Part shown: piece after piece, positions 1 to 64,000 of the stretch
Layout: each line of letters opens with the position of its first letter
How positions within the stretch are numbered: the first letter of the stretch is position 1
Assembly (NCBI RefSeq): GCF_900188185.1
Contig: NZ_FZPA01000005.1
Coordinates: forward strand, 62,001-126,000
Reading direction: 5' to 3'
DNA length: 64,000 nucleotides
Origin: Sphingopyxis indica
Lineage (GTDB): Bacteria > Pseudomonadota > Alphaproteobacteria > Sphingomonadales > Sphingomonadaceae
The notes under the pieces: model-generated
The model's input: the letters and a program-made list of their open reading frames with translations, nothing else
The model's database searches: none
Told to the model about the DNA's origin: nothing
Made by a program: the position numbers and the translations under genes

Positions 1-3000
1 GGTCGGGTTGCCCGACCCGTCGACGAAGGTGCCGCTGCTTCCCGCCACCGACAGGGTGACGTCGTCGGTGCCGAGCGGCCCGGTCAGCACGCCGTCGAGC
101 GCGGCGCCGCTGTTGTCGAGCGCCGCGACCGAGCTCTGGTCGTAGGTCTTGTCGAGCGCGAGCACGCCGAGGATGTTGAGCGTCGCCGGGGTGATGATGC
201 CGATCGGCCCGTCGGTCACCGTCGCCGCGATCGTGTAATTGCTCGCGTCCGCCCCGGTGATCGCAACATTCTGGAGGTCGACGAGGATATTGCTGCCGAC
301 ATTCTTGCTCGCATAGGCGCCGGTGATGCCCGACGCGTCGACACTCACCGTATCGCCCGCGACCACGCCCGACAGCGTGTAGGCGCTGCCGACCGTCGGC
401 ACGTCGAAATCGGCATTATAGACCTTGGTCACCGACGCGATCTGCAACGTCGCCTCGGTGATGTCGGCCATCAGCCCGAAGGGTTGCAGCACCGTGTAAT
501 TACCCGCGTCGGCACCCGAAATCGCATAGCCCGTCGCGGTCACCGGAATGTCGGTGCCGACATTCTTCGTCGCGAAAGCACCGCTCGCCCCGCCCGAAAC
601 GAGCGTCACCGTGTCGCCGCCGAATACGCCGGTCAGGCCGCCGCCACTGCTGTCGAGCGTCGCCGCGGTGGTGCCGTCATAGACCTTGTCGTTCGCGAGG
701 ATGCCGACGACCTGCACTTCGGCGGGGGTGATCGTGCCCGCGCCGCTCGCGCTCGTCGGCAACACATAGTTGGAAAGGTTGGTGCCGCCGCCGGCGGCGA
801 AATCGCCCGCGCCCAGCGCCGCAGTCACGGTGCGGCTGCCGACATTCTTCTGGTCATAGGCGCCGACCGTCTCGGTGACCGTCGCGCTTTCGCCCGCGAC
901 GAAGCCCTGGAGCTGATAATTGGCGCTGGTCAGCGCTGCGGCGGTCGTGCTGTCATAGACCTTCGTCGGGTTGCCGACGATCGCGGCGATCAGCTGCGCC
1001 TGATTGATCGTCCCCGCGCCCGAGATCGACGTCGGCAGCACATAGTTCGACAGAAGCGTGCCCGGATCGGCGACGAAGTCCGACACCGCCAGATTCGCGG
1101 TCACCGTCCGCGCGCCGGCGTCAGGGCTGTCATAGGCGGCGCCCGCCGACTGGGTGATCGACCCGCCTTCGCCCGCGATGAAGCCGCCGAGCGAATAATT
1201 CGCGGCGGTCAGCGAGACGCTGGTCGTCCCGTCATAGGTCTTGGTCGGATTGCCGACGATCGCGCCGGTCAGCGCCAGCGGATTGATGTCGGCGGTGAGC
1301 CCGCCCGGCTGCGACAGCGAATAATTGCCCGCCTGCGCACCCGACAGCGCAAAACCGTCCGCCAGCACGCGCAGGTCGGTGCCGACATTCTTTTGCAGGA
1401 ACTGCGCGCTCGATCCGCTGTCGTCGAGATCGACGTCGTCGCCCGCGAGCACGCCCGACAGGCTCGCGCTGCCGAGGTCGAGCGTCGCGGCGGTCGTGCC
1501 GTCGTAGAATTTGTCGAGCGCGAGGAGGTCGACGATGGTCAGCCCGCGCGGCGTGATGTTGGCGCTGAGGCCATCGGGCTGGAACAGCTGGTAATTGCCC
1601 GCGTCGGTGCCCGAAATATCATAGCCGGTCACCGTGACGGCAATGCCGTTTCCGACATCGGGCGTCGCGAAGGCGCCCGCGGCCGAACCGCCTTCGAGCA
1701 CGACCGTGTCGCCCGCGACGACCCCGAACAGGCTAGCCGACCCCGTCAGCGTCGCGAGGGTGGTCTGGTCATAGACCTTGTTCTGCGCGCTGACCCCGAG
1801 CACGAGCAGCGGCGCGGGGGTGATCGTTCCCGGCCCGGTCGCGCTGGTCGGCAGCATATAATTCGACAGCAAGGTGCCGGTGCCCGCGACGAAGTTCGAA
1901 TTGGCGGTGAAATTGGCGGTGACGATACGCGCGCCCGCGTCGGCGCTGCCATAGTTGGCGACCACACCCGGCGCGACGGTGATGCTCTCGCCTGCGATCA
2001 CGCCCGTGATGCTGTAGTTCGCCGGCCCGGCCACCGCACGCGTCGTGCCATTATAGACCTTCGTCGGATTGCCGATGATCGCCGCGGTCAGCGCCTTCTG
2101 GAAGATGGTGCCGATCCCCGTCGCCTGTGTCGGAAGCGTATAATTGTCGAGGTTGGTGCCCGGATCGGGGTCGAAATCGGTCGGATCGAGCAGGACGAGC
2201 ACGGCGCGCGAGCCCGCATCCTTCGAATCATATTCGCCGACCGTCTCGGTGATCGTCGCGCCTTCGCCCGGAATGAAGCCGCCCAGCGTATAGTCGTCGG
2301 GGGTCAGCGTCGCGACCGTGGTGCCGTCATAGGTTTTCGAGGGGTTGCCGGTAATGTCGACCGTCACCACGCCCGGTCCCAGCGGGATGCGCGTGATCGT
2401 TCCGGGGCCATAGACGGGCGTGGGGATGATGTAGTTCGACATCATCGTTCCGGGGTCGGTATCGAAATCGCCCTCGTCGAGCGAAGCGCTCACCGTCCAG
2501 GTGCCGGCATCGGACGAGGCATATTGGCCGCTCGTCTGCGTCACCGTAGCGCCTTCGCCCGCGACGAAGCCGTCGACGGCGAAATTGTTCGGCCCGAGCG
2601 AGGCATTGGCATTGCCGTCATAGGGCTTGGTCGGGTCGTTGACGATCACGATCGTCAGCGGCGCCGGGGTGATTTCGCCCTGCACCGTCACCGAGGTCGG
2701 CAGCACATAGTTGGCGAGCAAGGTGCCCGGCCCCGCCTGATAGTCGGCGGGCGTCAGCGTGCCGGTGATGTCCCAGATGCCGACATTCTTCGACGCATAG
2801 TCGATCCCCGCCGCCTGCGAGATGGTCACGCTCTCGCCCGCGACGACATTGTCGAGCGTCACGCCGCCGCCGGGAACCACCGCATTGGTCGTCCCGTCAT
2901 AGACTTTGGTCGGCATCGCCGAGACGTCGATCGTCAACTGGCGCTGCAATATGTCGGCGACCAGCGCGCCCGAATAGGACAGATTATAATTGCCCGCGTC

Positions 3001-5757
3001 CGCGCCGGTCAGCGTTGCACCGCTGATCGTCACCGAAATGTCGGTGCCGGCATTCTTCGTTGCGAAATTCACTTCGGGATCGGCGCCGCCCAACGCCACA
3101 TCGTCGCCCGCGATCAGACCGGTAAATTGCACGCCCGCGGAATTGAGTGCCGCCGTCGTGGTGCCGTCATAGATTTTGTCGTTCGCGACGAGGCCCGAGA
3201 CGACCAGCGAGGCGGGGGTGATGTTCGCGGCGAGATCGGACGGCTGGCCCGCGACATAGTTGGCGGCGTCGGCGCCCGACAACACGAATCCGCTCGCGGT
3301 CACCGCGATCGCAGTCCCGACATTTTCGGTCGCGAAGCTGCCCGTCGCGCCGCTGGCATCGAGCGTCACCGTGTCGCCCCCGACCACGCCGAAGATCGAC
3401 GCGCCCCCGGTGTTCAGCGTCGCGTCGGTGGTGCCGTCGTAAACCTTGTCGTTCGCGGTGATACCGTTGATGATCAGGGTCGCGGGGTTGATCAGCCCGG
3501 CGCCGCTCGCGCTCGTCGGCAGGATATAGTTGGTGAGCAATGTGCCCGACCCGGCGGTGAAGCTGGAGGTTTGCAGCGTCGCATCGACCGTGCGGCTCCC
3601 TGCATCGGCGCTGTCATAGGCCGATGTCGCGGCGCTATTGACGGTGATCGTCTCGCCTGCGGCGAGCCCGGTCAGCTGGAAATTCGCCGAGGTCAGCGCG
3701 ACCGCGGTGGTCGCATTATAGGTCTTGGTCGGCGTGCCGACGATCGCCGCGGTCAGCGTCGCGCGGTTGATCGTCCCCACAGCATCGGTGACGCTCGGCG
3801 TCGTGACGTCATAGCCGAACACCGGAATGCCGCCGCGGTTCGCCTCGAAATTGGTCGCGGTCACGTCGATCCCGGTGCCGGCATCCTTCGTCGCATAGCT
3901 GCCGTCGAGCGTGAAATCGTCGCCGTTGATCAGCCCGCTGACATTGACGTTGCTGTCGTCGAGCAGCGCGTCGGTGGTGCCGTCATAATCCTTGACCACC
4001 GGCCCGAGCGTGAAGCTGGCGCTGGGCGCGGTGCGATAGGCGCGGCCGTTGCCCGCGGCGGGCGCTCCGCCGGCATTGTCATAATCATATTGATACCAGT
4101 CGGGGGTCAGTCCGCCGTCGCTGTCGTTCGCCGCGTCGTCGGAGGCGATCAACCACACGCCCCCCGACGAACTGACCGCGCCGGCGCCGCCCTGATTGGT
4201 GAAGATGCCGGTTTCGATCGTGACGTCGCCGGTGCCCGCGAGCGATCCCGCCGCGCCGATCGCCGTCGTGCCCACGGCCTGCGCCAGAAGCTGCGCGCCC
4301 GACACCGCCGCGTCGATCGCAATGTCGCCCTGGGCGGTGAGCGTGACGTTGCCGCCGCCCGAAATCTCCGCCTCGACCGCGATGTTGCGAAAGGCGTCGA
4401 GCGTCAGATCGCCCGCCGTGTTCGTCCAGACGATCGGCGCGGCGACGGTGATGTCGCCGACCCCGCCGGTGCCGCCGGCGGTGGTCTGCTGCGTGACGTC
4501 GGTGCCCGCATCGAGCGAGCCGGCGATCGTCGCCGCGGCGGCGCTGTCGATCAATATGTCGTCGGGGTCGAGCAGCCACGCGCCGCCCGCGCCCGCCGCG
4601 ATCGTCGCTGCGCCGAGGTCGAACGTCCGGCCCGAGGTTTCGATCCGTCCGCCGCCGCCGGGGCCGCCGGCCGCAATCGCCGCGCCGCTGGCGATCGTCG
4701 TGCGGTCCGCCAGATCGGCGCCGGTCGCATAGCCGCTCGTGCCGATCAGCACTTCGCCGCCGCGTGTGCCCGTCGCCGAAATGACGGCGCTCGATGCCAG
4801 CGCGACATCGCGGCCGTTGACGGCGACGCGTCCGCCGCTGCCGTCGGCGTTGGTCGCGGCGAGCTTGCCCGCGACTTCGACCCTGCCCTCGGGCGCTGTC
4901 AGCCACAGTTCGCCGTCGATCACGGCGGTCCCCGTCGCCTGAACCAGCCCGTCGCGATTGCCCGCGAGCGCAAAGATATTGCCCTTCGCCGCGCGCAGCG
5001 CAACCGCCGCCGCCTCGATTTGCCCCGCCTGGATGATGTCGCCGCCGCCCGATCCCGGTGAGACATAGACCCGATCAGCCTTGCCGTCGGTGGTGGTCAG
5101 CAGGATTTCGTTCGCCGCCGCCGCGGTGACGCGCCCTTTCGGCGCGCGGATCGCGCCTCTGTTGGTCACCGAGCGCGCGAACAGCGCGACGCTGCCTTCG
5201 AGCGACTCGATGCGACCCGCATTGACGATGTCGCCCGCCGAACTTCCGCGGAAGGTCAGATCGCCGCCCGCCATGAACCGGTCGGGATCGACCGCGCGTG
5301 TCGAGGCGACGAAGTCGCCGCCGGTGACGACCGTCCCCTCGGCGCCGACCACGACGCCGTGCGGGTTGATCAGATAGACCGACCCGGTCGCGCTCAGCGA
5401 TCCGTTGATCTGCGACATCAGACCGCCCATCACGCGGTTGAGCGTCGCTCCCGATCCGTTGTCGATCGTCACCTTATGGTCGAGGTCGATCGAAAAGCTG
5501 CGCCAGTCGATAACGCCGCGCGCAGAGGACTGCTCGATCGAGAGCGTCTTGCCGGCCGCGTCGCCGATCGTCCCCTTGCCGCTGACGAACACGCCGCCGC
5601 TCGGCAGCGGCGGCGCGGGCGCCGTCTGGGCATGGACGGGTGCGGCGGCGAACAACAGCAGGCCCGCCAGCAGCGCGGCCGCACCCGGAGTCCGGTTCGG
5701 CTCCGCCAGCGCGCTGCACGAAAGAAGCGACCGACGCATCGTCTTGCGCTGCATCAT
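1..5757 (-). CDS. Two-partner-secretion (TpsA/filamentous hemagglutinin-like) adhesin with YDG repeats, C-terminus cut by window edge
   Basis: The frame is open for 1919 codons from the start to the left edge. Residues about 1-45 are a long signal peptide ending in APVHAQ. Next comes a TPS/hemagglutination-activity domain (GVIDWRSFSI, LINPHGVVVGAEG), the part recognised by an outer-membrane TpsB transporter, then a beta-helix-like stretch. From about residue 570 onward I count 15 copies of a roughly 85-residue unit beginning K-x-Y-D/N-G-T-T, the YDG/MBG repeat of bacterial surface adhesins. Two ATGs (5757 and 5754) follow AGGAGG; the second has better spacing. Inferred role: exported surface adhesin. 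No TpsB partner lies in the window; it may be beyond the left edge. Confidence 0.85.
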   Translation of the reverse strand, partial: MMQRKTMRRSLLSCSALAEPNRTPGAAALLAGLLLFAAAPVHAQTAPAPPLPSGGVFVSGKGTIGDAAGKTLSIEQSSARGVIDWRSFSIDLDHKVTIDNGSGATLNRVMGGLMSQINGSLSATGSVYLINPHGVVVGAEGTVVTGGDFVASTRAVDPDRFMAGGDLTFRGSSAGDIVNAGRIESLEGSVALFARSVTNRGAIRAPKGRVTAAAANEILLTTTDGKADRVYVSPGSGGGDIIQAGQIEAAAVALRAAKGNIFALAGNRDGLVQATGTAVIDGELWLTAPEGRVEVAGKLAATNADGSGGRVAVNGRDVALASSAVISATGTRGGEVLIGTSGYATGADLADRTTIASGAAIAAGGPGGGGRIETSGRTFDLGAATIAAGAGGAWLLDPDDILIDSAAAATIAGSLDAGTDVTQQTTAGGTGGVGDITVAAPIVWTNTAGDLTLDAFRNIAVEAEISGGGNVTLTAQGDIAIDAAVSGAQLLAQAVGTTAIGAAGSLAGTGDVTIETGIFTNQGGAGAVSSSGGVWLIASDDAANDSDGGLTPDWYQYDYDNAGGAPAAGNGRAYRTAPSASFTLGPVVKDYDGTTDALLDDSNVNVSGLINGDDFTLDGSYATKDAGTGIDVTATNFEANRGGIPVFGYDVTTPSVTDAVGTINRATLTAAIVGTPTKTYNATTAVALTSANFQLTGLAAGETITVNSAATSAYDSADAGSRTVDATLQTSSFTAGSGTLLTNYILPTSASGAGLINPATLIINGITANDKVYDGTTDATLNTGGASIFGVVGGDTVTLDASGATGSFATENVGTAIAVTASGFVLSGADAANYVAGQPSDLAANITPASLVVSGLVANDKIYDGTTTAALNSAGVQFTGLIAGDDVALGGADPEVNFATKNAGTDISVTISGATLTGADAGNYNLSYSGALVADILQRQLTIDVSAMPTKVYDGTTNAVVPGGGVTLDNVVAGESVTISQAAGIDYASKNVGIWDITGTLTPADYQAGPGTLLANYVLPTSVTVQGEITPAPLTIVIVNDPTKPYDGNANASLGPNNFAVDGFVAGEGATVTQTSGQYASSDAGTWTVSASLDEGDFDTDPGTMMSNYIIPTPVYGPGTITRIPLGPGVVTVDITGNPSKTYDGTTVATLTPDDYTLGGFIPGEGATITETVGEYDSKDAGSRAVLVLLDPTDFDPDPGTNLDNYTLPTQATGIGTIFQKALTAAIIGNPTKVYNGTTRAVAGPANYSITGVIAGESITVAPGVVANYGSADAGARIVTANFTANSNFVAGTGTLLSNYMLPTSATGPGTITPAPLLVLGVSAQNKVYDQTTLATLTGSASLFGVVAGDTVVLEGGSAAGAFATPDVGNGIAVTVTGYDISGTDAGNYQLFQPDGLSANITPRGLTIVDLLALDKFYDGTTAATLDLGSASLSGVLAGDDVDLDDSGSSAQFLQKNVGTDLRVLADGFALSGAQAGNYSLSQPGGLTADINPLALTGAIVGNPTKTYDGTTSVSLTAANYSLGGFIAGEGGSITQSAGAAYDSPDAGARTVTANLAVSDFVADPGTLLSNYVLPTSISGAGTINQAQLIAAIVGNPTKVYDSTTAAALTSANYQLQGFVAGESATVTETVGAYDQKNVGSRTVTAALGAGDFAAGGGTNLSNYVLPTSASGAGTITPAEVQVVGILANDKVYDGTTAATLDSSGGGLTGVFGGDTVTLVSGGASGAFATKNVGTDIPVTATGYAISGADAGNYTVLQPFGLMADITEATLQIASVTKVYNADFDVPTVGSAYTLSGVVAGDTVSVDASGITGAYASKNVGSNILVDLQNVAITGADASNYTIAATVTDGPIGIITPATLNILGVLALDKTYDQSSVAALDNSGAALDGVLTGPLGTDDVTLSVAGSSGTFVDGSGNPT

Positions 5758-6046
5758 GCGACCTCCTGTTGCGGCGCGCGCTCAGCACGTTGGAACACGC
5801 CGCCCATAATGGAGTGCAGCGGTCGGCCAGCAATCGGGTGAAACCCTGAACCCGGCCGGGGCTCTGGATCAGGTCAGATCAATTCATCGTGTAAAAGGAA
5901 CGACTTCGTAGCTGGACGGACCTTCCTCGGCGCCCGGATTCACCGGTCCGGCTGGAAAGGTTTCTCACCGTAGCGGCGAACCATAAATCCGACCCGTCTC
6001 GCCGTTCGTGCCGATCTAATGCACGCCGCTCTAAACGGGACGGACT

Positions 6047-7798
<1,752 letters not shown>

Positions 7799-8046
7799 GG
7801 CAGGCTCCCCGGTTTTCGCTCTTGGCTTCTTCGGACGGCAGGGGCGGCAGTTCGAGGGCGATCCGCCCGATCCGCTGCGCGACCATCCGCTCGCCGCGAA
7901 TTTCATTGCCTGCACCCCCGCCTCCCCCAGCTTCCGGATCGCGCCGTCGAGCGACGGAAATTGCCGCCGAACAAACCCCAGACTGCGAGCGATGCCATCC
8001 CTCTTGATTGCCCGATTGTGGACATTCATATCGTCCTGTAAAGAAA

Positions 8047-8052
8047 ATTATA
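8047..8052 (-). promoter_or_regulatory. Possible -10 element for the amidohydrolase gene
   Basis: On the minus strand this reads TATAAT, inside the last codons of the upstream transporter gene and about 250 bp before the amidohydrolase ATG. The -35 region (GGCAAA) is poor. The 11-mer TAGGGATATAA around it also occurs at 17242-17252 ahead of the TonB receptor of the same locus. I saw this by eye only; it could be chance. Confidence 0.3.
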
Positions 8053-9775
8053 TCCCTAAGAGAGAATTATTTGCCCCAGACGACCCTCGCACGCTGGGCC
8101 TAAACATTTGGGCCTCGATATCGCGCTTATAGGTTTCGGGAAGGAAAAGGATTCCGACGACTGCTGTTACCGCCGCGACCACGACCGCATACCACAGCCC
8201 CTGATAGATATTCCCGGTCGCCGCGACCATCGCGAAGCCGATCGTCGGCATGAAGCCGCCGATCCAGCCATTGCCGATATGATAGGGCAGCGACAGCGAG
8301 CTGTAGCGGATGCGCGCGGGGAACAGCTCGACGAGCAGCGCGGCCAGCGGGCCGTAAACCATCGTCGCGAGCACGCCGAAGATGCAGAGGATGCCGATCA
8401 CTTTCAGCTTGTCGACCTGCGCCGGGTCGGCATCCTTCGGATAGCCTGCGCGGGTCAGTCCCCCTTGCACTTCGCCCTGAAAGCGCGCGATCGCGGCCGC
8501 CCTTGCTTCGCCGTCGAGGGTCGCGGGATCGGGCGCGACATGCACGTCGTCGCCGATCCGCACCTCGGCGATCGTTCGGGACGCCGCGTCGATATTGATA
8601 TAGTTGATGCCGCTGCGCGCAAGATAGGCCTTCACGATGTCGCAGCTGGTCGCGTCGAACCGGTTCTGCCCGATCGGGTCGAACTGGAACGAACATTCGC
8701 GCGCATCGGCGACGACGGTGACCGGCGCGCGCTCGATCGCGGCGGCCATCGCCGGGTTCGCCGCGGCGACGAGCGCCTGATAGAGCGGGAAATAGGCGAA
8801 GACCGCGACGACGCACGCGCTCATCATGATCGGCTTGCGGCCGATGCGATCGCTGAGCCAGCCGAAGAAGACGAAGCTGGGGATGATAAGGGTCAGTGCC
8901 GTCGCGACGAGAAAGTTGGCGGTCGCACCGTCGACGCGCGCGATCTTTTCGAGATAGAAGAGCGGATAGAGATGCGCGGCAAAGCCGATCACCGCCTGCC
9001 CTGCCACCGCGCCGAACAAGGCGATCAGCACGACCTTCAGGTTGCGCCACTCGCCGAACGCTTCCTTGAGCGGCGCTTTCGAGGTCGCGCCGGCCGCCTT
9101 CATCCGCTGGAACACCGGGCTTTCCTCGAGCTGGAGCCGGATCCACAGCGCGACTGAGAGCAGGACGATCGAGAAGAGGAACGGCAGGCGCCAGCCCCAG
9201 GCGTCGAAGCTGTCGGCGTCCATGAACAGCCGCAGCGACACGACGAAGCTCGACGCGATGATCAGCCCGAGCATCGCGGTGGTCTGGATGAAGCTGGTAT
9301 AGAAGCCGCGTTTTCCCGGCGGGGCGTGCTCGGCGATATAGACCGCCGCGCCGCCATATTCGCCGCCGATCGCAAGGCCCTGCAAGAGCCGCAGCAGCAT
9401 CAGAATGATCGGCGCCGCGATGCCGATGCTGTCGTAGCCGGGAAGAAATCCGACGGCGAAGGTCGACAGTCCCATGATCGCCATGGTGACGAGGAAGGTG
9501 TTCTTGCGCCCGACGATGTCGCCGACGCGGCCGAAAACGAGCGCGCCGAACGGCCGGATCGCAAAGCCCGCGGCAAAGGCCATCAGCGCGAGAATGAAGC
9601 CCGTGGTCGCGTTGACGCCCGAGAAGAAATGGACCGAAATCGAGCTGGCGAGCAGTCCGTAAAGGTAAAAGTCATACCATTCGAAGATCGTCCCCAGCGA
9701 CGAGGCGGCGATCACGAGCTTTTCATTCTGCCCCTTCGCCCCTTCGGCGGGCAGGGCTTCGCTGTCGGTCGTCAT
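8048..9775 (-). CDS. MFS transporter of the metabolite:H+ symporter (MHS) family
   Basis: This is 575 residues from an ATG after GGGAGAAGG. The first membrane segment contains IFEWYDFYLYG, the hallmark of MHS-type carriers (KgtP, ProP, ShiA), and the usual loop motif GRVGDIVGRK follows. About 12 hydrophobic segments are visible. Unusually, a hydrophilic stretch of about 115 residues (341-457, with three cysteines) is inserted between late membrane helices; ordinary MHS members have a short loop there. It sits between the SDR and amidohydrolase genes and probably imports a carboxylate or acyl-amino-acid product for them. The substrate cannot be read from the sequence. Confidence 0.88.
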   Translation of the reverse strand: MTTDSEALPAEGAKGQNEKLVIAASSLGTIFEWYDFYLYGLLASSISVHFFSGVNATTGFILALMAFAAGFAIRPFGALVFGRVGDIVGRKNTFLVTMAIMGLSTFAVGFLPGYDSIGIAAPIILMLLRLLQGLAIGGEYGGAAVYIAEHAPPGKRGFYTSFIQTTAMLGLIIASSFVVSLRLFMDADSFDAWGWRLPFLFSIVLLSVALWIRLQLEESPVFQRMKAAGATSKAPLKEAFGEWRNLKVVLIALFGAVAGQAVIGFAAHLYPLFYLEKIARVDGATANFLVATALTLIIPSFVFFGWLSDRIGRKPIMMSACVVAVFAYFPLYQALVAAANPAMAAAIERAPVTVVADARECSFQFDPIGQNRFDATSCDIVKAYLARSGINYINIDAASRTIAEVRIGDDVHVAPDPATLDGEARAAAIARFQGEVQGGLTRAGYPKDADPAQVDKLKVIGILCIFGVLATMVYGPLAALLVELFPARIRYSSLSLPYHIGNGWIGGFMPTIGFAMVAATGNIYQGLWYAVVVAAVTAVVGILFLPETYKRDIEAQMFRPSVRGSSGANNSLLGI

Positions 9776-9846
9776 GTCCTTCTCCCTTGCAGCCCGGCAG
9801 CGGCGGCGGGCTCTGCCGGCCCGTCCGCGCGCGCCCCCGGGGAATT

Positions 9847-10740
9847 TCAGCGCGCGAACGCCATCGTCGGCGCGGTGTATCCGGCACTCGCGAGTTCGCG
9901 TTCGGCTTGCCGGAAACCATAGGCGGGCACGATTTCGCCGCGCCGGTCGTCGATCCGGGTCCACTCGGCGGCGACGCGCCCGGCCGCATCGTCGCCGCGG
10001 CCGACGAAAACGCCTTCGGTGAGCGTGACGTGCGCGACGGCGAAATGGCCGGCGCCGGCGCAGAGGATCGCGCGCGTCGGCGCCGCGTCGCCGACGAGCG
10101 CGAGCAGCCCGGGGCTCACCGCCTCGGGCGCGAGATGCGCGAGCGCCTGCGCCGAGAGCACGCCTTCGGTCATTCCCGTAGCGGCGGTCGGCGCGAGGCA
10201 GTTGACGCGGATGCCATATTTCTCGCCCTCGAGCGCGAGCGTCTGCATCAGCCCGACGAGCGCCATTTTCGCGGCGCCGTAATTGGCCTGACCGAAATTG
10301 CCGTAGAGACCCGACGAAGAGGTCGTCATGACGATGCGCCCATAGCGGCGCTCGCGCATCTGATCCCACACCGCCTTCGAGCAGATCGCGGCGCCCATCA
10401 GATGCACATCGACGACCAATCTGAAATCGGCGAGGTCCATCTTGGCGAAGCTCTTGTCGCGCAGGATTCCGGCATTGTTGACCAATATGTCGACGCCGCC
10501 CCACGCCATCGTCGCGGCGTGGACCATCGCCGCGACCGCGGCTTCGTCGGTCACCGAGGCGGAGGCGGGCATCGCCTCTCCGCCGGCATTGGCGATCTCG
10601 GCCGCGACGCATTCGGCCGCCTCGCCGTCGCGGTCGTTGACGACGACGCGCGCGCCGTGACGCGCGAGCATCAGCGCATGAGCCCGCCCGAGCCCGCCGC
10701 CCGCACCGGTCACGATTGCCACCCGCCCCGCCAGTTCCAT
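9847..10740 (-). CDS. Short-chain dehydrogenase resembling the 3-hydroxyacyl-CoA dehydrogenase part of multifunctional enzyme 2
   Basis: This is 297 residues. The nucleotide-binding motif TGAGGGLGRAHA, NNAGIL, the catalytic Ser region (TTSSSGLYG) and YGAAK are all present. The pattern VNDRDGE after the second strand and the length match the HSD17B4/FOX2-type dehydrogenases, which oxidise 3-hydroxyacyl-CoA. The ATG at 10740 has AAGGGGA upstream; an in-frame ATG at 10764 has none. It is the first gene of a unit with the transporter and the amidohydrolase, and the shared 22-bp operator lies 25 bp upstream. The specific substrate is inferred only. Confidence 0.85.
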   Translation of the reverse strand: MELAGRVAIVTGAGGGLGRAHALMLARHGARVVVNDRDGEAAECVAAEIANAGGEAMPASASVTDEAAVAAMVHAATMAWGGVDILVNNAGILRDKSFAKMDLADFRLVVDVHLMGAAICSKAVWDQMRERRYGRIVMTTSSSGLYGNFGQANYGAAKMALVGLMQTLALEGEKYGIRVNCLAPTAATGMTEGVLSAQALAHLAPEAVSPGLLALVGDAAPTRAILCAGAGHFAVAHVTLTEGVFVGRGDDAAGRVAAEWTRIDDRRGEIVPAYGFRQAERELASAGYTAPTMAFAR

Positions 10741-10764
10741 CGTCTTGTCCCCTTCAGCTTTCAT

Positions 10765-10786
10765 AATAACTCTCTTGTGAGTGAAT
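10765..10786. promoter_or_regulatory. Candidate TetR operator, copy 1
   Basis: The 22-bp element AATAAC-N10-GTGAAT matches, at 17 of 22 positions and with a similar flank, the element at 17192-17213. It lies just ahead of the SDR start, between the SDR and tetR genes. Both elements stand before transcription units of one locus that encodes its own TetR regulator, so I infer they are its binding sites. Confidence 0.6.
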
Positions 10787-10835
10787 GAAATGACCGGCGC
10801 AATGCGCGCCAACCGATCGCCCCTCTCCGGCTGCG

Positions 10836-11531
10836 TCAGTCCGCTCGTTCGCTCCGTCGCTGTTCGCAGATGTCGCGGAAGCCCGCGGCCATGAAGCGCG
10901 CCATGCGCGCCTTCACCGCTTCATAATCGTCCGACCGGCAAAGGCCGTGCGACAATTTGTCGATGCGCCCGGTGCGCGCGAGCGTGAGCATCAGTGCGCC
11001 GGTGACGAAATGATAGCCCCAGAAAATATCTTCCTCGTCCGCCTCCGGCAGTGCCTTTTTCAATATCCCGATCAGCCGCAGCACCACGGGATCGAAATAT
11101 TTGTCCATGAACTCGGCGCCTTCGGGGCTGTTCGACGCCTGCGCACCGAAGGCGCCGTAATTCTTCCATCCCTCGCCGCCCTGAATATAGAGGTCGAGGT
11201 CGGTGTCGAGGAAGGCGTGGAGCGCCCCTTCGACCGTAGGGCTGTCGCCCGCGGCGCGATCATAATCGTCGAGCGCCTTCATCCGTTTTTCGATCGTGAC
11301 GACGGCGCGGCGCGCGAACACCGCCTCGAACAAGGTCTTCTTGTCGTCGAAATAATAGTTGAGCAGCGTGTGATGGACGCCGACCTGCTTGGCGACATCC
11401 TTCAGCGTGACGCCGTAGAATCCATGTTTCGAAAACAGCTGCTCGGCGGTGTCGAGTATCTGTTCCATCGTTTCGGCGCGCTGTTCGGCTTTCGTCGGCC
11501 GCTTCGTCCGGGTCTTTGCGTTGGACGCCAA
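10836..11531 (-). CDS. TetR/AcrR-family transcriptional regulator
   Basis: This is 231 residues from a TTG start preceded by AAGGGAAG; no in-frame ATG lies nearer a ribosome site. Residues about 15-65 hold the helix-turn-helix (ILDTAEQLFSKHGF, then LKDVAKQVGVHHTLLNYYF). The rest is a helical ligand-binding domain. It is the last gene after the TonB receptor, esterase and acyl-CoA synthetase, and immediately upstream of the SDR unit. It most likely represses both units through the 22-bp elements at 10765 and 17192, with an acyl-CoA or the growth substrate as inducer (inference). Confidence 0.88.
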   Translation of the reverse strand: MASNAKTRTKRPTKAEQRAETMEQILDTAEQLFSKHGFYGVTLKDVAKQVGVHHTLLNYYFDDKKTLFEAVFARRAVVTIEKRMKALDDYDRAAGDSPTVEGALHAFLDTDLDLYIQGGEGWKNYGAFGAQASNSPEGAEFMDKYFDPVVLRLIGILKKALPEADEEDIFWGYHFVTGALMLTLARTGRIDKLSHGLCRSDDYEAVKARMARFMAAGFRDICEQRRSERAD

Positions 11532-11581
11532 TTCACTTCCCTTTCGCAGCCGTCGAAGTCGCCGTTGCAGTCTCGCGGGGA

Positions 11582-13146
<1,565 letters not shown>

Positions 13147-13150
<4 letters not shown>

Positions 13151-14787
13151 TGGCATCCCTCGGCCTTTGGCGGCAGCGGCGGCGATGCCAGGCCGACGTT
13201 CCAGTTCCACGGAATGTCCCCGGCGGCGCGGCGGCGGCAGACCACCGCTTCGTGCAGCGCGGCGGTGCCGGGGAAGAGATTGTGCGCGGCTTTCGGTTCG
13301 TCGGCAAAGTGCATGAAGCCGCGGTCGTCGGCATAGTCGGGCCAGGCGGGCGCGTCGCTTGCCTGCGGCCGGCCGCTTTTCGCAAAGCTCGCCCAATAAT
13401 CGCCGATGACGCGGATCAGTTTGCGCTCCGCGAGCGTGTCGGGGATTTTCGGCCAAAGCTCGGGCGTCTTGCCCGTGGTGCCGAAGACATAGGGCAGCTC
13501 GGCGGCGTGGAAAGCGTGCAGCCCCCATTGCTCCATCGCCGGATAACCATGGTCGAAGATATAGAAATAGGCCGCCTGACCGAGCGCCGCCTGATTCGAG
13601 GCGAGCCGTTCGGCGGTCCAGCCGTACATCGCGTCGCGCGTCGCGGCGAGCATCGAATCCTCGATTGTCTCCGCCGGATAGCGCGCGAGGAAGGCCTCGG
13701 CGAATTCGCCGTAGTTCGCGCGGATCGTCGCTTCATATTCGGCCGCATCGGCGGGCGGCTTCGGCAGCAGGAAGCGCAGCGAGCGGATCTCGCCGCTGTT
13801 GAAGCCGGCGAGGATCGGCACCGGCGCCTGCTCGCCGCGGTCGAAACTTTCGACGAGCTGGCGCGCGACCGTCTTGCCGTCGATCGCCGGGAAAGGGAAA
13901 TAGCCCGCTTTCGCCGCGTCCTCGGCAATGGCTTTGGCGGGGAGCGCGCGAAGCGCGGCAAGATCGCTGGCGCCGAGCTTCGCGGCAAGCGCGGCACCTT
14001 GCGCCTCGGCGGGAACCATGCCGTTAACCCTGTCGCGCAGCGCCGGCGCGGACACCATATAGCCGCTTTCGACAATCGCATTGGCGAACAGGCCGCGCGC
14101 CGCGGGCGCCGCCATCAGATACATGACGCTGAGCGCGCCCGCCGATTCCCCAGCAATCGTGACATTCGCCGCATCGCCGCCGAAAGCGCCGATGTTGCGC
14201 TTCACCCATTGAAGCGCCGCGATCTGGTCGAGCAGGCCGTAATTGCCCGATACATGATCGGGCGATTCGGCGCTGAGCGCGGGATGCGCGAGCCAGCCGA
14301 GCGCGCCGAGCCGGTAGTTGATCGACACGACGATCATCCCGCGCTTCGCGAGCGCGCTGCCGTCATAGAGCGGATCGCCGCCCGACCCGCTGACGAGCGC
14401 CCCGCCGTGGATCCACAGGAACACCGGCAGATCCTTCGCCCCCTCTGGCGCCCAGATATTGAGCGAGAGGCAATCCTCGCTCATCGCCGGCAGGTCCCAG
14501 CTGTAGATGCTCGCCGCGCGCGGCCCGGGCTGCATACACGCCGCGCCGAATTCGGTCGCGTCGCGCGTCCCCTGCCAGCTTGCCGCCGGCTGGGGCGGCG
14601 TCCAGCGCGCCGCGCCGACCGGCGGCGCGGCATAGGGTATGCCCTTGAAGCTGCGGATGCCATCGACCTCCACGCCCGCAACCGAACCCGCCAGCGCGTC
14701 GACCACCGGCCGCTCCGCCGCCGAAGCGGCCCCGGAGAGCAGGGCCGCAGCGATGAGAGCAAAGGCGCGCAGACGAACGTTCATCAT
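13147..14787 (-). CDS. Type-B carboxylesterase/lipase, exported
   Basis: This is 546 residues with a signal peptide ending ASAAE. Diagnostic features of the carboxylesterase type-B family are EDCLSLNIW (104-112), the oxyanion hole HGG (127-129) and GESAG (213-217), which puts the nucleophile at Ser215. The GGGGGAG ribosome site precedes the ATG. It sits between the TonB receptor and the acyl-CoA synthetase, overlapping the latter by 4 bp. The likely route is uptake of an ester through the receptor, hydrolysis in the periplasm and CoA activation of the acid inside the cell. Confidence 0.92.
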
Positions 14788-14801
14788 TGGCTCTCCCCCG
14801 A

Positions 14802-17114
14802 TCAGAAGCGATAATCAGCGCGCACACCGACCGTCCGCGGGCGCATCCGGGCATAGCGCCCATCGAGGAACGCCTCCGGATGGACATAGGTGATCGAGGT
14901 GTCGTCAAAGAGATTTTCGACATAGGCGGTGAGGCTCACCGCGCCGAGCTTCGTTCCGGCGGTCAGGTTCACATTCGTCCAGGCGTCGGTGAAATCATAG
15001 GTCGGGCTGACCGCCGCCGGATTCCCCGGCACATTGGGGAACTGGTTGGGGAAGGAATCGGCGTGCGAGACATTGACCGCGCCAAAAGCCGATTTGCCGT
15101 CTCCGATTCCGAAGTCATAGCGCAGCGTCGCCGATCCCTGGAAGTGCGGCGAGGCGAGCCGCGTGCCGAGTTCGGCGCCCGAAATCGCCGCCTCGGAATC
15201 GGTCAGCTTGTTGACCTTCGCATTGTTGAGCGATCCGTTGACCGACAGGCTGAGCCCCTCGACGGGCCGCGCGAGAAATTCGAATTCGACGCCATAGCTT
15301 TTCGCGCCGCCGATGTTGGTCGCGAACTGGATCGAGTCCGACACGCGGTTCGCCTGAACCTGAATGTCCTGCCAGTCGATATAATAGGCCGCGACATTGG
15401 CGGTCAGGTCGCCGCCGAGCCATCGCCCTTTCAGGCCGACCTCATAATTGGTGACGCTGTCCGACTGGGCGCCGTCGGGAATCACGAGGTCGTTGGGGTC
15501 GATCTGGCTGACCAGCCCGGCGCGCGCGTTGACGACGGGGGTACGGAAACCCGTCGAGACGGTGGCATAGGTCGTCAGGCTGTCGCTCGGCTTCCACGAT
15601 GCACTCGCTTTCCACGACAGGCGATCGTCGGACACTTTCAGCCCTTCGGCATAGGGGATCGGCGTCATGCCGCTGAACGGCGGGACAAAGCCGCCGCAGA
15701 GCGCGGTGAATTCTGTACAATAGGCGACGGTCAGATAGTTGCTGTTATAGCCGCCCCCGCGGGTGAAGCTCTGCACCTTGGTATTGCCGTAACGCAGGCC
15801 GCCGGTGACCCAGAATTTGTCGCTGAGATGCCAGGTCAGCTCGCCGAATCCGGCGATTTCGCTCTGGTCGGTATAGCTGTTGAAGCGCTGATAATATTCG
15901 TCGGGCAGCCCGACGATGCCATGCGCGTCGAGATAGTCCTGCGTCGAGCGATAGGCGAAATCGACGGTGCGCCGCTTGTCGTAAAGAAAGAAACCCGCGA
16001 CCCATTCGAACGGCCCGTCGCCGCGCGACACGAGCCGCGTTTCCTGCACGAACAGATCGTCATAGCCATAGGCGTCAAGCGCGAAGGGAAAGGCCTGGCC
16101 ATAGGTTCCCGCAAGGTCGACATAGAAGGACGCGTCATAGTCCGACAGCGTCGTCGAGCTGATCAGCTCGGCGAAATCGAACTCGTAATTGACCGTGATA
16201 TTATAGTTGGTGAGCTTGCCCTGAAACAGGTCGGGCCGGTCCGAATTGCGCACGAACGTCCCAAGGTTGGGATTGGTCAGCGACGAATCGGCGGGCTTGC
16301 TGTTCTCGTAGGAAACGAGCAGCTTGACCCGCATCCGGTCGCTCGGCTGCATCAGCAGCGCCGCGCGGCCGCCATAGGCTTCGAGGCTGTTCGAATCCTC
16401 GATGCCGGTGCCGATATTGTCGATCCAGCCGTCTTCGTTGCGATAATAGCCGGTCACGCGCAGCGCCACCGCGTCGGTCATAAGCGGCAGGTTGAGCATC
16501 GCATTGTAGCGCTGACGCACCGAGCTCGATCCGGTGAGGCCGAGATCGACATTGGCCGACGCCTCGAAATCGTCGAGGTCGGGACTTTTGGTGATGATCC
16601 GCATCGCACCGGCGAGCGAGTTCGATCCGAACAGCGTCCCTTGCGGACCGCGCAGAAATTCGACGCGCTCGACATCGTAGAGGTTGGGATCGAGGATCGT
16701 CGAATTGCCGTTCGCCGAAATCGGCAGTTCGTCGACATAGATGGCGACCGCGCTCTGAAGGCCCGCGCTATAGCCGTTGGTGTTGATGCCGCGGCTGGTG
16801 AAATTGTTGAAATTCTGCGTCGGCCGGTTGACGACGATGCCCGGCGTATTCTGCGCGATACCTTCATAGCCGACGATGCCCAGATCATCGAGATCGTCCT
16901 GATTGAAAGCAGTGACGCTGAGCGGCACGTCCTGCAGGCGGACGTCGCGCCGGGTGGCGGTGACGATGATTTCCTCGCGGTCTCCGCGCTCGCCGGCGGT
17001 GGCGGCCGCGGTGGCGTCGCCACCGGACTGCCCGTCGTCGGCCTGGGCCATTGCGGATGCGGGTAGTGCAAAAAGCGCGCCCGCGGCGGCGGACGCAAGA
17101 AGCTGAACCTTCAT
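14802..17114 (-). CDS. TonB-dependent outer-membrane receptor
   Basis: This is 770 residues with a signal peptide ending SAMAQA. A TonB box-like EEIIVTATRR (47-56) is followed by the plug domain (VPLSVTAF, VERVEFLRGPQGTLFGSNSLAGAMRIIT) and a 22-strand-type beta barrel ending in aromatic RADYRF. This is the sphingomonad catabolic type, which takes up hydrophobic or glycosidic carbon sources rather than a classic siderophore; the substrate is unknown. GGAGGGAG precedes the ATG. It heads the unit with esterase, CoA synthetase and TetR, and a candidate operator lies about 78 bp upstream. Confidence 0.93.
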   Translation of the reverse strand: MKVQLLASAAAGALFALPASAMAQADDGQSGGDATAAATAGERGDREEIIVTATRRDVRLQDVPLSVTAFNQDDLDDLGIVGYEGIAQNTPGIVVNRPTQNFNNFTSRGINTNGYSAGLQSAVAIYVDELPISANGNSTILDPNLYDVERVEFLRGPQGTLFGSNSLAGAMRIITKSPDLDDFEASANVDLGLTGSSSVRQRYNAMLNLPLMTDAVALRVTGYYRNEDGWIDNIGTGIEDSNSLEAYGGRAALLMQPSDRMRVKLLVSYENSKPADSSLTNPNLGTFVRNSDRPDLFQGKLTNYNITVNYEFDFAELISSTTLSDYDASFYVDLAGTYGQAFPFALDAYGYDDLFVQETRLVSRGDGPFEWVAGFFLYDKRRTVDFAYRSTQDYLDAHGIVGLPDEYYQRFNSYTDQSEIAGFGELTWHLSDKFWVTGGLRYGNTKVQSFTRGGGYNSNYLTVAYCTEFTALCGGFVPPFSGMTPIPYAEGLKVSDDRLSWKASASWKPSDSLTTYATVSTGFRTPVVNARAGLVSQIDPNDLVIPDGAQSDSVTNYEVGLKGRWLGGDLTANVAAYYIDWQDIQVQANRVSDSIQFATNIGGAKSYGVEFEFLARPVEGLSLSVNGSLNNAKVNKLTDSEAAISGAELGTRLASPHFQGSATLRYDFGIGDGKSAFGAVNVSHADSFPNQFPNVPGNPAAVSPTYDFTDAWTNVNLTAGTKLGAVSLTAYVENLFDDTSITYVHPEAFLDGRYARMRPRTVGVRADYRF

Positions 17115-17191
17115 ACAGACTCTCCCTCCGAACAGCGCTCTTCGTCGCTGCCTCGGCGCGCCTTATGCGGTCGATTCTCGCACGAGTCAAT

Positions 17192-17213
17192 ATTCACTAT
17201 CTCGTGTGTGAAT
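17192..17213. promoter_or_regulatory. Candidate TetR operator, copy 2
   Basis: This is an inverted repeat, ATTCAC-N10-GTGAAT, with perfect 6-bp arms. Seventeen of 22 positions match the copy before the SDR gene at 10765-10786. It lies upstream of the TonB receptor gene, as expected for repression by the locus TetR. Confidence 0.65.
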
Positions 17214-17226
17214 GTAATATGAAACC

Positions 17227-17248
17227 GATATAAAGAATTCTTTATATC
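17227..17248. promoter_or_regulatory. Perfect 22-bp palindrome between TonB receptor and metE riboswitch
   Basis: The arm GATATAAAGAA is followed directly by its exact reverse complement, in an otherwise GC-rich stretch. It lies between the receptor gene (minus) and the metE leader (plus). It is AT-rich enough to include the promoter of either. It is unrelated in sequence to the 22-bp TetR element 14 bp away. Confidence 0.5.
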
Positions 17249-17290
17249 CCTATTGACGAGATATGCCCTCCGCCTATCCTGAAGCGGTCG

Positions 17291-17465
17291 AGGTTCTTCG
17301 CGTCGCCCCGTGCGCCGCGAAGCTAAGACGGGAAGCCGGTGGAAAGCCGGCGCTGCCCCCGCAACTGTAAGCGGTGAGCGGCGGTCGAAAAGCGTCACTG
17401 GTCCGCAAGGGGCCGGGAAGGCCAGGCCGCCGCGGCGATCCGCGAGCCAGGAGACCTGCCTCGTC
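17291..17465 (+). promoter_or_regulatory. Cobalamin (B12) riboswitch
   Basis: The leader carries the conserved blocks of the B12 element in order: AAGACGGGAAGCCGGTG, then GCTGCCCCCGCAACTGTAA with the B12 box, and GCCAGGAGACCTGCC closing the aptamer at 17446-17460. It precedes metE, the cobalamin-independent methionine synthase. Known logic: when B12 is available the riboswitch shuts off metE because the cobalamin-dependent enzyme can be used. The frame of metE stays open through this leader by chance, which would give a falsely long protein. Confidence 0.95.
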
Positions 17466-17510
17466 AGATACGTCCTCCGGCGGGGTGTCCGGTCAGGCCG
17501 CATGCATGGC

Positions 17511-17538
17511 TGCGCCCGACCCTTGCCTCGCGGGCGCA
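17511..17538 (+). other. Hairpin in the expression platform of the B12 riboswitch
   Basis: The arms TGCGCCCG and CGGGCGCA (8 bp) are separated by a 12-nt loop, between the aptamer and the metE start. No T-run follows, so it is not a classic terminator. It may be part of the switching structure that governs translation. Confidence 0.35.
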
Positions 17539-17595
17539 TCGCGATGTGCATGTTCGTCCGGCTGTCGCCCTTGCCCCTTGCAAGGTGTTCGAACC

Positions 17596-19914
17596 ATGAC
17601 TGTCAGCGTTGCCACTTTGGGTTTTCCTCGCATCGGCCTGCGCCGCGAACTCAAATTCGCTCTCGAATCCTATTGGGCGGGCAAATCGGGCCTCGCAGAG
17701 CTGCGCGAGGCCGCCGCCGGGCTGCGCATCGCCAACTGGGCGCGGCAAAAGGCGCTGGGTGCCGACATATTGCCGTCGAACGATTTCTCGCTCTACGACC
17801 ATGTGCTCGATACCAGCGCGCTGATCGGCGCGGTCCCTGCACGCTATGACTGGGACGGCGAGACGGTCGACAGCGACACCTATTTCGCCATGGCGCGCGG
17901 AACGCAGGGCTCGCGCGTCGGGGGCTGCCGGCACGGCCACGACGCGACCGCGCAGGAAATGACCAAATGGTTCGACACCAACTATCATTTCATGGTTCCC
18001 GAACTGACCGCCGGGCAGCGCTTCCGCATCGCCTCGACCAAGATTTTCGACGAGTTTGAGGAGGCGAAGGCGCTCGGCTATGCCACCCGTCCCGTCCTCC
18101 TCGGCCCGGTGAGCTATCTGATGCTGGCAAAGGGCAAGGCGGTCGAACCGCTTGCCCTGCTTCCCGCCCTGCTCGATGTCTATGCCGACATATTGGCGCG
18201 GCTGGCGAAGGCGGGGGCCGAATGGGTCCAGATCGACGAGCCCTGCCTCGTCCTCGACCTGACCGCCGGCCAGCGCACCGCGTTCGAGCGCGCCTATGCG
18301 CGTCTTGCCACCCGCGGCCCGCGCCTGATGCTCACCACCTATTTCGGCGGGCTCGGCGACAATCTCGATCTCGTCGCCGACCTGCCCGTGCATGGCGTCC
18401 ATCTCGATCTGGTGCGCGCGCCCGGCCAGTTCGAAGCGGCACTCGCACGGCTGGCGCCGCATATCCTCCTCTCGCTCGGCGTCATCGACGGCCGCAACGT
18501 CTGGCGCGCCAATCTTCCCGACCTCTATTGGCGGCTCAAGGACCTGGCGGCCGGGCGCGACCTCATTCTCGCGCCCTCCTGTTCGCTTCTCCATGTGCCC
18601 GTCGATCTCGCCTCCGAAACCGCGCTCGACCCCGAAATCGCCCAATGGCTGAGTTTCGCGGCGCAAAAGATCGAGGAACTGGCGGCGCTCGCCAAGGCGC
18701 TGAACGAGGGCGAGGACGCGAGTTTCAGCGCCTTCTCCGCCTCGCGCATCGCGGCGGTCGCGCGCCGGACCTCGCCCAAGATTCACGATCCCGATGTCGC
18801 CGCGCGTCTCGCCGCGCTCGACGAGACGGCGACGCGCCGCGAGACGCCCTTCGCCATGCGCCGCGAAGCGCAGCAAAAGCGCCTCGCCCTGCCCGCCTAT
18901 CCGACCACGACGATCGGCTCCTTTCCGCAAACGGCCGACGTGCGAAAGGCGCGCGCCGCGCATATCCGGGGCGAGATCGACGATGCCGCCTACGCCCGAT
19001 ACCTGCGCACCGAAACCCGCGCCGCGGTCAAATGGCAGGAGGAAATCGGTCTCGATGTGCTCGTCCACGGCGAGTTCGAGCGCAACGACATGGTGCAATA
19101 TTTCGGCGAGCAGCTTTCGGGCTTCGCTTTCACCCGCAGCGGCTGGGTGCAAAGCTACGGCTCGCGCTGCGTTCGCCCGCCGATCCTCTATGGCGACGTT
19201 TCGCGCCCCGCCCCGATGACGGTCGAGTGGTGGCGCTATGCGCAGGACCAGACCGATCGCCCGGTGAAGGGCATGTTGACGGGGCCGGTCACCATACTCA
19301 ACTGGTCCTTCGTCCGCGACGATCAGCCGCGCGCGACGAGCTGCCGCCAGATTGCGCTCGCGATCCGCGACGAGGTGCGCGATCTCGAAACCGCGGGCGC
19401 GGCGATCATCCAGATCGACGAAGCCGCGCTTCGCGAAGGCCTGCCGCTGCGCCGCGGTGAATGGCAGACCTATCTGGACTGGGCCGTCGAAGCCTTTCGC
19501 ATCGCCTCGTCGGGGGTGCGCGACGACACGCAGATCCACACCCATATGTGCTATTCGGAATTCAACGACATCATCCGCGCAATCGGGAACATGGACGCCG
19601 ACGTCATCTCGATCGAGACCGCCCGGTCGCAGATGGAGCTGCTCGACGCCTTTGCGTCCTATGCCTATCCGAACGATGTCGGTCCGGGCGTCTATGACAT
19701 CCACAGCCCGCGCATTCCGGCGACAAGCGAAATGACCGGCCTTCTCACCCTGGCCGGCCGCCATGTGCCGGCGGCGCAGCTCTGGGTGAACCCCGATTGC
19801 GGGCTCAAGACGCGCAAATGGGACGAGGTGCGCCCCGCGCTCGTCGCGATGGTCGCGGCAGCCAAGGCGATGCGCGTGCGGGCGCATGTGCAGGAGGCCC
19901 ATGATGCAAAGTGA
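17596..19914 (+). CDS. metE: 5-methyltetrahydropteroyltriglutamate-homocysteine methyltransferase (cobalamin-independent methionine synthase)
   Basis: This is 772 residues, the usual length for MetE. The N-terminal folate-site half begins VATLGFPRIGLRRELKFALE. The catalytic half contains TTIGSFPQT, HGEFERNDMVQYFGEQL and the zinc-binding set: the His and Cys of HTHMCYSEFND, the Glu of DVISIETARS and the Cys in WVNPDCGLKTR. It makes methionine from homocysteine and methyl-tetrahydrofolate in the cytosol. The ATG at 17596 is the family start; the longer open frame upstream runs through the riboswitch. Its 3' end overlaps the thioesterase gene by 11 bp. Confidence 0.97.
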   Translation: MTVSVATLGFPRIGLRRELKFALESYWAGKSGLAELREAAAGLRIANWARQKALGADILPSNDFSLYDHVLDTSALIGAVPARYDWDGETVDSDTYFAMARGTQGSRVGGCRHGHDATAQEMTKWFDTNYHFMVPELTAGQRFRIASTKIFDEFEEAKALGYATRPVLLGPVSYLMLAKGKAVEPLALLPALLDVYADILARLAKAGAEWVQIDEPCLVLDLTAGQRTAFERAYARLATRGPRLMLTTYFGGLGDNLDLVADLPVHGVHLDLVRAPGQFEAALARLAPHILLSLGVIDGRNVWRANLPDLYWRLKDLAAGRDLILAPSCSLLHVPVDLASETALDPEIAQWLSFAAQKIEELAALAKALNEGEDASFSAFSASRIAAVARRTSPKIHDPDVAARLAALDETATRRETPFAMRREAQQKRLALPAYPTTTIGSFPQTADVRKARAAHIRGEIDDAAYARYLRTETRAAVKWQEEIGLDVLVHGEFERNDMVQYFGEQLSGFAFTRSGWVQSYGSRCVRPPILYGDVSRPAPMTVEWWRYAQDQTDRPVKGMLTGPVTILNWSFVRDDQPRATSCRQIALAIRDEVRDLETAGAAIIQIDEAALREGLPLRRGEWQTYLDWAVEAFRIASSGVRDDTQIHTHMCYSEFNDIIRAIGNMDADVISIETARSQMELLDAFASYAYPNDVGPGVYDIHSPRIPATSEMTGLLTLAGRHVPAAQLWVNPDCGLKTRKWDEVRPALVAMVAAAKAMRVRAHVQEAHDAK

Positions 19915-20296
19915 CGCCATGCCAGAGGGCCAGCCCGCGGTCCGCGTCACCGCCATGCCGGCGAACGCCAACGTCTATGGCGATATTTTCGGCGGCTGGC
20001 TGATGGCTCAAATGGACCTCGCCGCCTCGTCGGTCGCGTCGCTCCACGCGCGCGGCCGGGCGGTCACCATCTCGGTGGAGGGCATGTCCTTCCACCGTCC
20101 CGTCTTCGTCGGCGACGAACTTTCGGTGTTCGGCCGGCTGGTCAAGGTCGGCCGCAGCTCGATGCACGTCGAGGTCGAAACCTGGGCGCGCGACCGGCAC
20201 TCCGAGGAAGGGCACAAGGTCACCCAGGCGGTCTTCATCTTCGTCGCGGTCGGCCCCGACCGCCGGCCGCGCGCGGTGCCGGCGCTGCCGGACTAG
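19904..20296 (+). CDS. Acyl-CoA thioesterase of the hotdog fold (YciA-like)
   Basis: This is 130 residues, one hotdog domain. The signature ANANVYGDIFGGWLMAQMD matches YciA-type acyl-CoA hydrolases, with the active-site Asp in GDIFGGW and the later VSVEGMSFHRPV-like strand. It hydrolyses acyl-CoA to free acid and CoA. The second of two ATGs (19904) sits 6 nt after AGGAGG and is the better start. It begins inside the metE tail, so it is probably co-translated with it; no metabolic link between the two is evident. Confidence 0.85.
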   Translation: MQSDAMPEGQPAVRVTAMPANANVYGDIFGGWLMAQMDLAASSVASLHARGRAVTISVEGMSFHRPVFVGDELSVFGRLVKVGRSSMHVEVETWARDRHSEEGHKVTQAVFIFVAVGPDRRPRAVPALPD

Positions 20297-20297
20297 G

Positions 20298-21470
20298 TCA
20301 GCCCGCACCCGGCGCGAGCGTCGTCCATTTCGCGTCGCCGGCGCTGTTTTCGACCATCGCCTCGACGAACGCCATCGTTCGCAGGCCGTCGCGCGCGCCG
20401 GGGAACCAGCCCGCGTCGCCGCGTGCGGGCGGGGCGGCGGCGCCCGCGCGCACCGCGCGGCCGAAACTGCGATAGAGGTTGGCGAACGCCTCGATGTAGC
20501 CTTCGGGATGTCCCGCCGGCGTGCGCAGCTGCGCCATGGTCGCAGGATCGAGGCCGGGGCCGCCGGCGCGGACGATCTCGGCCGGGCGGTCGAGCCAGCG
20601 CAGCGTCAGCGTGTTCGGTTCCATCTGCGACCAGTCGAGCCCGCCCCGCTCGCCATGGATGCGCAGGCGCAGTCCGTTTTCGTCGCCCGCCGCGATCTGG
20701 CTCGCCTTGAGCACGCCGCGCGCACCGCCTGCGAAACGCAGCAGCGCCGCGACATCGTCGTCGAGGCGGCGGCCGGGGACATGGATGGTGAGGTCGGCGC
20801 TCAGCGCGTCGACCGCCAGCCCCGACACATGCTCGGCAAGCTGAAAGGCGTGGGTGCCGATATCGCCGAGGCAGCCGCCGAGGCCCGCGCGCGCGGGATC
20901 GGTGCGCCATTCGGCCTGCTTGTTGCCGTCGCGGTCGATCGGGGCGCTCAGCCAGCCCTGCGAATATTCGACCTGCACCAGCCGGATCGCGCCGAAATCG
21001 CCGCGCGCGACGCGCAGACGCGCCTCCTCGATCAACGGATAGCCGCTATAGGTGAAGGCGAGACCATAGAGCTTGCCGCCGCGCCGCGCCGCGGCGTCGA
21101 TGGCGCGCGCCTCGGCGAGGCTCATCGCCATCGGCTTTTCGCACAGGACATGAAAGCCGGCATCGAGCGCGGCGATCGACATCGGCGCGTGCAGATGGTT
21201 CGGGGTCACAATGGCGAGCGCCTGCATTCGCCGCTCCTCGGGCAGCGCCGCTTCGCCGGCGAGCAGGGCATCGAAGGACGCATAAGCGCGCGCCGTATCG
21301 AGACCGAGCGCCTCGGCGCTGCGCCGGCTGCGTTCGGCATCGCCGCTGAACGCGCCGCACACCAATTCCCATTCGCCATCGAGCGCCGCAGCCATCCGGT
21401 GGACCGCTCCGATGAAGGCGCCCTCACCGCCGCCCGCCATTCCGTAGCGAAGTTTCGCCCGCGCTCCCAT
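20298..21470 (-). CDS. Gfo/Idh/MocA-family NAD(P)-dependent sugar dehydrogenase
   Basis: This is 390 residues. The N-terminal Rossmann motif [15 protein letters not shown] and the catalytic-lysine motif CEKPMAMS identify the family; the C-terminal half is the usual beta-sheet domain ([16 protein letters not shown]). GGGAG lies 7 nt before the ATG. The gene is divergent from the sugar-oxidation cluster that begins at 21568 and has a hundred bp in between. Inferred role: reducing a 3-keto sugar (or oxidising a sugar at C3) inside the cell, a common job of this family beside GMC/DUF1080 genes. Confidence 0.88.
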
Positions 21471-21567
21471 TCGTATTCTCCCGAGACATATTTCCGAAAA
21501 ACGATTGCTTAACTCGATTCGCGATGGTTACATGTCTCGACCGGCTGTTGCCAGACAGGAGAGGATA

Positions 21568-21960
21568 ATGAAATTTAGGGTCGTGCTGCCGGTGGTGGCA
21601 ACACTTTTGGTTGCGCTAACATTTTTTGCGCCGCCAACAGCGCGTGCAGGTGCGGGTCAAAATGCCGGGGCGCAGGCCTTTGCCGCGTGCCGGGCCTGTC
21701 ATACGCTCGAGGCCGGCGGCAAGAACGGCGTCGGGCCCAATCTCCACGGACTTTTCGGCCGCAAGGCGGCGTCGGCACCGGGCTTCAATTTCAGCCCCGC
21801 GCTCAAGGCCTCGAAAATCCAGTGGACCGACAAAACCCTCGATGCCTATCTGACCGCGCCGACCAAGCTGGTTCCGGGCACGCGCATGTTCGTGAGCGTC
21901 CCCGATCCCGCGCGGCGCGCGGCGCTGATCTCCTATCTCAAGACCGAAACGTCGAAATAA
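21568..21960 (+). CDS. Class I c-type cytochrome, exported
   Basis: This is 130 residues with a signal peptide (1-27, ending TARAG). The heme site CRACH is at residues 41-45 and Met107 in GTRMF is the expected distal ligand, as in mitochondrial-type cytochrome c. GGAGAGG precedes the ATG. As first gene of the sugar cluster it is the likely electron acceptor for the GMC oxidoreductase encoded at 27514. Confidence 0.92.
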   Translation: MKFRVVLPVVATLLVALTFFAPPTARAGAGQNAGAQAFAACRACHTLEAGGKNGVGPNLHGLFGRKAASAPGFNFSPALKASKIQWTDKTLDAYLTAPTKLVPGTRMFVSVPDPARRAALISYLKTETSK

Positions 21961-21977
21961 TCGAAAGGGGCAGCGGC

Positions 21978-23021
21978 ATGAAGGGACCGGCGATTTTCCT
22001 CGCGCAATTCATGGGCGACGCGGCGCCGTTCGATACGCTGCCGTCGGCCGCGCGCTGGATGGCCGATGCGGGCTATGCCGGCGTCCAGATTCCGACGTGG
22101 GACAGCCGCTGCATCGACCTTCGCCGGGCCGCCGAAAGCCAGGATTATTGCGACGAGCTTGCCGGCACCTGCCGCGAGGCGGGGGTCGAGATCACCGAGC
22201 TGTCGACGCATTTGCAGGGCCAGCTCGTCGCGGTCCACCCCGCCTATGACGTGGCGTTCGACGGTTTCGCGCCCGAGGCGCTGCGCGGCAAGCCCGCCGA
22301 GCGCCAGGCGTGGGCGGTCGAGCAATTGCACTTCGCCGCGCGCGCGAGCCGGCGGCTCGGCCTCGACGCCCATGCGACTTTCTCGGGTGCGCTCGCCTGG
22401 CCCTATCTCTACCCATGGCCGCAGCGCCCGGCGGGGCTGGTCGAGGAAGCCTTCACCGAGCTCGCGCGGCGCTGGCGCCCGATCCTCGACGCCTTCGACG
22501 AACAGGGCGTCGACCTCGCCTATGAAATCCATCCCGGCGAGGATCTGCACGACGGTGTGACGTTCGAGCGCTTCCTCGCCGGTGTCGGCGATCATCCGCG
22601 CGCCAACATCCTCTACGATCCCAGCCATTATGTGCTGCAAGCGCTCGACTATCTCGAGTTCATCGACATCTATCACGAGCGCATCCGCATGTTCCACGTC
22701 AAGGATGCGGAACTCAACCCGACGGGGCGCTCGGGCGTCTATGGCGGCTATCAGGACTGGGTGGACCGTCCGGGGCGCTTTCGCTCGCTCGGCGACGGGC
22801 AGGTCGACTTCGGCGGCATCTTCTCGCGCCTCACCCAATATGGCTATTCGGGCTGGGCGGTGCTCGAATGGGAATGCTGTCTGAAGCATCCCGAGGACGG
22901 CGCGCGCGAAGGTGCGCCCTTCATCGCGGCGCACATGATCCGCCGCGCCGACAAGGCGTTCGACGATTTCGCCGGCGGCAGCGATCCGGCGCTCAATCGC
23001 AAGCTGCTGGGGCTCGACTGA
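21978..23021 (+). CDS. Xylose-isomerase-like TIM-barrel sugar isomerase/epimerase
   Basis: This is 347 residues without a signal peptide, hence cytosolic. Strand-end motifs of the sugar phosphate isomerase/epimerase family are visible: YEIHPGEDLHDG, LYDPSHYVLQ, FHVKDAELNPTG and LEWECCLKH, which supply the Glu/Asp/His metal ligands. AAAGGGG precedes the ATG, 17 bp after the cytochrome gene. Its place in the cluster suggests that it acts on a keto-sugar; the exact reaction (isomerase, epimerase or lyase) cannot be told from sequence. Confidence 0.85.
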   Translation: MKGPAIFLAQFMGDAAPFDTLPSAARWMADAGYAGVQIPTWDSRCIDLRRAAESQDYCDELAGTCREAGVEITELSTHLQGQLVAVHPAYDVAFDGFAPEALRGKPAERQAWAVEQLHFAARASRRLGLDAHATFSGALAWPYLYPWPQRPAGLVEEAFTELARRWRPILDAFDEQGVDLAYEIHPGEDLHDGVTFERFLAGVGDHPRANILYDPSHYVLQALDYLEFIDIYHERIRMFHVKDAELNPTGRSGVYGGYQDWVDRPGRFRSLGDGQVDFGGIFSRLTQYGYSGWAVLEWECCLKHPEDGAREGAPFIAAHMIRRADKAFDDFAGGSDPALNRKLLGLD

Positions 23022-23066
23022 CGCCAACGCGGCGCACGATCAAAACGATAAAGGGGAGAGTGCAGG

Positions 23067-24368
23067 ATGGCGGGGACAGTACACAAGGGACGATTATTCT
23101 GGCTCGGCGTGCTCGCGCTGTTCACCGCGGCCGCGAGCCTCGCGATCCGCGGTGCGATCGCGAGCGGGCTCAAGGGCGAATGGATCGACCCGATCGCGCC
23201 GCTGCACGCCGGCGAACTCGTCGCCGCCGCGCTCGGCGCCGCCTTCCTCAGCTTTTCGATCACCCTGTTCGTTGCGAGCGCGCTGCTCGACCAGCTCGGC
23301 ATGAAGCGGTGCCTGATCGGCGCCGGCCTCTGCTTCATCGCCGGCCCGCTGCTGATCGTCACTGCGGGCCATGTCGCGAGCGGAATGGGCATCTATACGC
23401 TGGTATGGCTCGGCATGCTGCTGAGCGGCATTGGCTGGGGGCTCACCGAAGCGACGATCAATCCGCTGACCGCACAGCTTTATCCCGAGGATACGACGCA
23501 CCGGCTCAACGTGCTCCACGCCTGGTTTCCCGGCGGGATCATCGTCGGCGGGCTGACCGGATTCTTCTTCTCGGACGCGCTGCCGTGGCAGGGGATCATG
23601 GCACTGGTGATGATCCCCGCCGCCGCGACGGTGCTGATCGCCGCGACGACCGCCTTTCCGCCGCCGCTTCGTGAACAAAGCGGCGTCAGCTTCGGCGAAA
23701 TGCTGAGCGAGGTGTTCCGCCGTCCGAGCTTCTTCATCTGGTTCGGCGCGATGTTCCTGACCGCGGCATCCGAACTCGCGCCCGGCCAGTGGATCGACGT
23801 CGCGCTGTCGAACCGCGTCGGGATGCGCGGCATATTGCTGCTCGTCTATGTCAACGCACTGATGTTCATATTCCGCCACTTCGCGGGGCGGCTCGCGAAC
23901 CGCATCTCGAACCCGGGGCTGCTCTGGGTGTCGAGCCTGCTCGCGGCGATCGGGCTGTTCATGCTCAGCCAGGCGCAGTCGCCGGTTACGGCGATCCTTG
24001 CCTCGACCGTCTGGGGTCTTGGCGTGTGCGTGATGTGGCCGACGATGCTCGCTTCGGTCGCCGAACGCTATCCGCGCGGCGGATCGTGGGCGATGGGGCT
24101 GGTCGGATCGGCGGGCGCGCTCGCCAGCTTCTTCGTCCTGCCGCAGCTCGGCGCGATGTATGACGCGGCGAAGGTCGAGTTCGCCGGCGGACCCGAAGCC
24201 TTCGCCGCCCTGACCGGCGCAGCGAAGCTGGCGGTCGAGGATGCCGCGGCGTCGCTGTCCTTCCAGCGCCTCGCGATCCTGCCGCTGATCCTGCTCGCGG
24301 TGTTCGGCTTCGTCTGGCTGCGCGAGCGCGGCAAGTCGCGCGCGGCGCTCGCGGGTGAGGCCGCATGA
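23067..24368 (+). CDS. MFS transporter, probably for sugars
   Basis: This is 433 residues with about 12 hydrophobic segments and no extra domains. AGGGGAGAG stands before the ATG. The stop overlaps the next gene as ATGA. Position suggests that it carries the sugar or the 3-keto sugar across the inner membrane. It resembles the fucose/glucose permease side of the MFS (GGWGLTEATINPL-type helix 4), but I do not assign a substrate. Confidence 0.85.
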   Translation: MAGTVHKGRLFWLGVLALFTAAASLAIRGAIASGLKGEWIDPIAPLHAGELVAAALGAAFLSFSITLFVASALLDQLGMKRCLIGAGLCFIAGPLLIVTAGHVASGMGIYTLVWLGMLLSGIGWGLTEATINPLTAQLYPEDTTHRLNVLHAWFPGGIIVGGLTGFFFSDALPWQGIMALVMIPAAATVLIAATTAFPPPLREQSGVSFGEMLSEVFRRPSFFIWFGAMFLTAASELAPGQWIDVALSNRVGMRGILLLVYVNALMFIFRHFAGRLANRISNPGLLWVSSLLAAIGLFMLSQAQSPVTAILASTVWGLGVCVMWPTMLASVAERYPRGGSWAMGLVGSAGALASFFVLPQLGAMYDAAKVEFAGGPEAFAALTGAAKLAVEDAAASLSFQRLAILPLILLAVFGFVWLRERGKSRAALAGEAA

Positions 24369-25273
24369 GGCTGTCACGGCGTTCGGTGCTGGCGGGAAGC
24401 GTCGCCGCGGCGGGAGCGGCGGCGGTTGCCCACGCCGCCCCGGCGAGCAACGCTCCGCGCTTCTCGCTCGGCTACGCCCCGCACGAAGGCAGTTTCGCGA
24501 GCCGCGGCGACCGGCTCGAACAGATCGCTTTCGCCGCCGATCAGGGCTTCACCGCGTGGGAGGATAATGAGGCGGCGGGGCGCCCGGTCGCCGAGCAGAC
24601 GGCGATGGCGCGGGCATTGCAACAGCGCGGGATGGCGATGGGCGTCTTCGTCGCGAGTATGCCGCGATGGGGCGATTTCCGCCCCCAGCTCGGCGGCGGC
24701 GACGATACCGACCGCGAGGCCTTTCTGTCCGACATCCGCGCCTCGATCGAGGTCGCGAAGCGGCTCGACGCGAAATGGGCGACGGTCGTTCCGGGCTTCC
24801 TCGACCGCCGGATTCCGGCCGATATCCAGACCGCCCGGATCGTCGACACGATGCGCCGCGCCGCCGAGATCGTCGAACCGCACGGGCTCACGCTGGTGAT
24901 GGAGCCGCTCAACACGCTGGTGAACCATCCCGGTGTTTTTCTGCAAACGATCCCGCAGGGCTTCGCGGTCGCGCGGGGCGTGAACAGCCCCGCGGTGAAG
25001 ATATTGGCGGACCTCTATCACGAGCAGATCCAGGCAGGGAATCTGATCAACACGCTCGACGCTTGCTGGAACGAGATCGGCTATATCCAGTTCGGCGACA
25101 ATCCGGGGCGCAACGAGCCGGGCACCGGCGAAATCAACTATCGCAACATCGTCCGCCGGCTTCGCGCGAAGCGCTACGCCGGCGTGATCGGCATGGAACA
25201 TGGCAATTCGGTCGAGGGCCGCGCGGGCGAGGAGCGGCTGGTCGCCGCCTATCGCGCGATCGACGCGGCATGA
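24365..25273 (+). CDS. Hydroxypyruvate-isomerase-like TIM-barrel protein with Tat signal
   Basis: This is 302 residues. The N-terminus RLSRRSVLAGSVAAAGAAA is a twin-arginine signal, so the protein is exported folded. Barrel motifs LVMEPLNTLVNHPG, ILADLYHEQI, YIQFGDNPGRNEPG and IGMEHGNS match the hydroxypyruvate isomerase subgroup, with two glutamates as the expected acid/base pair. A periplasmic place is unusual for hydroxypyruvate metabolism and fits better with handling of an oxidised glycoside next to the DUF1080 protein. It is coupled to the MFS gene by a 4-bp overlap. Confidence 0.85.
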   Translation: MRLSRRSVLAGSVAAAGAAAVAHAAPASNAPRFSLGYAPHEGSFASRGDRLEQIAFAADQGFTAWEDNEAAGRPVAEQTAMARALQQRGMAMGVFVASMPRWGDFRPQLGGGDDTDREAFLSDIRASIEVAKRLDAKWATVVPGFLDRRIPADIQTARIVDTMRRAAEIVEPHGLTLVMEPLNTLVNHPGVFLQTIPQGFAVARGVNSPAVKILADLYHEQIQAGNLINTLDACWNEIGYIQFGDNPGRNEPGTGEINYRNIVRRLRAKRYAGVIGMEHGNSVEGRAGEERLVAAYRAIDAA

Positions 25274-25284
25274 GGAGGAAAAGC

Positions 25285-26097
25285 GTGAGACGGATCGGTT
25301 GGGCCGCCGCGATGGTCGCCGCGGCGCTGGCGGGAAGCGGCGGCATGGCGCAGGACAGGCCGGGGTTCAAGGATACCCCGATGCTGCCGGGCGGCGATTG
25401 GCATGTCCACGATTCCGACCGCCCCTATCCCGAGGTGGTGACGCCGGGCGCCGAGCCCGGTGCCGCGCCGTCCGACGCGATCCGGCTTTCGCCCGATGCC
25501 TGGACCGCGACGGGCAAGCCGTGGGTCGTCGAAAAGGACGTGATGACCGTGCCGGCACGCGGCGAGGGCGAGGCCGAAAGCCTGCTTGTCAGCAAGCAGA
25601 GCTTCGGCGACGTTCAGCTCCACCTCGAATTCCGTTCGCCGAGCCCGCCGCAGCACAGTTCGCAGGACCGCGGCAACAGCGGCATCTGGTTCATGCAGCG
25701 CTACGAAATCCAGATCCTCGACGGCTATCAGAACGCGACCTATGCCGACGGGACGGTCGGCGCCATCTATGGCTGGAAGCCGCCGCTGGTGAACCCCTCG
25801 CGTCCGCCCGGTGCGTGGCAAAGCTATGACATCATCTTCGAACGCCCGCATTTCGCCGCCGACGGCACGCTCGAACGTCCCGCCTACATCACCGCCTTTC
25901 TGAACGGCGTGCTGGTGCAGAACCGCCAGCCGTGGCTCGGCACGACCATCTGGCGACAGGTCGGCCATTATGAAGCGCATGGCGACGCCGCGCCGCTCCA
26001 GCTTCAGGATCACGGTTCGCCGGTATCGTTCCGCAACATCTGGGTCCGCCCGCTTCCGGCGGCCGCGAAAAGTCACGACGAAGGAGACCCCCGGTGA
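25285..26097 (+). CDS. DUF1080 (3-keto-disaccharide hydrolase-type) protein, exported
   Basis: This is 270 residues from a GTG that sits 6 nt after AGGAGG. An in-frame ATG at 25270 overlaps the preceding stop but lacks spacing to any ribosome site. The signal peptide ends GGMAQ. The concanavalin-like domain of PF06439 follows (FGDVQLHLEFRSP, RGNSGIWFMQRYEIQILDG, GAWQSYDIIFERP, SFRNIWVRPL). Members of this family cleave 3-keto-glycosides. Its neighbours are a GMC oxidoreductase and TIM-barrel proteins, which supports that function here. The stop overlaps the next gene's GTG start. Confidence 0.88.
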   Translation: MRRIGWAAAMVAAALAGSGGMAQDRPGFKDTPMLPGGDWHVHDSDRPYPEVVTPGAEPGAAPSDAIRLSPDAWTATGKPWVVEKDVMTVPARGEGEAESLLVSKQSFGDVQLHLEFRSPSPPQHSSQDRGNSGIWFMQRYEIQILDGYQNATYADGTVGAIYGWKPPLVNPSRPPGAWQSYDIIFERPHFAADGTLERPAYITAFLNGVLVQNRQPWLGTTIWRQVGHYEAHGDAAPLQLQDHGSPVSFRNIWVRPLPAAAKSHDEGDPR

Positions 26098-26651
26098 TCG
26101 ACCGCAGAGACGCCCTTGCCGGCATCGTCACGATGTTCGGTGCCGCGCTGTTCGCGCCGATCGCGCGCGCCGCGTCGGGCAAGATACCGGTGATCGACAC
26201 CGGCCCGCCGAGCAGCGCCGTGTTCACGGCAGGACAGCGCGCGCTGGTGACTGCGCTCAGCGAGCGGGTGATCCCCACCACCGACACGCCCGGCGCGATC
26301 GCGGCGGAGGTGCCCGCTTTCATCGAAAAGCTGCTCGCCGACTGGGCCATGCCCGAAGACAAGGCGCCGATCCTCGCCGGCCTCGATGCGATCGAGGCGC
26401 GCAGCCGGCGCGATTACAAGGTCGCCGCGGCCGAGGCGACGCCCGAACAGCAGGATGCGCTGCTGACGCTCGCGATGAACGGCGCGCTGCCCGGCGGCGC
26501 CGACTTCTTCGACAAATTCCGCCAGCTCGTCATCACCGGCTATTACACGTCAGAGATCGGCATCACGCAGGAGCGCGAATATCTGCCCGTGCCGGGCGAA
26601 TATGACGGCGCTTTCCCCTATTCCAACGTCAACAAGGTCTATTCGTCATGA
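26094..26651 (+). CDS. Gluconate 2-dehydrogenase subunit 3 family protein (small subunit of the GMC dehydrogenase)
   Basis: This is 185 residues starting at a GTG that overlaps the DUF1080 stop (GTGA), with GAAGGAGA upstream. The N-terminus MIDRRDALAGIVTMFGAAL carries a twin-arginine signal. The body (LSERVIPTTDTPGA, FFDKFRQLVITGYYTSEIG) is the PF13618 family. Known three-part membrane dehydrogenases (gluconate, fructose, glucoside 3-dehydrogenases) use such a subunit to carry the signal-less GMC subunit through the Tat pore. That is its likely job for the GMC protein at 27514. Confidence 0.9.
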   Translation: MIDRRDALAGIVTMFGAALFAPIARAASGKIPVIDTGPPSSAVFTAGQRALVTALSERVIPTTDTPGAIAAEVPAFIEKLLADWAMPEDKAPILAGLDAIEARSRRDYKVAAAEATPEQQDALLTLAMNGALPGGADFFDKFRQLVITGYYTSEIGITQEREYLPVPGEYDGAFPYSNVNKVYSS

Positions 26652-27490
26652 GCATGAACCGACGTCAGCTGCTCGCGGGCGGCACGCTTTTGGCGGCGGC
26701 CTTCGCCGCAGGACCGCTCGCCGCAACGGCGGCAAACGCATTGCGAAAGATCGGGCTTCAACTCTACACGGTGCGCGAAATCTTTGCGGCGGACCCGATC
26801 GGCACGCTCGAGAAGGTGGCGAAGATCGGCTATCGCGAAGTGGAATTCGGCGGCGGCGGTTATGATGCGATGGACCATGCCGCGCTGCGCGGGGCGATGG
26901 ACCGGCTCGGGCTGACCGCGCCGTCGATCCACGTCGGCTATGACGCGCTCGCGGGGCAGTTCGACGCGGCCGTGGCGATGGCGCGCACGCTCGGTGCCGA
27001 CACGATTGTCCTGCCGTGGATGGATTCCAAATATCGCGAACCCGCGGCGTGGCGCACCGCGCTCGCCGATTTCAACCGCTTCGCCGCGCGGCTGAAGGAT
27101 GCCGGGCTCGGCTTCGCCTATCACAATCATGATTTCGAATTTCTGGTGAAGGATGGCGAGACGAGCCTGTTCGACATGCTGCTCGCCGAACGCGATCCGG
27201 CGCTGGTGCAGATCGAGCTCGACCTGTTCTGGGCGGTGAAGGCGGGGCAGGATCCCAAGGCGCTGATCCGCCGCCTGCCGGGCCAGATTTACGCCTATCA
27301 CGTCAAGGACATGACGGCGGGCGGCGATATGACCAGCGTTGGCAAGGGCGTGATCGACTTCGCCGACATCTTCACGCTCAACGACGTCGCGGGCGTGCGG
27401 CACTTCTATGTCGAGAACGACCAGGCGCCGGCGCCCTATCTGCCCGACATCACCGCCAGCTTCACGACGCTCAGCCGCCTTCGCGCCTGA
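26648..27490 (+). CDS. Sugar isomerase/epimerase TIM barrel with Tat-like signal
   Basis: This is 280 residues, starting ATGA over the preceding stop. The N-terminus MNRRQLLAGGTLLAAAFAAG is Tat-like. The barrel has GLQLYTVRE, YREVEFGG, FAYHNHDFEF, VQIELDLFWAVKAG and IYAYHVKDM, the YcjR/IolE-like pattern of metal-dependent ketose isomerases or epimerases. It is the second exported TIM barrel in the cluster. It may work on the 3-keto sugar or on a 3-keto glycoside before DUF1080 acts; the order is not decided by sequence. Confidence 0.85.
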   Translation: MSMNRRQLLAGGTLLAAAFAAGPLAATAANALRKIGLQLYTVREIFAADPIGTLEKVAKIGYREVEFGGGGYDAMDHAALRGAMDRLGLTAPSIHVGYDALAGQFDAAVAMARTLGADTIVLPWMDSKYREPAAWRTALADFNRFAARLKDAGLGFAYHNHDFEFLVKDGETSLFDMLLAERDPALVQIELDLFWAVKAGQDPKALIRRLPGQIYAYHVKDMTAGGDMTSVGKGVIDFADIFTLNDVAGVRHFYVENDQAPAPYLPDITASFTTLSRLRA

Positions 27491-27513
27491 TCCGACCACC
27501 GGAGGATATGCAT

Positions 27514-29196
27514 ATGACTGCGACGAACCAATATGACGCGATCGTCGTCGGCTCGGGGGTCAGCGGCGGCTGGGCGGCGAAGGAGCTGACCGAAAAGGGG
27601 CTGCGCGTGCTGATGCTCGACCGCGGCGTGATGGTCGAGCATGGCGCCGACTATAGCTATGACGGCAAGCCCGCCTATGAGATTCCGGCGCGCAACATCA
27701 TGCCCGAGCCGCTGATCGAGAGCGACTATTTCATCGCCACCCACGGCTATGTCTCCCCCGCGAGCCAGAAATTCTACAACAACGACCGGCTCAACCCCTA
27801 TGCCTATGACGAGGGGGAGAAATTCTACTGGATCCGCCCCGGCGCGGTCGGCGGCAAGTCGCTGATCTGGGGGCGCTGGAGTTTCCGCTGGAGCCCCGAA
27901 GATTTCGAGGCGAACAAGCGCGAGAATGTCGGGATCGATTGGCCGATCCGCTACGACGACCTCGCGCCCTGGTACAGCTATGTCGAAAAATATGCCGGCG
28001 TGTCGGGCAGCCGCGAGAATCTGCCGCAGCTCCCCGACAGCGAATTCCAGCCGCCGATGCCGATGAACATCGCGGAGAAATGGCTCAAGGAGCGGCTCGA
28101 GGCGACCTCGCCGGGACGCAAGCTCATCCACGCGCGCTTGTCGAACATGACCGAGGACAAGCCCGACCAGGGCCGCAGCCGCTGCCAGTTCCGCAACCAG
28201 TGCGGGCGCGGCTGCTCGTTCGGCGCCTATTTTTCGACGCAGGCGGTCACATTGCCCGCCGCGCGCGCGACCGGGCGCCTGACGCTGCGCGCCGACGCTG
28301 TCGTCTCGAACCTCGAATATGATCCGAAGGCCAGGCGCGTGACCGGCGTGCGCGTCGTCGATGCAAAGACCGGGGTTGCCGAGATCATCCCGGCGCGCCT
28401 CGTCTTCCTCTGCGCCTCGGCGATGGCCTCGACGCAGATCCTGATGAACTCGCGCATCCCCGGCACCGGCAAGAGCCATTTCGATACAAGCGGCACCCTC
28501 GGCCGCTATGTGATGGACCATATCTTCCGCGTCGGCATCTCGGGCGAGATCCCGGGCATGACCGACTATATCGAATATGGCCGGCGTCCCGGCGCGGTCT
28601 ATATCCCGCGTTTCCGCAACGTCGGCGGCGAAGAAGGCGTCGGCTTCCGCCGCGGCTATGGCTATCAGGGGTCCGCCTATCGCAACCCCGCCTGGCCGCA
28701 GGGCTTCGGTGCCGCGATGAAGCACGGGATGCGCCGATATGACTCGTGGAAATTCGGCATGGGTGCGTTCGGCGAATGCCTGCCCTATGAGGATAATCGC
28801 GTCAGCCTGCACCCCGACAAGGTCGATCGCTTCGGCGTCCCGCTGATGCGCTTTGACGTCACCTTCCGCGAGAATGAGCTCAAGATGATGAGCGACGCGC
28901 GCACCGAAGGCGAAAAGATGCTGCGCGCCGCGGGCCTCATCAATGTGCAGAGCGAGCGCAAGGAGCATGTTCCGGGCGACGCGATCCACGAAATGGGCGG
29001 CGCGCGCATGGGCGCAGACCCGCGCGAATCGGTGCTGAACAAGTGGAGCCAGGCGCACGACGCGAGCAATTTGTTCGTCACCGACGGCGCGCAGATGGCC
29101 TCGATTTCGTGCGTGAACCCGTCGCTGACCTTCATGGCGCTGACCGCGCGCGCGGCCGACCATGCGGTGAAGCAATTGCAGGCGGGCGCGATCTGA
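27514..29196 (+). CDS. GMC-family oxidoreductase (catalytic subunit, likely glucoside 3-dehydrogenase)
   Basis: This is 560 residues. FAD-binding VVGSGVSGGWAAKEL is at 11-25, and a conserved GGKSLIWGRWS with GMC-type C-terminal motifs (HEMGGARMGADP, NLFVTDGAQMASISCVNPSLT) follows. A cysteine cluster in CQFRNQCGRGC fits the Fe-S-binding loop of the gluconate/glucoside dehydrogenase group. It has no signal peptide, so it should be exported with the small subunit at 26094. Two ATGs follow GGAGG; the second (27514, 8 nt away) is better placed. Expected reaction: FAD-dependent oxidation of a glycoside hydroxyl, electrons to cytochrome c. Confidence 0.9.
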   Translation: MTATNQYDAIVVGSGVSGGWAAKELTEKGLRVLMLDRGVMVEHGADYSYDGKPAYEIPARNIMPEPLIESDYFIATHGYVSPASQKFYNNDRLNPYAYDEGEKFYWIRPGAVGGKSLIWGRWSFRWSPEDFEANKRENVGIDWPIRYDDLAPWYSYVEKYAGVSGSRENLPQLPDSEFQPPMPMNIAEKWLKERLEATSPGRKLIHARLSNMTEDKPDQGRSRCQFRNQCGRGCSFGAYFSTQAVTLPAARATGRLTLRADAVVSNLEYDPKARRVTGVRVVDAKTGVAEIIPARLVFLCASAMASTQILMNSRIPGTGKSHFDTSGTLGRYVMDHIFRVGISGEIPGMTDYIEYGRRPGAVYIPRFRNVGGEEGVGFRRGYGYQGSAYRNPAWPQGFGAAMKHGMRRYDSWKFGMGAFGECLPYEDNRVSLHPDKVDRFGVPLMRFDVTFRENELKMMSDARTEGEKMLRAAGLINVQSERKEHVPGDAIHEMGGARMGADPRESVLNKWSQAHDASNLFVTDGAQMASISCVNPSLTFMALTARAADHAVKQLQAGAI

Positions 29197-29290
29197 AACA
29201 AAGAGACGCCCGGCTGCCGCCGAATATCCCGCAAATCGGGCAGACGCCCGTGCCAGCGTGGCCGCGACGGTTCGAGGATATACGGGATTT

Positions 29291-29336
29291 TGGTAGCGGA
29301 GGAGGGACTTGAACCCCCGACACGCGGATTATGATT
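29291..29336 (-). tRNA. 3' fragment of a tRNA gene (T arm, acceptor strand and CCA), possible attachment-site remnant
   Basis: On the minus strand the sequence runs from an anticodon-loop-like TCATAAT through the stem, a T arm with loop GGTTCAAGTCCC, and the acceptor strand CTCCGCTACCA. The 5' half that should pair (AGCGGAG and the D arm) is absent upstream, so no functional tRNA is encoded. Such 3' halves are typical of recombination sites left by tRNA-integrating elements. A degraded gene lies beside it. Confidence 0.6.
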
Positions 29337-29417
29337 GCTCGCGCCAGCTTCTCGCCTCGCGGCGAAAACGGCAGTTTTCTGCCGTCTAGGCTTTCCTATC
29401 GCAGTGTCTTAATGAAA

Positions 29418-29777
29418 TCAATCACTTAAAATCTCGCGGAAATTGCGTAAAATGTTCAAGCGAGACCAGAAGTTCGATCTCAAGCACCCTTCCCGGCCCG
29501 CTGCAGACGCCTTCGCTCGTTTGCGCCAGTCGGGAGAGGCCGAGCCGAAGCTTCTGTTGACGATGGCCAGCACGGCTTCTGCTTCGAACACGCGGTTGCG
29601 GCGATAGCCCGTGCGTTCGCCCAATATTCCCGCCTCGACGAACTGATTGATCGCTGCAAGAGCCTGAGGCGCAGATACGTCGAGCTTGTTAGCCAATCAC
29701 CTCAAGGTGATCACGGGATAATCGATGAAGAGATCTAGCGTACCGGTTACAGACTCAGACGTCTGCGCTGTCTTGGC
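29418..29777 (-). pseudogene. Fic-family protein C-terminal remnant, interrupted by a stop codon
   Basis: Reading the minus strand in one frame gives a short piece (TLDLFIDYPVITLR), a TGA at 29697-29699, then LANKLDVSAPQALAAINQFVEAGILGERTGYRRNRVFEAEAVLAIVNR. This is the winged-helix tail that follows the Fic (AMP-transferase) domain in many Fic proteins, but no Fic motif (HPFxxGN) remains upstream. The rest of 29197-29819 holds no intact gene. It reads as a decayed leftover of an inserted element. Confidence 0.6.
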
Positions 29778-29819
29778 TCAAACCGACCGCCGATGCGCTG
29801 CCAACTACAAATTTTGATC

Positions 29820-30722
29820 CTAATTGCACATTAGTCCCGGCAATTCGCGCGCCAGGACATCGGTCGCGACGCGCACCTTGGGCAGAATGGCGTGCGTAGA
29901 TGGCCACAGAGCGTAGACGTCGTATGGAAGCCCCGACTGCCCCGCCAAGAGTTCGACAAGCTGCCCTGCTTCGAGCCGATCGCGAATGAGCCACGAAGGA
30001 AGCCATGCGAGGCCGGCCCCCTCCGTCGCCGCATCCGCGATGGCTGCCAAATCGTCCATGCTGATGCGAAACGCGGGCACGACCTCGACGGGCGCACCGT
30101 CGGCCCCGTGAAACCGCCACGGAGGAATCAGGCCGGAGCGACGGTAGACAATGCCGATGTGACGCTCCAAATCCCCGATACGTTCGGGGCGCCCATTTCT
30201 TTCGATATAGGTCGGTGCCCCGCACACAAGCATCCGTTGGCTGGCAACCCGGCGCCCCGCTACTCCGCCCAGATTTCCCAATATCCCTGTTCGCACGGCC
30301 AGGTCATACCCATCCTCATTCAGGTCGGCGAGGCGATCACTGAACGAAAGATCCAGTTCCAGGTCGGGAAACCTGGCCGCGAGCTCCATCATGGCCGGCA
30401 GCACGCAGCGACGCCCGAAATGGACCGGGGCGGTAACGCGAAGCTTGCCGCGTGGCTCGGCCAGCCGCGACGCCGCCAGCGCATCGGCCGCCGCCGTTTC
30501 GGCAAGGATCATTCGGCACCGCTCATAATATTCGCCGCCGAACTCGGTCAGGCTTTGCCGCCGCGTCGTTCGATTGATCAGCCGCACGCCAAGGCGATCC
30601 TCCAGAAAGCGGACATGCTTGCCGACCATCGGTCCGGACAGGCCAAGCGCGTCGGCGGCCGCGGCGAAGGAACCCAGATCCGCCGCTTTGACGAAGACGG
30701 CCATGCTCGTGAGGCGATCCAT
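29820..30722 (-). CDS. LysR-family transcriptional regulator
   Basis: This is 300 residues. N-terminal winged helix: MAVFVKAADLGSFAAAADAL, then GPMVGKHVRFLEDRLGVRLINRTTRRQSLTEFG. The PBP2-like effector domain follows (GKLRVTAPVHFGRR onward), of the group exemplified by CrgA/DmlR-type LysR proteins. AAAGG precedes the ATG. It is divergent from the quinone oxidoreductase gene at 30809, which it most likely controls through the 86-bp gap. Confidence 0.9.
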   Translation of the reverse strand: MDRLTSMAVFVKAADLGSFAAAADALGLSGPMVGKHVRFLEDRLGVRLINRTTRRQSLTEFGGEYYERCRMILAETAAADALAASRLAEPRGKLRVTAPVHFGRRCVLPAMMELAARFPDLELDLSFSDRLADLNEDGYDLAVRTGILGNLGGVAGRRVASQRMLVCGAPTYIERNGRPERIGDLERHIGIVYRRSGLIPPWRFHGADGAPVEVVPAFRISMDDLAAIADAATEGAGLAWLPSWLIRDRLEAGQLVELLAGQSGLPYDVYALWPSTHAILPKVRVATDVLARELPGLMCN

Positions 30723-30808
30723 ATTAGAAACCTTTGGTTACTTATTCCGTATCGAACGACGGATATATCGCCGAGGCCTGTCATGATACCACAAATTAGA
30801 AATCAAAC

Positions 30809-31810
30809 ATGATGGATAAGGCCATGCTGACAGTTCGTTTTGATCGCCACGGAGGCCCTGAAGTATTGCGCTTTGAGACAGCGGAAATACCTGCTCCTCG
30901 CCCCGGAGCGGTGCGGATCAGGGTCAAGGCGCTGGGTCTCAATCGCGCCGAGGCTTTGATGCGATCGGGCGCCTATATCGAGACGCCCTCGCTCCCATCG
31001 GGACTCGGGCTGGAAGCAGCCGGTATCGTCGACGCGCTGGGGGATGGCGTCGTGGGCTTCGAGCCCGGCGATGCAGTGAGTGTCATCCCGGCGATCTCGA
31101 TGGCCGCGTCGCCGACATATGCTGAATATATCAGTGTGCCGGCGAACCGCGTCGTCAAACATCCGGCCGATTTGACCTGGAACCAGGCCGCGGCCGCCTG
31201 GATGCAATATCTGACAGCCTTTGGTGCGCTTGTCGAAACCGCGAGACTGCGCCGCGACGATAAGGTGGTCATCACCGCCGCGTCCAGCAGCGTGGGCCTC
31301 GCCGCGATCGAGATCGCCAATATCGTCGGGGCAATGCCCATCGCCGTTACGCGCGGCAGCGCCAAGCGGCAGGCCCTGCTCGATGCCGGTGCGGCCCATG
31401 TGATCGCCACCGAGACCGAAGATTTGGGGCTGCGACTGCGGCAGATCGCCGGACCGGCCGGGGTGCGGGTCGTGTTCGATCCTATTGGCGGACCGATCTT
31501 CGAACCGCTGACCGATGCGATGGCGCGCGGCGGCATGCTCATCGAATATGGCGGGTTGAGCGGGCTGCCGACACCTTTCCCGCTTCCTTCGGTGCTGGGC
31601 AAGAGCCTGACGCTGCGCGGCTATCTGGTCCACGAGATCACGGGGGTCCCCGAGCGCCTGGAAACGGCGAAGCAGTTCATCCTCGACGGGCTGGCCAGCG
31701 GAAAGCTGCAACCGACCATCTCGAAATGCTTTCCCTTCGACCGGATCGTCGACGCGCATCGCTATCTGGAATCGGGGGCGCAATTCGGGAAGATCGTCGT
31801 CACGATGTGA
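30809..31810 (+). CDS. Zinc-free NADPH:quinone oxidoreductase / medium-chain dehydrogenase
   Basis: This is 333 residues. The MDR fold shows in the N-terminal domain (FDRHGGPEVLRFE, GLNRAEALMRSG, GLGLEAAGIVDALG) and the nucleotide site VVITAASSSVGLAAIEIANIVGA. The structural and catalytic zinc cysteines of alcohol dehydrogenases are absent, as in quinone oxidoreductases (QOR, zeta-crystallin). The start could be either of two adjacent ATGs (30809, 30812). It is paired with a divergent LysR gene, a common layout for aldehyde/quinone stress reductases. Confidence 0.88.
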   Translation: MMDKAMLTVRFDRHGGPEVLRFETAEIPAPRPGAVRIRVKALGLNRAEALMRSGAYIETPSLPSGLGLEAAGIVDALGDGVVGFEPGDAVSVIPAISMAASPTYAEYISVPANRVVKHPADLTWNQAAAAWMQYLTAFGALVETARLRRDDKVVITAASSSVGLAAIEIANIVGAMPIAVTRGSAKRQALLDAGAAHVIATETEDLGLRLRQIAGPAGVRVVFDPIGGPIFEPLTDAMARGGMLIEYGGLSGLPTPFPLPSVLGKSLTLRGYLVHEITGVPERLETAKQFILDGLASGKLQPTISKCFPFDRIVDAHRYLESGAQFGKIVVTM

Positions 31811-31843
31811 AGCGCGGCGGACAATCCGAACATCCTCTGATTT

Positions 31844-32341
31844 TCAGAAGATTTTCGACCCGGCATCGCGAATGAACCTGCTTGCGGGCGCATGCACCCA
31901 GCGTATCGGCCAATAGGTCCATGCGAGCAGGAAAAGCTGCAATGGACCGCGGATCCACAGATAGGCCGGTCCAGGCAGGCTCGCGAGCGTGCCGATATTA
32001 TTGATCGCCGCATAGACATTGGCCGGAAAGAAGAGAATCAGAACCGCAGCTGCCGCCATCCCTCCCCATTTGCGCCATTTCGAGGTGAAGAGCGCGGCGG
32101 CGATCCCAAGTTCCAACAGTCCTGTCCCATAGATGATGAGAGGGCGATAGGGTACCCAGGGCGGGAGCATGGCGATGAGCTCGTCCGGCACCGCAATGCG
32201 TCCGGCCGCAAAGAAGCAGAAAGCGAACCCCAATCCCAAAGCGCCGAAGCGCGCGCGCGAGCGTGCGCTGGATTTGCCCGGCCAGGCCAGGTGGAGCATG
32301 AGCGGCACGATGCAGAGCATGACGATTACGACGTCGGTCAC
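31844..32341 (-). CDS. DoxX-like small integral membrane protein
   Basis: This is 165 residues from a GTG with GAGGGA 7 nt upstream; the longer in-frame start adds a non-membrane, non-signal stretch. Four or five hydrophobic helices (VVIVMLCIVPLMLHLAW, LIIYGTGLLELGIAAAL, GMAAAAVLILFFPANVYAAI, LQLFLLAWTYWPI) match the DoxX/DUF4267-like fold. The function is unknown; homologues are often linked to oxidative stress or reductase genes. It is divergent from marR, with two operator-like repeats between them. Confidence 0.8.
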   Translation of the reverse strand: MTDVVIVMLCIVPLMLHLAWPGKSSARSRARFGALGLGFAFCFFAAGRIAVPDELIAMLPPWVPYRPLIIYGTGLLELGIAAALFTSKWRKWGGMAAAAVLILFFPANVYAAINNIGTLASLPGPAYLWIRGPLQLFLLAWTYWPIRWVHAPASRFIRDAGSKIF

Positions 32342-32433
32342 CGGCGATTCCCTCGTATCAAACCCGAAAGGCAATGGGCGCACTACACGTCCGGCGATCG
32401 CGAATCGGGGACCAGGTAGCGCCGCCGCTTTAT

Positions 32434-32476
32434 TTCCACTATGGAAGCAAATCGGCAAGATATTTCCGGAGTGGAA
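32434..32476. promoter_or_regulatory. Two MarR operator-like inverted repeats, 30 bp apart
   Basis: TTCCA-N3-TGGAA lies at 32434-32446 and TTCC-N5-GGAA at 32464-32476, both preceded by TAT. Their 30-bp spacing puts them on the same face of the helix. They lie between a divergent membrane-protein gene and marR, the usual place for MarR auto-repression. Confidence 0.6.
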
Positions 32477-32480
32477 CGAA

Positions 32481-32930
32481 ATGGGCGCTCGTAACGACCA
32501 AATCCCCGCCTCGAGCGACTATGACAGGATCATCGATGCGTTCCAGCGCATGATCCCCTCACTCGTCCTGATGAACGACAGGGTGGCCAAGAAATTCGAT
32601 CTGCTCGCCGTCGATATGCAGGTCCTGCATATCATCGCGCTGAGTTCGTCCCCGGTCACGCCATCCGCCATCGCCGAGACGAGTGACATTCCGCCCAGCT
32701 CGATCACCCGTATCCTCGACCGGTTGGAGACCCGCGGTTTCATCCGTCGCGCCGCCGATGGCTTCGACCAGCGGCGGACGAGGATTGAGGCTGTGCGAGA
32801 AGCGATTGCGCCGGTGAAAGACGAGTTCGAAACCTTCGCACATGACATGCGCAGCATGACACGCGGATTCGATGACCGATCGCTGGCGGCGATCGCGCGG
32901 TTCATGACAGCACTCGCCGCTCTCCTGTGA
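32481..32930 (+). CDS. MarR-family transcriptional regulator
   Basis: This is 149 residues starting at an ATG just after the second operator-like repeat. The winged helix is visible in VTPSAIAETSDIPPSSITRILDRLETRGFIRRAADGFDQRRTRI, which holds the recognition helix and the wing arginines. It probably represses itself and the divergent DoxX-like gene and responds to a phenolic or oxidising signal, as is usual for the family (inference). Confidence 0.88.
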   Translation: MGARNDQIPASSDYDRIIDAFQRMIPSLVLMNDRVAKKFDLLAVDMQVLHIIALSSSPVTPSAIAETSDIPPSSITRILDRLETRGFIRRAADGFDQRRTRIEAVREAIAPVKDEFETFAHDMRSMTRGFDDRSLAAIARFMTALAALL

Positions 32931-32974
32931 TCGGGGCTCGCCAGCCAGCCCGGCTTGCAACGATCGGTCGACGT

Positions 32975-33760
32975 CTAGGCCGCCGCCTTAGCCGATGGCG
33001 ACAGCTCATCCCGAACCGCGGAAGCGAGGCCGGCCATGGTTTCCATGTAGGGGATCGGCCCATAGCTGATCCGCGCGACACCAAGAGCGGCGAGCCGGTC
33101 GGCAGGCGACACACCGTCCATGACCATGACATTGATCGGCAGGGTGCTCGCCGCACAAATTTCGGCGATCAGGCCGTCGTCGGACAGCCCCGGCACAAAG
33201 AAGCCCGAGGCCCCGGCGGCAGCATAGGCGTCCGCCCGACGCTTCGCCTCGTCCATCAGGGACGCATGGCCGCCGTCGGTGCCGAGGAACAGATCGGTGC
33301 GAGCGTTGATGAACAACGGAATGGCGCGAGCGGTCGTCATCGCTCGAATGGCGGCGATACGTGCGGCCTGTCGTTCGACACCATAAAGACCCGTACCAGC
33401 GACGATGCGATCCTCGAAGTTGATGCCCACGACGCCCGCATCAAGAAAGCGCGAGATATTTCCCGCGAGCACCGGATCCTCGTCGCTGTATCCGCCTTCG
33501 ACGTCCACAGTCACCGGCAAATCGGTCGTTGCGGCGATCCGGCCGACAATCATTTGGGCAAGCTCGAGGGGTATTGCCTCGCCATCCTCGTAACCATGCG
33601 CAGCGGCGACGGCCCAGCTGCTTGTCGCAATCGCCTTGCCGCCGGCTCCGGCGATCGCCTTCGCACTGCCCGCGTCCCAGGCATTTTGCAGCAAAAGCGG
33701 GTTGCCCGCGACATGCAAAGAGGCGAAATATTCGGCTTTCTGAAACTGACTCATGTTCAT
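32975..33760 (-). CDS. Isocitrate lyase/PEP mutase superfamily enzyme
   Basis: This is 261 residues; GGAG lies 7 nt before the ATG at 33760. Family motifs are LLLQNAWDAGSAKAIAG, the metal site DVEGGYSD, GINFEDRI and INARTDLFL. The KKCGH loop of true 2-methylisocitrate lyases is not seen, so this belongs to the broad phosphonomutase-like group whose members cleave or rearrange C-C or C-P bonds. The substrate is unknown. It is co-oriented with and 40 bp after the reductase gene at 33801, probably in one unit under the TetR at 34964. Confidence 0.85.
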   Translation of the reverse strand: MNMSQFQKAEYFASLHVAGNPLLLQNAWDAGSAKAIAGAGGKAIATSSWAVAAAHGYEDGEAIPLELAQMIVGRIAATTDLPVTVDVEGGYSDEDPVLAGNISRFLDAGVVGINFEDRIVAGTGLYGVERQAARIAAIRAMTTARAIPLFINARTDLFLGTDGGHASLMDEAKRRADAYAAAGASGFFVPGLSDDGLIAEICAASTLPINVMVMDGVSPADRLAALGVARISYGPIPYMETMAGLASAVRDELSPSAKAAA

Positions 33761-33800
33761 ATGGCGCTCCATTCGTCGGACTGGGGTCAAGTTCGGCACG

Positions 33801-34841
33801 TCACCGCTGGATGATGCGGAAGTCGGAATCGGCAGATTCCAGCGCGGCGAGAAATTCGATCGGTTCGAACATCGCGCCCGGCGCCATCGCGCCGCCGGTC
33901 TCTGCGCGATGGTCCAGAAGTCGCGCCGCCGCTTCGCAGACCAGCGGCGCGGAGAAGGCGTAGATGTCGCGCCCACGAACCGCCACGCGGCGCACGATTC
34001 CGCCCTTGCTGGCGACCGCCTCGACGAGAAAGCGTTGCGCAGATCGCCCCGTCTCATCAGTAGGTTTCGGCGCAGGCGTCGCATCGCTGCGCACATCCTC
34101 AAGCGCGTTACGGCTGAGATAATTGTGCAGTTCCGCCGCGCGCAGATGACTGGAAATCGTCACGATCTCCGAAAACGGGACTTCGACGACCGGACGGACC
34201 AGAACCGGGGCGGGAAATTCCCAGTCCATTTCGCGAGGCGGCAACGTTACCGGGACAAGGCTGCCTTGCGACACCACTTGCCGGCGCGCCTGATTGCGTT
34301 CGCCCGTAATGCGCGTCCCCGCCGTCGGGTGCCAGCTGTCGAGCGCGATGCCGATCCGGATTTCGTCGGCCGCGTCCCAATCACCCATTGCCGCAGTGGC
34401 AAGCAGATCGCCCAGGCCGCCATAGAATCCCATCGCGGGCATGACGACCAGCCCGGCTTCGCCGGCAATCGCGCCGAAGGTGTCGATCGTCGCGCGCGCG
34501 CTCGGTTGTTCCGCCGTTACATCCAGATAATGCGCTCCCACGCGCAACGCCGCGGACGCGACCGGCCCGGCTGTGTCGAGGAAGGGGCCGGCGCAATTGA
34601 TCACGACCGTCACCCCGTCGAATGCCCGGTCGAGCGAACCGCCATCGTCGACTGTCGCCGCGCGAACCGCGACGCGGTCGGATGATTGCAAAAGCGGATC
34701 GAGCTTCGCGGCATCGCGCGCGACCGCCACGACGTCGAGCCCGCGACGCAGCAACTCTGCGACGACAAAGCGCCCGGTATGCCCGCCAGCGCCATAGACA
34801 GCGACCCGCTTCGAGCTGCCGTTCGCCTCATTCGATGTCAT
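33801..34841 (-). CDS. Saccharopine-dehydrogenase-like NAD(P)-dependent reductase
   Basis: This is 346 residues with an N-terminal Rossmann motif (VAVYGAGGHTGRFVVAELL) and the pattern VVINCAGPF and AHYLDVTAE of saccharopine-dehydrogenase/trans-enoyl-reductase-like proteins. GGGAGG precedes the ATG. It is the first gene downstream of the large inverted repeat at 34858-34907 and divergent from tetR. The reaction is unknown; a reductive or protective role is inferred from the setting. Confidence 0.8.
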   Translation of the reverse strand: MTSNEANGSSKRVAVYGAGGHTGRFVVAELLRRGLDVVAVARDAAKLDPLLQSSDRVAVRAATVDDGGSLDRAFDGVTVVINCAGPFLDTAGPVASAALRVGAHYLDVTAEQPSARATIDTFGAIAGEAGLVVMPAMGFYGGLGDLLATAAMGDWDAADEIRIGIALDSWHPTAGTRITGERNQARRQVVSQGSLVPVTLPPREMDWEFPAPVLVRPVVEVPFSEIVTISSHLRAAELHNYLSRNALEDVRSDATPAPKPTDETGRSAQRFLVEAVASKGGIVRRVAVRGRDIYAFSAPLVCEAAARLLDHRAETGGAMAPGAMFEPIEFLAALESADSDFRIIQR

Positions 34842-34857
34842 CTTCGACCTCCCTTCT

Positions 34858-34907
34858 ACGATACAGACCTGTCTGTTTGATTAGTTAAACAAACAGGTCT
34901 GTATCGT
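34858..34907. promoter_or_regulatory. TetR operator: 21-bp inverted repeat
   Basis: Two 21-bp arms starting ACGATACAGACCTGT are inverted around an 8-bp spacer with a single mismatch. Each arm itself contains the smaller palindrome ACAGAC-N2-GTCTGT (perfect in the left arm). It occupies the whole promoter region between the reductase gene (minus) and tetR (plus), so it should control both. Confidence 0.8.
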
Positions 34908-34963
34908 CAAGCCGATTCCTGCTAGAGCGTTGATCGAGCGACCACCGGATCAAGGGCGATGCG

Positions 34964-35545
34964 ATGAACACAAATGAAAACAACGAGGTACGCGATCGCA
35001 TCCTCGCAACAGCGTCAGAGCTTTTTTATCGACGGGGCGTTCGCGCGGTCGGCGTCGATCTGATTGTCGCCGATGCGGGTGTCGCCAAGACCAGCCTCTA
35101 TCGGCATTTTCGCACAAAGGATGACCTGATCGCCGCCTTTCTGGAGCGCGAAGACGAGCTGTTCTGGAAAGAGTGGGACGCCGCCACCCACGCGCACGCG
35201 AACGATCCGCACGCCGAGCTCGACGCGCTGCTCGCATGGATCGGGCCGCGCGTCGGTCGTCCCTCCTATCGCGGCTGTCCGCAAAATAATGTCGCGGCCG
35301 AGTTTCCCGATGGGGATCACCCGGCCCGCAAGGTCGCGACGGCGCATAAACGGGAAATGCGGCGGCGTCTCACCGCGATCGCGGAAAGGCTGGGCGTCTC
35401 GAATCCGACCGAACTCGGCGGTCAGCTTGCCGTGCTCTTCAACGGAGCGTTCATCAGCGCGCCCATGTTCCGCGAAGACGAAGCGACGGACCTGCTGCAA
35501 CGCGCGAGCCGCGCGCTAGTGGCAGGCAGCACATCGCCGGGCTAG
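34964..35545 (+). CDS. TetR-family transcriptional regulator
   Basis: This is 193 residues. HTH: ILATASELFYRRGVRAVGVDLIVADAGVAKTSLYRHFRTKDDLI. The rest fits the TetR C-terminal domain of the YcdC/AcrR-like group (LLAWIGPRVGRPSYRGCP). It is divergent from the reductase and PEP-mutase-like genes, and the 21-bp inverted repeat lies between them. It is thus a local repressor of that pair; the inducer is unknown. Confidence 0.9.
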   Translation: MNTNENNEVRDRILATASELFYRRGVRAVGVDLIVADAGVAKTSLYRHFRTKDDLIAAFLEREDELFWKEWDAATHAHANDPHAELDALLAWIGPRVGRPSYRGCPQNNVAAEFPDGDHPARKVATAHKREMRRRLTAIAERLGVSNPTELGGQLAVLFNGAFISAPMFREDEATDLLQRASRALVAGSTSPG

Positions 35546-35590
35546 TCTCACCGCGTGCCGAAGGGCGCGTCGGGAGTCGGGCCGAAAGGC

Positions 35591-37150
35591 TCAATTCACC
35601 ATCCGCTCATAGCCTTCCCAATAGGGTGCGCGCAGGTCCTTGCGCAGTATCTTGCCCGACGCATTTCGCGGCAGCGCTTCGATCACGTCGACGCTGCGCG
35701 GCGCCTTGAAGGCGGCGATGCGCTCGCGCGCCCAGGCGATGATGTCCTCGGCCTCGACCGTCATGCCGGGTTTGGGCACCACGACCGCCTTCACCGTCTC
35801 GCCCCATTTGGGGTCGGGGATACCGATCACCGCGACCTCCTGCACCGCGGGGTGGCCATAGATCGCGCTTTCGACCTCGGCCGGATAGACATTCTCGCCG
35901 CCCGAGATGATCATGTCCTTCATCCGGTCGTGGATATAGAGATAGCCGTCCTCGTCGAGGTAGCCGGCATCGCCGGTATGGATCCAGCCGTCGTCGGTCA
36001 TCGTCCGCGCCGTCGCCTCGGGCAGGTTCCAATAGCCCAGCATGTTGTTGGTCGAGCGCACGCTGATTTCGCCGACTTCGCCCGTCGCAAGTTCGTTGCC
36101 ATCCGGTCCGACAATCCGCAATTCGACGCCCTTGACCGCCAATCCCGCCGATCGCATCCGCGGATTTCCTTCGGGATCGTGATCCTTTGGCGGCAGCATG
36201 ACGATACCGCCGGTGGTTTCCGTCATTCCATAGGCCTGGATGAATTGGGCCTGGAACACACTGATGCACCGGCGCAGCAGCTCGAGCGGGATCGGCGCCG
36301 CGCCATACAGAATATATTTGATGCACGAGAAGTCCGTCGCCGTGCATCGCGGATTTTCCAGTAAAAGCTGCAGCGCCGCGGGAACCAGAAAGAAGCGCGT
36401 CACACCGCCTTTCTCGACCCGATCGAGAACCTCGTCCGAATTGAACTCCGCCAGATTGTGGATTGTTGCGCCCGCCGCGAGCGTCCGCACATACAGGCCG
36501 CTCCCCCCGATATGCGCGCAGGGCATGCTGCAAAGCATCCCTTCGCCTGTATCCCAGTGCATCCAGGGCGCATCGGGATCGACGCGCGGTATCTGAAGGC
36601 CAAACAGGTTACGGTTCGACAGCACGGCCCCCTTCGGCCGGCCCGTCGTGCCGCTCGTGTAGAGTTGCAGCGCGGCATCGTCGGCATCCGCCGGCTCGAA
36701 AGCGCCGGGCGACGTCGCCTCGATCCGGGTCCACGCTTCCACCGCCGAGACGATATGATCGAGTCCTTTCGGCGTGGACGCGATCGCCGCGACACGATCC
36801 TCGAATCCCGCGCCCACGAACAATATCCGGGCCTGGGCGTCGTTGACGATATAGCTCCATTCTTCGGCGGAAAGCCGCCAGCCCACGGGAGTCATGACCA
36901 CGCCGAGACGCGCCGCGCCGAACAGAAGGATGACATAGAGATCGGCGTTCTTGCCCAGCCAGGCGATGCGATCACCCTTGCGCAACCCCAGGTTCAGGAG
37001 CAGCGATGCCACCCGTGCGGTAAGATCGTCGAGCATCGCATAGTCATATTCGCGTCCCTCATCGGTAAGCGCCGTGACGTGCGGCCTGTGCTGTGCCCAA
37101 TGTCGCAAGCACTGATCGAAGGTCAGATAGGGCGGCACGTCGGACGGCAT
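35591..37150 (-). CDS. Acyl-CoA synthetase (AMP-forming)
   Basis: This is 519 residues. Motifs: YTSGTTGRPKGAVLSN (P-loop), AYGMTETTGG, GWIHTGDAGYLDEDGYLYIHDRMKDMIISGGENVYPAEVE and the catalytic lysine in NASGKILRKDL. It activates a carboxylic acid as CoA thioester. GAGGAG lies 7 nt before the ATG at 37150. It follows the DUF2236 gene on the same strand after 110 bp and may share its transcript. It is one of three such enzymes in the window, suggesting different acyl substrates or steps. Confidence 0.92.
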   Translation of the reverse strand: MPSDVPPYLTFDQCLRHWAQHRPHVTALTDEGREYDYAMLDDLTARVASLLLNLGLRKGDRIAWLGKNADLYVILLFGAARLGVVMTPVGWRLSAEEWSYIVNDAQARILFVGAGFEDRVAAIASTPKGLDHIVSAVEAWTRIEATSPGAFEPADADDAALQLYTSGTTGRPKGAVLSNRNLFGLQIPRVDPDAPWMHWDTGEGMLCSMPCAHIGGSGLYVRTLAAGATIHNLAEFNSDEVLDRVEKGGVTRFFLVPAALQLLLENPRCTATDFSCIKYILYGAAPIPLELLRRCISVFQAQFIQAYGMTETTGGIVMLPPKDHDPEGNPRMRSAGLAVKGVELRIVGPDGNELATGEVGEISVRSTNNMLGYWNLPEATARTMTDDGWIHTGDAGYLDEDGYLYIHDRMKDMIISGGENVYPAEVESAIYGHPAVQEVAVIGIPDPKWGETVKAVVVPKPGMTVEAEDIIAWARERIAAFKAPRSVDVIEALPRNASGKILRKDLRAPYWEGYERMVN

Positions 37151-37260
37151 TATACTCTCCTCGATATTCGTTGGTCGGATTGTTCGGACAAGACTGCGGC
37201 GCAGCGCGGCGGCCCGCTGCAAGGGCGTTCGATCGTCGCGGCGCCGATCGGACGGTTGCG

Positions 37261-38607
37261 CTATTCCGCCGGGGCGGGCGCGGGCCGGCGACGATAATTG
37301 GCTTCGTCGGTGGTGAAATGCGCGTGCCCAAAGCGAGCGAGGCGGCGCTCGATCCGGCGGGTCAATCGTCGATCGGCATAATCCCGCAAGCCCGGAACGC
37401 GGCCGGCCAAGGCGTAGAGGGCGACGCGCGCGCCAAGAAACAACTGGCCGACGATCGCGGCGAGTGCGTCGCTGCCGCGCAGCGTCACGCCTATCGCAGC
37501 GGCCCGTTTTCTATCGCCGGCCATAAATTGGCGGACGAAGAAGGTCTTGGAGATCCGCCGCTCGAAGAAAGCGTGAATATTCTCGACCAGCCCGCCCCCG
37601 GCGCGAATGTCGGCATCCATCGTCGCACGCAAAAGCGCGCCGCACGTCTTGTCGTCAAACTGCTGGCGCAGCGTCGCGTTGCGCGTGGCCATCAGGTCGA
37701 CGATGCCGCGCGGCGTGTCGGCGAGCAGGTCCTCGGGCAAGCCGAGCAGGAAGCAGCGATAGCGAGCGAGCTCGAGGCGGGCGCGCTCTCGCCGCGTGAA
37801 CTCCGTCCGCCCAGAAGCAAGCACGCGGGCCGACATCAGCACCATCGGAATGAGCCCCGCCGGCATCTGGTCGACCTGCGGGATCGGGACGCCATAGACG
37901 CGAAGGTCCCAGTCGGCCGGGCGGCGAAGGACATTGGCGCGCACCATCGAATGCATCAACCGAACCATGGCAGCCGCCTTGAAACCGGGGCCGAAGCGTT
38001 CGAGCGCGCCGGGCAGCACCGAGGTCCAGAAGAAGGTTGCCGTTTCCTTGACGCGGCGCGCCGCCGTGTCGCTGGACAAGGTGTTGGTGATCGCCATCGG
38101 CAGCGCCGAATACTTGTTCATGAAGGTCGCGATGAAGGCACCGCGGATGAAGAAGGGGCTAAGGTTTGCCGATATGTTCCGGTCGAACCGCGCCCCTTCC
38201 TCAACCAACTCCATGTCGAGCCATTCGGGAGTGCGCTCCATGTCCCTGATGAAGGCGACCAGTTCGGGCGGTGCGTCCGCGACCTGCTCGACCCCCTTGT
38301 CACAAGCCTCGCCGATCATCTCGACAAGCCTTCGAAAGCCATATTGCGGCATCAAGGCGGCATAGGCATCGGATACCAGATCGCCCATCATCGAATAGCC
38401 ACGGATGAGTTCGACCCGGTCGCGATTTGCCAGAATCGCCGGGCGAAGCGCGGCATGGCTCGCCGGCAGCTGGGTTTCGACCGCAATGTCGGTCGTGAAT
38501 CGCTCGGGCACGATCGAAAAGTCGACTGCCCCGTACATGTCGGGGATGTGGGCCTTCTGGGATTCGACTTTATCCCAAAGCCTGTCCAGTGCTTCCTGCG
38601 TGATCAT
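37261..38607 (-). CDS. DUF2236 (oxygenase MpaB/latex-clearing-like) protein
   Basis: This is 448 residues without a signal peptide. RGYSMMGDLVSDAYAALMPQYG, ANLSPFFIRGAFIATFMN and VRLMHSMVRANV match the DUF2236 family, which includes heme-b oxygenases such as latex-clearing protein and fungal MpaB. The family cleaves C=C bonds in isoprenoid-like substrates in studied cases. Here it sits upstream of an acyl-CoA synthetase, which would be a sensible next step for an acid from such cleavage. The substrate is inferred only. A degenerate copy of the regulon repeat is 25 bp upstream. Confidence 0.75.
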   Translation of the reverse strand: MITQEALDRLWDKVESQKAHIPDMYGAVDFSIVPERFTTDIAVETQLPASHAALRPAILANRDRVELIRGYSMMGDLVSDAYAALMPQYGFRRLVEMIGEACDKGVEQVADAPPELVAFIRDMERTPEWLDMELVEEGARFDRNISANLSPFFIRGAFIATFMNKYSALPMAITNTLSSDTAARRVKETATFFWTSVLPGALERFGPGFKAAAMVRLMHSMVRANVLRRPADWDLRVYGVPIPQVDQMPAGLIPMVLMSARVLASGRTEFTRRERARLELARYRCFLLGLPEDLLADTPRGIVDLMATRNATLRQQFDDKTCGALLRATMDADIRAGGGLVENIHAFFERRISKTFFVRQFMAGDRKRAAAIGVTLRGSDALAAIVGQLFLGARVALYALAGRVPGLRDYADRRLTRRIERRLARFGHAHFTTDEANYRRRPAPAPAE

Positions 38608-38631
38608 CTCGGCCTCATCGTTTAATTTGCT

Positions 38632-38865
38632 TGTTATCGAATCAATATATGGATTCGGTCGCGCTGTCGAACCGCAATTTCGCGGGCAGGGTCATGGGCG
38701 ACTCACGGTGGCGCGGCTCGATTTGCTCCGACGGCCTGTGCATTACGAATTTCCCCGATAGCGCCCCCATCGGACGGCGGAAATGAGCGGGCACCGCCCG
38801 TGGGCGGCGGCTCCAAAGCCAGTCTCGCGCACCTTCCCGTCATAACATTTGTTGACGACCAAACT
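38632..38865. promoter_or_regulatory. Divergent promoter region with two degenerate copies of the regulon repeat
   Basis: TGTTAT-N4-TCAATA at 38632-38647 and TGTTGA-N4-CAAACT at 38850-38865 resemble the TGTTGA-N4-TCAACA element found intact at 43088, 55303 and 56379. They flank the two promoters expected for the DUF2236 gene and the MFS gene. Apart from these, the 466-bp gap 38608-39073 holds nothing I can identify. Confidence 0.4.
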
Positions 38866-39073
38866 TATTTATGAAAGCAATCGCCAAGGCCGCGAGCGAC
38901 GGCGTGCACTGCTGAGAGGATGTCTAGGGTTCCCGCGGAGGCACTACTGCTCCGGGCACCAGGAGCAAATGCGGGAACCGGCCTTCGCAGCGCAGCGGCC
39001 GGAAGGCGTCGTCTCCACCTCCCCCCAGATCTTGCGCCGCCGTCGCTGCCGCAGACATGAGAGGCAAGGCGAG

Positions 39074-40327
39074 ATGGTTGAAGTGAGAAGGCGTCCCTGG
39101 TTCACGGTGATCATGCTGAGCGCCGTTTACGCTTGCAGCCAGCTCGACCGGCAAATCATGGGAATCCTGCTGGAACCCATCAAGCGGGATCTGGGGGCAA
39201 GCGATGCGCAAATGGGCTTCCTCGTCGGCCTCGCTTTTGCTGTATTCTATACATTTCTGGCCATCCCCATCGCCATGTTGGCCGACAAGGGACATCGAAA
39301 GAATATCATCGCCGCATCGATCATCCTCTGGAGTGCGATGACCGCCGTGTGCGGGATGGCCACCACCTATCTTCATATGGCGCTTGCCCGGATCGGCGTT
39401 GCGGTTGGCGAATCCGGTTCGTCGCCGGCCTCGGTGTCGATGATCGCCAACCTGTTCGACGCGGAGACGCGCGCGACGGCAATGAGCGTGTTCGTTTTCG
39501 GCGCGAATGTCGGGATGCTGATGGCCTTCCTCGGCGGCGGATGGCTGCTCGATACCGTCGGATGGCGCGAAACGTTCCTGATCATTGGGATTCCGGGCAT
39601 CATACTCGGACTGATGGTGCTGCTGCTCGTGCCGGAGCCGCCCACGGCGCCGGAAGCCGCGACGGATGCCGAGAAGGCATCGCTCGCGAGCACGATTCGC
39701 CACATGGCGGCGAACGCGCCGATGCGACATATACTGATCGGCAAGTCGCTCGGCGGCTTTGTGGGCTATGGCATGGTCCTGTGGATCCCGACCTTTCTTG
39801 TCCGCAGCCATGGGCTGAGCGGAACCGAGATCGGGCTGACGCTGGCACTCTTTGTCGGGCTGGCGGGCGGCATCGGCACCCTGATGTCGGGCCGGATCGC
39901 CGACTTCCTCGGGAAGCGGGACGGACGCTGGCGGTCCTGGTCGATCGCGATATCGAAGGTCGTCACGATCCCTTTCCTGCTCGGCTTCTTTCTCGTCGAA
40001 AGCTACGAGCTCGCCCTCGCGCTCTATGTCATCCCGGCCACCATCGGCGCCTATTATCTTGCCCCGTCATCGGCGCTGATCCAGCAGCTGGTGGACGATC
40101 GGATGCGCGCCGTCGCCGCCGCGGTCAGCTTTTTTCTGCTGAACATGGTCGGGATGGGGCTCGGCCCGCAAGGCGTTGGCCTGCTCAGCGACCTGCTGGC
40201 CCCCGCTTACGGCAATCAATCCCTGCGCTACGCGCTCGCGGCATTTGTTTTCGTCAACCTGTGGGCCGCATTCCATTTCTGGCGCGCCGGATCGCTCTTG
40301 CCGCGCCGCGCGGTGCAACCCGCCTGA
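39074..40327 (+). CDS. MFS transporter (spinster-like)
   Basis: This is 417 residues with about 12 hydrophobic helices. The start region YACSQLDRQIMGILLEPIKRDLG and the MLADKGHRKNI loop are typical of the spinster-like MFS group, common beside acyl-CoA catabolic genes in sphingomonads. AAGG precedes the ATG; the longer open frame upstream begins with a TTG and is not membrane-like. It is divergent from the DUF2236 and acyl-CoA synthetase genes and probably imports a related organic acid. Confidence 0.85.
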   Translation: MVEVRRRPWFTVIMLSAVYACSQLDRQIMGILLEPIKRDLGASDAQMGFLVGLAFAVFYTFLAIPIAMLADKGHRKNIIAASIILWSAMTAVCGMATTYLHMALARIGVAVGESGSSPASVSMIANLFDAETRATAMSVFVFGANVGMLMAFLGGGWLLDTVGWRETFLIIGIPGIILGLMVLLLVPEPPTAPEAATDAEKASLASTIRHMAANAPMRHILIGKSLGGFVGYGMVLWIPTFLVRSHGLSGTEIGLTLALFVGLAGGIGTLMSGRIADFLGKRDGRWRSWSIAISKVVTIPFLLGFFLVESYELALALYVIPATIGAYYLAPSSALIQQLVDDRMRAVAAAVSFFLLNMVGMGLGPQGVGLLSDLLAPAYGNQSLRYALAAFVFVNLWAAFHFWRAGSLLPRRAVQPA

Positions 40328-40499
40328 CCCCGTCCGGCCCCGGCGCCGCGGGGGCGTGGAGAACGGCGCACGGTCGCTTTGGAGCGAAGTCCAGCAAGAC
40401 GGCACAGGCTCGCGCGGGTGTCGCCTTTCGCGCGAAATGATGGTCGCCGTCCGCCCATCGGTAACCGCACGGCACAAGCGATATTGATGGATGAACAAT

Positions 40500-40525
40500 A
40501 CCCCCCGGGACTGGTCCCGGGGGGT
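40500..40525. terminator. Intrinsic terminator hairpin between convergent genes
   Basis: Arms ACCCCCCGGG and CCCGGGGGGT (10 bp) surround a 6-nt loop. On the minus strand it is followed by TATTGTT, so it most likely ends the TonB receptor transcript (gene ends at 40585); it may also stop the MFS transcript coming from the left. Confidence 0.7.
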
Positions 40526-40584
40526 TAGGGTCGGAATTTCCGGCCAGTCCAGCCGGCCGTATCTGGAGCAGTGAGGCGAGGCCT

Positions 40585-42984
40585 TCAGAAATCGAAGCGA
40601 AGGCTCACGCCATATTCGGCGGGGTTGCCAAGAAACCCATCCTTGCTGCCGCTCTGGGCCACCGAGTTGAAGTTGATCAGGGCATAGCCCTTGTCGGTAC
40701 AGTTGCGGCAAAAGGCCGATATTTCGAACTTGTCGTCGATTCGGATACCCGCCGACAGGCCAAGCAGCGAGTATCCGGGCAGCATCACAGGCTCGCCGTC
40801 GGAGCCGACGCGCGTACCGCCGAAAAACTTGCTCGTGAAGTAGAAGTTGGGCTGAAAGAAGACATCGACGTTGCTCGAAACCGGGCGATCGATGCTTGCC
40901 GTCAGCGCGCCGCTCCAGCGCGAAGCACCGCCCAGCGGCTGTCCCGCCAACGGAGGTTCCCCGGACAGGACCGAAGGCACGTCCTTGCCATAGTCCGAAT
41001 CGAGGAAATTCAGATTCCCGCCGACACGGATGCCGTCCGCGACCCGCAGCCCCGCTTCCAGCTCGACGCCGCGTGTTCGCGCCGATCCCGCGTTGGAAAG
41101 GAAGAAGCCGGTTCCGGTGAAGGTGTTGAGCTGCAGGTCGGTATAACGCGCCTGGAAAAGCGTAAGGTTCAGCGTCAACCGGCGATCGAACCATTGCGAC
41201 CGCACGCCCAGTTCATAGGAGTTCACCGTTTCCGGCTTGAATCGCGGATCTTTGACATCGCATCGATAGATCGTGCCAAGGCCGGGGACGACCATCGCGA
41301 CCTGTCCCGAGGCCGAGCAATCCGGGTTGCGCGAATAGACCGGGCCGGCCGCATCGCGTCCGAGAGCGAAGCCGCCGGCCTTGTACCCGCGCGAATAGCT
41401 GACATAGGTCATGACGTCGGGCGTCCAGCGATAATCGAGGACGGCGGTGCCGGAGAAGGCATCTTCGGACAGAGTCAGGTCATAGGGGTTGGACGGCGCG
41501 CCCACAGGGACGAAACCGGCATAGGGCAGGTTCGCTGTCGGGCCGTTGAAATAGGGATTTGCGACCGCGGCTTTGTCTTCCTTGGTCCAGCGAAGCCCGG
41601 CGGTGAAGTGCAGGCCGTCGGCGATTTCGAAGATATTGTGCGTGAAGAGCGCATAGCTTTTGGCATCTTGCTGAGCGCGGGTGCCATTGCTGTCCTGTAG
41701 CGCCGGATAGAGCCCGCGAAGCGCCGGATTCAAGAAGCCGAAATAGGGGTTGGCATCGACGCCCGTGTCGATGCTTTCGCCATAATCGATCTTCTCGGAC
41801 GAGAAATAACCGCCGAACAGCCAGTCGAGCCTGTCGCCGAACGCACTCCCCTGAAGGCGCAGCTCCTGTGAAAAGACACGCAGCTTGAAGTCGATTTTCT
41901 GATTGAAAATTTCCGCGCCCGAGAAGTCGACGTCATTGTCGGTGAAATCGGTGAACTTGCGATAGGAGGAGATCGAGGTCAGCGTCGCGCCGCCAAGCCC
42001 CGCATTGAGCTGCAAATAGATGCCGCGGTCCTTGTTCGTGTTGACCACCGGCCCATTGACCGACGTCTCGTAGGAAAAGGGATCGGGCACCACCGGGTAG
42101 CTATTGCCGTGCATCGCTGCGAGGTCGGCCAGGAACGCGACGTAGGGCGCATTGGCGCCATTGACCTGGGCATTGGTCAACCGCACCGACTGGCAACAGC
42201 GTTCGTCGGATTCCGAATAGTCGAGACCGACCAGGGCCTCCACATCCTCGCCCAACTGAAAGAGCAGTTTGCCCGCGATGGTGAAACGGTCGCGATTGTT
42301 ATAGGTCGTATCGGCCAGCGGGTCTTTGATAAAGCCGTCGCGCTTGTGATAGCCGAAGCTCAGGCGCATCCCGACTTTCTCGGGCGCGAGCGGCAAATTC
42401 ACGGCGCCGCGGAAGCGCACGAGATTGCGATTGCCGACGGTCCCTTCGGCATAGCCCTCGATATCGGTGAGATCGGGTTTGCGCGTCGTCACTTCGATAA
42501 CGCCGGCCGTGGTGTTCTTTCCGTAGAGCGTCCCTTGCGGTCCGCGCAACACCTCGACGCTTTCGACATCCACGAAGTCGCCAAGCCCGGCACCGGACCG
42601 GGAACGGTAGATGCCGTCGACCGAGAAGCCGACCGCCGCTTCGAGGCCCGCGTCATTGCCCGAAGTGCCGACTCCGCGCAGCTGGATCGACGTCGACGTC
42701 GCCGGACGGTTCGCGGTCTGCGTCCGCAAACCGGGTGTCGCGGTCTGAAGGTCGGTGACGCTGGTAATGCGGGCCTCTTCGAGCGATTCACCGCTGACCG
42801 CCGTCACCGCGAGCGGGACGTTCTGCAGCGATTGCGCGCGCCGCTGCGCCGTCACGATAATTTCCGAGTCACCATGGGTGCTGGCGGTGGATTCATCCGC
42901 ATGTTCGGCGTCTTCCGCCGCCATCGCTACCATCGGAATCGCCAGAGCGGCCATCGCCGCAGACGTGAGAACAAGCCTCTTCAT
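40585..42984 (-). CDS. TonB-dependent outer-membrane receptor
   Basis: This is 799 residues with a signal peptide (ending VAMAAE). Then come EIIVTAQRRAQSLQ (TonB box region), the plug (VPLAVTAV, VESVEVLRGPQGTLYGKNTTAGVIEVTT) and a long barrel ending GVSLRFDF. AAGGGGA stands before the ATG. It belongs to the catabolic type and is likely the outer-membrane entry for the substrate of the acyl-CoA island, since two copies of the island's operator lie 82-119 bp upstream. A signal inverted repeat ends its transcript at 40500. Confidence 0.93.
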   Translation of the reverse strand: MKRLVLTSAAMAALAIPMVAMAAEDAEHADESTASTHGDSEIIVTAQRRAQSLQNVPLAVTAVSGESLEEARITSVTDLQTATPGLRTQTANRPATSTSIQLRGVGTSGNDAGLEAAVGFSVDGIYRSRSGAGLGDFVDVESVEVLRGPQGTLYGKNTTAGVIEVTTRKPDLTDIEGYAEGTVGNRNLVRFRGAVNLPLAPEKVGMRLSFGYHKRDGFIKDPLADTTYNNRDRFTIAGKLLFQLGEDVEALVGLDYSESDERCCQSVRLTNAQVNGANAPYVAFLADLAAMHGNSYPVVPDPFSYETSVNGPVVNTNKDRGIYLQLNAGLGGATLTSISSYRKFTDFTDNDVDFSGAEIFNQKIDFKLRVFSQELRLQGSAFGDRLDWLFGGYFSSEKIDYGESIDTGVDANPYFGFLNPALRGLYPALQDSNGTRAQQDAKSYALFTHNIFEIADGLHFTAGLRWTKEDKAAVANPYFNGPTANLPYAGFVPVGAPSNPYDLTLSEDAFSGTAVLDYRWTPDVMTYVSYSRGYKAGGFALGRDAAGPVYSRNPDCSASGQVAMVVPGLGTIYRCDVKDPRFKPETVNSYELGVRSQWFDRRLTLNLTLFQARYTDLQLNTFTGTGFFLSNAGSARTRGVELEAGLRVADGIRVGGNLNFLDSDYGKDVPSVLSGEPPLAGQPLGGASRWSGALTASIDRPVSSNVDVFFQPNFYFTSKFFGGTRVGSDGEPVMLPGYSLLGLSAGIRIDDKFEISAFCRNCTDKGYALINFNSVAQSGSKDGFLGNPAEYGVSLRFDF

Positions 42985-43065
42985 GTGATTTCCCCTTCGA
43001 CATCCTCTCGGGGTGGCTCGCTCGCTCGGCATGGCCATCTCCCATGCGCAGAAGCAGCATATATT

Positions 43066-43103
43066 TGCCGATCAATCAAGATATATTTGTCGACTGATCA
43101 ACA
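43066..43103. promoter_or_regulatory. Two tandem copies of the regulon inverted repeat before the TonB receptor
   Basis: TGCCGA-N4-TCAAGA at 43066-43081 and TGTCGA-N4-TCAACA at 43088-43103, 22 bp apart. Both fit the TGTTGA-N4-TCAACA pattern found before other units of the island. In the rest of the gap 42985-43346 I see an AT-rich stretch near 43220-43260 and the terminator at 43255. Confidence 0.6.
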
Positions 43104-43254
43104 TATTTGTTGTCAGCCAATTCCTCGAAAACACCCAAGAAAACCTCAGTATTGCGTTTCCTTTTGCAACCCCTTCGCCGACGTTTCCGCATCGCTTTCC
43201 GCACGCGATGACGCGGCGAATAAATATTTGTTTTATAATCAGTCAATTTATCTG

Positions 43255-43293
43255 ACAAAAGAGCGGCCCCGCCAGAGAGGATGGCGGGGCCGC
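43255..43293 (-). terminator. Rho-independent terminator of the DUF35-thiolase-hydratase-SDR unit
   Basis: Perfect 12-bp arms GCGGCCCCGCCA and TGGCGGGGCCGC surround a 7-nt loop (43263-43293). On the minus strand TCTTTTGT follows directly, so it terminates transcription running leftward from the SDR gene (ends at 43347). Confidence 0.85.
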
Positions 43294-43346
43294 ATTGGAG
43301 GAGCCAAAGGCTCCGCCCCCGGAGGCCAAAGAGGATTGCGATGTCG

Positions 43347-44231
43347 TCAGGACATCCCGCCCGACGCCCCTCCGCTCGCCGAAACAACCTGTCCGGTGAC
43401 ATAGTCGGAAAGCGGCGAGCACAGGAAATAGACGGCGCCGGCCGCTTCCGTGATGTGGCCTGCACGTCCGAGCGGAATTTGCTTGAACGGGCGAGGCTTA
43501 TAGATCTCGTCGCGCGAATATTCGCGGCCAGGATCGACCGTCACGCCCCGCTTCGCGAGCGTCTTGTGCGGCACGCCCATCTGCACCTCTCGGCCGCCGA
43601 CGGTAATGCGGTTCTGCTCGCCCTGAGGGAGTCCGAACCGGGTCTGGATGATCCCGAATGCGGCGGCGTTGACGTTGATCTTGTGCGGACCCCATTCCTT
43701 GGCGAGCGCCTTGGTCAGCCCGATTACGCCAGCCTTGGCGGCCGAATAGTTGGCGGCCCCGATATTGCCGAAGGATGCCGCCAGCGACGACACGTTGACG
43801 ACCTTGCGCATCACTTCGACGCCGGCGGCGGCGTCGGCCGCGGCGGCGGCGAACAGGTGCGGCGCGGCGGCGCGCAGGATCCGGAACGGCACGGTGACGT
43901 GGATATCGAGCATGGCCTGCCACTGTTCGTCGGTCATCTTGTGCAACATCGAATCCCAGTGAAAACCGGCATTGTTCACGATGATGTCAAGTCCCCCGAA
44001 CCCCTCCACCGCAGCGTCGACGGCGGCACCCGGGACCGCAGGGTCGAGGAGGTCGCCGGTAAAGGTGGTAACCGCATCGCCCAGCTCGCTCTTGACCGCC
44101 GCCGCGGCTGCCTCATCGAGATCAACGACCAATATTCTGGCGCCTTCGCTGGCCAGTTTCTGGACGACGGCATAGCCGATACCCTGCGCGCCGCCTGTAA
44201 CCAGCGCCACCTTGTTGTCGAGCGTTCCCAT
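43347..44231 (-). CDS. Short-chain dehydrogenase/reductase
   Basis: This is 294 residues. Motifs: TGGAQGIG, NNAGFHWDS, VNVSSLAASFG with the catalytic Ser, and YSAAKAG with Tyr and Lys. About 40 extra residues before the last helix (QMGVPHKTLAKRGVTVDPGREYSRDEIYK) lengthen it beyond the usual 250. AGGGGA precedes the ATG, and the gene starts right after the hydratase stop (1-bp gap). It probably oxidises the 3-hydroxyacyl-CoA made by the hydratase, ahead of the thiolase-like enzyme. Confidence 0.88.
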   Translation of the reverse strand: MGTLDNKVALVTGGAQGIGYAVVQKLASEGARILVVDLDEAAAAAVKSELGDAVTTFTGDLLDPAVPGAAVDAAVEGFGGLDIIVNNAGFHWDSMLHKMTDEQWQAMLDIHVTVPFRILRAAAPHLFAAAAADAAAGVEVMRKVVNVSSLAASFGNIGAANYSAAKAGVIGLTKALAKEWGPHKINVNAAAFGIIQTRFGLPQGEQNRITVGGREVQMGVPHKTLAKRGVTVDPGREYSRDEIYKPRPFKQIPLGRAGHITEAAGAVYFLCSPLSDYVTGQVVSASGGASGGMS

Positions 44232-44232
44232 A

Positions 44233-45003
44233 TTATTTCCCCTGCCAAACCGGATCGCGCTTTTCCGCGAAGGCGCGCAATCCTTCCTGCATGTCTTCAG
44301 ACCTTCGAAGCGGCGCCACGATTTCGGCTTGCTTCTCCCAAGCCTCGGCGTCGGTCCATTGTTCCGCGGCACTGCGCGCCGCGATGGTCTTCGATGCCTG
44401 AACGGCCAGCGGCGCGTTGCGAACGATCAGCGCCGCATATTCCAGAGCGGCCTCGAGCGCCTGTCCTGGCTCGACCAGGTGGTTCACATAGCCGAGCCGC
44501 GCCATATCCTCGGCGGGCCGGGGCTCGGCGGTGACGATCATCTCCATCGCGACCTGGTGGGGAATGCGCCGCGGCAGCCGGAAGCAGCCGCCGCCGACGG
44601 CGACTAGTCCGCGCTTGGCTTCGGAAAGCCCGAAAACGGCGGCGCGGGACGCAACGATGATGTCGCAACAGAGCGTGAGCTCCATTCCGCCTGCGAGCGC
44701 CTGCCCTTCGACCGCGGCGATAAGTGGCTTCAACGGCGGTTGGCCCATGATACCAAAGCCGCCACGCTTGCGCGTCACCGCCCGCTCCCCCTTTGCCGCG
44801 GCAATCAGGTCCTGCCCGGCCGAAAAGGTCGGCCCTTCGGCGACGATGATCGCAGCGCGCAAAGCGGGATTGGCGTCATAATCGTCGATGATCGATTCCA
44901 TCTTCTCCGCCATCCCCTTGTTGAAGGCGTTGCGCGCTTCGGGGCGGTTGAGGCGGATGATGAGAATGTGCCCGCGCACCTCGGTCTGAATATATTCGGT
45001 CAT
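44233..45003 (-). CDS. Enoyl-CoA hydratase/isomerase (crotonase family)
   Basis: This is 256 residues. The oxyanion loops EGPTFSAGQDL and EGQALAGGMELTLCCDIIVASRAAVFGLSEAKRGLVAVGG are characteristic. GAGGAAAGG precedes the ATG. It lies between the SDR and thiolase-like genes in a minus-strand unit that starts with DUF35. It should hydrate an enoyl-CoA (or isomerise its double bond) in the beta-oxidation of the island's substrate. Confidence 0.9.
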   Translation of the reverse strand: MTEYIQTEVRGHILIIRLNRPEARNAFNKGMAEKMESIIDDYDANPALRAAIIVAEGPTFSAGQDLIAAAKGERAVTRKRGGFGIMGQPPLKPLIAAVEGQALAGGMELTLCCDIIVASRAAVFGLSEAKRGLVAVGGGCFRLPRRIPHQVAMEMIVTAEPRPAEDMARLGYVNHLVEPGQALEAALEYAALIVRNAPLAVQASKTIAARSAAEQWTDAEAWEKQAEIVAPLRRSEDMQEGLRAFAEKRDPVWQGK

Positions 45004-45031
45004 ATCGCCTTTCCTCTCTCGATCGCGGGGC

Positions 45032-46174
45032 CTAGCGGGTCAGAACGTGGACGTAACAAACGGCTCCGACGCCAACCATGTGCGCGAGCCCCGCCTTCGC
45101 CGCCGGCTGTTGGCGCGCGCCCGCTTCGCCGCGCAGTTGCCGGACGATCTCACCGATCTGTCCGATTCCGGTCGGGCCGATCGGATGCCCCATCGCGATG
45201 AGCCCGCCCGACGGGCTGATCGCGCACTGACCGCCGATGTTCCACGCACCCTCCTTGAGCATCGGGACGAACCGGCCCGGTGGGCATATGCCGGTGGCCT
45301 CCGCATAGAAGAGCTCCTCGATCGTGAAGGCGTCGTGGAGTTCGATGACGTCGAGGTCGCCGGGACCGAGCTGCGCCTCGCCGATCGCGCGCGCCATCGT
45401 TTCGATCGTTAGCGCGGTGTCGGGATTGAGATCATTGTCGGCCTTCTGGCTACCCGCAGCCGACGAAGCGACGCGGACGGCACGCCCCGGATCGAGGCCG
45501 AGCCGCTTGATGCCTGCTTCCGATACGACGATCACTGCGGCCGCGCCTTCGCCGACGGGAGTGCATTGGAGCGCCGTGAGATTGCCGGAAATCGCCTTGC
45601 CGCCGAGCACCTCTTCAAGCGTGCGCTCCTTCTGGCGCTGTGCATTGGGATTCTTGGCGCCATTGGCGTGATTCTTGACCGCGACGAGCGCGATGTCTTC
45701 GGGAGCGATTCGGTGCTTGCGCGAATATTCGTCGGTCAGCAGCGCGAAATGGGTAAAGGGCGCGATCGCATCCTCGGCAAGGTTCGGAATCCCGGTGGGC
45801 GAGCGGAAGATGCCTGACTTGGGCGGCTTGTCGACACCGACCGCCAGCGCGACGTCACTGATTCCCGATGCCACCTCGATGCAGGCGTGGCGGAACGCCG
45901 CCGACCCCGAAGCCGACGCATTTTCGATATGGATGATCGGCGATCCGAGCGCGCCCAGATGCCGCAGCATCGGACGGCCGACCGCCATTCCGAGCAGCGC
46001 GTTGGCGACATAAGAGGATTCAACGGCCTCCCAATCGATGCGGGCATCGGCGAGGGCTTCGCGAATGGCGCGCAGCCCCAGCGCGACATAGCTGGTGTCC
46101 GACGCATATTGATAGGGGTGAAAGCCGATCCCGACGACATAGACGGGGACGAGATCGCTGATGAGGCGGGCCAT
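45032..46174 (-). CDS. SCP-x/Ltp2-type thiolase-fold protein lacking the nucleophilic cysteine
   Basis: This is 380 residues with the thiolase fold of the sterol-carrier-protein-x branch (ELHDAFTIEELFYAEATGI, SPSGGLIAMGHPIGPTGIGQIGE with its catalytic His). At the position of the nucleophile (NCATGS in human SCP2 thiolase) it reads ASASGS, so Ser87 replaces Cys. Steroid side-chain aldolases of the Ltp2 type are cysteine-less, thiolase-fold enzymes that work with a DUF35 partner, and a DUF35 gene ends 2 bp upstream of this one. So a retro-aldol or other non-thiolytic cleavage is more likely than classic thiolysis. Confidence 0.88.
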   Translation of the reverse strand: MARLISDLVPVYVVGIGFHPYQYASDTSYVALGLRAIREALADARIDWEAVESSYVANALLGMAVGRPMLRHLGALGSPIIHIENASASGSAAFRHACIEVASGISDVALAVGVDKPPKSGIFRSPTGIPNLAEDAIAPFTHFALLTDEYSRKHRIAPEDIALVAVKNHANGAKNPNAQRQKERTLEEVLGGKAISGNLTALQCTPVGEGAAAVIVVSEAGIKRLGLDPGRAVRVASSAAGSQKADNDLNPDTALTIETMARAIGEAQLGPGDLDVIELHDAFTIEELFYAEATGICPPGRFVPMLKEGAWNIGGQCAISPSGGLIAMGHPIGPTGIGQIGEIVRQLRGEAGARQQPAAKAGLAHMVGVGAVCYVHVLTR

Positions 46175-46176
46175 GA

Positions 46177-46590
46177 TCAGGGCCTCCCCGTTTCCGGAGC
46201 GAAGCGGAGGTCGAACGGCCCCTTGTCGGGCCGGGTCTCTTCAACGAGGCGGCTGGTCATGACGGTCCCCGGCGCCAGATCGGCGTCTGCGGGGACTTCG
46301 AGGATCGAGCGCACGACGGCACCGTCGTCGGTTGCGATCGAACCCACGACATAGGGCGCCGGGCGACGTGGATTCATCGAGACATGAACCTCGGCGCTCG
46401 CCACCAACCGGCCGCGCCCGCCAATCAACCAGGGTTCGAGTTCCTCCGAGCCGCAGCGCTCGCAGCCATAATGCTGCATCGGGAAGAAGATATATCCGCA
46501 GGCCTTGCAGCGGCCGCCGTTCAGTGCGGGATGGTCCGGCAGCGCACCGGTGCCTTGCGCCGCAAAGAGCGCGGCGGCCTGATCGTCCAT
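46177..46590 (-). CDS. DUF35/OB-fold acyl-CoA-associated protein with zinc ribbon
   Basis: This is 137 residues. An N-terminal rubredoxin-like zinc ribbon (Cys28, Cys31, Cys43, Cys46 in GGRCKACG and YGCERCGS) is followed by an OB-fold domain (GRGRLVASAEVHVSMNP, PYVVGSIATDDG). GGAGG lies 5 nt before the ATG at 46590. DUF35 proteins partner with thiolase-fold enzymes or MaoC hydratases. The gap to the thiolase-like gene is 2 bp. It is the first gene of the unit and lies opposite the acyl-CoA synthetase gene, with an operator between. Confidence 0.9.
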   Translation of the reverse strand: MDDQAAALFAAQGTGALPDHPALNGGRCKACGYIFFPMQHYGCERCGSEELEPWLIGGRGRLVASAEVHVSMNPRRPAPYVVGSIATDDGAVVRSILEVPADADLAPGTVMTSRLVEETRPDKGPFDLRFAPETGRP

Positions 46591-46649
46591 GGCATCCTCC
46601 ATTATTTTGACGCCTGTCTTGCACCGGCCATACCCGCATGCAAGACATT

Positions 46650-46665
46650 TGTTGATCCGTTGACA
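46650..46665. promoter_or_regulatory. Regulon inverted repeat between DUF35 and acyl-CoA synthetase genes
   Basis: TGTTGA-N4-TTGACA, inside the longer palindrome ATTTGT-N10-ACAAAT. It sits in the middle of the divergent promoter region 46591-46753 and could control both units. Confidence 0.6.
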
Positions 46666-46753
46666 AATATATTTCACACTGCCAAGACACGCCGCCTGAA
46701 ACGTGCCTGCCAAAGAGGCACAGCGGGGAGGTCAGTTGGAGAGGAAGAACGCC

Positions 46754-48328
46754 ATGTCGCAGGCCGCCGAGCAAGTGCCAGCCGCAGCTACAGCGCGCCC
46801 GGGTTCGGTCGAACATTGGGCGCTGACGCGACCATCGGTTGTCGCATTCGTCGAAGGCGATCGTTCGCTGACGTGGGGCGAACTCAACGATCACGCCGAT
46901 CGGCTCGCAGCGGCCCTCTCCGAACGCGGGATCAAGGCGGGCGATGTCGTCGGGGTGCGAACCCAGATTCGAATCGAATGGCCCGTCATCGATGCCGCGC
47001 TGGCCAAGCTAGGCGCTGCCGTGCTCGGCATGAACTGGCGGCTGACCCCCGCCGAAGTCGAATATGTGCTCGGAAACAGCGGTGCGGCCGGATTGATATG
47101 CGACGATGCGGACCCTGCGCCGCTGCTGCCGGCGCTCGCGCGATGCCAACCCAAGGTCCAGATCAGCATCGATACCGCCGCTTCCGGTTTCACAAGCTGG
47201 CAGGACGCGCTCTCGCTCCCTGCTGAACCGCGCTTCTCGCGGCAGCCGGCCGGGCTCGTGATCTATACGTCGGGAACCACGGGCTTGCCGAAAGGCGTCG
47301 GTCAAAATCGCGTCGCGCCGGCCGACATGCAGCGCGTGGCCGAATATTATGCGAGCATCGCGGCTCGCTCGCCGCGCGGGATCGATGACGTCATCCTTTG
47401 CACCATGCCCTTTTCGCACGGCGCCGGTCCGGGGCTCGTCCGCGGCGGCGTGAACGCGGGTGCGACCATGATTCTGCAGCGGCGCTTCGATCCCGTCGAA
47501 GTGCTCGAACTGATCCAGACATATCGCGTCACCATCTGGACCGGCGTTCCGACGATGCTGAAGCGCATCGCCGCGCTCGGCGACGACGTGATGACGCATT
47601 ATGACCTGTCGTCGATGCGCGCGCTCCACACGGGCGCCGCGCCGGTGCCGCCCTCGCTCAAGCAATGGGCGCGTGCGCATTTCGGCGAGACGCTTCACGA
47701 AGCCTATGGCGCGACCGAAGTCGGGATGATCGCGCACCTTACGCCGGACATGCAGAAGGTCCGTCCCGCCTCGTCGGGCTATCCCTATCGCCATGTCGAG
47801 GTGAGCGTGCGCGACGATAAAGGCAGGCCGCTCCCGACGGGCGAAGCGGGCGAGCTCTGGATCCGCACGCCGGTCACGATCAAAAACTATCTCAACGCGC
47901 CGGGCCTTGGCCCCGACACGCTAGACCCCGACGGTTTCTTCCGCGTCGGCGATGTCGGCTATGTCGATGAAGAAGGCTATATCTTCATCACCGACCGAAT
48001 AAAGGACATGATCATTTCGGGCGGGGTCAACATCTATCCTGCCGAAATCGAAGCGGTGCTCATCCGGCACCCGGCGATCCAGGACGTCGCGGTTATCGGT
48101 ATTCCCGACGATGAGTTCGGCGAGTCGGTGAAAGCGTTCGTCGAGCTCAAGCCCGGCGCGACGCTCGCCGACGGCGAACTTCGGGATTTCGCGCGCGGCG
48201 CGCTCGCATCCTACAAGCGGCCGAAATCGATCGACATCGTCGACGACCTGCCCCGCAACACGATGGGCAAGATATTGAAGCGCGAACTGCGCGAACCCTA
48301 TTGGAAGGATCGCGACCGCCAGGTGTGA
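46754..48328 (+). CDS. Acyl-CoA synthetase (AMP-forming)
   Basis: This is 524 residues. Motifs: IYTSGTTGLPKGVGQN, EAYGATEVGM, GFFRVGDVGYVDEEGYIFITDRIKDMIISGGVNIYPAEIE and the catalytic Lys in NTMGKILKREL. GGAGAGGAAG precedes the ATG. It is transcribed away from the DUF35 unit with a shared operator between, so it is probably induced together with it and performs the first (CoA activation) step of the pathway. It shares family and ending style (REPYWKD) with the enzyme at 35591 (RAPYWEG). Confidence 0.92.
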   Translation: MSQAAEQVPAAATARPGSVEHWALTRPSVVAFVEGDRSLTWGELNDHADRLAAALSERGIKAGDVVGVRTQIRIEWPVIDAALAKLGAAVLGMNWRLTPAEVEYVLGNSGAAGLICDDADPAPLLPALARCQPKVQISIDTAASGFTSWQDALSLPAEPRFSRQPAGLVIYTSGTTGLPKGVGQNRVAPADMQRVAEYYASIAARSPRGIDDVILCTMPFSHGAGPGLVRGGVNAGATMILQRRFDPVEVLELIQTYRVTIWTGVPTMLKRIAALGDDVMTHYDLSSMRALHTGAAPVPPSLKQWARAHFGETLHEAYGATEVGMIAHLTPDMQKVRPASSGYPYRHVEVSVRDDKGRPLPTGEAGELWIRTPVTIKNYLNAPGLGPDTLDPDGFFRVGDVGYVDEEGYIFITDRIKDMIISGGVNIYPAEIEAVLIRHPAIQDVAVIGIPDDEFGESVKAFVELKPGATLADGELRDFARGALASYKRPKSIDIVDDLPRNTMGKILKRELREPYWKDRDRQV

Positions 48329-48355
48329 TCGCGCCCCAGGTCGGCACCCGCCGCC

Positions 48356-48784
48356 CTAGTCGCCGGTGTCGGCGATCAGGCCCGCGCGCTCGATCGCGGC
48401 TTTGGCGCAGGCCTCGTCATTGTCCGACTGATCGCCGGTCACGCCGACCGCGCCGAGAAGCTTGCCGCCAGCGTCGCGGATGAGGACGCCGCCCGGCGCC
48501 GCGACGCATCCGTTCGGGAAAATGTCCGAAAGCGCGCCGATGAATGTCGGGCGTTCCTTAGCCATTCCGGCAAGGGTGCGGCCGCCGACGCCCAGCCCGA
48601 TGCAGCCCGATGCCTTCGCCATTGCGATTTGGGGGCGGTGGATCGAGGCTCGCTCGTCGCGAACCAGGCAGAGAATATGCCCGCCGGCATCGAGCACGAC
48701 GGCGCAAAGCGGCGCGAAGCCCCGACGGGCGCCTTCCGCCAGGACACCGTTGGCGATGCGGGTCGCGATTTCGAGAGTTATCAT
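48356..48784 (-). CDS. GlcG/HbpS-like heme-binding protein
   Basis: This is 142 residues covering one GlcG/HbpS domain (CAVVLDAGGHILCLVRDE, FPNGCVAAPGGVLIRDAGGKLLGAVGVTGDQSDNDEACAKAAI). AAGGAG precedes the ATG. Members bind heme or act as small sensors; the biochemical role is often unknown. It starts 19 bp after the DadA-like gene and lies in the same riboswitch-led transcript, so it may be a partner of the oxidase. Confidence 0.82.
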   Translation of the reverse strand: MITLEIATRIANGVLAEGARRGFAPLCAVVLDAGGHILCLVRDERASIHRPQIAMAKASGCIGLGVGGRTLAGMAKERPTFIGALSDIFPNGCVAAPGGVLIRDAGGKLLGAVGVTGDQSDNDEACAKAAIERAGLIADTGD

Positions 48785-48803
48785 GCCAATCTCCTTGTCG
48801 CCG

Positions 48804-50054
48804 CTATGCGGCCAGTCCCTGCCCCGCGCCATGCTCCTGGCCGTGCGTCTCGCCGATGCGTTCCGCAACGATCTCTGCGGTAGCTGCCGAGAGGGTCCAG
48901 CCGAGGTGGCCGTGGCCCGTATTGTAAAAGACGCGGTCGCTTTTCCCTTTCGCCGCCCGCGGCATCATGTCGGGCATCATCGGCCGCAGACCGGCCCATG
49001 GCACCGAGCCCGAGGTATCGAGCCGCGGATGGTGCCGCTCGACCCACTGGACGAGAGGACGGATGCGGCACGCGCGAATATCCCTGTTCGCACCGTTGAA
49101 TTCGGCGGTGCCCGCCACCCGATAGCGATGGGGGCCAAGTCTGCTCGTGACGATTTTCGCCTCTTCGTCGAGAAGGCTGACCCATGGGGCGGTGTCTCGG
49201 TCGGCGTCCGGCGCGACCGGCACGGTGATCGAATAGCCTTTGACCGGATAGATATTGACCCGGTCGCCGAACCATCCGGCAATGCGCCGACTGTCGACAC
49301 CCGCACAAACAACCACAAGGTCGTGGCATCGCCTTTCGCGAAGCTCGCCTTCGAGCCTGATCTCGACCGCGTCGGCGCCCGCCTTGGCCGCGGCGATATC
49401 GCGGCCAAACTCCAGACGCCCCCCGTGCCGGACGCAGGCTTCGGCCAGGCCGCGCGTGAATTTGTGAATGTCGCCGGTGGAATCGCCCTTGGTGTAAAAG
49501 CCTCCTGCGAAGGCCCCCGTCAGGGCGGGCTCGATGTGGCGGATCGCGTCGCCGCTGACGGGAATCCGCTCGAGGCCGGCCTCGCACAGCATGCGATTGA
49601 CAAGGTCGGCCGCGGCCAGGGCCTGTTTCGACGTGTAAAAATGCAATATGCCGCGCCGTTCGTGATCGAAATCGATCCCTTCGGCGCGGGCGATCGCGAA
49701 CAGGCGCTCGCGGGCGAGAAGGGCCAGTCGCACGGTTTCCTGCGAATTGGCTCGATAGTGGCGCGCCGCGGCCAGGAATTCCGAAATCCAGCTATATTTA
49801 TGCCAGCCAGGGCGAAGGTTGAAGAGCAGGGGAGCATCGTTGCGAAGCAGCCAGCGCATGCCTTTCGCGACGGTCGTCCAATTGTTCCAGACTTCGGCGT
49901 TGCTCGCGGAAAGCTGACCTCCGTTGGCAAAGGAGGTTTCCATCGCAGGATAGCGGTTGCGGTCATAAACGGTCACCTGATGGCCGCGCATGAGCAGCGC
50001 ATAAGCCGTCGTGATCCCCGTGATCCCTGCCCCAATTATCGCAGCGTTCGCCAT
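48804..50054 (-). CDS. FAD-dependent D-amino-acid dehydrogenase (DadA-like) / glycine-oxidase family oxidoreductase
   Basis: This is 416 residues. FAD-binding AAIIGAGITGITTAYALL at the N-terminus and the DadA-like signature SFANGGQLSASNAEVWNN. The C-terminus has GHGHLGWTLSAATAEIVAE, also typical. GGAG lies 7 nt before the ATG. It oxidises an amino acid to the imine/oxo-acid at the inner membrane or in the cytosol. A tandem glycine riboswitch sits in its leader, so glycine (or another amine) is the probable signal and perhaps the substrate. The name dadA is not certain. Confidence 0.88.
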   Translation of the reverse strand: MANAAIIGAGITGITTAYALLMRGHQVTVYDRNRYPAMETSFANGGQLSASNAEVWNNWTTVAKGMRWLLRNDAPLLFNLRPGWHKYSWISEFLAAARHYRANSQETVRLALLARERLFAIARAEGIDFDHERRGILHFYTSKQALAAADLVNRMLCEAGLERIPVSGDAIRHIEPALTGAFAGGFYTKGDSTGDIHKFTRGLAEACVRHGGRLEFGRDIAAAKAGADAVEIRLEGELRERRCHDLVVVCAGVDSRRIAGWFGDRVNIYPVKGYSITVPVAPDADRDTAPWVSLLDEEAKIVTSRLGPHRYRVAGTAEFNGANRDIRACRIRPLVQWVERHHPRLDTSGSVPWAGLRPMMPDMMPRAAKGKSDRVFYNTGHGHLGWTLSAATAEIVAERIGETHGQEHGAGQGLAA

Positions 50055-50120
50055 GACTCGTCTCCGACAGGGTGACCCGCAAGCCACCTGACAGCACGTC
50101 GACCAGACGGCCGCCGCGCC

Positions 50121-50296
50121 CCAGTCCCGCTGTCAGAAACCTGAGAGATTCACGCCGCGGCGCTTGCTCCTTCGGTGGACGGCGCGATGGCCGTCACTCT
50201 CCAGCTGCCTTGTGTCGAACGGTCCCCTTTGCCTGAGAGATTCCGGGACATTGCTCCTTCGGCGTCAGACGAATCGCTGAACTCTCCCGCTCGACC
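50121..50296 (-). promoter_or_regulatory. Tandem glycine riboswitch
   Basis: On the minus strand two aptamers follow one another. The first has GGGAGAGTT, GCCGAAGGAGCAA and GGAATCTCTCAGG; the second has TGGAGAGTGACGG, ACCGAAGGAGCAAG and TGAATCTCTCAGG. These are the conserved blocks of the glycine element. It precedes the DadA-like gene. Eight bases at the tail of the second aptamer (50129-50136) are complementary to 50088-50095, between it and the ribosome site, and may form the switching helix. Confidence 0.92.
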
Positions 50297-50304
50297 CCGC
50301 CCTC

Positions 50305-50324
50305 AATATAGTAATGACTATATT
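50305..50324. promoter_or_regulatory. 20-bp palindrome upstream of the glycine riboswitch
   Basis: Perfect 8-bp arms AATATAGT and ACTATATT are separated by 4 bp. It lies just upstream of the riboswitch transcript and may hold its promoter or an operator of GntR-like form. In the remaining part of the gap 50055-50510 I see no gene. Confidence 0.5.
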
Positions 50325-50510
50325 AATTCAAGACCGGTCGGAAACGCAAATTCGCCTCGGGTTTCATCTTCGCGTTTCAACGGAAGGAGGCGCCGGATAC
50401 GGCTGGCAAGGCACGACATCGGCGTCGCGCGCGCACGACGGGCGCACCGCCCCCGACCCGGAACGTTGGACCATCATATGCCGACCGGCCGCGCCGGTCG
50501 CGGAAATTGC

Positions 50511-51119
50511 CTATTTGCGAGGCTTCAGACGCTCGCGCAGCGTCGCGATGAATTCTTCACCGACCGCAACCTCTTCCCAGCTTGGATCGAGCGTTGCAAA
50601 ACCCATCTGTCCGCGCATGAACGCATAGATGACCGCGGCCTGATGCTCGACATGGACATCTTCGCGGATATTCCCGAGACGAATGCCGCGCTTGATTTCC
50701 TTCTGGATGGCGGCGAGCCCTTCGGCATTGAGCCGTTCGACCGTCTTGCGAAGATTGGGCCGCACAAGGGCCTGGGTCAGGATGATCTGCAAACAGCGAA
50801 GCGCGACGCCGCGCGTGCGGACATAGATGCGAATCAATTCTTCGATGCGGGGGAGGCCGCCCTCGGTTTCGGATATTTGGCCGAGTTGTCGATGATAGCT
50901 GTCGATCGTGAATTCCGCGACGCGGGCGAGGAGGTCTTCCTTCTTGCCGAAATAATGCGCTGGCAAACCACGGCTATATCCCGCTGCATCGGCAACGTCG
51001 GCCAAGGTAAAGCCATCATAGCCCCGCTCGGCGATCAGCTTGATCGCGAAATCTAGAAAGCGCGTTTCTGCCTTTTCCCGACGCTCCGCATGTGTCTGTC
51101 GACGTACCGTCTTTGCCAA
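50511..51119 (-). CDS. TetR-family transcriptional regulator, candidate regulator of the acyl-CoA island
   Basis: This is 202 residues from a TTG with GGGAG 8 nt upstream; no in-frame ATG suits. HTH: FLDFAIKLIAERGYDGFTLADVADAAGYSRGLPAHYFGKKEDLL. The helical C-terminal domain follows (LRCLQIILTQALVRPNLRK). It is the last gene behind MFS and two CoA-transferase genes, whose promoter carries the TGTTGA-N4-TCAACA repeat, making it the best candidate to read this element; another regulator off-window is possible. Confidence 0.85.
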   Translation of the reverse strand: MAKTVRRQTHAERREKAETRFLDFAIKLIAERGYDGFTLADVADAAGYSRGLPAHYFGKKEDLLARVAEFTIDSYHRQLGQISETEGGLPRIEELIRIYVRTRGVALRCLQIILTQALVRPNLRKTVERLNAEGLAAIQKEIKRGIRLGNIREDVHVEHQAAVIYAFMRGQMGFATLDPSWEEVAVGEEFIATLRERLKPRK

Positions 51120-51183
51120 AATTCAAACTCCCTTGCCCGTCTATGCAAAAAAGCCGCGCTCCTTTGCAAGGGGCAGTGGGAAG

Positions 51184-52395
51184 TCAGCCGAGAACATTTG
51201 CCTCGCGAAGCTCGTCGATCTGTGCGCCGGTCAGCCCCAGAACCTCCCGGAGGATCTCGTCGCCAGCGGCGCCGAGGATCGGTCCGGGGCACCTCGCCGG
51301 CCGGGGATCGGCGGACAGGCGCCACGATGGTGCCGGGATGACGATATCGCCGAGCAAGGGGTCGAACACCGGTTCATAGTGGCCGAGCGCTTCGAGGTTG
51401 GGGTCGTCGCCCAGATCCGCGTCGCTCGATACGACGTGGGCCGCGATGCCCTCGGCCTGGAGCATGGTCTCGATCTCCCGGGCCGAGCGATGCCGCGTCC
51501 ATCCCGCAATCGCGGCGTCGAGGCTGGCGCGCGCCCGCAGCCGCCCGACGAGCGTGTCGAATTCCTTCGCGTCGAGCGCCGGTGCGAGACGCTTTCGCAG
51601 CGCGGACCAGGCCTTGTGGCCGACGGCATCGATCGCCACCCAGCAATCGTCACCCGCACAAGGATATAGGCCCGACGGAGCGTTCAGCGGCGCAATCGCG
51701 TCGCCCACGCGCCCGGCGATGTGCCCGTTTGCGGCATAATCATAATAGGCCGGCGCCAGAAATTGGAGGCCCGCCTCGGCCTGCGAAAGGTCGATATGGG
51801 TTCCGCACCCGGTTGCACGACGCCGATGCAGCGCGGCAAGGACGCTGACGGCCAGAAAGCGGGGCGCCACGGCGTCGGTCCAAGGCCCATATGGCCCTGC
51901 CGGCGCGCGGTCCGGCCACCCCACGAGATTGGTCGCGCCCGAATAGGCCGAGCCGGTAAGGCCGGTTCCGCTCATTCCCATTCCCATGCTGCCCTTGCGC
52001 CCGAGCAAGCCGCTCGACACCATGATCAGACCCGGATTTTTCTCGGCGAGCAGCGCATAGGACAGCCCCATCTTGTCGATCTGACCGGGCGTGAAGCTCT
52101 CCACGAACACGTCGGCCGTGGCGACGAGGCGCTTCACGAGCTCGACCCCCTCCTTCTGCTTGACGTCGACCGCGATGCTGCGCTTGCCGGCATTGGTCAT
52201 ATGATAGGAGAGCGACCGGTTCAGCCCCGGCTGGCCATCCTGATAGGGACCGAGGCCACGCAGCGGATCGAGCCGCTTGCCCGATTCGACCTTGATCACG
52301 TCGGCGCCCAGATCGGCGAGATAGCGGGCGCCATGGGGACCAGCCATCAGCCAGCCCATATCGATGACGCGAAGACCGGAAAGCGGGAGGTTCAT
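51184..52395 (-). CDS. CaiB/BaiF-type CoA transferase (class III)
   Basis: This is 403 residues. N-terminal LRVIDMGWLMAGPHGARYLADLGADVIKVE and the conserved catalytic-Asp region (HIDLSQAEAG) identify the family, which transfers CoA between carboxylates. The start overlaps the stop of the preceding transferase gene by 1 bp (TGATG). Two adjacent members suggest a heterodimer. It likely moves CoA from a donor thioester to the pathway acid. Confidence 0.9.
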   Translation of the reverse strand: MNLPLSGLRVIDMGWLMAGPHGARYLADLGADVIKVESGKRLDPLRGLGPYQDGQPGLNRSLSYHMTNAGKRSIAVDVKQKEGVELVKRLVATADVFVESFTPGQIDKMGLSYALLAEKNPGLIMVSSGLLGRKGSMGMGMSGTGLTGSAYSGATNLVGWPDRAPAGPYGPWTDAVAPRFLAVSVLAALHRRRATGCGTHIDLSQAEAGLQFLAPAYYDYAANGHIAGRVGDAIAPLNAPSGLYPCAGDDCWVAIDAVGHKAWSALRKRLAPALDAKEFDTLVGRLRARASLDAAIAGWTRHRSAREIETMLQAEGIAAHVVSSDADLGDDPNLEALGHYEPVFDPLLGDIVIPAPSWRLSADPRPARCPGPILGAAGDEILREVLGLTGAQIDELREANVLG

Positions 52396-53609
52396 CAGAT
52401 GATCCCTTGGGAAAACAGCGCCTGCAGCTCGGTTTCGCCGAGGCCGGCATGAGCGGCGAGCAACTCGCAGCTGTGCTCGGAAAGCGCCGGTGCATGGCGG
52501 CGGACGCCAATTTCGTAATCGCTGAACTGAACGAAGCGAGCCGGCACTTCGACGCGTTCGCCGCCGATGTCCTGCACGGCGAACAAGCCGCGCTCGCGAA
52601 AATGGGGGAAGGCGGCAATGTCGGCCATCGTCATGATCGGCGCCGCCATGAAGCGATGGCGCTGCGACGCTTCGGCGATTTCGCTTTTCGTCTTTTGTGC
52701 GCAGGTCCGCGTGAGCGCGCCGATCAGGTCGTGGAGCGGCGCCGGATCGGCCTCGTCCCGGGCGAGCCGGCTGGTCAGCGCCAAAAAGTCGATTTCCATA
52801 TGATCAGGCGGCAGGCTTCCTTCGTCGACCAGCCACGCGACGACCCCTCGGGTCAGCCCCATGAAGGCGGGCAGGAAGAGCAAGGTGACGGCGGCCCATC
52901 CGTCCGAACATTCGAACAGTCCGGGCACGGGCGGCAACCGTCCGATCGTCGTCGGGGCGCTGCGCCTGGCAAGTGGTCCGCCCGACCTCGCCGCCACAAT
53001 CCGCCCGAGCGAGGCAAGCGTCGCCGCGGTGTGAGCACCGATCTCGATCGCCTGCCCCGCGCCGTCGCGATCGCGGGCCAGAAGGCCGCCGATCGCCGCG
53101 ACGGCGGCGTCCGCCCCAGCCTCCATCATGGCCTGCGGGACCGGGAAGAACAGCGGCGACCTGTCGACGTCTCCGGCCAGCGCCGGGGCGCCGCCCGCCG
53201 CGGTCAGGATGAGCTCGGTCGATTTGTAGTGCGCCTTGGGTCCCGAAGGTGAGAATGGCGTAACGCGGCACCGGACGAGCCGCTCGGGGACGGCGATCGC
53301 GTCGGCGTCCGGCAGGCCCGCCGGGCCCTCGATCAGAATGTCGAACGCGGGAAGCAATTGCTCGAGCAGGGAGACACCGTCCGGTGTCGACAGGTTGAGC
53401 GTGATACCGCGCTTGTTGCGATTGAGCGCGTGCCAGGTCAGGCTGTTCTCCAACCCCGGCTTGCCGCCGATGAATGGTGCAAGTCGCCGCCCTGCCGCAC
53501 CGGACGGCGGCTCCAGCGTCACCACATCGGCTCCCAGGTCGCCCAGTATCTGCCCGGCCAGCATCGTCGCGGGCTCCGACAGTTCCAGAACGCGCACATT
53601 TTCAAGCAT
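52395..53609 (-). CDS. CaiB/BaiF-type CoA transferase (class III), second copy
   Basis: This is 404 residues. LELSEPATMLAGQILGDLGADVVTLEPP and AGQAIEIGAHTAAT are family motifs. The catalytic Asp found in other members (in V/I-D-x-S) is not obvious here (IEIGAHTA), so this half may be a structural partner of the downstream copy. The ATG at 53609 is 8 nt after AAGGAG; an upstream GTG overlaps that site. It lies 58 bp after the MFS gene. Confidence 0.88.
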   Translation of the reverse strand: MLENVRVLELSEPATMLAGQILGDLGADVVTLEPPSGAAGRRLAPFIGGKPGLENSLTWHALNRNKRGITLNLSTPDGVSLLEQLLPAFDILIEGPAGLPDADAIAVPERLVRCRVTPFSPSGPKAHYKSTELILTAAGGAPALAGDVDRSPLFFPVPQAMMEAGADAAVAAIGGLLARDRDGAGQAIEIGAHTAATLASLGRIVAARSGGPLARRSAPTTIGRLPPVPGLFECSDGWAAVTLLFLPAFMGLTRGVVAWLVDEGSLPPDHMEIDFLALTSRLARDEADPAPLHDLIGALTRTCAQKTKSEIAEASQRHRFMAAPIMTMADIAAFPHFRERGLFAVQDIGGERVEVPARFVQFSDYEIGVRRHAPALSEHSCELLAAHAGLGETELQALFSQGII

Positions 53610-53667
53610 CAACGCCACTCCTTCGGCACCTGCGGCTCAAACGGGTCGATCTTTCCATCGGGTCGGG

Positions 53668-55230
53668 TCAGGCGGGCGGTGCGGCTACCACCGCGCCGCC
53701 CGCCTCTTTCGCGCGGGCCGCCACGCGCAAGGCGCGCAATTGCTCCACATTCGCCTCGTGCCGCTGCCGCGTGATCGGATAGAAGAGCAGCAGCACACAG
53801 CCGCATGCCCAAAGACCGAAACTGACGGGCATGTAGTTGAGCAGAAGACCGTCGGTCATCGCCTCGGTCACCCGGTCGGGATCGACCTTCTTGGGAAAGC
53901 CCGAACCGACGAGAATTTGCGATGCGACAAGCGAGCCGAGCGCGGTCGAACATTGCTGCATGAAGCTGGATGCTGCGAAAAACACCCCTGCGCTGCGCTG
54001 TCCGGTCTCGACGGCGGAGTCCTCGACCACATCGGCCAGCATCGCCGTCGTGTTGATCAGCGAGATGGTGACCATCGTTCCGTAAACAGCGCCGATCACG
54101 AACAGGGCGGCGATCTGCCGCTTGTCGCCCGGCTCGAAGAACAGGTCGAAATAGATCAGCAGCAACGGGACGAGGCTGACCGCAACCCCGCCAAGGGCGA
54201 ACAGCATCGAACTCGCCCGCTTGCCGATTCGGTTGGAGAAATAGGGCGCGAGCGGCGCGGCAAGCATCGCCGCCACCAGGCTGTCCAACACCAGAATCGC
54301 CATCTGGGCCGAAGTGAGTTTGAAGAGATAGGTCGCGAAATAAAGGGCCATCACGCTGTAGGCGCCGGTTGCGGTATATTTGCAGACGCCAAAGCCGAAG
54401 ATCGCGAGGAAACCGCGATTGCGGAAGGCCGTTGCCATTTCCCTCGCATGCGCCCCGAGCCGCATGCGCTCCTGCTGGGGCTCGGCTTGGGGAAGATAGG
54501 GTATGCGGCTGTGAGTGCCGAGCGCGCATACCAGGATCGCGATGGCGATCAGCAAGGCACCGCAGAGCGCGAAGCCGCTATAGCTGTCGGGGTTGAGCTG
54601 ACCCAGCGGATATTCGGGCGTCATTTTGAAGATCACGGACAGGGCGACCGCGCTGAAGCCATAGGCCCCGATGTAACCGAACAGATAGCGCAGCGAAAAC
54701 AGCCGGGTCCGTTGGTTATAATCGTCCGATAACTCAACCGCCATGGCGGACGACGCGATCTCGAAGGCGCTGATCGACACGCGCGCGAGACCGGCAAGCG
54801 TAAAGACCCAAAGCCCCGTCGCGAAGTCGGACAGCCCCGCCGGCGGGAACCAGAGGAGATAGAAGAACAGCGCGGTCGGCAGCGCTGCGAAATACATGAA
54901 GGGGTGCCGCCGCCCCCAGCGCGACCGTGCCATATCCGTCCATCGGCCGAGCAGCGGGTCGGCTACGGCATCGACGATAAGCGTCGCCGCATAGGCGATC
55001 CCGATCACCGAGGCGTCGACTCCGACGACCTGGTTGAAATAGAAGGTGACGTAGGAGGCGAGGCTCGCATTCTTGACCCCGTTGGCAACCGCACCGAATC
55101 CGAAGGCCGCGCGCAGACGCCTTCCAAGCGGCGGCGGGTCATCCGAGATCCGACTGCCCGGTGCCCCCGAGCCCTCGTCCATTCGCGTTTCCGACGCATT
55201 GCCCGGCGCGACATTTGCCTTCGCGGCCAT
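53668..55230 (-). CDS. GPH/MelB-type MFS transporter (MFS_2)
   Basis: This is 520 residues with about 12 membrane helices. The pattern FYFNQVVGVDASVIGIAYAATLIVDAVADPLLGRWTD and RSRWGRRHPFMYFAALP is that of cation:sugar symporters of the MelB group, including the relatives seen in catabolic islands. It is the first gene of the unit with two CoA-transferases and TetR, and carries the regulon repeat 73 bp upstream. The substrate is presumably the island's organic acid or glycoside. Confidence 0.88.
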   Translation of the reverse strand: MAAKANVAPGNASETRMDEGSGAPGSRISDDPPPLGRRLRAAFGFGAVANGVKNASLASYVTFYFNQVVGVDASVIGIAYAATLIVDAVADPLLGRWTDMARSRWGRRHPFMYFAALPTALFFYLLWFPPAGLSDFATGLWVFTLAGLARVSISAFEIASSAMAVELSDDYNQRTRLFSLRYLFGYIGAYGFSAVALSVIFKMTPEYPLGQLNPDSYSGFALCGALLIAIAILVCALGTHSRIPYLPQAEPQQERMRLGAHAREMATAFRNRGFLAIFGFGVCKYTATGAYSVMALYFATYLFKLTSAQMAILVLDSLVAAMLAAPLAPYFSNRIGKRASSMLFALGGVAVSLVPLLLIYFDLFFEPGDKRQIAALFVIGAVYGTMVTISLINTTAMLADVVEDSAVETGQRSAGVFFAASSFMQQCSTALGSLVASQILVGSGFPKKVDPDRVTEAMTDGLLLNYMPVSFGLWACGCVLLLFYPITRQRHEANVEQLRALRVAARAKEAGGAVVAAPPA

Positions 55231-55302
55231 GGTGTTCGATCCTCTCTCCCGGCGCGCCCTCTTCGTCCGGGGCATGGCCAGAGCGCCATCCTCGACACAA
55301 TA

Positions 55303-55318
55303 AGTTGATCAGTCAACA
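55303..55318. promoter_or_regulatory. Regulon inverted repeat before the MFS-CoA-transferase unit
   Basis: AGTTGA-N4-TCAACA, arms matching the 56379 copy except one position. It stands 73 bp upstream of the MFS start in the gap 55231-55395. Confidence 0.65.
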
Positions 55319-55395
55319 AATATTATCGAATGATCGAGATGCGGTGAGCGACCGGCAGCCGGCCGTCGGTAGCCGGCAGAATGACGGGGCCCTTC

Positions 55396-56187
55396 CTAAA
55401 GCGCGAGGGTCATCCCGCCATTGACCGGATAGGTCTGACCGCTGATCCAGGAACTGGCGTCCGATGCGAGGAACAGGACCATGTTCGCGATATCGACGGG
55501 CTCGCCGGGACGGCGGACGATATATTTGTCAAAGACTCGCTTCATCCGCTCGGGATCGTCCATCAGCCTTTCGGTCGCTGCCGTTCGCGTCGCGGCGATC
55601 GCGACGCAATTTACCGTGATGCCGAAGCGCGCGAGGCTGCGCGCCGCGCTTCTCGAAAAGCCGGCGGCGCCCGCCTTCGCCGCGGCATAGGCTTCGAGAC
55701 CCGCGTCGCCATAGCGCCCGGCATCGGAGATGATCGTGACGATGCGCGCCGGCGCCTGTCGCGCGATCATGCCGGGGACGACGGTTGCGGCACAATTCAT
55801 CACGCCATAGAGATTGACCCCGATCGACTGGTTCCAGACGTCCGGCCCGGTTTCCCAAAAAGGCTTGCGGACATCGGGGGACGGATTGGCGCCCATATTG
55901 CCGGCATTATTGACGAGGACGCCGACCGCCCCGAGCTCGGCCACGATCCGCTCGTTCATGTCCTTGACCGCCTCGAGGTCGGTCACGTCGGCTTGCACCG
56001 CGATCGCCTTGCCGCCGGCCGCTCTTATCTCGCTCGCGACCGCTTCCGCCCGGTCCAGATAATAATCATTGACCGCGACGCCGCCGCTATTGTGCCCGGA
56101 AAGGTGGAGAGCGATCTGACGGCCGATCCCCTGCCCCGCGCCGGTGACCAGGGCTACCCGCCCCGCGAGATCCAATATGTCGGCCAT
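55396..56187 (-). CDS. Short-chain dehydrogenase/reductase
   Basis: This is 263 residues. Motifs: TGAGQGIG, NNAGNMG, the catalytic Ser in TIISDAGRYG and YAAAKAGAAG. GGGAGGGA precedes the ATG. It is an alcohol/3-hydroxyacyl oxidoreductase of unknown substrate. It carries its own copy of the regulon repeat about 190 bp upstream and lies between the MFS and acyl-CoA dehydrogenase genes. Confidence 0.9.
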   Translation of the reverse strand: MADILDLAGRVALVTGAGQGIGRQIALHLSGHNSGGVAVNDYYLDRAEAVASEIRAAGGKAIAVQADVTDLEAVKDMNERIVAELGAVGVLVNNAGNMGANPSPDVRKPFWETGPDVWNQSIGVNLYGVMNCAATVVPGMIARQAPARIVTIISDAGRYGDAGLEAYAAAKAGAAGFSRSAARSLARFGITVNCVAIAATRTAATERLMDDPERMKRVFDKYIVRRPGEPVDIANMVLFLASDASSWISGQTYPVNGGMTLAL

Positions 56188-56378
56188 AGATTTCCCTCCC
56201 CGTTGATCGACCTGGTTTCCGGCGCGCTCAACCGGGCGGGTGGCGGCATCCGATGATCCTCGCCCCGCCGCCTGGCCGAAGCCCCGATAGAAGGGACCTC
56301 CTTCGCGTGTTCGCGCATGGCCCCTCCCCGGCGCGCGTCCTGTGCTGACATTCCAAGACGTCGGCCGCAACATTTATT

Positions 56379-56394
56379 TGTTGATTATTCAACA
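56379..56394. promoter_or_regulatory. Regulon inverted repeat, best copy, before the SDR gene
   Basis: TGTTGA-N4-TCAACA with perfect arms. It sits in the gap 56188-56422 between the SDR and the acyl-CoA dehydrogenase pair. Confidence 0.7.
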
Positions 56395-56422
56395 TAGAAG
56401 AGATGCAGCTGATCAGCCCCGT

Positions 56423-57361
56423 TCAGCGGGACGGCACGCTCGACGCGGCAACCAGCCAATCGACGCTCGACGCGACATCGGCGAGCCGCGCTGTTCCCAG
56501 CCGCCCTTCCCAATAGGCTTCGGACCCTTCCGAGATGCGCCATTGGTGCAGGCGGCGGGTCAGAAGCTGGATATCGCACTCTTCGCTGATCCCGATCGCG
56601 CCATGCACCGCGTGCGCGGTCGCGGCGACGACCGGCGCGGCCGCTGAGGTCACGGCCTTGGCGATCGCGACGGCCTCAGGCCGCAGCGGCAGCGGCCCGG
56701 CAAAGCCGATCTCGCTGGCGACGCGCGCCGCGACACATTGTTCGGCCATCACCGCGAGCTGCTGCTGAACGGCCTGCTGCTTGCCGATCGCCCTTCCGAA
56801 CTGGACGCGTTCGTTCGCATAACGGACCGTCCTATCGAGAAGCGCCCCGGCGGCCCCGGCGATCGAGGCAGCGCGGACGAGCGCTGCGAGCAGACGAAGG
56901 CCGCCTTCGGGTACCGGCCCGACATGCTCGACCGGCGTCTCGTCGGACAACCCTGCAAGGGCTGCCAGATAGAGCTCGCCGCCGTTTTCGAAGAGCCCGA
57001 GATCGGCGACTTCGGTAGGAGGGCGGCGGGTCAGCGCCGCGCGGGTCGATGCGAGCAGGATCGCATCGTGCGGAGCCGCTTTGCCCAGCATGGCGAAAAG
57101 CCAGCGGGCAATCATGGTGTCGCCGACGGGAAGCGGCAGCGCGTGGCGGCCGGCCGTCTGTATCAGCGGGCCGACCTGCGCGAGCGACAGGCCGGAACCG
57201 CCCGCACATTCGGGAACGAGCGCATCGAGAAAGCCGGACTTTTCGAATTGATCCCACAATGCCGCATGGCTTTCGCCCCGCTCGATCGCGCGCACCGTCG
57301 CGGGCGGACAAGCAGCGTCGACCATTCGGGCAAAGGGCGCGGCGAAATCCATGTCGGCCAT
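56423..57361 (-). CDS. Acyl-CoA dehydrogenase, short subunit
   Basis: This is 312 residues, shorter than the usual 380. The helical C-terminal domain is recognisable (RYANERVQFGRAIGKQQAVQQQLAVMAEQC, HAVHGAIGISEECDIQLLTRRLHQW) but the middle beta domain is reduced. Paired short and full-length subunits form heteromeric dehydrogenases in steroid and related side-chain degradation. The start overlaps the stop of the upstream full-length subunit by 1 bp (TGATG), supporting a stable complex. Confidence 0.85.
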   Translation of the reverse strand: MADMDFAAPFARMVDAACPPATVRAIERGESHAALWDQFEKSGFLDALVPECAGGSGLSLAQVGPLIQTAGRHALPLPVGDTMIARWLFAMLGKAAPHDAILLASTRAALTRRPPTEVADLGLFENGGELYLAALAGLSDETPVEHVGPVPEGGLRLLAALVRAASIAGAAGALLDRTVRYANERVQFGRAIGKQQAVQQQLAVMAEQCVAARVASEIGFAGPLPLRPEAVAIAKAVTSAAAPVVAATAHAVHGAIGISEECDIQLLTRRLHQWRISEGSEAYWEGRLGTARLADVASSVDWLVAASSVPSR

Positions 57362-58512
57362 CAGCGAAGTCCCATTCCGCGCGCGATAATGCCGCGCAAA
57401 ATTTCGCGTGTGCCGCCACGCAATGAAAAGCTTGGTGCGACCTGTGTCACATAGGCGAGCGTTCGCAGCAATTCGCCGTCGACGGCATCGTCGGGACGCG
57501 ATGCCAGATCATCGGCGATCGCTTGCGGAATGTCCTGCTCGAGGCTGGTCCCGAGATCCTTGACGAGCGATGCCTCGATGACGGGACTCTCGCCCCTCGC
57601 AAGCTGTCCGGTGCAGGCGATCGACATCGCCCGCAGCGTTGCAAGCCGGGCCGTAAAGCGGCCCGCGAGCCGCACTGTCGCCTCGGTCGCAACGCCCGAC
57701 CGTCGCAGGTGCGTCAGCCAAGCGTCAAGCAGGACGATACTCGAATAGATGCGCTCGGGTCCGCTGCGCTCGAACGCCAGCTCGGCATTGACCTGCCGCC
57801 ACCCTTCCCCCTCGACCCCGATCAGAGCTTCGGCGGGGAGGTCGACATCATCGAAAAACACCTCGGCGAAATGCGCGTCGCCGGCAAGGTCGACAATCGG
57901 ACGAACGACAACGCCCGGCGCCTTCAGGTCGACAATGAGCTGCGACAGGCCGTCGTGACGATCCTCGGCACCGCCGGAGGTGCGCACCAGCGCGATCATA
58001 TAGTCGGAATGTGGCGCGTTGGTCGTCCATATTTTCTGACCGTTGAGCCGCCACCCCCCCGCCGTGCGGTCGGCGCGTGTGCGTACACTCGCCAGATCCG
58101 ACCCCGACCCCGGTTCGCTCATCCCGATGCAGAAACACAGCTCGCCGCGGCAAATGGGGGGCAGATAGTGCTGCCGCTGTTCCTCAGTGCCAAAGTTGAG
58201 GATCAGCGGCGCGCTCTGGCGATCGGCGATCCAATGCGCCGCGACCGGGGCGCCGACGCCGAGCAGCTCCTCGACGACGACAAAGCGTGCGAAGGGGCCG
58301 CGTTCGCTTCCCCCATAGCGCTTCGGAAGCGTCAGGCCGATGAAGCCCTCCGCCCCGAGCCTGCGACTGAATGCGCTGTCGAAGCCCTGCCACGAGCGCG
58401 CGCGGACGTCGGCAGCGACACCGTCGGCGACCTCTGCCGCGAGCGCCCGGATGATCGGGCGCAGCGCCTCATCTTCAGGCGGGATTGTTTGCAGCGACAG
58501 GGTCTCGAACAT
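57361..58512 (-). CDS. Acyl-CoA dehydrogenase, full-length subunit
   Basis: This is 383 residues. Motifs: FCIGMSEPGSGSDLASVRTRA, WRLNGQKIWTTNAP and the C-terminal SLRGGTREILRGIIARGMG. It takes two hydrogens off an acyl-CoA using FAD. The start at 58512 is chosen for fit to family N-termini; the upstream ATG at 58539 has no ribosome site either. It is coupled to the short subunit and preceded by a LysR gene on the same strand. Confidence 0.88.
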   Translation of the reverse strand: MFETLSLQTIPPEDEALRPIIRALAAEVADGVAADVRARSWQGFDSAFSRRLGAEGFIGLTLPKRYGGSERGPFARFVVVEELLGVGAPVAAHWIADRQSAPLILNFGTEEQRQHYLPPICRGELCFCIGMSEPGSGSDLASVRTRADRTAGGWRLNGQKIWTTNAPHSDYMIALVRTSGGAEDRHDGLSQLIVDLKAPGVVVRPIVDLAGDAHFAEVFFDDVDLPAEALIGVEGEGWRQVNAELAFERSGPERIYSSIVLLDAWLTHLRRSGVATEATVRLAGRFTARLATLRAMSIACTGQLARGESPVIEASLVKDLGTSLEQDIPQAIADDLASRPDDAVDGELLRTLAYVTQVAPSFSLRGGTREILRGIIARGMGLR

Positions 58513-58612
58513 ATCTCGGCATCCATGCGCCCCAGCCATGCTGCCGAAGCCCGCGCAGCCGATGCCGATACCGATGCGGCGGTTCCAATATTATTCCACG
58601 CCGACTTGATAT

Positions 58613-59521
58613 CTAACCGTTATCGCCGTGACCTTCTGCCACGGCGATAAAATTGCGCGCGAGCGGTCCGGCGTCGGGCCGGCTCGCAACGCCCGTAGCG
58701 ATCGCCACCGGTTCGCGCAGCGCCCGCAGGACGACGCCTTGGGGCACAGAGCGCGCCATCTTCGCAGGAACGAGCGAAACGCCAAGGCCGGACTCCACCA
58801 GGCTCAATATTGTCTGGATCTGCACCGCCTCCTGCGCAATCCGCGGCACGAAGCCGGCCGCCTGGCACGCGAGCAGCGTCACCGCGTGGAGAATGCTCAC
58901 CGGACTGTGGACGATGAAAGGCTCCTCAGCGAGGCGGGAGAGCGGAATCGGCGTGTCGGTGCCCGAATCCGTCGCGCCGGGAAGCGCGGCGAAGAGGAGA
59001 TCGCGTTCGATCACCGACAGGCGAAGGTCTCCGCCCCTGATCATTGGCAGGCGGACCAAACCGACGTCGAGCTCTCGCGCTTCGAGCGCCTGAGCGATTC
59101 CGAGACTTGTCATCTCGGCGAGTTCCAGCTCGACGCGCGGGAATTTGGCCCGAAAGGCGGGGATGATCCGCGGCAGCAGCCCGCTCACAGCCGAGCCGAT
59201 GAAGCCGATGCGGAGGCGCCCACTTTCGCCCTTGGCCCCGAGACGGGCAAATTCCCTAACGGCGGCGGCATTCTCCAGGCTGGCGCGCGCGGCGGGAAGA
59301 ACGGCGGCGCCGGCAGCGGTGAGCGACGCACCCCGGCTGCTCCGGTCGAAGAGCCGCACTCCGAGCTCCTCTTCGAGTTTCCGGATCGCGACAGTAAGCG
59401 GTGGCTGCGAGACATTCAGGCGCTCGGCGGCACGATTGAAGTTCTTCGTCTCGGCAATGGCGACGAAATAGCGAAGTTGGCGAAGATCCACGATAGCGTC
59501 CGTACATTGATGAGTGTCCAT
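58613..59521 (-). CDS. LysR-family transcriptional regulator
   Basis: This is 302 residues. LRQLRYFVAIAETKNFNRAAERLNVSQPPLTVAIRKLEEELGVRLFDRSSRG is the N-terminal winged helix, and the remainder is the effector domain. The start could be ATG 59521 or GTG 59491, the latter giving the usual short LysR N-terminus. It lies upstream of the acyl-CoA dehydrogenase genes and probably controls them or a neighbouring operon. Confidence 0.88.
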   Translation of the reverse strand: MDTHQCTDAIVDLRQLRYFVAIAETKNFNRAAERLNVSQPPLTVAIRKLEEELGVRLFDRSSRGASLTAAGAAVLPAARASLENAAAVREFARLGAKGESGRLRIGFIGSAVSGLLPRIIPAFRAKFPRVELELAEMTSLGIAQALEARELDVGLVRLPMIRGGDLRLSVIERDLLFAALPGATDSGTDTPIPLSRLAEEPFIVHSPVSILHAVTLLACQAAGFVPRIAQEAVQIQTILSLVESGLGVSLVPAKMARSVPQGVVLRALREPVAIATGVASRPDAGPLARNFIAVAEGHGDNG

Positions 59522-59578
59522 GCCATATCAGACACCCATCCGGCGCTGGGCGAAATCCGGTGAGATGGTGTCCGACGG

Positions 59579-60856
59579 TCAGGCGGAAACCGCAAACGTG
59601 TGCCAGCCGCCGGAGATGGCCGTGCCGTCGAACAGCGCGATGTCGCCGAACTGGAAGAAAAGCGCCTCGCTCTGGTTGGGGCGGAAAAAGACATAGTCGT
59701 CGGGCTTCAGCGCCACGCTCGTCGATCCGGTGAGCATTTCCTGGTTGCTCGACCGCCCGAACAGGGTGCTGAACTGAAGTCCGGGCGGCGAAACCGGGGT
59801 CGCAAGCCAATGCCCGCCATAGATGAAAAAGGCGCGCGCGGCATTGGGGTCCAGGAACGTCATCGGACCGGTCAGCCACTCGCTGCCCGGCAATTCCATC
59901 CGCTTCGCCTTGATCACCGGGGTCGCGATGAAACTCGCCGGAGCATGGCGCGCCAGCGTATCGAGGTCGAAATCGGCGGGCTTGACGAACGCCGAGCCGA
60001 CCGACACCTCGTTCGCGGCGGTGCCGGCCGCGTGACGCGCATAGGTCGGGCTGCCGGCCCCGTTGAGCGTGAGCGTGCGGGGATCGAGCGCGAGCTTGTC
60101 GTGCAATACGCCGATGGCCGTGCGATATTGGCGCTGCGAGGCGGCATAGGCCTCGTCGGGGTCGCTCATCTTGGGGACATGCGCGTCATAGCCCATCAGC
60201 CCACTGACCGCGACGTGCGGGAAGGTTCGGGCAAGATCGAGCGTTTCGGCAAGCGCCCGGCCGTCGGGGAATCCGCCCCGGTGGAGCCCGACGTCGATCT
60301 CCATATTCGCGCGCAGCGGCGCGTTGCGGGCGGCTGCGATCGCGGCATATTGCCTGAGCCGCTCGGGCGTGTCGATCAGCCACTGGACGCGGCCGGCGAC
60401 CTGGGCGCCCGCCTTGTCGACAAATTCGGCATATTGCATCGCGGGCAGCGGCTTGCCGAGCAACAGGTCGGCATCGGGACGCGCGGCCATCGTCTCGAGC
60501 ATCGCGCCGTTGAAGACCATGAAGCGGTTCGTCGGCAGGCCGCTCGCGATCCGGTCGATCAGCCCGGTGGCGGGTAGCGATTTGACGACGATGCGCAGCG
60601 GCAGGCCCGAAGGCTTCAGCGTCGCGCGCGCCGCCGCGATGTTGCGGTCGAGCCGTCGCTGGTCGATGACGAGGACCGGATGCGCGATCCCGGCCTTGCG
60701 CAGCGCCGTCGACAGGGCGACGAAATAGGCGTCGTGCGCGCCGCCATGGTCGCCCTTGCGCGACGCGAGCACCCCGACGCCCCCCGCAAGCGCGAGCCCG
60801 CCGCCGGCAATGGCCGCCCGGCGCGTCCAGCGCCGCGGATTCTTTGCGTCAGCCAT
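59579..60856 (-). CDS. PLP-dependent alanine-racemase-fold (D-threonine aldolase-like) protein with Tat signal
   Basis: This is 425 residues. The N-terminus PRRWTRRAAIAGGGLALAGG is a twin-arginine signal. The barrel domain follows: VLVIDQRRLDRNIAAARA, LRIVVKSLPATG with the PLP lysine at about Lys92, MEIDVGLHRGGFPD, TLNGAGSPTYA. This is the fold-type III family that includes alanine racemase and D-threonine aldolase. PLP enzymes are rarely exported, so a periplasmic place is notable. The start overlaps the flavoenzyme stop by 8 bp. Confidence 0.85.
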   Translation of the reverse strand: MADAKNPRRWTRRAAIAGGGLALAGGVGVLASRKGDHGGAHDAYFVALSTALRKAGIAHPVLVIDQRRLDRNIAAARATLKPSGLPLRIVVKSLPATGLIDRIASGLPTNRFMVFNGAMLETMAARPDADLLLGKPLPAMQYAEFVDKAGAQVAGRVQWLIDTPERLRQYAAIAAARNAPLRANMEIDVGLHRGGFPDGRALAETLDLARTFPHVAVSGLMGYDAHVPKMSDPDEAYAASQRQYRTAIGVLHDKLALDPRTLTLNGAGSPTYARHAAGTAANEVSVGSAFVKPADFDLDTLARHAPASFIATPVIKAKRMELPGSEWLTGPMTFLDPNAARAFFIYGGHWLATPVSPPGLQFSTLFGRSSNQEMLTGSTSVALKPDDYVFFRPNQSEALFFQFGDIALFDGTAISGGWHTFAVSA

Positions 60857-62264
60857 CGATGAAAAGTCCCTTCAGAAACGGGTTGAGCATCCGGCCCTGC
60901 GGGTCGAGTTCGCGGCGCACCTCGTTCGCGTCGCGCCAGCGCGGATAGATCTGCGCGAGATCGCGCGCCTTCAGGCTGTGCAGCTTGCCCCAGTGCGGAC
61001 GGCCGCCGTGACGCCGGAAGATCGGCTCGACGATGCTGAAGAAGAAATCATAGTCTTCGCGGTAATAGGCATGCACCGCGACCGAGCCGCTCTCGCGCTG
61101 GTAGAAAGGCGAGAGCCATGCATCGTCGGCGGCGATCACGCGCGCTTCGAGCGGGAAAAAGACATCGCGGCGATGCGCCTCGATCGCCGCCAGCACCTCG
61201 CGCAACGCCGTCATCTGCGTCTCGATCGGCAGATGATATTCCATCTCGTTAAAGCGCACCGGCCGCTCGTTGGACAGTAGTTTCCAGCCTTCGTCGACCA
61301 TGTCCTCGGGCGGCACCTTCGCCAGTTCCTCATCGGCATATTTGCGGCGGAGCGAGGGCGCGAACTCGAACCAGTCGCGCAGCTTCTTGATCCCCATCAT
61401 CAACTCGACGTCGGTGTCGGGGCCGCGCGGCTTGAGCGGCCGATCGGTCACGTCGTGCGAGACGACCACCGAATAGCTGGTGAAGGGCAGCGGAAAGAAT
61501 TCGACGTTGCGGTGCCGCTGTCGCAGCGCCGGCCAATCCTCGATCACCTCGTCGGTGGGCCGGATCTCGGTGCGCTTGAGGACACGCCGCAGCGGCTGGT
61601 TCTGAAGCGTCACCTGCGTGACGACGCCGAATGCCCCGACGCCGACGCGCGCGGCGTTGAATATTTCGGGCCGGGTCGTCGCGTCGCAGTCGATGACCTC
61701 CCCCGACGGAGTGGCCAGCCGCATCGCGATCACCGACCCGTGCACCGCCGGGATGCCGCGCCCGGTGCCGTGCGTGCCGGTCGACATGGCGCCCGCGACC
61801 GATTGCTTGTTGATGTCGGGCAGATTGTCCATTTCCTGCCCGATCGCCGCGAGCGCCGGGCCGAGGTCGACGAGCCGCGTTCCGGCGCGCACCGTCGCGC
61901 GGTTGGTCGCGGCGTCGTGGTCGACCAGCCCGGTCATGCCGTCGAGCGTCAACAGCGTGCCCTCGGTCGGAACGATGGCGGTGAAGCTGTGTCCCGAACC
62001 GACGGGGCGGATCGGCGCCGGCGCCTTCGTCAAAATGTCCAGCAGCTCGTCCTCGCTGCGCGGTGCCGCACGCTTTTGCGGATAGCTGTGCGCGATGCCC
62101 GACCAGTTGGTCCAGAGCAGGCGTCCGTTGGCATCCGCCGCCGGGAGAACCGGCGGCTCGCGGTCGCGGAGCCAGTTGCGTCCCGCGAGGCCGCCGACCC
62201 CGAGCGCGCCGGCGCCGATCACGCCGCCGCTGGCGAGCAATGCTCGCCGCGTTACCTTGTTCAT
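60849..62264 (-). CDS. FAD-linked aldonolactone oxidase (D-arabinono-1,4-lactone oxidase/L-gulonolactone oxidase family), Tat-exported
   Basis: This is 471 residues. The N-terminus VTRRALLASGGVIGAGALGVGG is a twin-arginine signal. The FAD-binding PCMH domain follows (RPVGSGHSFTAIV, with the His that can bind FAD covalently), then DNLPDINKQSVAGAMSTGTHGTG, and the ALO domain at the C-terminus (HWGKLHSL). GGGGAGGGA precedes the ATG. It oxidises a sugar lactone or related alcohol; electrons may pass to the cytochrome encoded just upstream (62261). Confidence 0.88.
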   Translation of the reverse strand: MNKVTRRALLASGGVIGAGALGVGGLAGRNWLRDREPPVLPAADANGRLLWTNWSGIAHSYPQKRAAPRSEDELLDILTKAPAPIRPVGSGHSFTAIVPTEGTLLTLDGMTGLVDHDAATNRATVRAGTRLVDLGPALAAIGQEMDNLPDINKQSVAGAMSTGTHGTGRGIPAVHGSVIAMRLATPSGEVIDCDATTRPEIFNAARVGVGAFGVVTQVTLQNQPLRRVLKRTEIRPTDEVIEDWPALRQRHRNVEFFPLPFTSYSVVVSHDVTDRPLKPRGPDTDVELMMGIKKLRDWFEFAPSLRRKYADEELAKVPPEDMVDEGWKLLSNERPVRFNEMEYHLPIETQMTALREVLAAIEAHRRDVFFPLEARVIAADDAWLSPFYQRESGSVAVHAYYREDYDFFFSIVEPIFRRHGGRPHWGKLHSLKARDLAQIYPRWRDANEVRRELDPQGRMLNPFLKGLFIDG

Positions 62265-62611
62265 TTGTCCCTCCCCGCCATGAAGCGTATCAGCGCCTTG
62301 TAATCGTCGGGGGTGCAGGCGAAACATTGTCCGCCCGCAGGCATCCCGTTGAAGCCGGCGATCGTATTCTTGAGCAGCCTGTCCTCACCCTTGGCCCAGC
62401 GCGGGTTCCATTGCGTGCGATCGCCGGCGAGCGGCGCGCCGGTGTCGCGCACGGTGTGACAGGATTTGCACGACTGTTCGTAAATGCCGGCGATGCGCGC
62501 ATCGGCGGGCCGCAGCGCGTCGCTCTGTTCGGGCGTCAACGGCGTGGCGGGCGGTTCCTGCTGGCACGCCGCCAGCAGGAAGGCCGCACAGAGAAGAGGC
62601 GCCGCGCGCAT
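62261..62611 (-). CDS. Lipoprotein c-type cytochrome (cytochrome c5-like)
   Basis: This is 116 residues. Lipobox LLAACQQ gives lipidated Cys16. The heme site is CKSCH (48-52), and FNGMPAGGQCFACTPDDY holds the Met ligand and the cysteine pair of c5-type proteins. Stop and start overlap as ATGA with the lactone oxidase. Its place between receptor and oxidase suggests it as the electron acceptor of the flavoenzyme. Confidence 0.9.
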   Translation of the reverse strand: MRAAPLLCAAFLLAACQQEPPATPLTPEQSDALRPADARIAGIYEQSCKSCHTVRDTGAPLAGDRTQWNPRWAKGEDRLLKNTIAGFNGMPAGGQCFACTPDDYKALIRFMAGRDK

Positions 62612-64000
62612 CAGTAATTGACCCGCAACTCGACGCCGAACATCCGGGGCTCGCCGCGGAACTGTTCGATGAAGCCAAAGTCGGACAGGTCGATCGCGAA
62701 GTTGATATATTTCTTTCGCGTCAGATTGCGGCCGAACAGCGCTACTTCCCAGCGGCCGTCCTCATCCTTGACCGCGAGCCGTCCCCCGACCAGCCAATAT
62801 CCATTCTGCTTCAAAAGCGGATTGTTGTCGGTCGAGAAGAACTGACTGCTGCGGTACGAGACCGAAGGCTGAATACCAAGCAGGACGCCGGGCGACAGCG
62901 GCACGTCGTAATTCACGATGCCGCTGAAGGTGACGGTCGGCGACAGGGGAATCCGGTTGCCCGAATAGTCGGTCCCGGCGCTCGAGAAATCCTTGATCTT
63001 GGTATCGAGGAGCCCGAGATTGAGCGTCATGTCGAGCCGGTCGGCCGGCTGCGCGATCACCTCGAACTCGGCGCCATAGATGCGCGCATCGGCCGCATTG
63101 TCGAGCAGCGAAAGCGGCAGCGCGCCGGTGTTGACCAGCGTGTAGAGCTGCAGGTCCTTATAGTCGTAATAGAAGCCCGCCGCATTGAGGCGCAGGCGCC
63201 GGTCGAGCAATGTGGACTTCAGGCCAATTTCATAGGCGGTGAGCGTTTCCTCGTCGAACGGCTGCGCCTGGACCGCCGCTTCGGCGGGGTCGAAACTCAG
63301 GAAGCCGCCGTTGAACCCGCCGCTCTTGAACCCGGTCGAAACGCTGGCATAGGCCATGACATCGTCGGCGACGTCATAGTCGAGGCCGGCGCGGAACGAG
63401 AAATTTTCATAGGTGTCGCTGTTGTCGAACGCATAGAGCGGGAGGACCCCGCCGGGGATCGGGAAGCCGTCGATCACCGCATCCTCGAACTGCGCCGAGG
63501 CCTCGAAACGCTTGCGCTCGTAATTGTAGCGCCCGCCGAGCGTTGCGCGCAGCGCAGGGGATATCTCGATCTCGACCTGGCCGAAACCGGCCGCCGCTTC
63601 GGTCGTCTGGCGATTGATGGTGCGCGAAAAGAGCACGGGGGCGCCGCCGGTCGTCGCGCCGGTCGGGTCGGCGCCGCCATCGGGCGTCAGCGGGCGCAGT
63701 TCGCGGAACAGATCGACGGTCTGGTTCTGCTTCAGCACCTCGTGAAGATAATAGCCCCCCGCGACCCAGGTGAGGATTCCAGTCGAACCGGCCAGGCGAA
63801 GCTCCTGCGTGAAAGTCTTGGACGCGACATGATAGTCGATGTGCAGAATGGCGAAGGGGCTGGCGTCGGAATCCTCGCGATGCGTCTTGTCATTGTCGTC
63901 ATAGCTGGTGATCGAGGTCAGGGTGACGCCCCCCAGATCCCAATTGAAGCGCGCCGATGCGCCCAGATTTCCGACCTCGAGCGGTTCGCTCTTGTCGTAG
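62611..64000 (-). CDS. TonB-dependent receptor, C-terminal part (cut by right edge)
   Basis: The frame is open from the edge to a stop at 62611 (about 462 residues). The sequence is a beta barrel: LTSITSYDDND, FTQELRLAGSTG, AYASVSTGFKSGGFNGGF, AYEIGLKSTLLDRRLRLNAAGFYYDYKDLQLY, ending MFGVELRVNY. The plug and TonB box lie beyond the right edge. It is coupled to the cytochrome gene and should take up the substrate of the oxidase and PLP enzyme; the substrate is unknown. Confidence 0.93.
   Translation of the reverse strand, partial: YDKSEPLEVGNLGASARFNWDLGGVTLTSITSYDDNDKTHREDSDASPFAILHIDYHVASKTFTQELRLAGSTGILTWVAGGYYLHEVLKQNQTVDLFRELRPLTPDGGADPTGATTGGAPVLFSRTINRQTTEAAAGFGQVEIEISPALRATLGGRYNYERKRFEASAQFEDAVIDGFPIPGGVLPLYAFDNSDTYENFSFRAGLDYDVADDVMAYASVSTGFKSGGFNGGFLSFDPAEAAVQAQPFDEETLTAYEIGLKSTLLDRRLRLNAAGFYYDYKDLQLYTLVNTGALPLSLLDNAADARIYGAEFEVIAQPADRLDMTLNLGLLDTKIKDFSSAGTDYSGNRIPLSPTVTFSGIVNYDVPLSPGVLLGIQPSVSYRSSQFFSTDNNPLLKQNGYWLVGGRLAVKDEDGRWEVALFGRNLTRKKYINFAIDLSDFGFIEQFRGEPRMFGVELRVNY

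Follow-up and report, generated by a model that had tools for sequence, protein, structure and literature searches.

KstR2, a TetR-family regulator of actinobacteria, governs the catabolism of HIP (the steroid rings); it is a local regulator whose palindromic operators serve a gene cluster for CoA-thioester degradation. FadR of Bacillus, also of the TetR type, and AibR act on the same kind of target genes, and both have been solved, by the titles of their PDB entries, with stearoyl-CoA and isovaleryl-CoA, respectively.

Here we analysed a stretch of 64,000 nucleotides of Sphingopyxis indica DNA (hereafter the window) that contains an island of acyl-CoA genes with a similar arrangement: a local tetR gene (50511-51119, minus strand) and predicted palindromic operators over genes of CoA-thioester degradation. 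The 50511 TetR nevertheless shares only about 20% identity with KstR2, and the island has other enzymes; the KstR2 site also differs in sequence from the island operator. Likewise, the protein has the same fold as FadR and AibR (ranks 12 and 16) but only 18-21% identity with them; FadR and AibR respond to acyl-CoAs, and the effector of the 50511 TetR may be an acyl-CoA of its pathway. The island sites are real, and comparison with other bacteria suggests that one local TetR governs the pathway as a unit through them.

Palindromic sites in the promoter gaps of the island

The initial annotation of the window described near-identical repeats, TGTTGA-N4-TCAACA, before a TonB receptor, between DUF35 and an acyl-CoA synthetase, before an MFS unit and before an SDR. 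These repeats are above chance: allowing up to two mismatches, the pattern occurs five times in the window compared to 0.53 expected, and none of 100 shuffles gave five matches. Four of the five are located at 43088, 46650, 55303 and 56379, and the fifth, at 40482, was dropped because its matrix score is below 12. The fuller palindrome is ATATTTGTTGA-N4-TCAACAAATAT and is found at eight places between 38.6 and 56.4 kb, all of them intergenic by the gene list and 33-253 bp from the start codon that they precede, in agreement with the earlier placement of the repeats in promoter gaps.

We derived a 28-bp matrix from the best four sites; with 43066, 38850 and 38632 held out, it recovered these three (scores 32.3, 24.2 and 18.7) together with an additional site at 43229 (23.5) that the annotation had not listed. 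Across 100 Markov shuffles of the window the maximum was 18.9, with means of 0.0 sites scoring at least 20 and 0.2 scoring at least 16, so that 38632 by itself would not stand out. Accordingly, of the two copies described as degenerate, 38850 is upheld and 38632 is borderline. Three weaker places, 47982 (14.6), 48017 (13.1) and 55527 (12.6), lie inside genes and were not counted.

Three predicted operator sites lie in the promoter of the TonB-dependent receptor (40585-42984, minus strand; PF00593, PF07715): 43066-43081, 43088-43103 (one mismatch, 36.0), which is 22 bp away, and 43229-43244. The predicted site at 46650-46665 (two mismatches, 31.7) lies in the divergent promoter between the acyl-CoA synthetase (46754-48328, plus strand; PF00501) and an operon on the minus strand that encodes DUF35, a ChsH2-like zinc ribbon/OB protein and partner of the thiolase homologue (46177-46593; PF12172), the thiolase homologue itself, in which Ser replaces the nucleophilic Cys (45032-46174; PF22691, PF00108), an enoyl-CoA hydratase (44233-45003; PF00378) and, as its last gene, an SDR (43347-44231; PF00106).

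The predicted site at 55303-55318 (one mismatch, 33.7) precedes a minus-strand unit composed of an MFS_2 transporter (53668-55230; PF13347), two class III CoA-transferases (52395-53618 and 51184-52395; both PF02515) and tetR, and the 50511 TetR does therefore belong to a unit with a site, as had been noted. A weak hairpin is found at 51155-51126, between the CoA-transferase and tetR; hairpins in the region are not above chance (16 found versus 14.0 expected). The predicted site with perfect 6+6 arms, 56379-56394 (no mismatches, 34.8), is 200 bp before the start of a second SDR (55396-56187, minus strand; PF13561), for which a 75% identical gene is found in locus L042. Finally, the predicted site at 38850-38865 lies between a 448-aa ORF (37261-38607, minus strand) and an MFS_1 transporter (39074-40327, plus strand; PF07690), and the weak operator-like site at 38632-38647 is 33 bp before the start of that ORF. 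The window scan found no palindrome in front of the acyl-CoA dehydrogenase pair (56423-58539), and none of the sites overlaps a promoter match of the sigma-70 type; both observations count against the regulon proposed below. The window also contains other regulator genes, namely a LysR (58613-59521), a second TetR (34964-35545) and a MarR-like ORF at 32169.

Confinement of the palindrome to the island

A genome-wide matrix scan had been proposed as a check on the repeats, with a similar motif density in coding regions elsewhere as the outcome that would speak against a regulon. We found no such density: in a 400-kb control made up of 20 x 20 kb of contig C31 of this genome there is one site scoring at least 20 and there are three scoring at least 16, the top one (L053:280, 25.6) being inside an ORF and taken as chance. 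A seven-site model, which leaves out 38632, was applied to the complete genome of 4.15 Mb, with 150 of 202 first-look candidates scored. The seven best distinct matches all fall in the island, among them 38850, 43066, 43229, 55303, 56379 and, as the best place of the genome, 43088; the next match is the coding site L053:280 (E 4.5), and 38632 is absent from the matches at E<=10. The ranks within the island are circular, the model having been trained on those sites, and the absence of other matches is the informative part.

Furthermore, a 17-base version of the palindrome with up to two mismatches occurs at nine distinct places in the whole genome, five of which are in the window (1.5% of the genome), with 7 and 8 matches per strand compared to 3 and 2 for the reversed pattern. 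Outside the window, C20:72987 (one mismatch) precedes a different TonB receptor gene, 527 bp from its start; we do not claim this site for the regulon because its score is 17.7 and the 400-kb control has three sites of at least 16. The other three places were dropped for scores below 13; one is on contig C29 and two are on C31.

A TetR clade that shares the palindrome

The candidate reader of the sites is a protein of 202 aa with a TetR_N helix-turn-helix domain above the cut-off (PF00440, E 6.5e-13) and a predicted model (pLDDT 90.3) of the standard TetR fold. The 16 best-ranked folds for this model include FadR, AibR and KstR2, but also unrelated regulators. Orthology to KstR2 finds no support, with E of about 5e-5 over 95 residues by sequence and 20% identity by fold, and KstR2 chains match the protein no better than many other TetRs do. 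We found no paper on this TetR or its operator among the open-licence literature, which is weak evidence of absence.

We tested the link between the sites and the 50511 TetR by comparative footprinting across genomes. TetR relatives of 34-40% identity are found in the same DUF35-thiolase/acyl-CoA synthetase module in Bradyrhizobium (locus L032) and in genomes G649 (L042) and G929 (L095), and the palindrome is present in the matching promoters, with equivalents of site 46650 in all three loci: at 12372 and 8125 in L032 and 10054 in L042 (0 of 100 shuffles as good) and at 9913 in L095 (0 of 40). We then considered the 14 relatives that share the recognition-helix motif AG[YF]S[RS]GL. A site within 250 bp upstream of tetR was found for 10 of the 14 at p<0.05 (8 of 14 at p<0.01), compared to none of eight unrelated TetRs. 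Two of the sites counted at p<0.05, in L047 and L098, have low scores (9.5 and 11.2), and automatic start choice gives 8 of 14, missing the sites of L098 and L101 (p 0.85 and 0.43). For the remaining four members (L046, L096, L099 and L102) the region upstream of tetR gave nothing significant; in L102 a good match (20.3, 0 of 40 shuffles) falls within a TonB-like coding stretch.

The 14 do not include L032, where tetR closes the DUF35 operon (p 0.81 for the region directly upstream of it), nor likewise the tetR of the window (p 0.54); L097 (helix YSHSL, p 0.39) is outside the set, and L048 and L049, whose Sulfitobacter gene is that of L031, were not counted separately. The Sulfitobacter sites are weak (12654, 18.2, 0 of 100 shuffles; 11850, 13.5, 18 of 100), and the one at L031 5053 (18.2) partly falls within an unrelated cupin gene, at its end. 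Upstream matches are also seen in L033 (p 0.01) and L106 (p 0.04), which do not have the helix motif.

The palindrome often lies just upstream of the tetR relatives even where the enzymes differ (L101, L103, L105). Conversely, the enzymes of L043 and L045 match those of the island while their TetR has a different helix; there the site is missing and a different palindrome lies between DUF35 and the synthetase. In a separate palindrome scan, made without use of the letters of the window, the promoter palindromes headed the ranking in both regions of L032 and in L043, and they shared the top rank in the window, in L031 and, loosely, in L045; the L042 site was not among the best five, other hairpins there scoring higher.

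By computation, the island has the sites, they are confined to it and they are conserved together with the TetR clade. With the palindrome in equivalent promoters and upstream of 10 of 14 relatives versus 0 of 8 unrelated TetRs, the earlier proposal that one TetR represses uptake, activation and degradation appears largely right. The acyl-CoA dehydrogenase pair has no site, so that "degradation" is not wholly covered.

A proposed local regulon and its alternatives

We consider it likely that the 50511 TetR binds the palindromes and shuts off the island units as a local regulon. We infer binding, repression, autoregulation and effector as follows. A dimer would bind TTTGTTGA-N4-TCAACAAA, with AT-rich outer arms, at the TonB receptor promoter, which has three sites, and at those of the divergent DUF35-thiolase-hydratase-SDR operon and acyl-CoA synthetase, of its own MFS-CoA transferases-tetR unit, of the second SDR and of an MFS transporter, and would thereby shut these units off, capping its own level through the site before its unit. 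The protein is probably a repressor relieved by an acyl-CoA of the pathway: a CoA thioester, or an acid, would release TetR, and uptake, activation and most degradation genes would switch on together.

An unlikely alternative makes the palindrome the operator of another regulator, be it the LysR, the TetR at 34964, the MarR-like protein or an unlinked factor, with the 50511 TetR a bystander. The window does hold such genes and binding by the 50511 TetR is a prediction, but no site scoring at least 12 lies near any of the three in the window, and the palindrome follows the 50511 relatives into other genomes. It is more improbable still that the TetR is an activator, or acts on some units only with several sites unoccupied in the cell; TetR activators exist, the distances of the sites vary and 38632 is borderline, but most TetR proteins repress and the promoter gaps with the strong sites are short. 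A chance origin of the repeats, as AT-rich palindromes such as intergenic DNA contains, is scarcely credible, for although the sites fall in that tenth of the region which is non-coding and 38632 does not beat the best shuffle, the shuffle, control and genome scans and the conservation with TetR in other genomes make chance already unlikely for every site but 38632.

With the 50511 TetR as local repressor, a candidate regulator and operator are now assigned to an uncharacterised catabolic island, and the genes forming one pathway are therefore predicted. The operator could be used to find more members, and the TetR could be used as a reporter for identifying the substrate.

Comparison with known pathways

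Part of the island resembles the bbs pathway, the beta-oxidation of benzylsuccinate. BbsB is the best solved relative of the thiolase homologue, and those of the CoA-transferase pair are both benzylsuccinate CoA-transferase subunits (9fn0_B for 51184-52395 and 9fn0_A for 52395-53618); BbsA is third among the solved relatives of the DUF35 protein and BbsD eighth among those of the second SDR. The curated models do not assign the genes to bbs (BbsB, 213.5 of 750 bits; BbsA, 29.3 of 250 bits), and PF02901, the fumarate-adding glycyl-radical enzyme, is absent from this genome and present in 3 of 14 control genomes. Unlike bbs, the island includes an acyl-CoA synthetase as well as a PimC/IpdE2-like dehydrogenase pair, and its thiolase homologue has Ser where the nucleophilic Cys would be.

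A DUF35 partner and the loss of the usual thiolase Cys are also features of the steroid side-chain aldolases Sal and Ltp2. We considered a bile-acid or steroid side-chain pathway because DUF35-bound aldolases lack this Cys, as described in passages of PMC8399759 and PMC12329534. The Sal/Ltp2 catalytic motif is given as YDHF or YDCY in a section of PMC12329534, and a section of the review PMC8399759 states that KstR homologues are absent from bile-acid-degrading Proteobacteria. The island enzyme, which Ltp2 resembles weakly in sequence (6ok1_A, E 2.4e-12), has HDAF instead, in 5 of 5 aligned orthologues, and we rejected side-chain degradation on this ground.

Tentatively, and with somewhat less than even confidence, we propose that the clade with helix AG[YF]S[RS]GL, for which we found no description, recognises palindromes of the TTTG type, centred on 4 bases, and moves between bacteria, Sulfitobacter plasmids included, together with a novel module for aerobic catabolism. 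The module would combine a benzylsuccinate-type CoA-transferase with a DUF35-bound thiolase homologue without the nucleophilic Cys, and may therefore cleave its substrate by another, perhaps aldol-type, step. Within the clade, the match of recognition helix to operator offers a small, testable recognition rule. The regulator-operator set of the island is itself of a kind already known, a TetR-family local regulator with its own operators.

Probable operator sites in the catabolic island

The initial annotation had proposed that the repeat TGTTGA-N4-TCAACA, at seven positions, unites the acyl-CoA island under one TetR, the regulator encoded at 50511-51119 on the minus strand. We found the repeat at all seven positions. 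With up to two mismatches the pattern occurs five times in the 64 kb against 0.53 expected, four of the five matches being sites of the initial annotation, and none of 100 shuffles reached this count. Aligning seven sites (all but 38632, with the extra site 43229 described next) with their reverse complements gives the consensus ATATTTGTTGA-N4-TCAACAAATAT. A matrix built from the four best sites only, with the remaining sites held out, recovers the other three (43066, score 32.3; 38850, 24.2; 38632, 18.7) and finds an extra site at 43229 (23.5), so that the original list was right and slightly incomplete.

Across 100 Markov-shuffled versions of the window, scores peaked at 18.9 and sites of at least 20 averaged 0.0. 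The window lies on contig C19, and 400 kb of another contig of the same genome (C31) contain one site of at least 20, located within an ORF, and three of at least 16. Furthermore, when the whole 4.15 Mb genome was scanned with a seven-site model, the seven top distinct places all fell in the island, the next being the C31 coding site (E 4.5). From these matrix, shuffle, control and genome-scan results, seven sites are therefore solid and 38632 is borderline. All eight are intergenic in our gene list, with a start codon 33-253 bp away, in a region of which 10% is non-coding.

Three sites (43066, 43088 and 43229) precede the TonB receptor gene, the first two 22 bp or about two helical turns apart. 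Site 46650 stands in the divergent pair formed by DUF35-thiolase-enoyl-CoA hydratase-SDR and acyl-CoA synthetase, 55303 before the unit MFS-CoA transferase-CoA transferase-TetR, and 56379 before a second SDR. At 38850 and 38632 the sites lie between an MFS transporter gene and a 448-aa ORF (37261-38607) facing the other way, which lacks Pfam and NCBIfam matches at the 0.001 level and which we take to resemble the MpaB/DUF2236 oxygenase-like group. The DUF35 operon is followed by a hairpin of 12 pairs, 11 of them G-C, with a T-rich tail, although hairpins of the terminator type do not, taken together, exceed the chance expectation in this region (16 against 14.0).

Probable operators at the loci of TetR relatives

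The TetR has few close relatives. At E<=1e-20, and counting its own genome, they occur in 2 of 298 genomes of the family and in 5 of 385 of the class; a search of 72,556 plasmid records gives 6 at E<=1e-10, and the genome collection has five loci. Several relatives sit inside the same gene module as in the island: in Bradyrhizobium sp. BR13661 (L032) with DUF35-thiolase-TetR, synthetase and dehydrogenases; in genome G649 (L042) with synthetase-SDR-hydratase next to tetR and DUF35-thiolase opposite; in G929 (L095) in the same order; and on three Sulfitobacter pontiacus plasmids (L031, L048, L049) as TetR-DUF35-thiolase. On the latter (L031:9463-14270) these genes stand alone, flanked by IS21, IS110 and IS30 elements, and this isolation suggests a mobile or remnant module.

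We scored loci with a matrix of five window sites, nine against 100 shuffles each and L095 against 40. Four places in L032 exceed all shuffles: 12372 before the synthetase (31.3), 8125 before DUF35-thiolase-tetR (25.3), 3314 between genes (23.9) and 13827 at the upstream end of the next ORF (23.9). The same holds for L042 at 10054 (25.2), between tetR and DUF35, and for L095 at the corresponding position 9913 (27.9). L031 and L048 also have places unmatched in 100 shuffles (18.2, 18.2 and 17.9, one overlapping a cupin gene end); at 110-130 bp upstream of tetR both have a weak site (13.5, 18/100; 13.2, 13/100). Among the nine loci, L043 to L047 have no place beating all shuffles. At L047 (genome G085) another palindrome, [AG]CTTGTT-N5-AGCAAGT, stands at three positions (9496, 14905, 16730) and may be the operator of that locus's own TetR.

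Next we examined 250 bp upstream of each relative's tetR against 2000 shuffles, with p values uncorrected for multiple tests. For the recognition-helix motif AG[YF]S[RS]GL, 10 of 14 TetRs reach p<0.05 and eight reach p<0.01 (L031, p=0.006); L103 and L105 share a genus, L042 and L104 a genome. Another start-codon choice gives 8/14, with L048 in place of L031. The four with no significant site in the 250 bp are L046, L096, L099 and L102, of which L096 has a similar palindrome before a neighbouring hydratase gene instead (14.3, 3/40) and L102 a match of 20.3 within a TonB-like coding stretch. L101, L103 and L105 have the site even though their loci lack the enzyme module and have nothing but the TetR in common with the island. 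Eight unrelated TetRs from the compared loci, which match the clade profile only at E values above 1e-15 and include two near-identical Streptomyces genes, all stayed above p<0.05, the lowest value being 0.06; the intermediates L033 (p 0.01) and L106 (p 0.04) do not fit neatly. L043 and L045 have the same enzymes, a differing helix (LSHGL, VSHGL) and no island-type site in this test (p 0.81 and 0.05). The DUF35-synthetase gap holds another palindrome in L043, ATACTAGTTG-N2-CAACCAGTAT, and a weaker one of similar sequence in L045. If the TetR recognises the site directly, a change of helix should indeed be accompanied by a change of operator.

Regulation and comparison with known systems

A regulon under the 50511 TetR is thus well supported at the sequence level, by evidence independent of the window. 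Its coverage of degradation is incomplete at the acyl-CoA dehydrogenase pair (57361-58539/56423-57361), before which the matrix scan finds no site of at least 12. This pair, resembling PimC and IpdE2, forms a two-gene unit downstream of a LysR gene, which suggests a second layer of control. The TetR would repress the units behind its sites and, as these genes deal with acids and CoA esters, would likely be released by a CoA thioester of the pathway. Its predicted structure is a standard TetR fold (pLDDT 90.3, pTM 0.81); the fold neighbours listed include KstR2, FadR and AibR but also RutR, TtgR and QacR, and the fold therefore does not name the effector.

Among solved structures, the overlapping class III CoA-transferases (51184-53618) are each closest to a different benzylsuccinate CoA-transferase subunit (9fn0_B and 9fn0_A), and the thiolase homologue (45032-46174) is closest to BbsB (7pxp_C). 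However, the island proteins fall far below the curated BbsA and BbsB cut-offs and no glycyl-radical enzyme (PF02901) was found in the S. indica genome, which makes toluene-derived benzylsuccinate an unlikely substrate. In alignments to BbsB, SCP2-thiolase and archaeal-type thiolase, the homologue has Ser for the nucleophilic Cys (S87, invariant in 5/5 aligned orthologues). It shares the absence of the usual Cys with DUF35-bound steroid aldolases (PMC8399759), whereas its HDAF differs from the YDHF or YDCY motif of such aldolases (PMC12329534). The system, a local TetR and its operators on an unstudied module, is of an ordinary kind.
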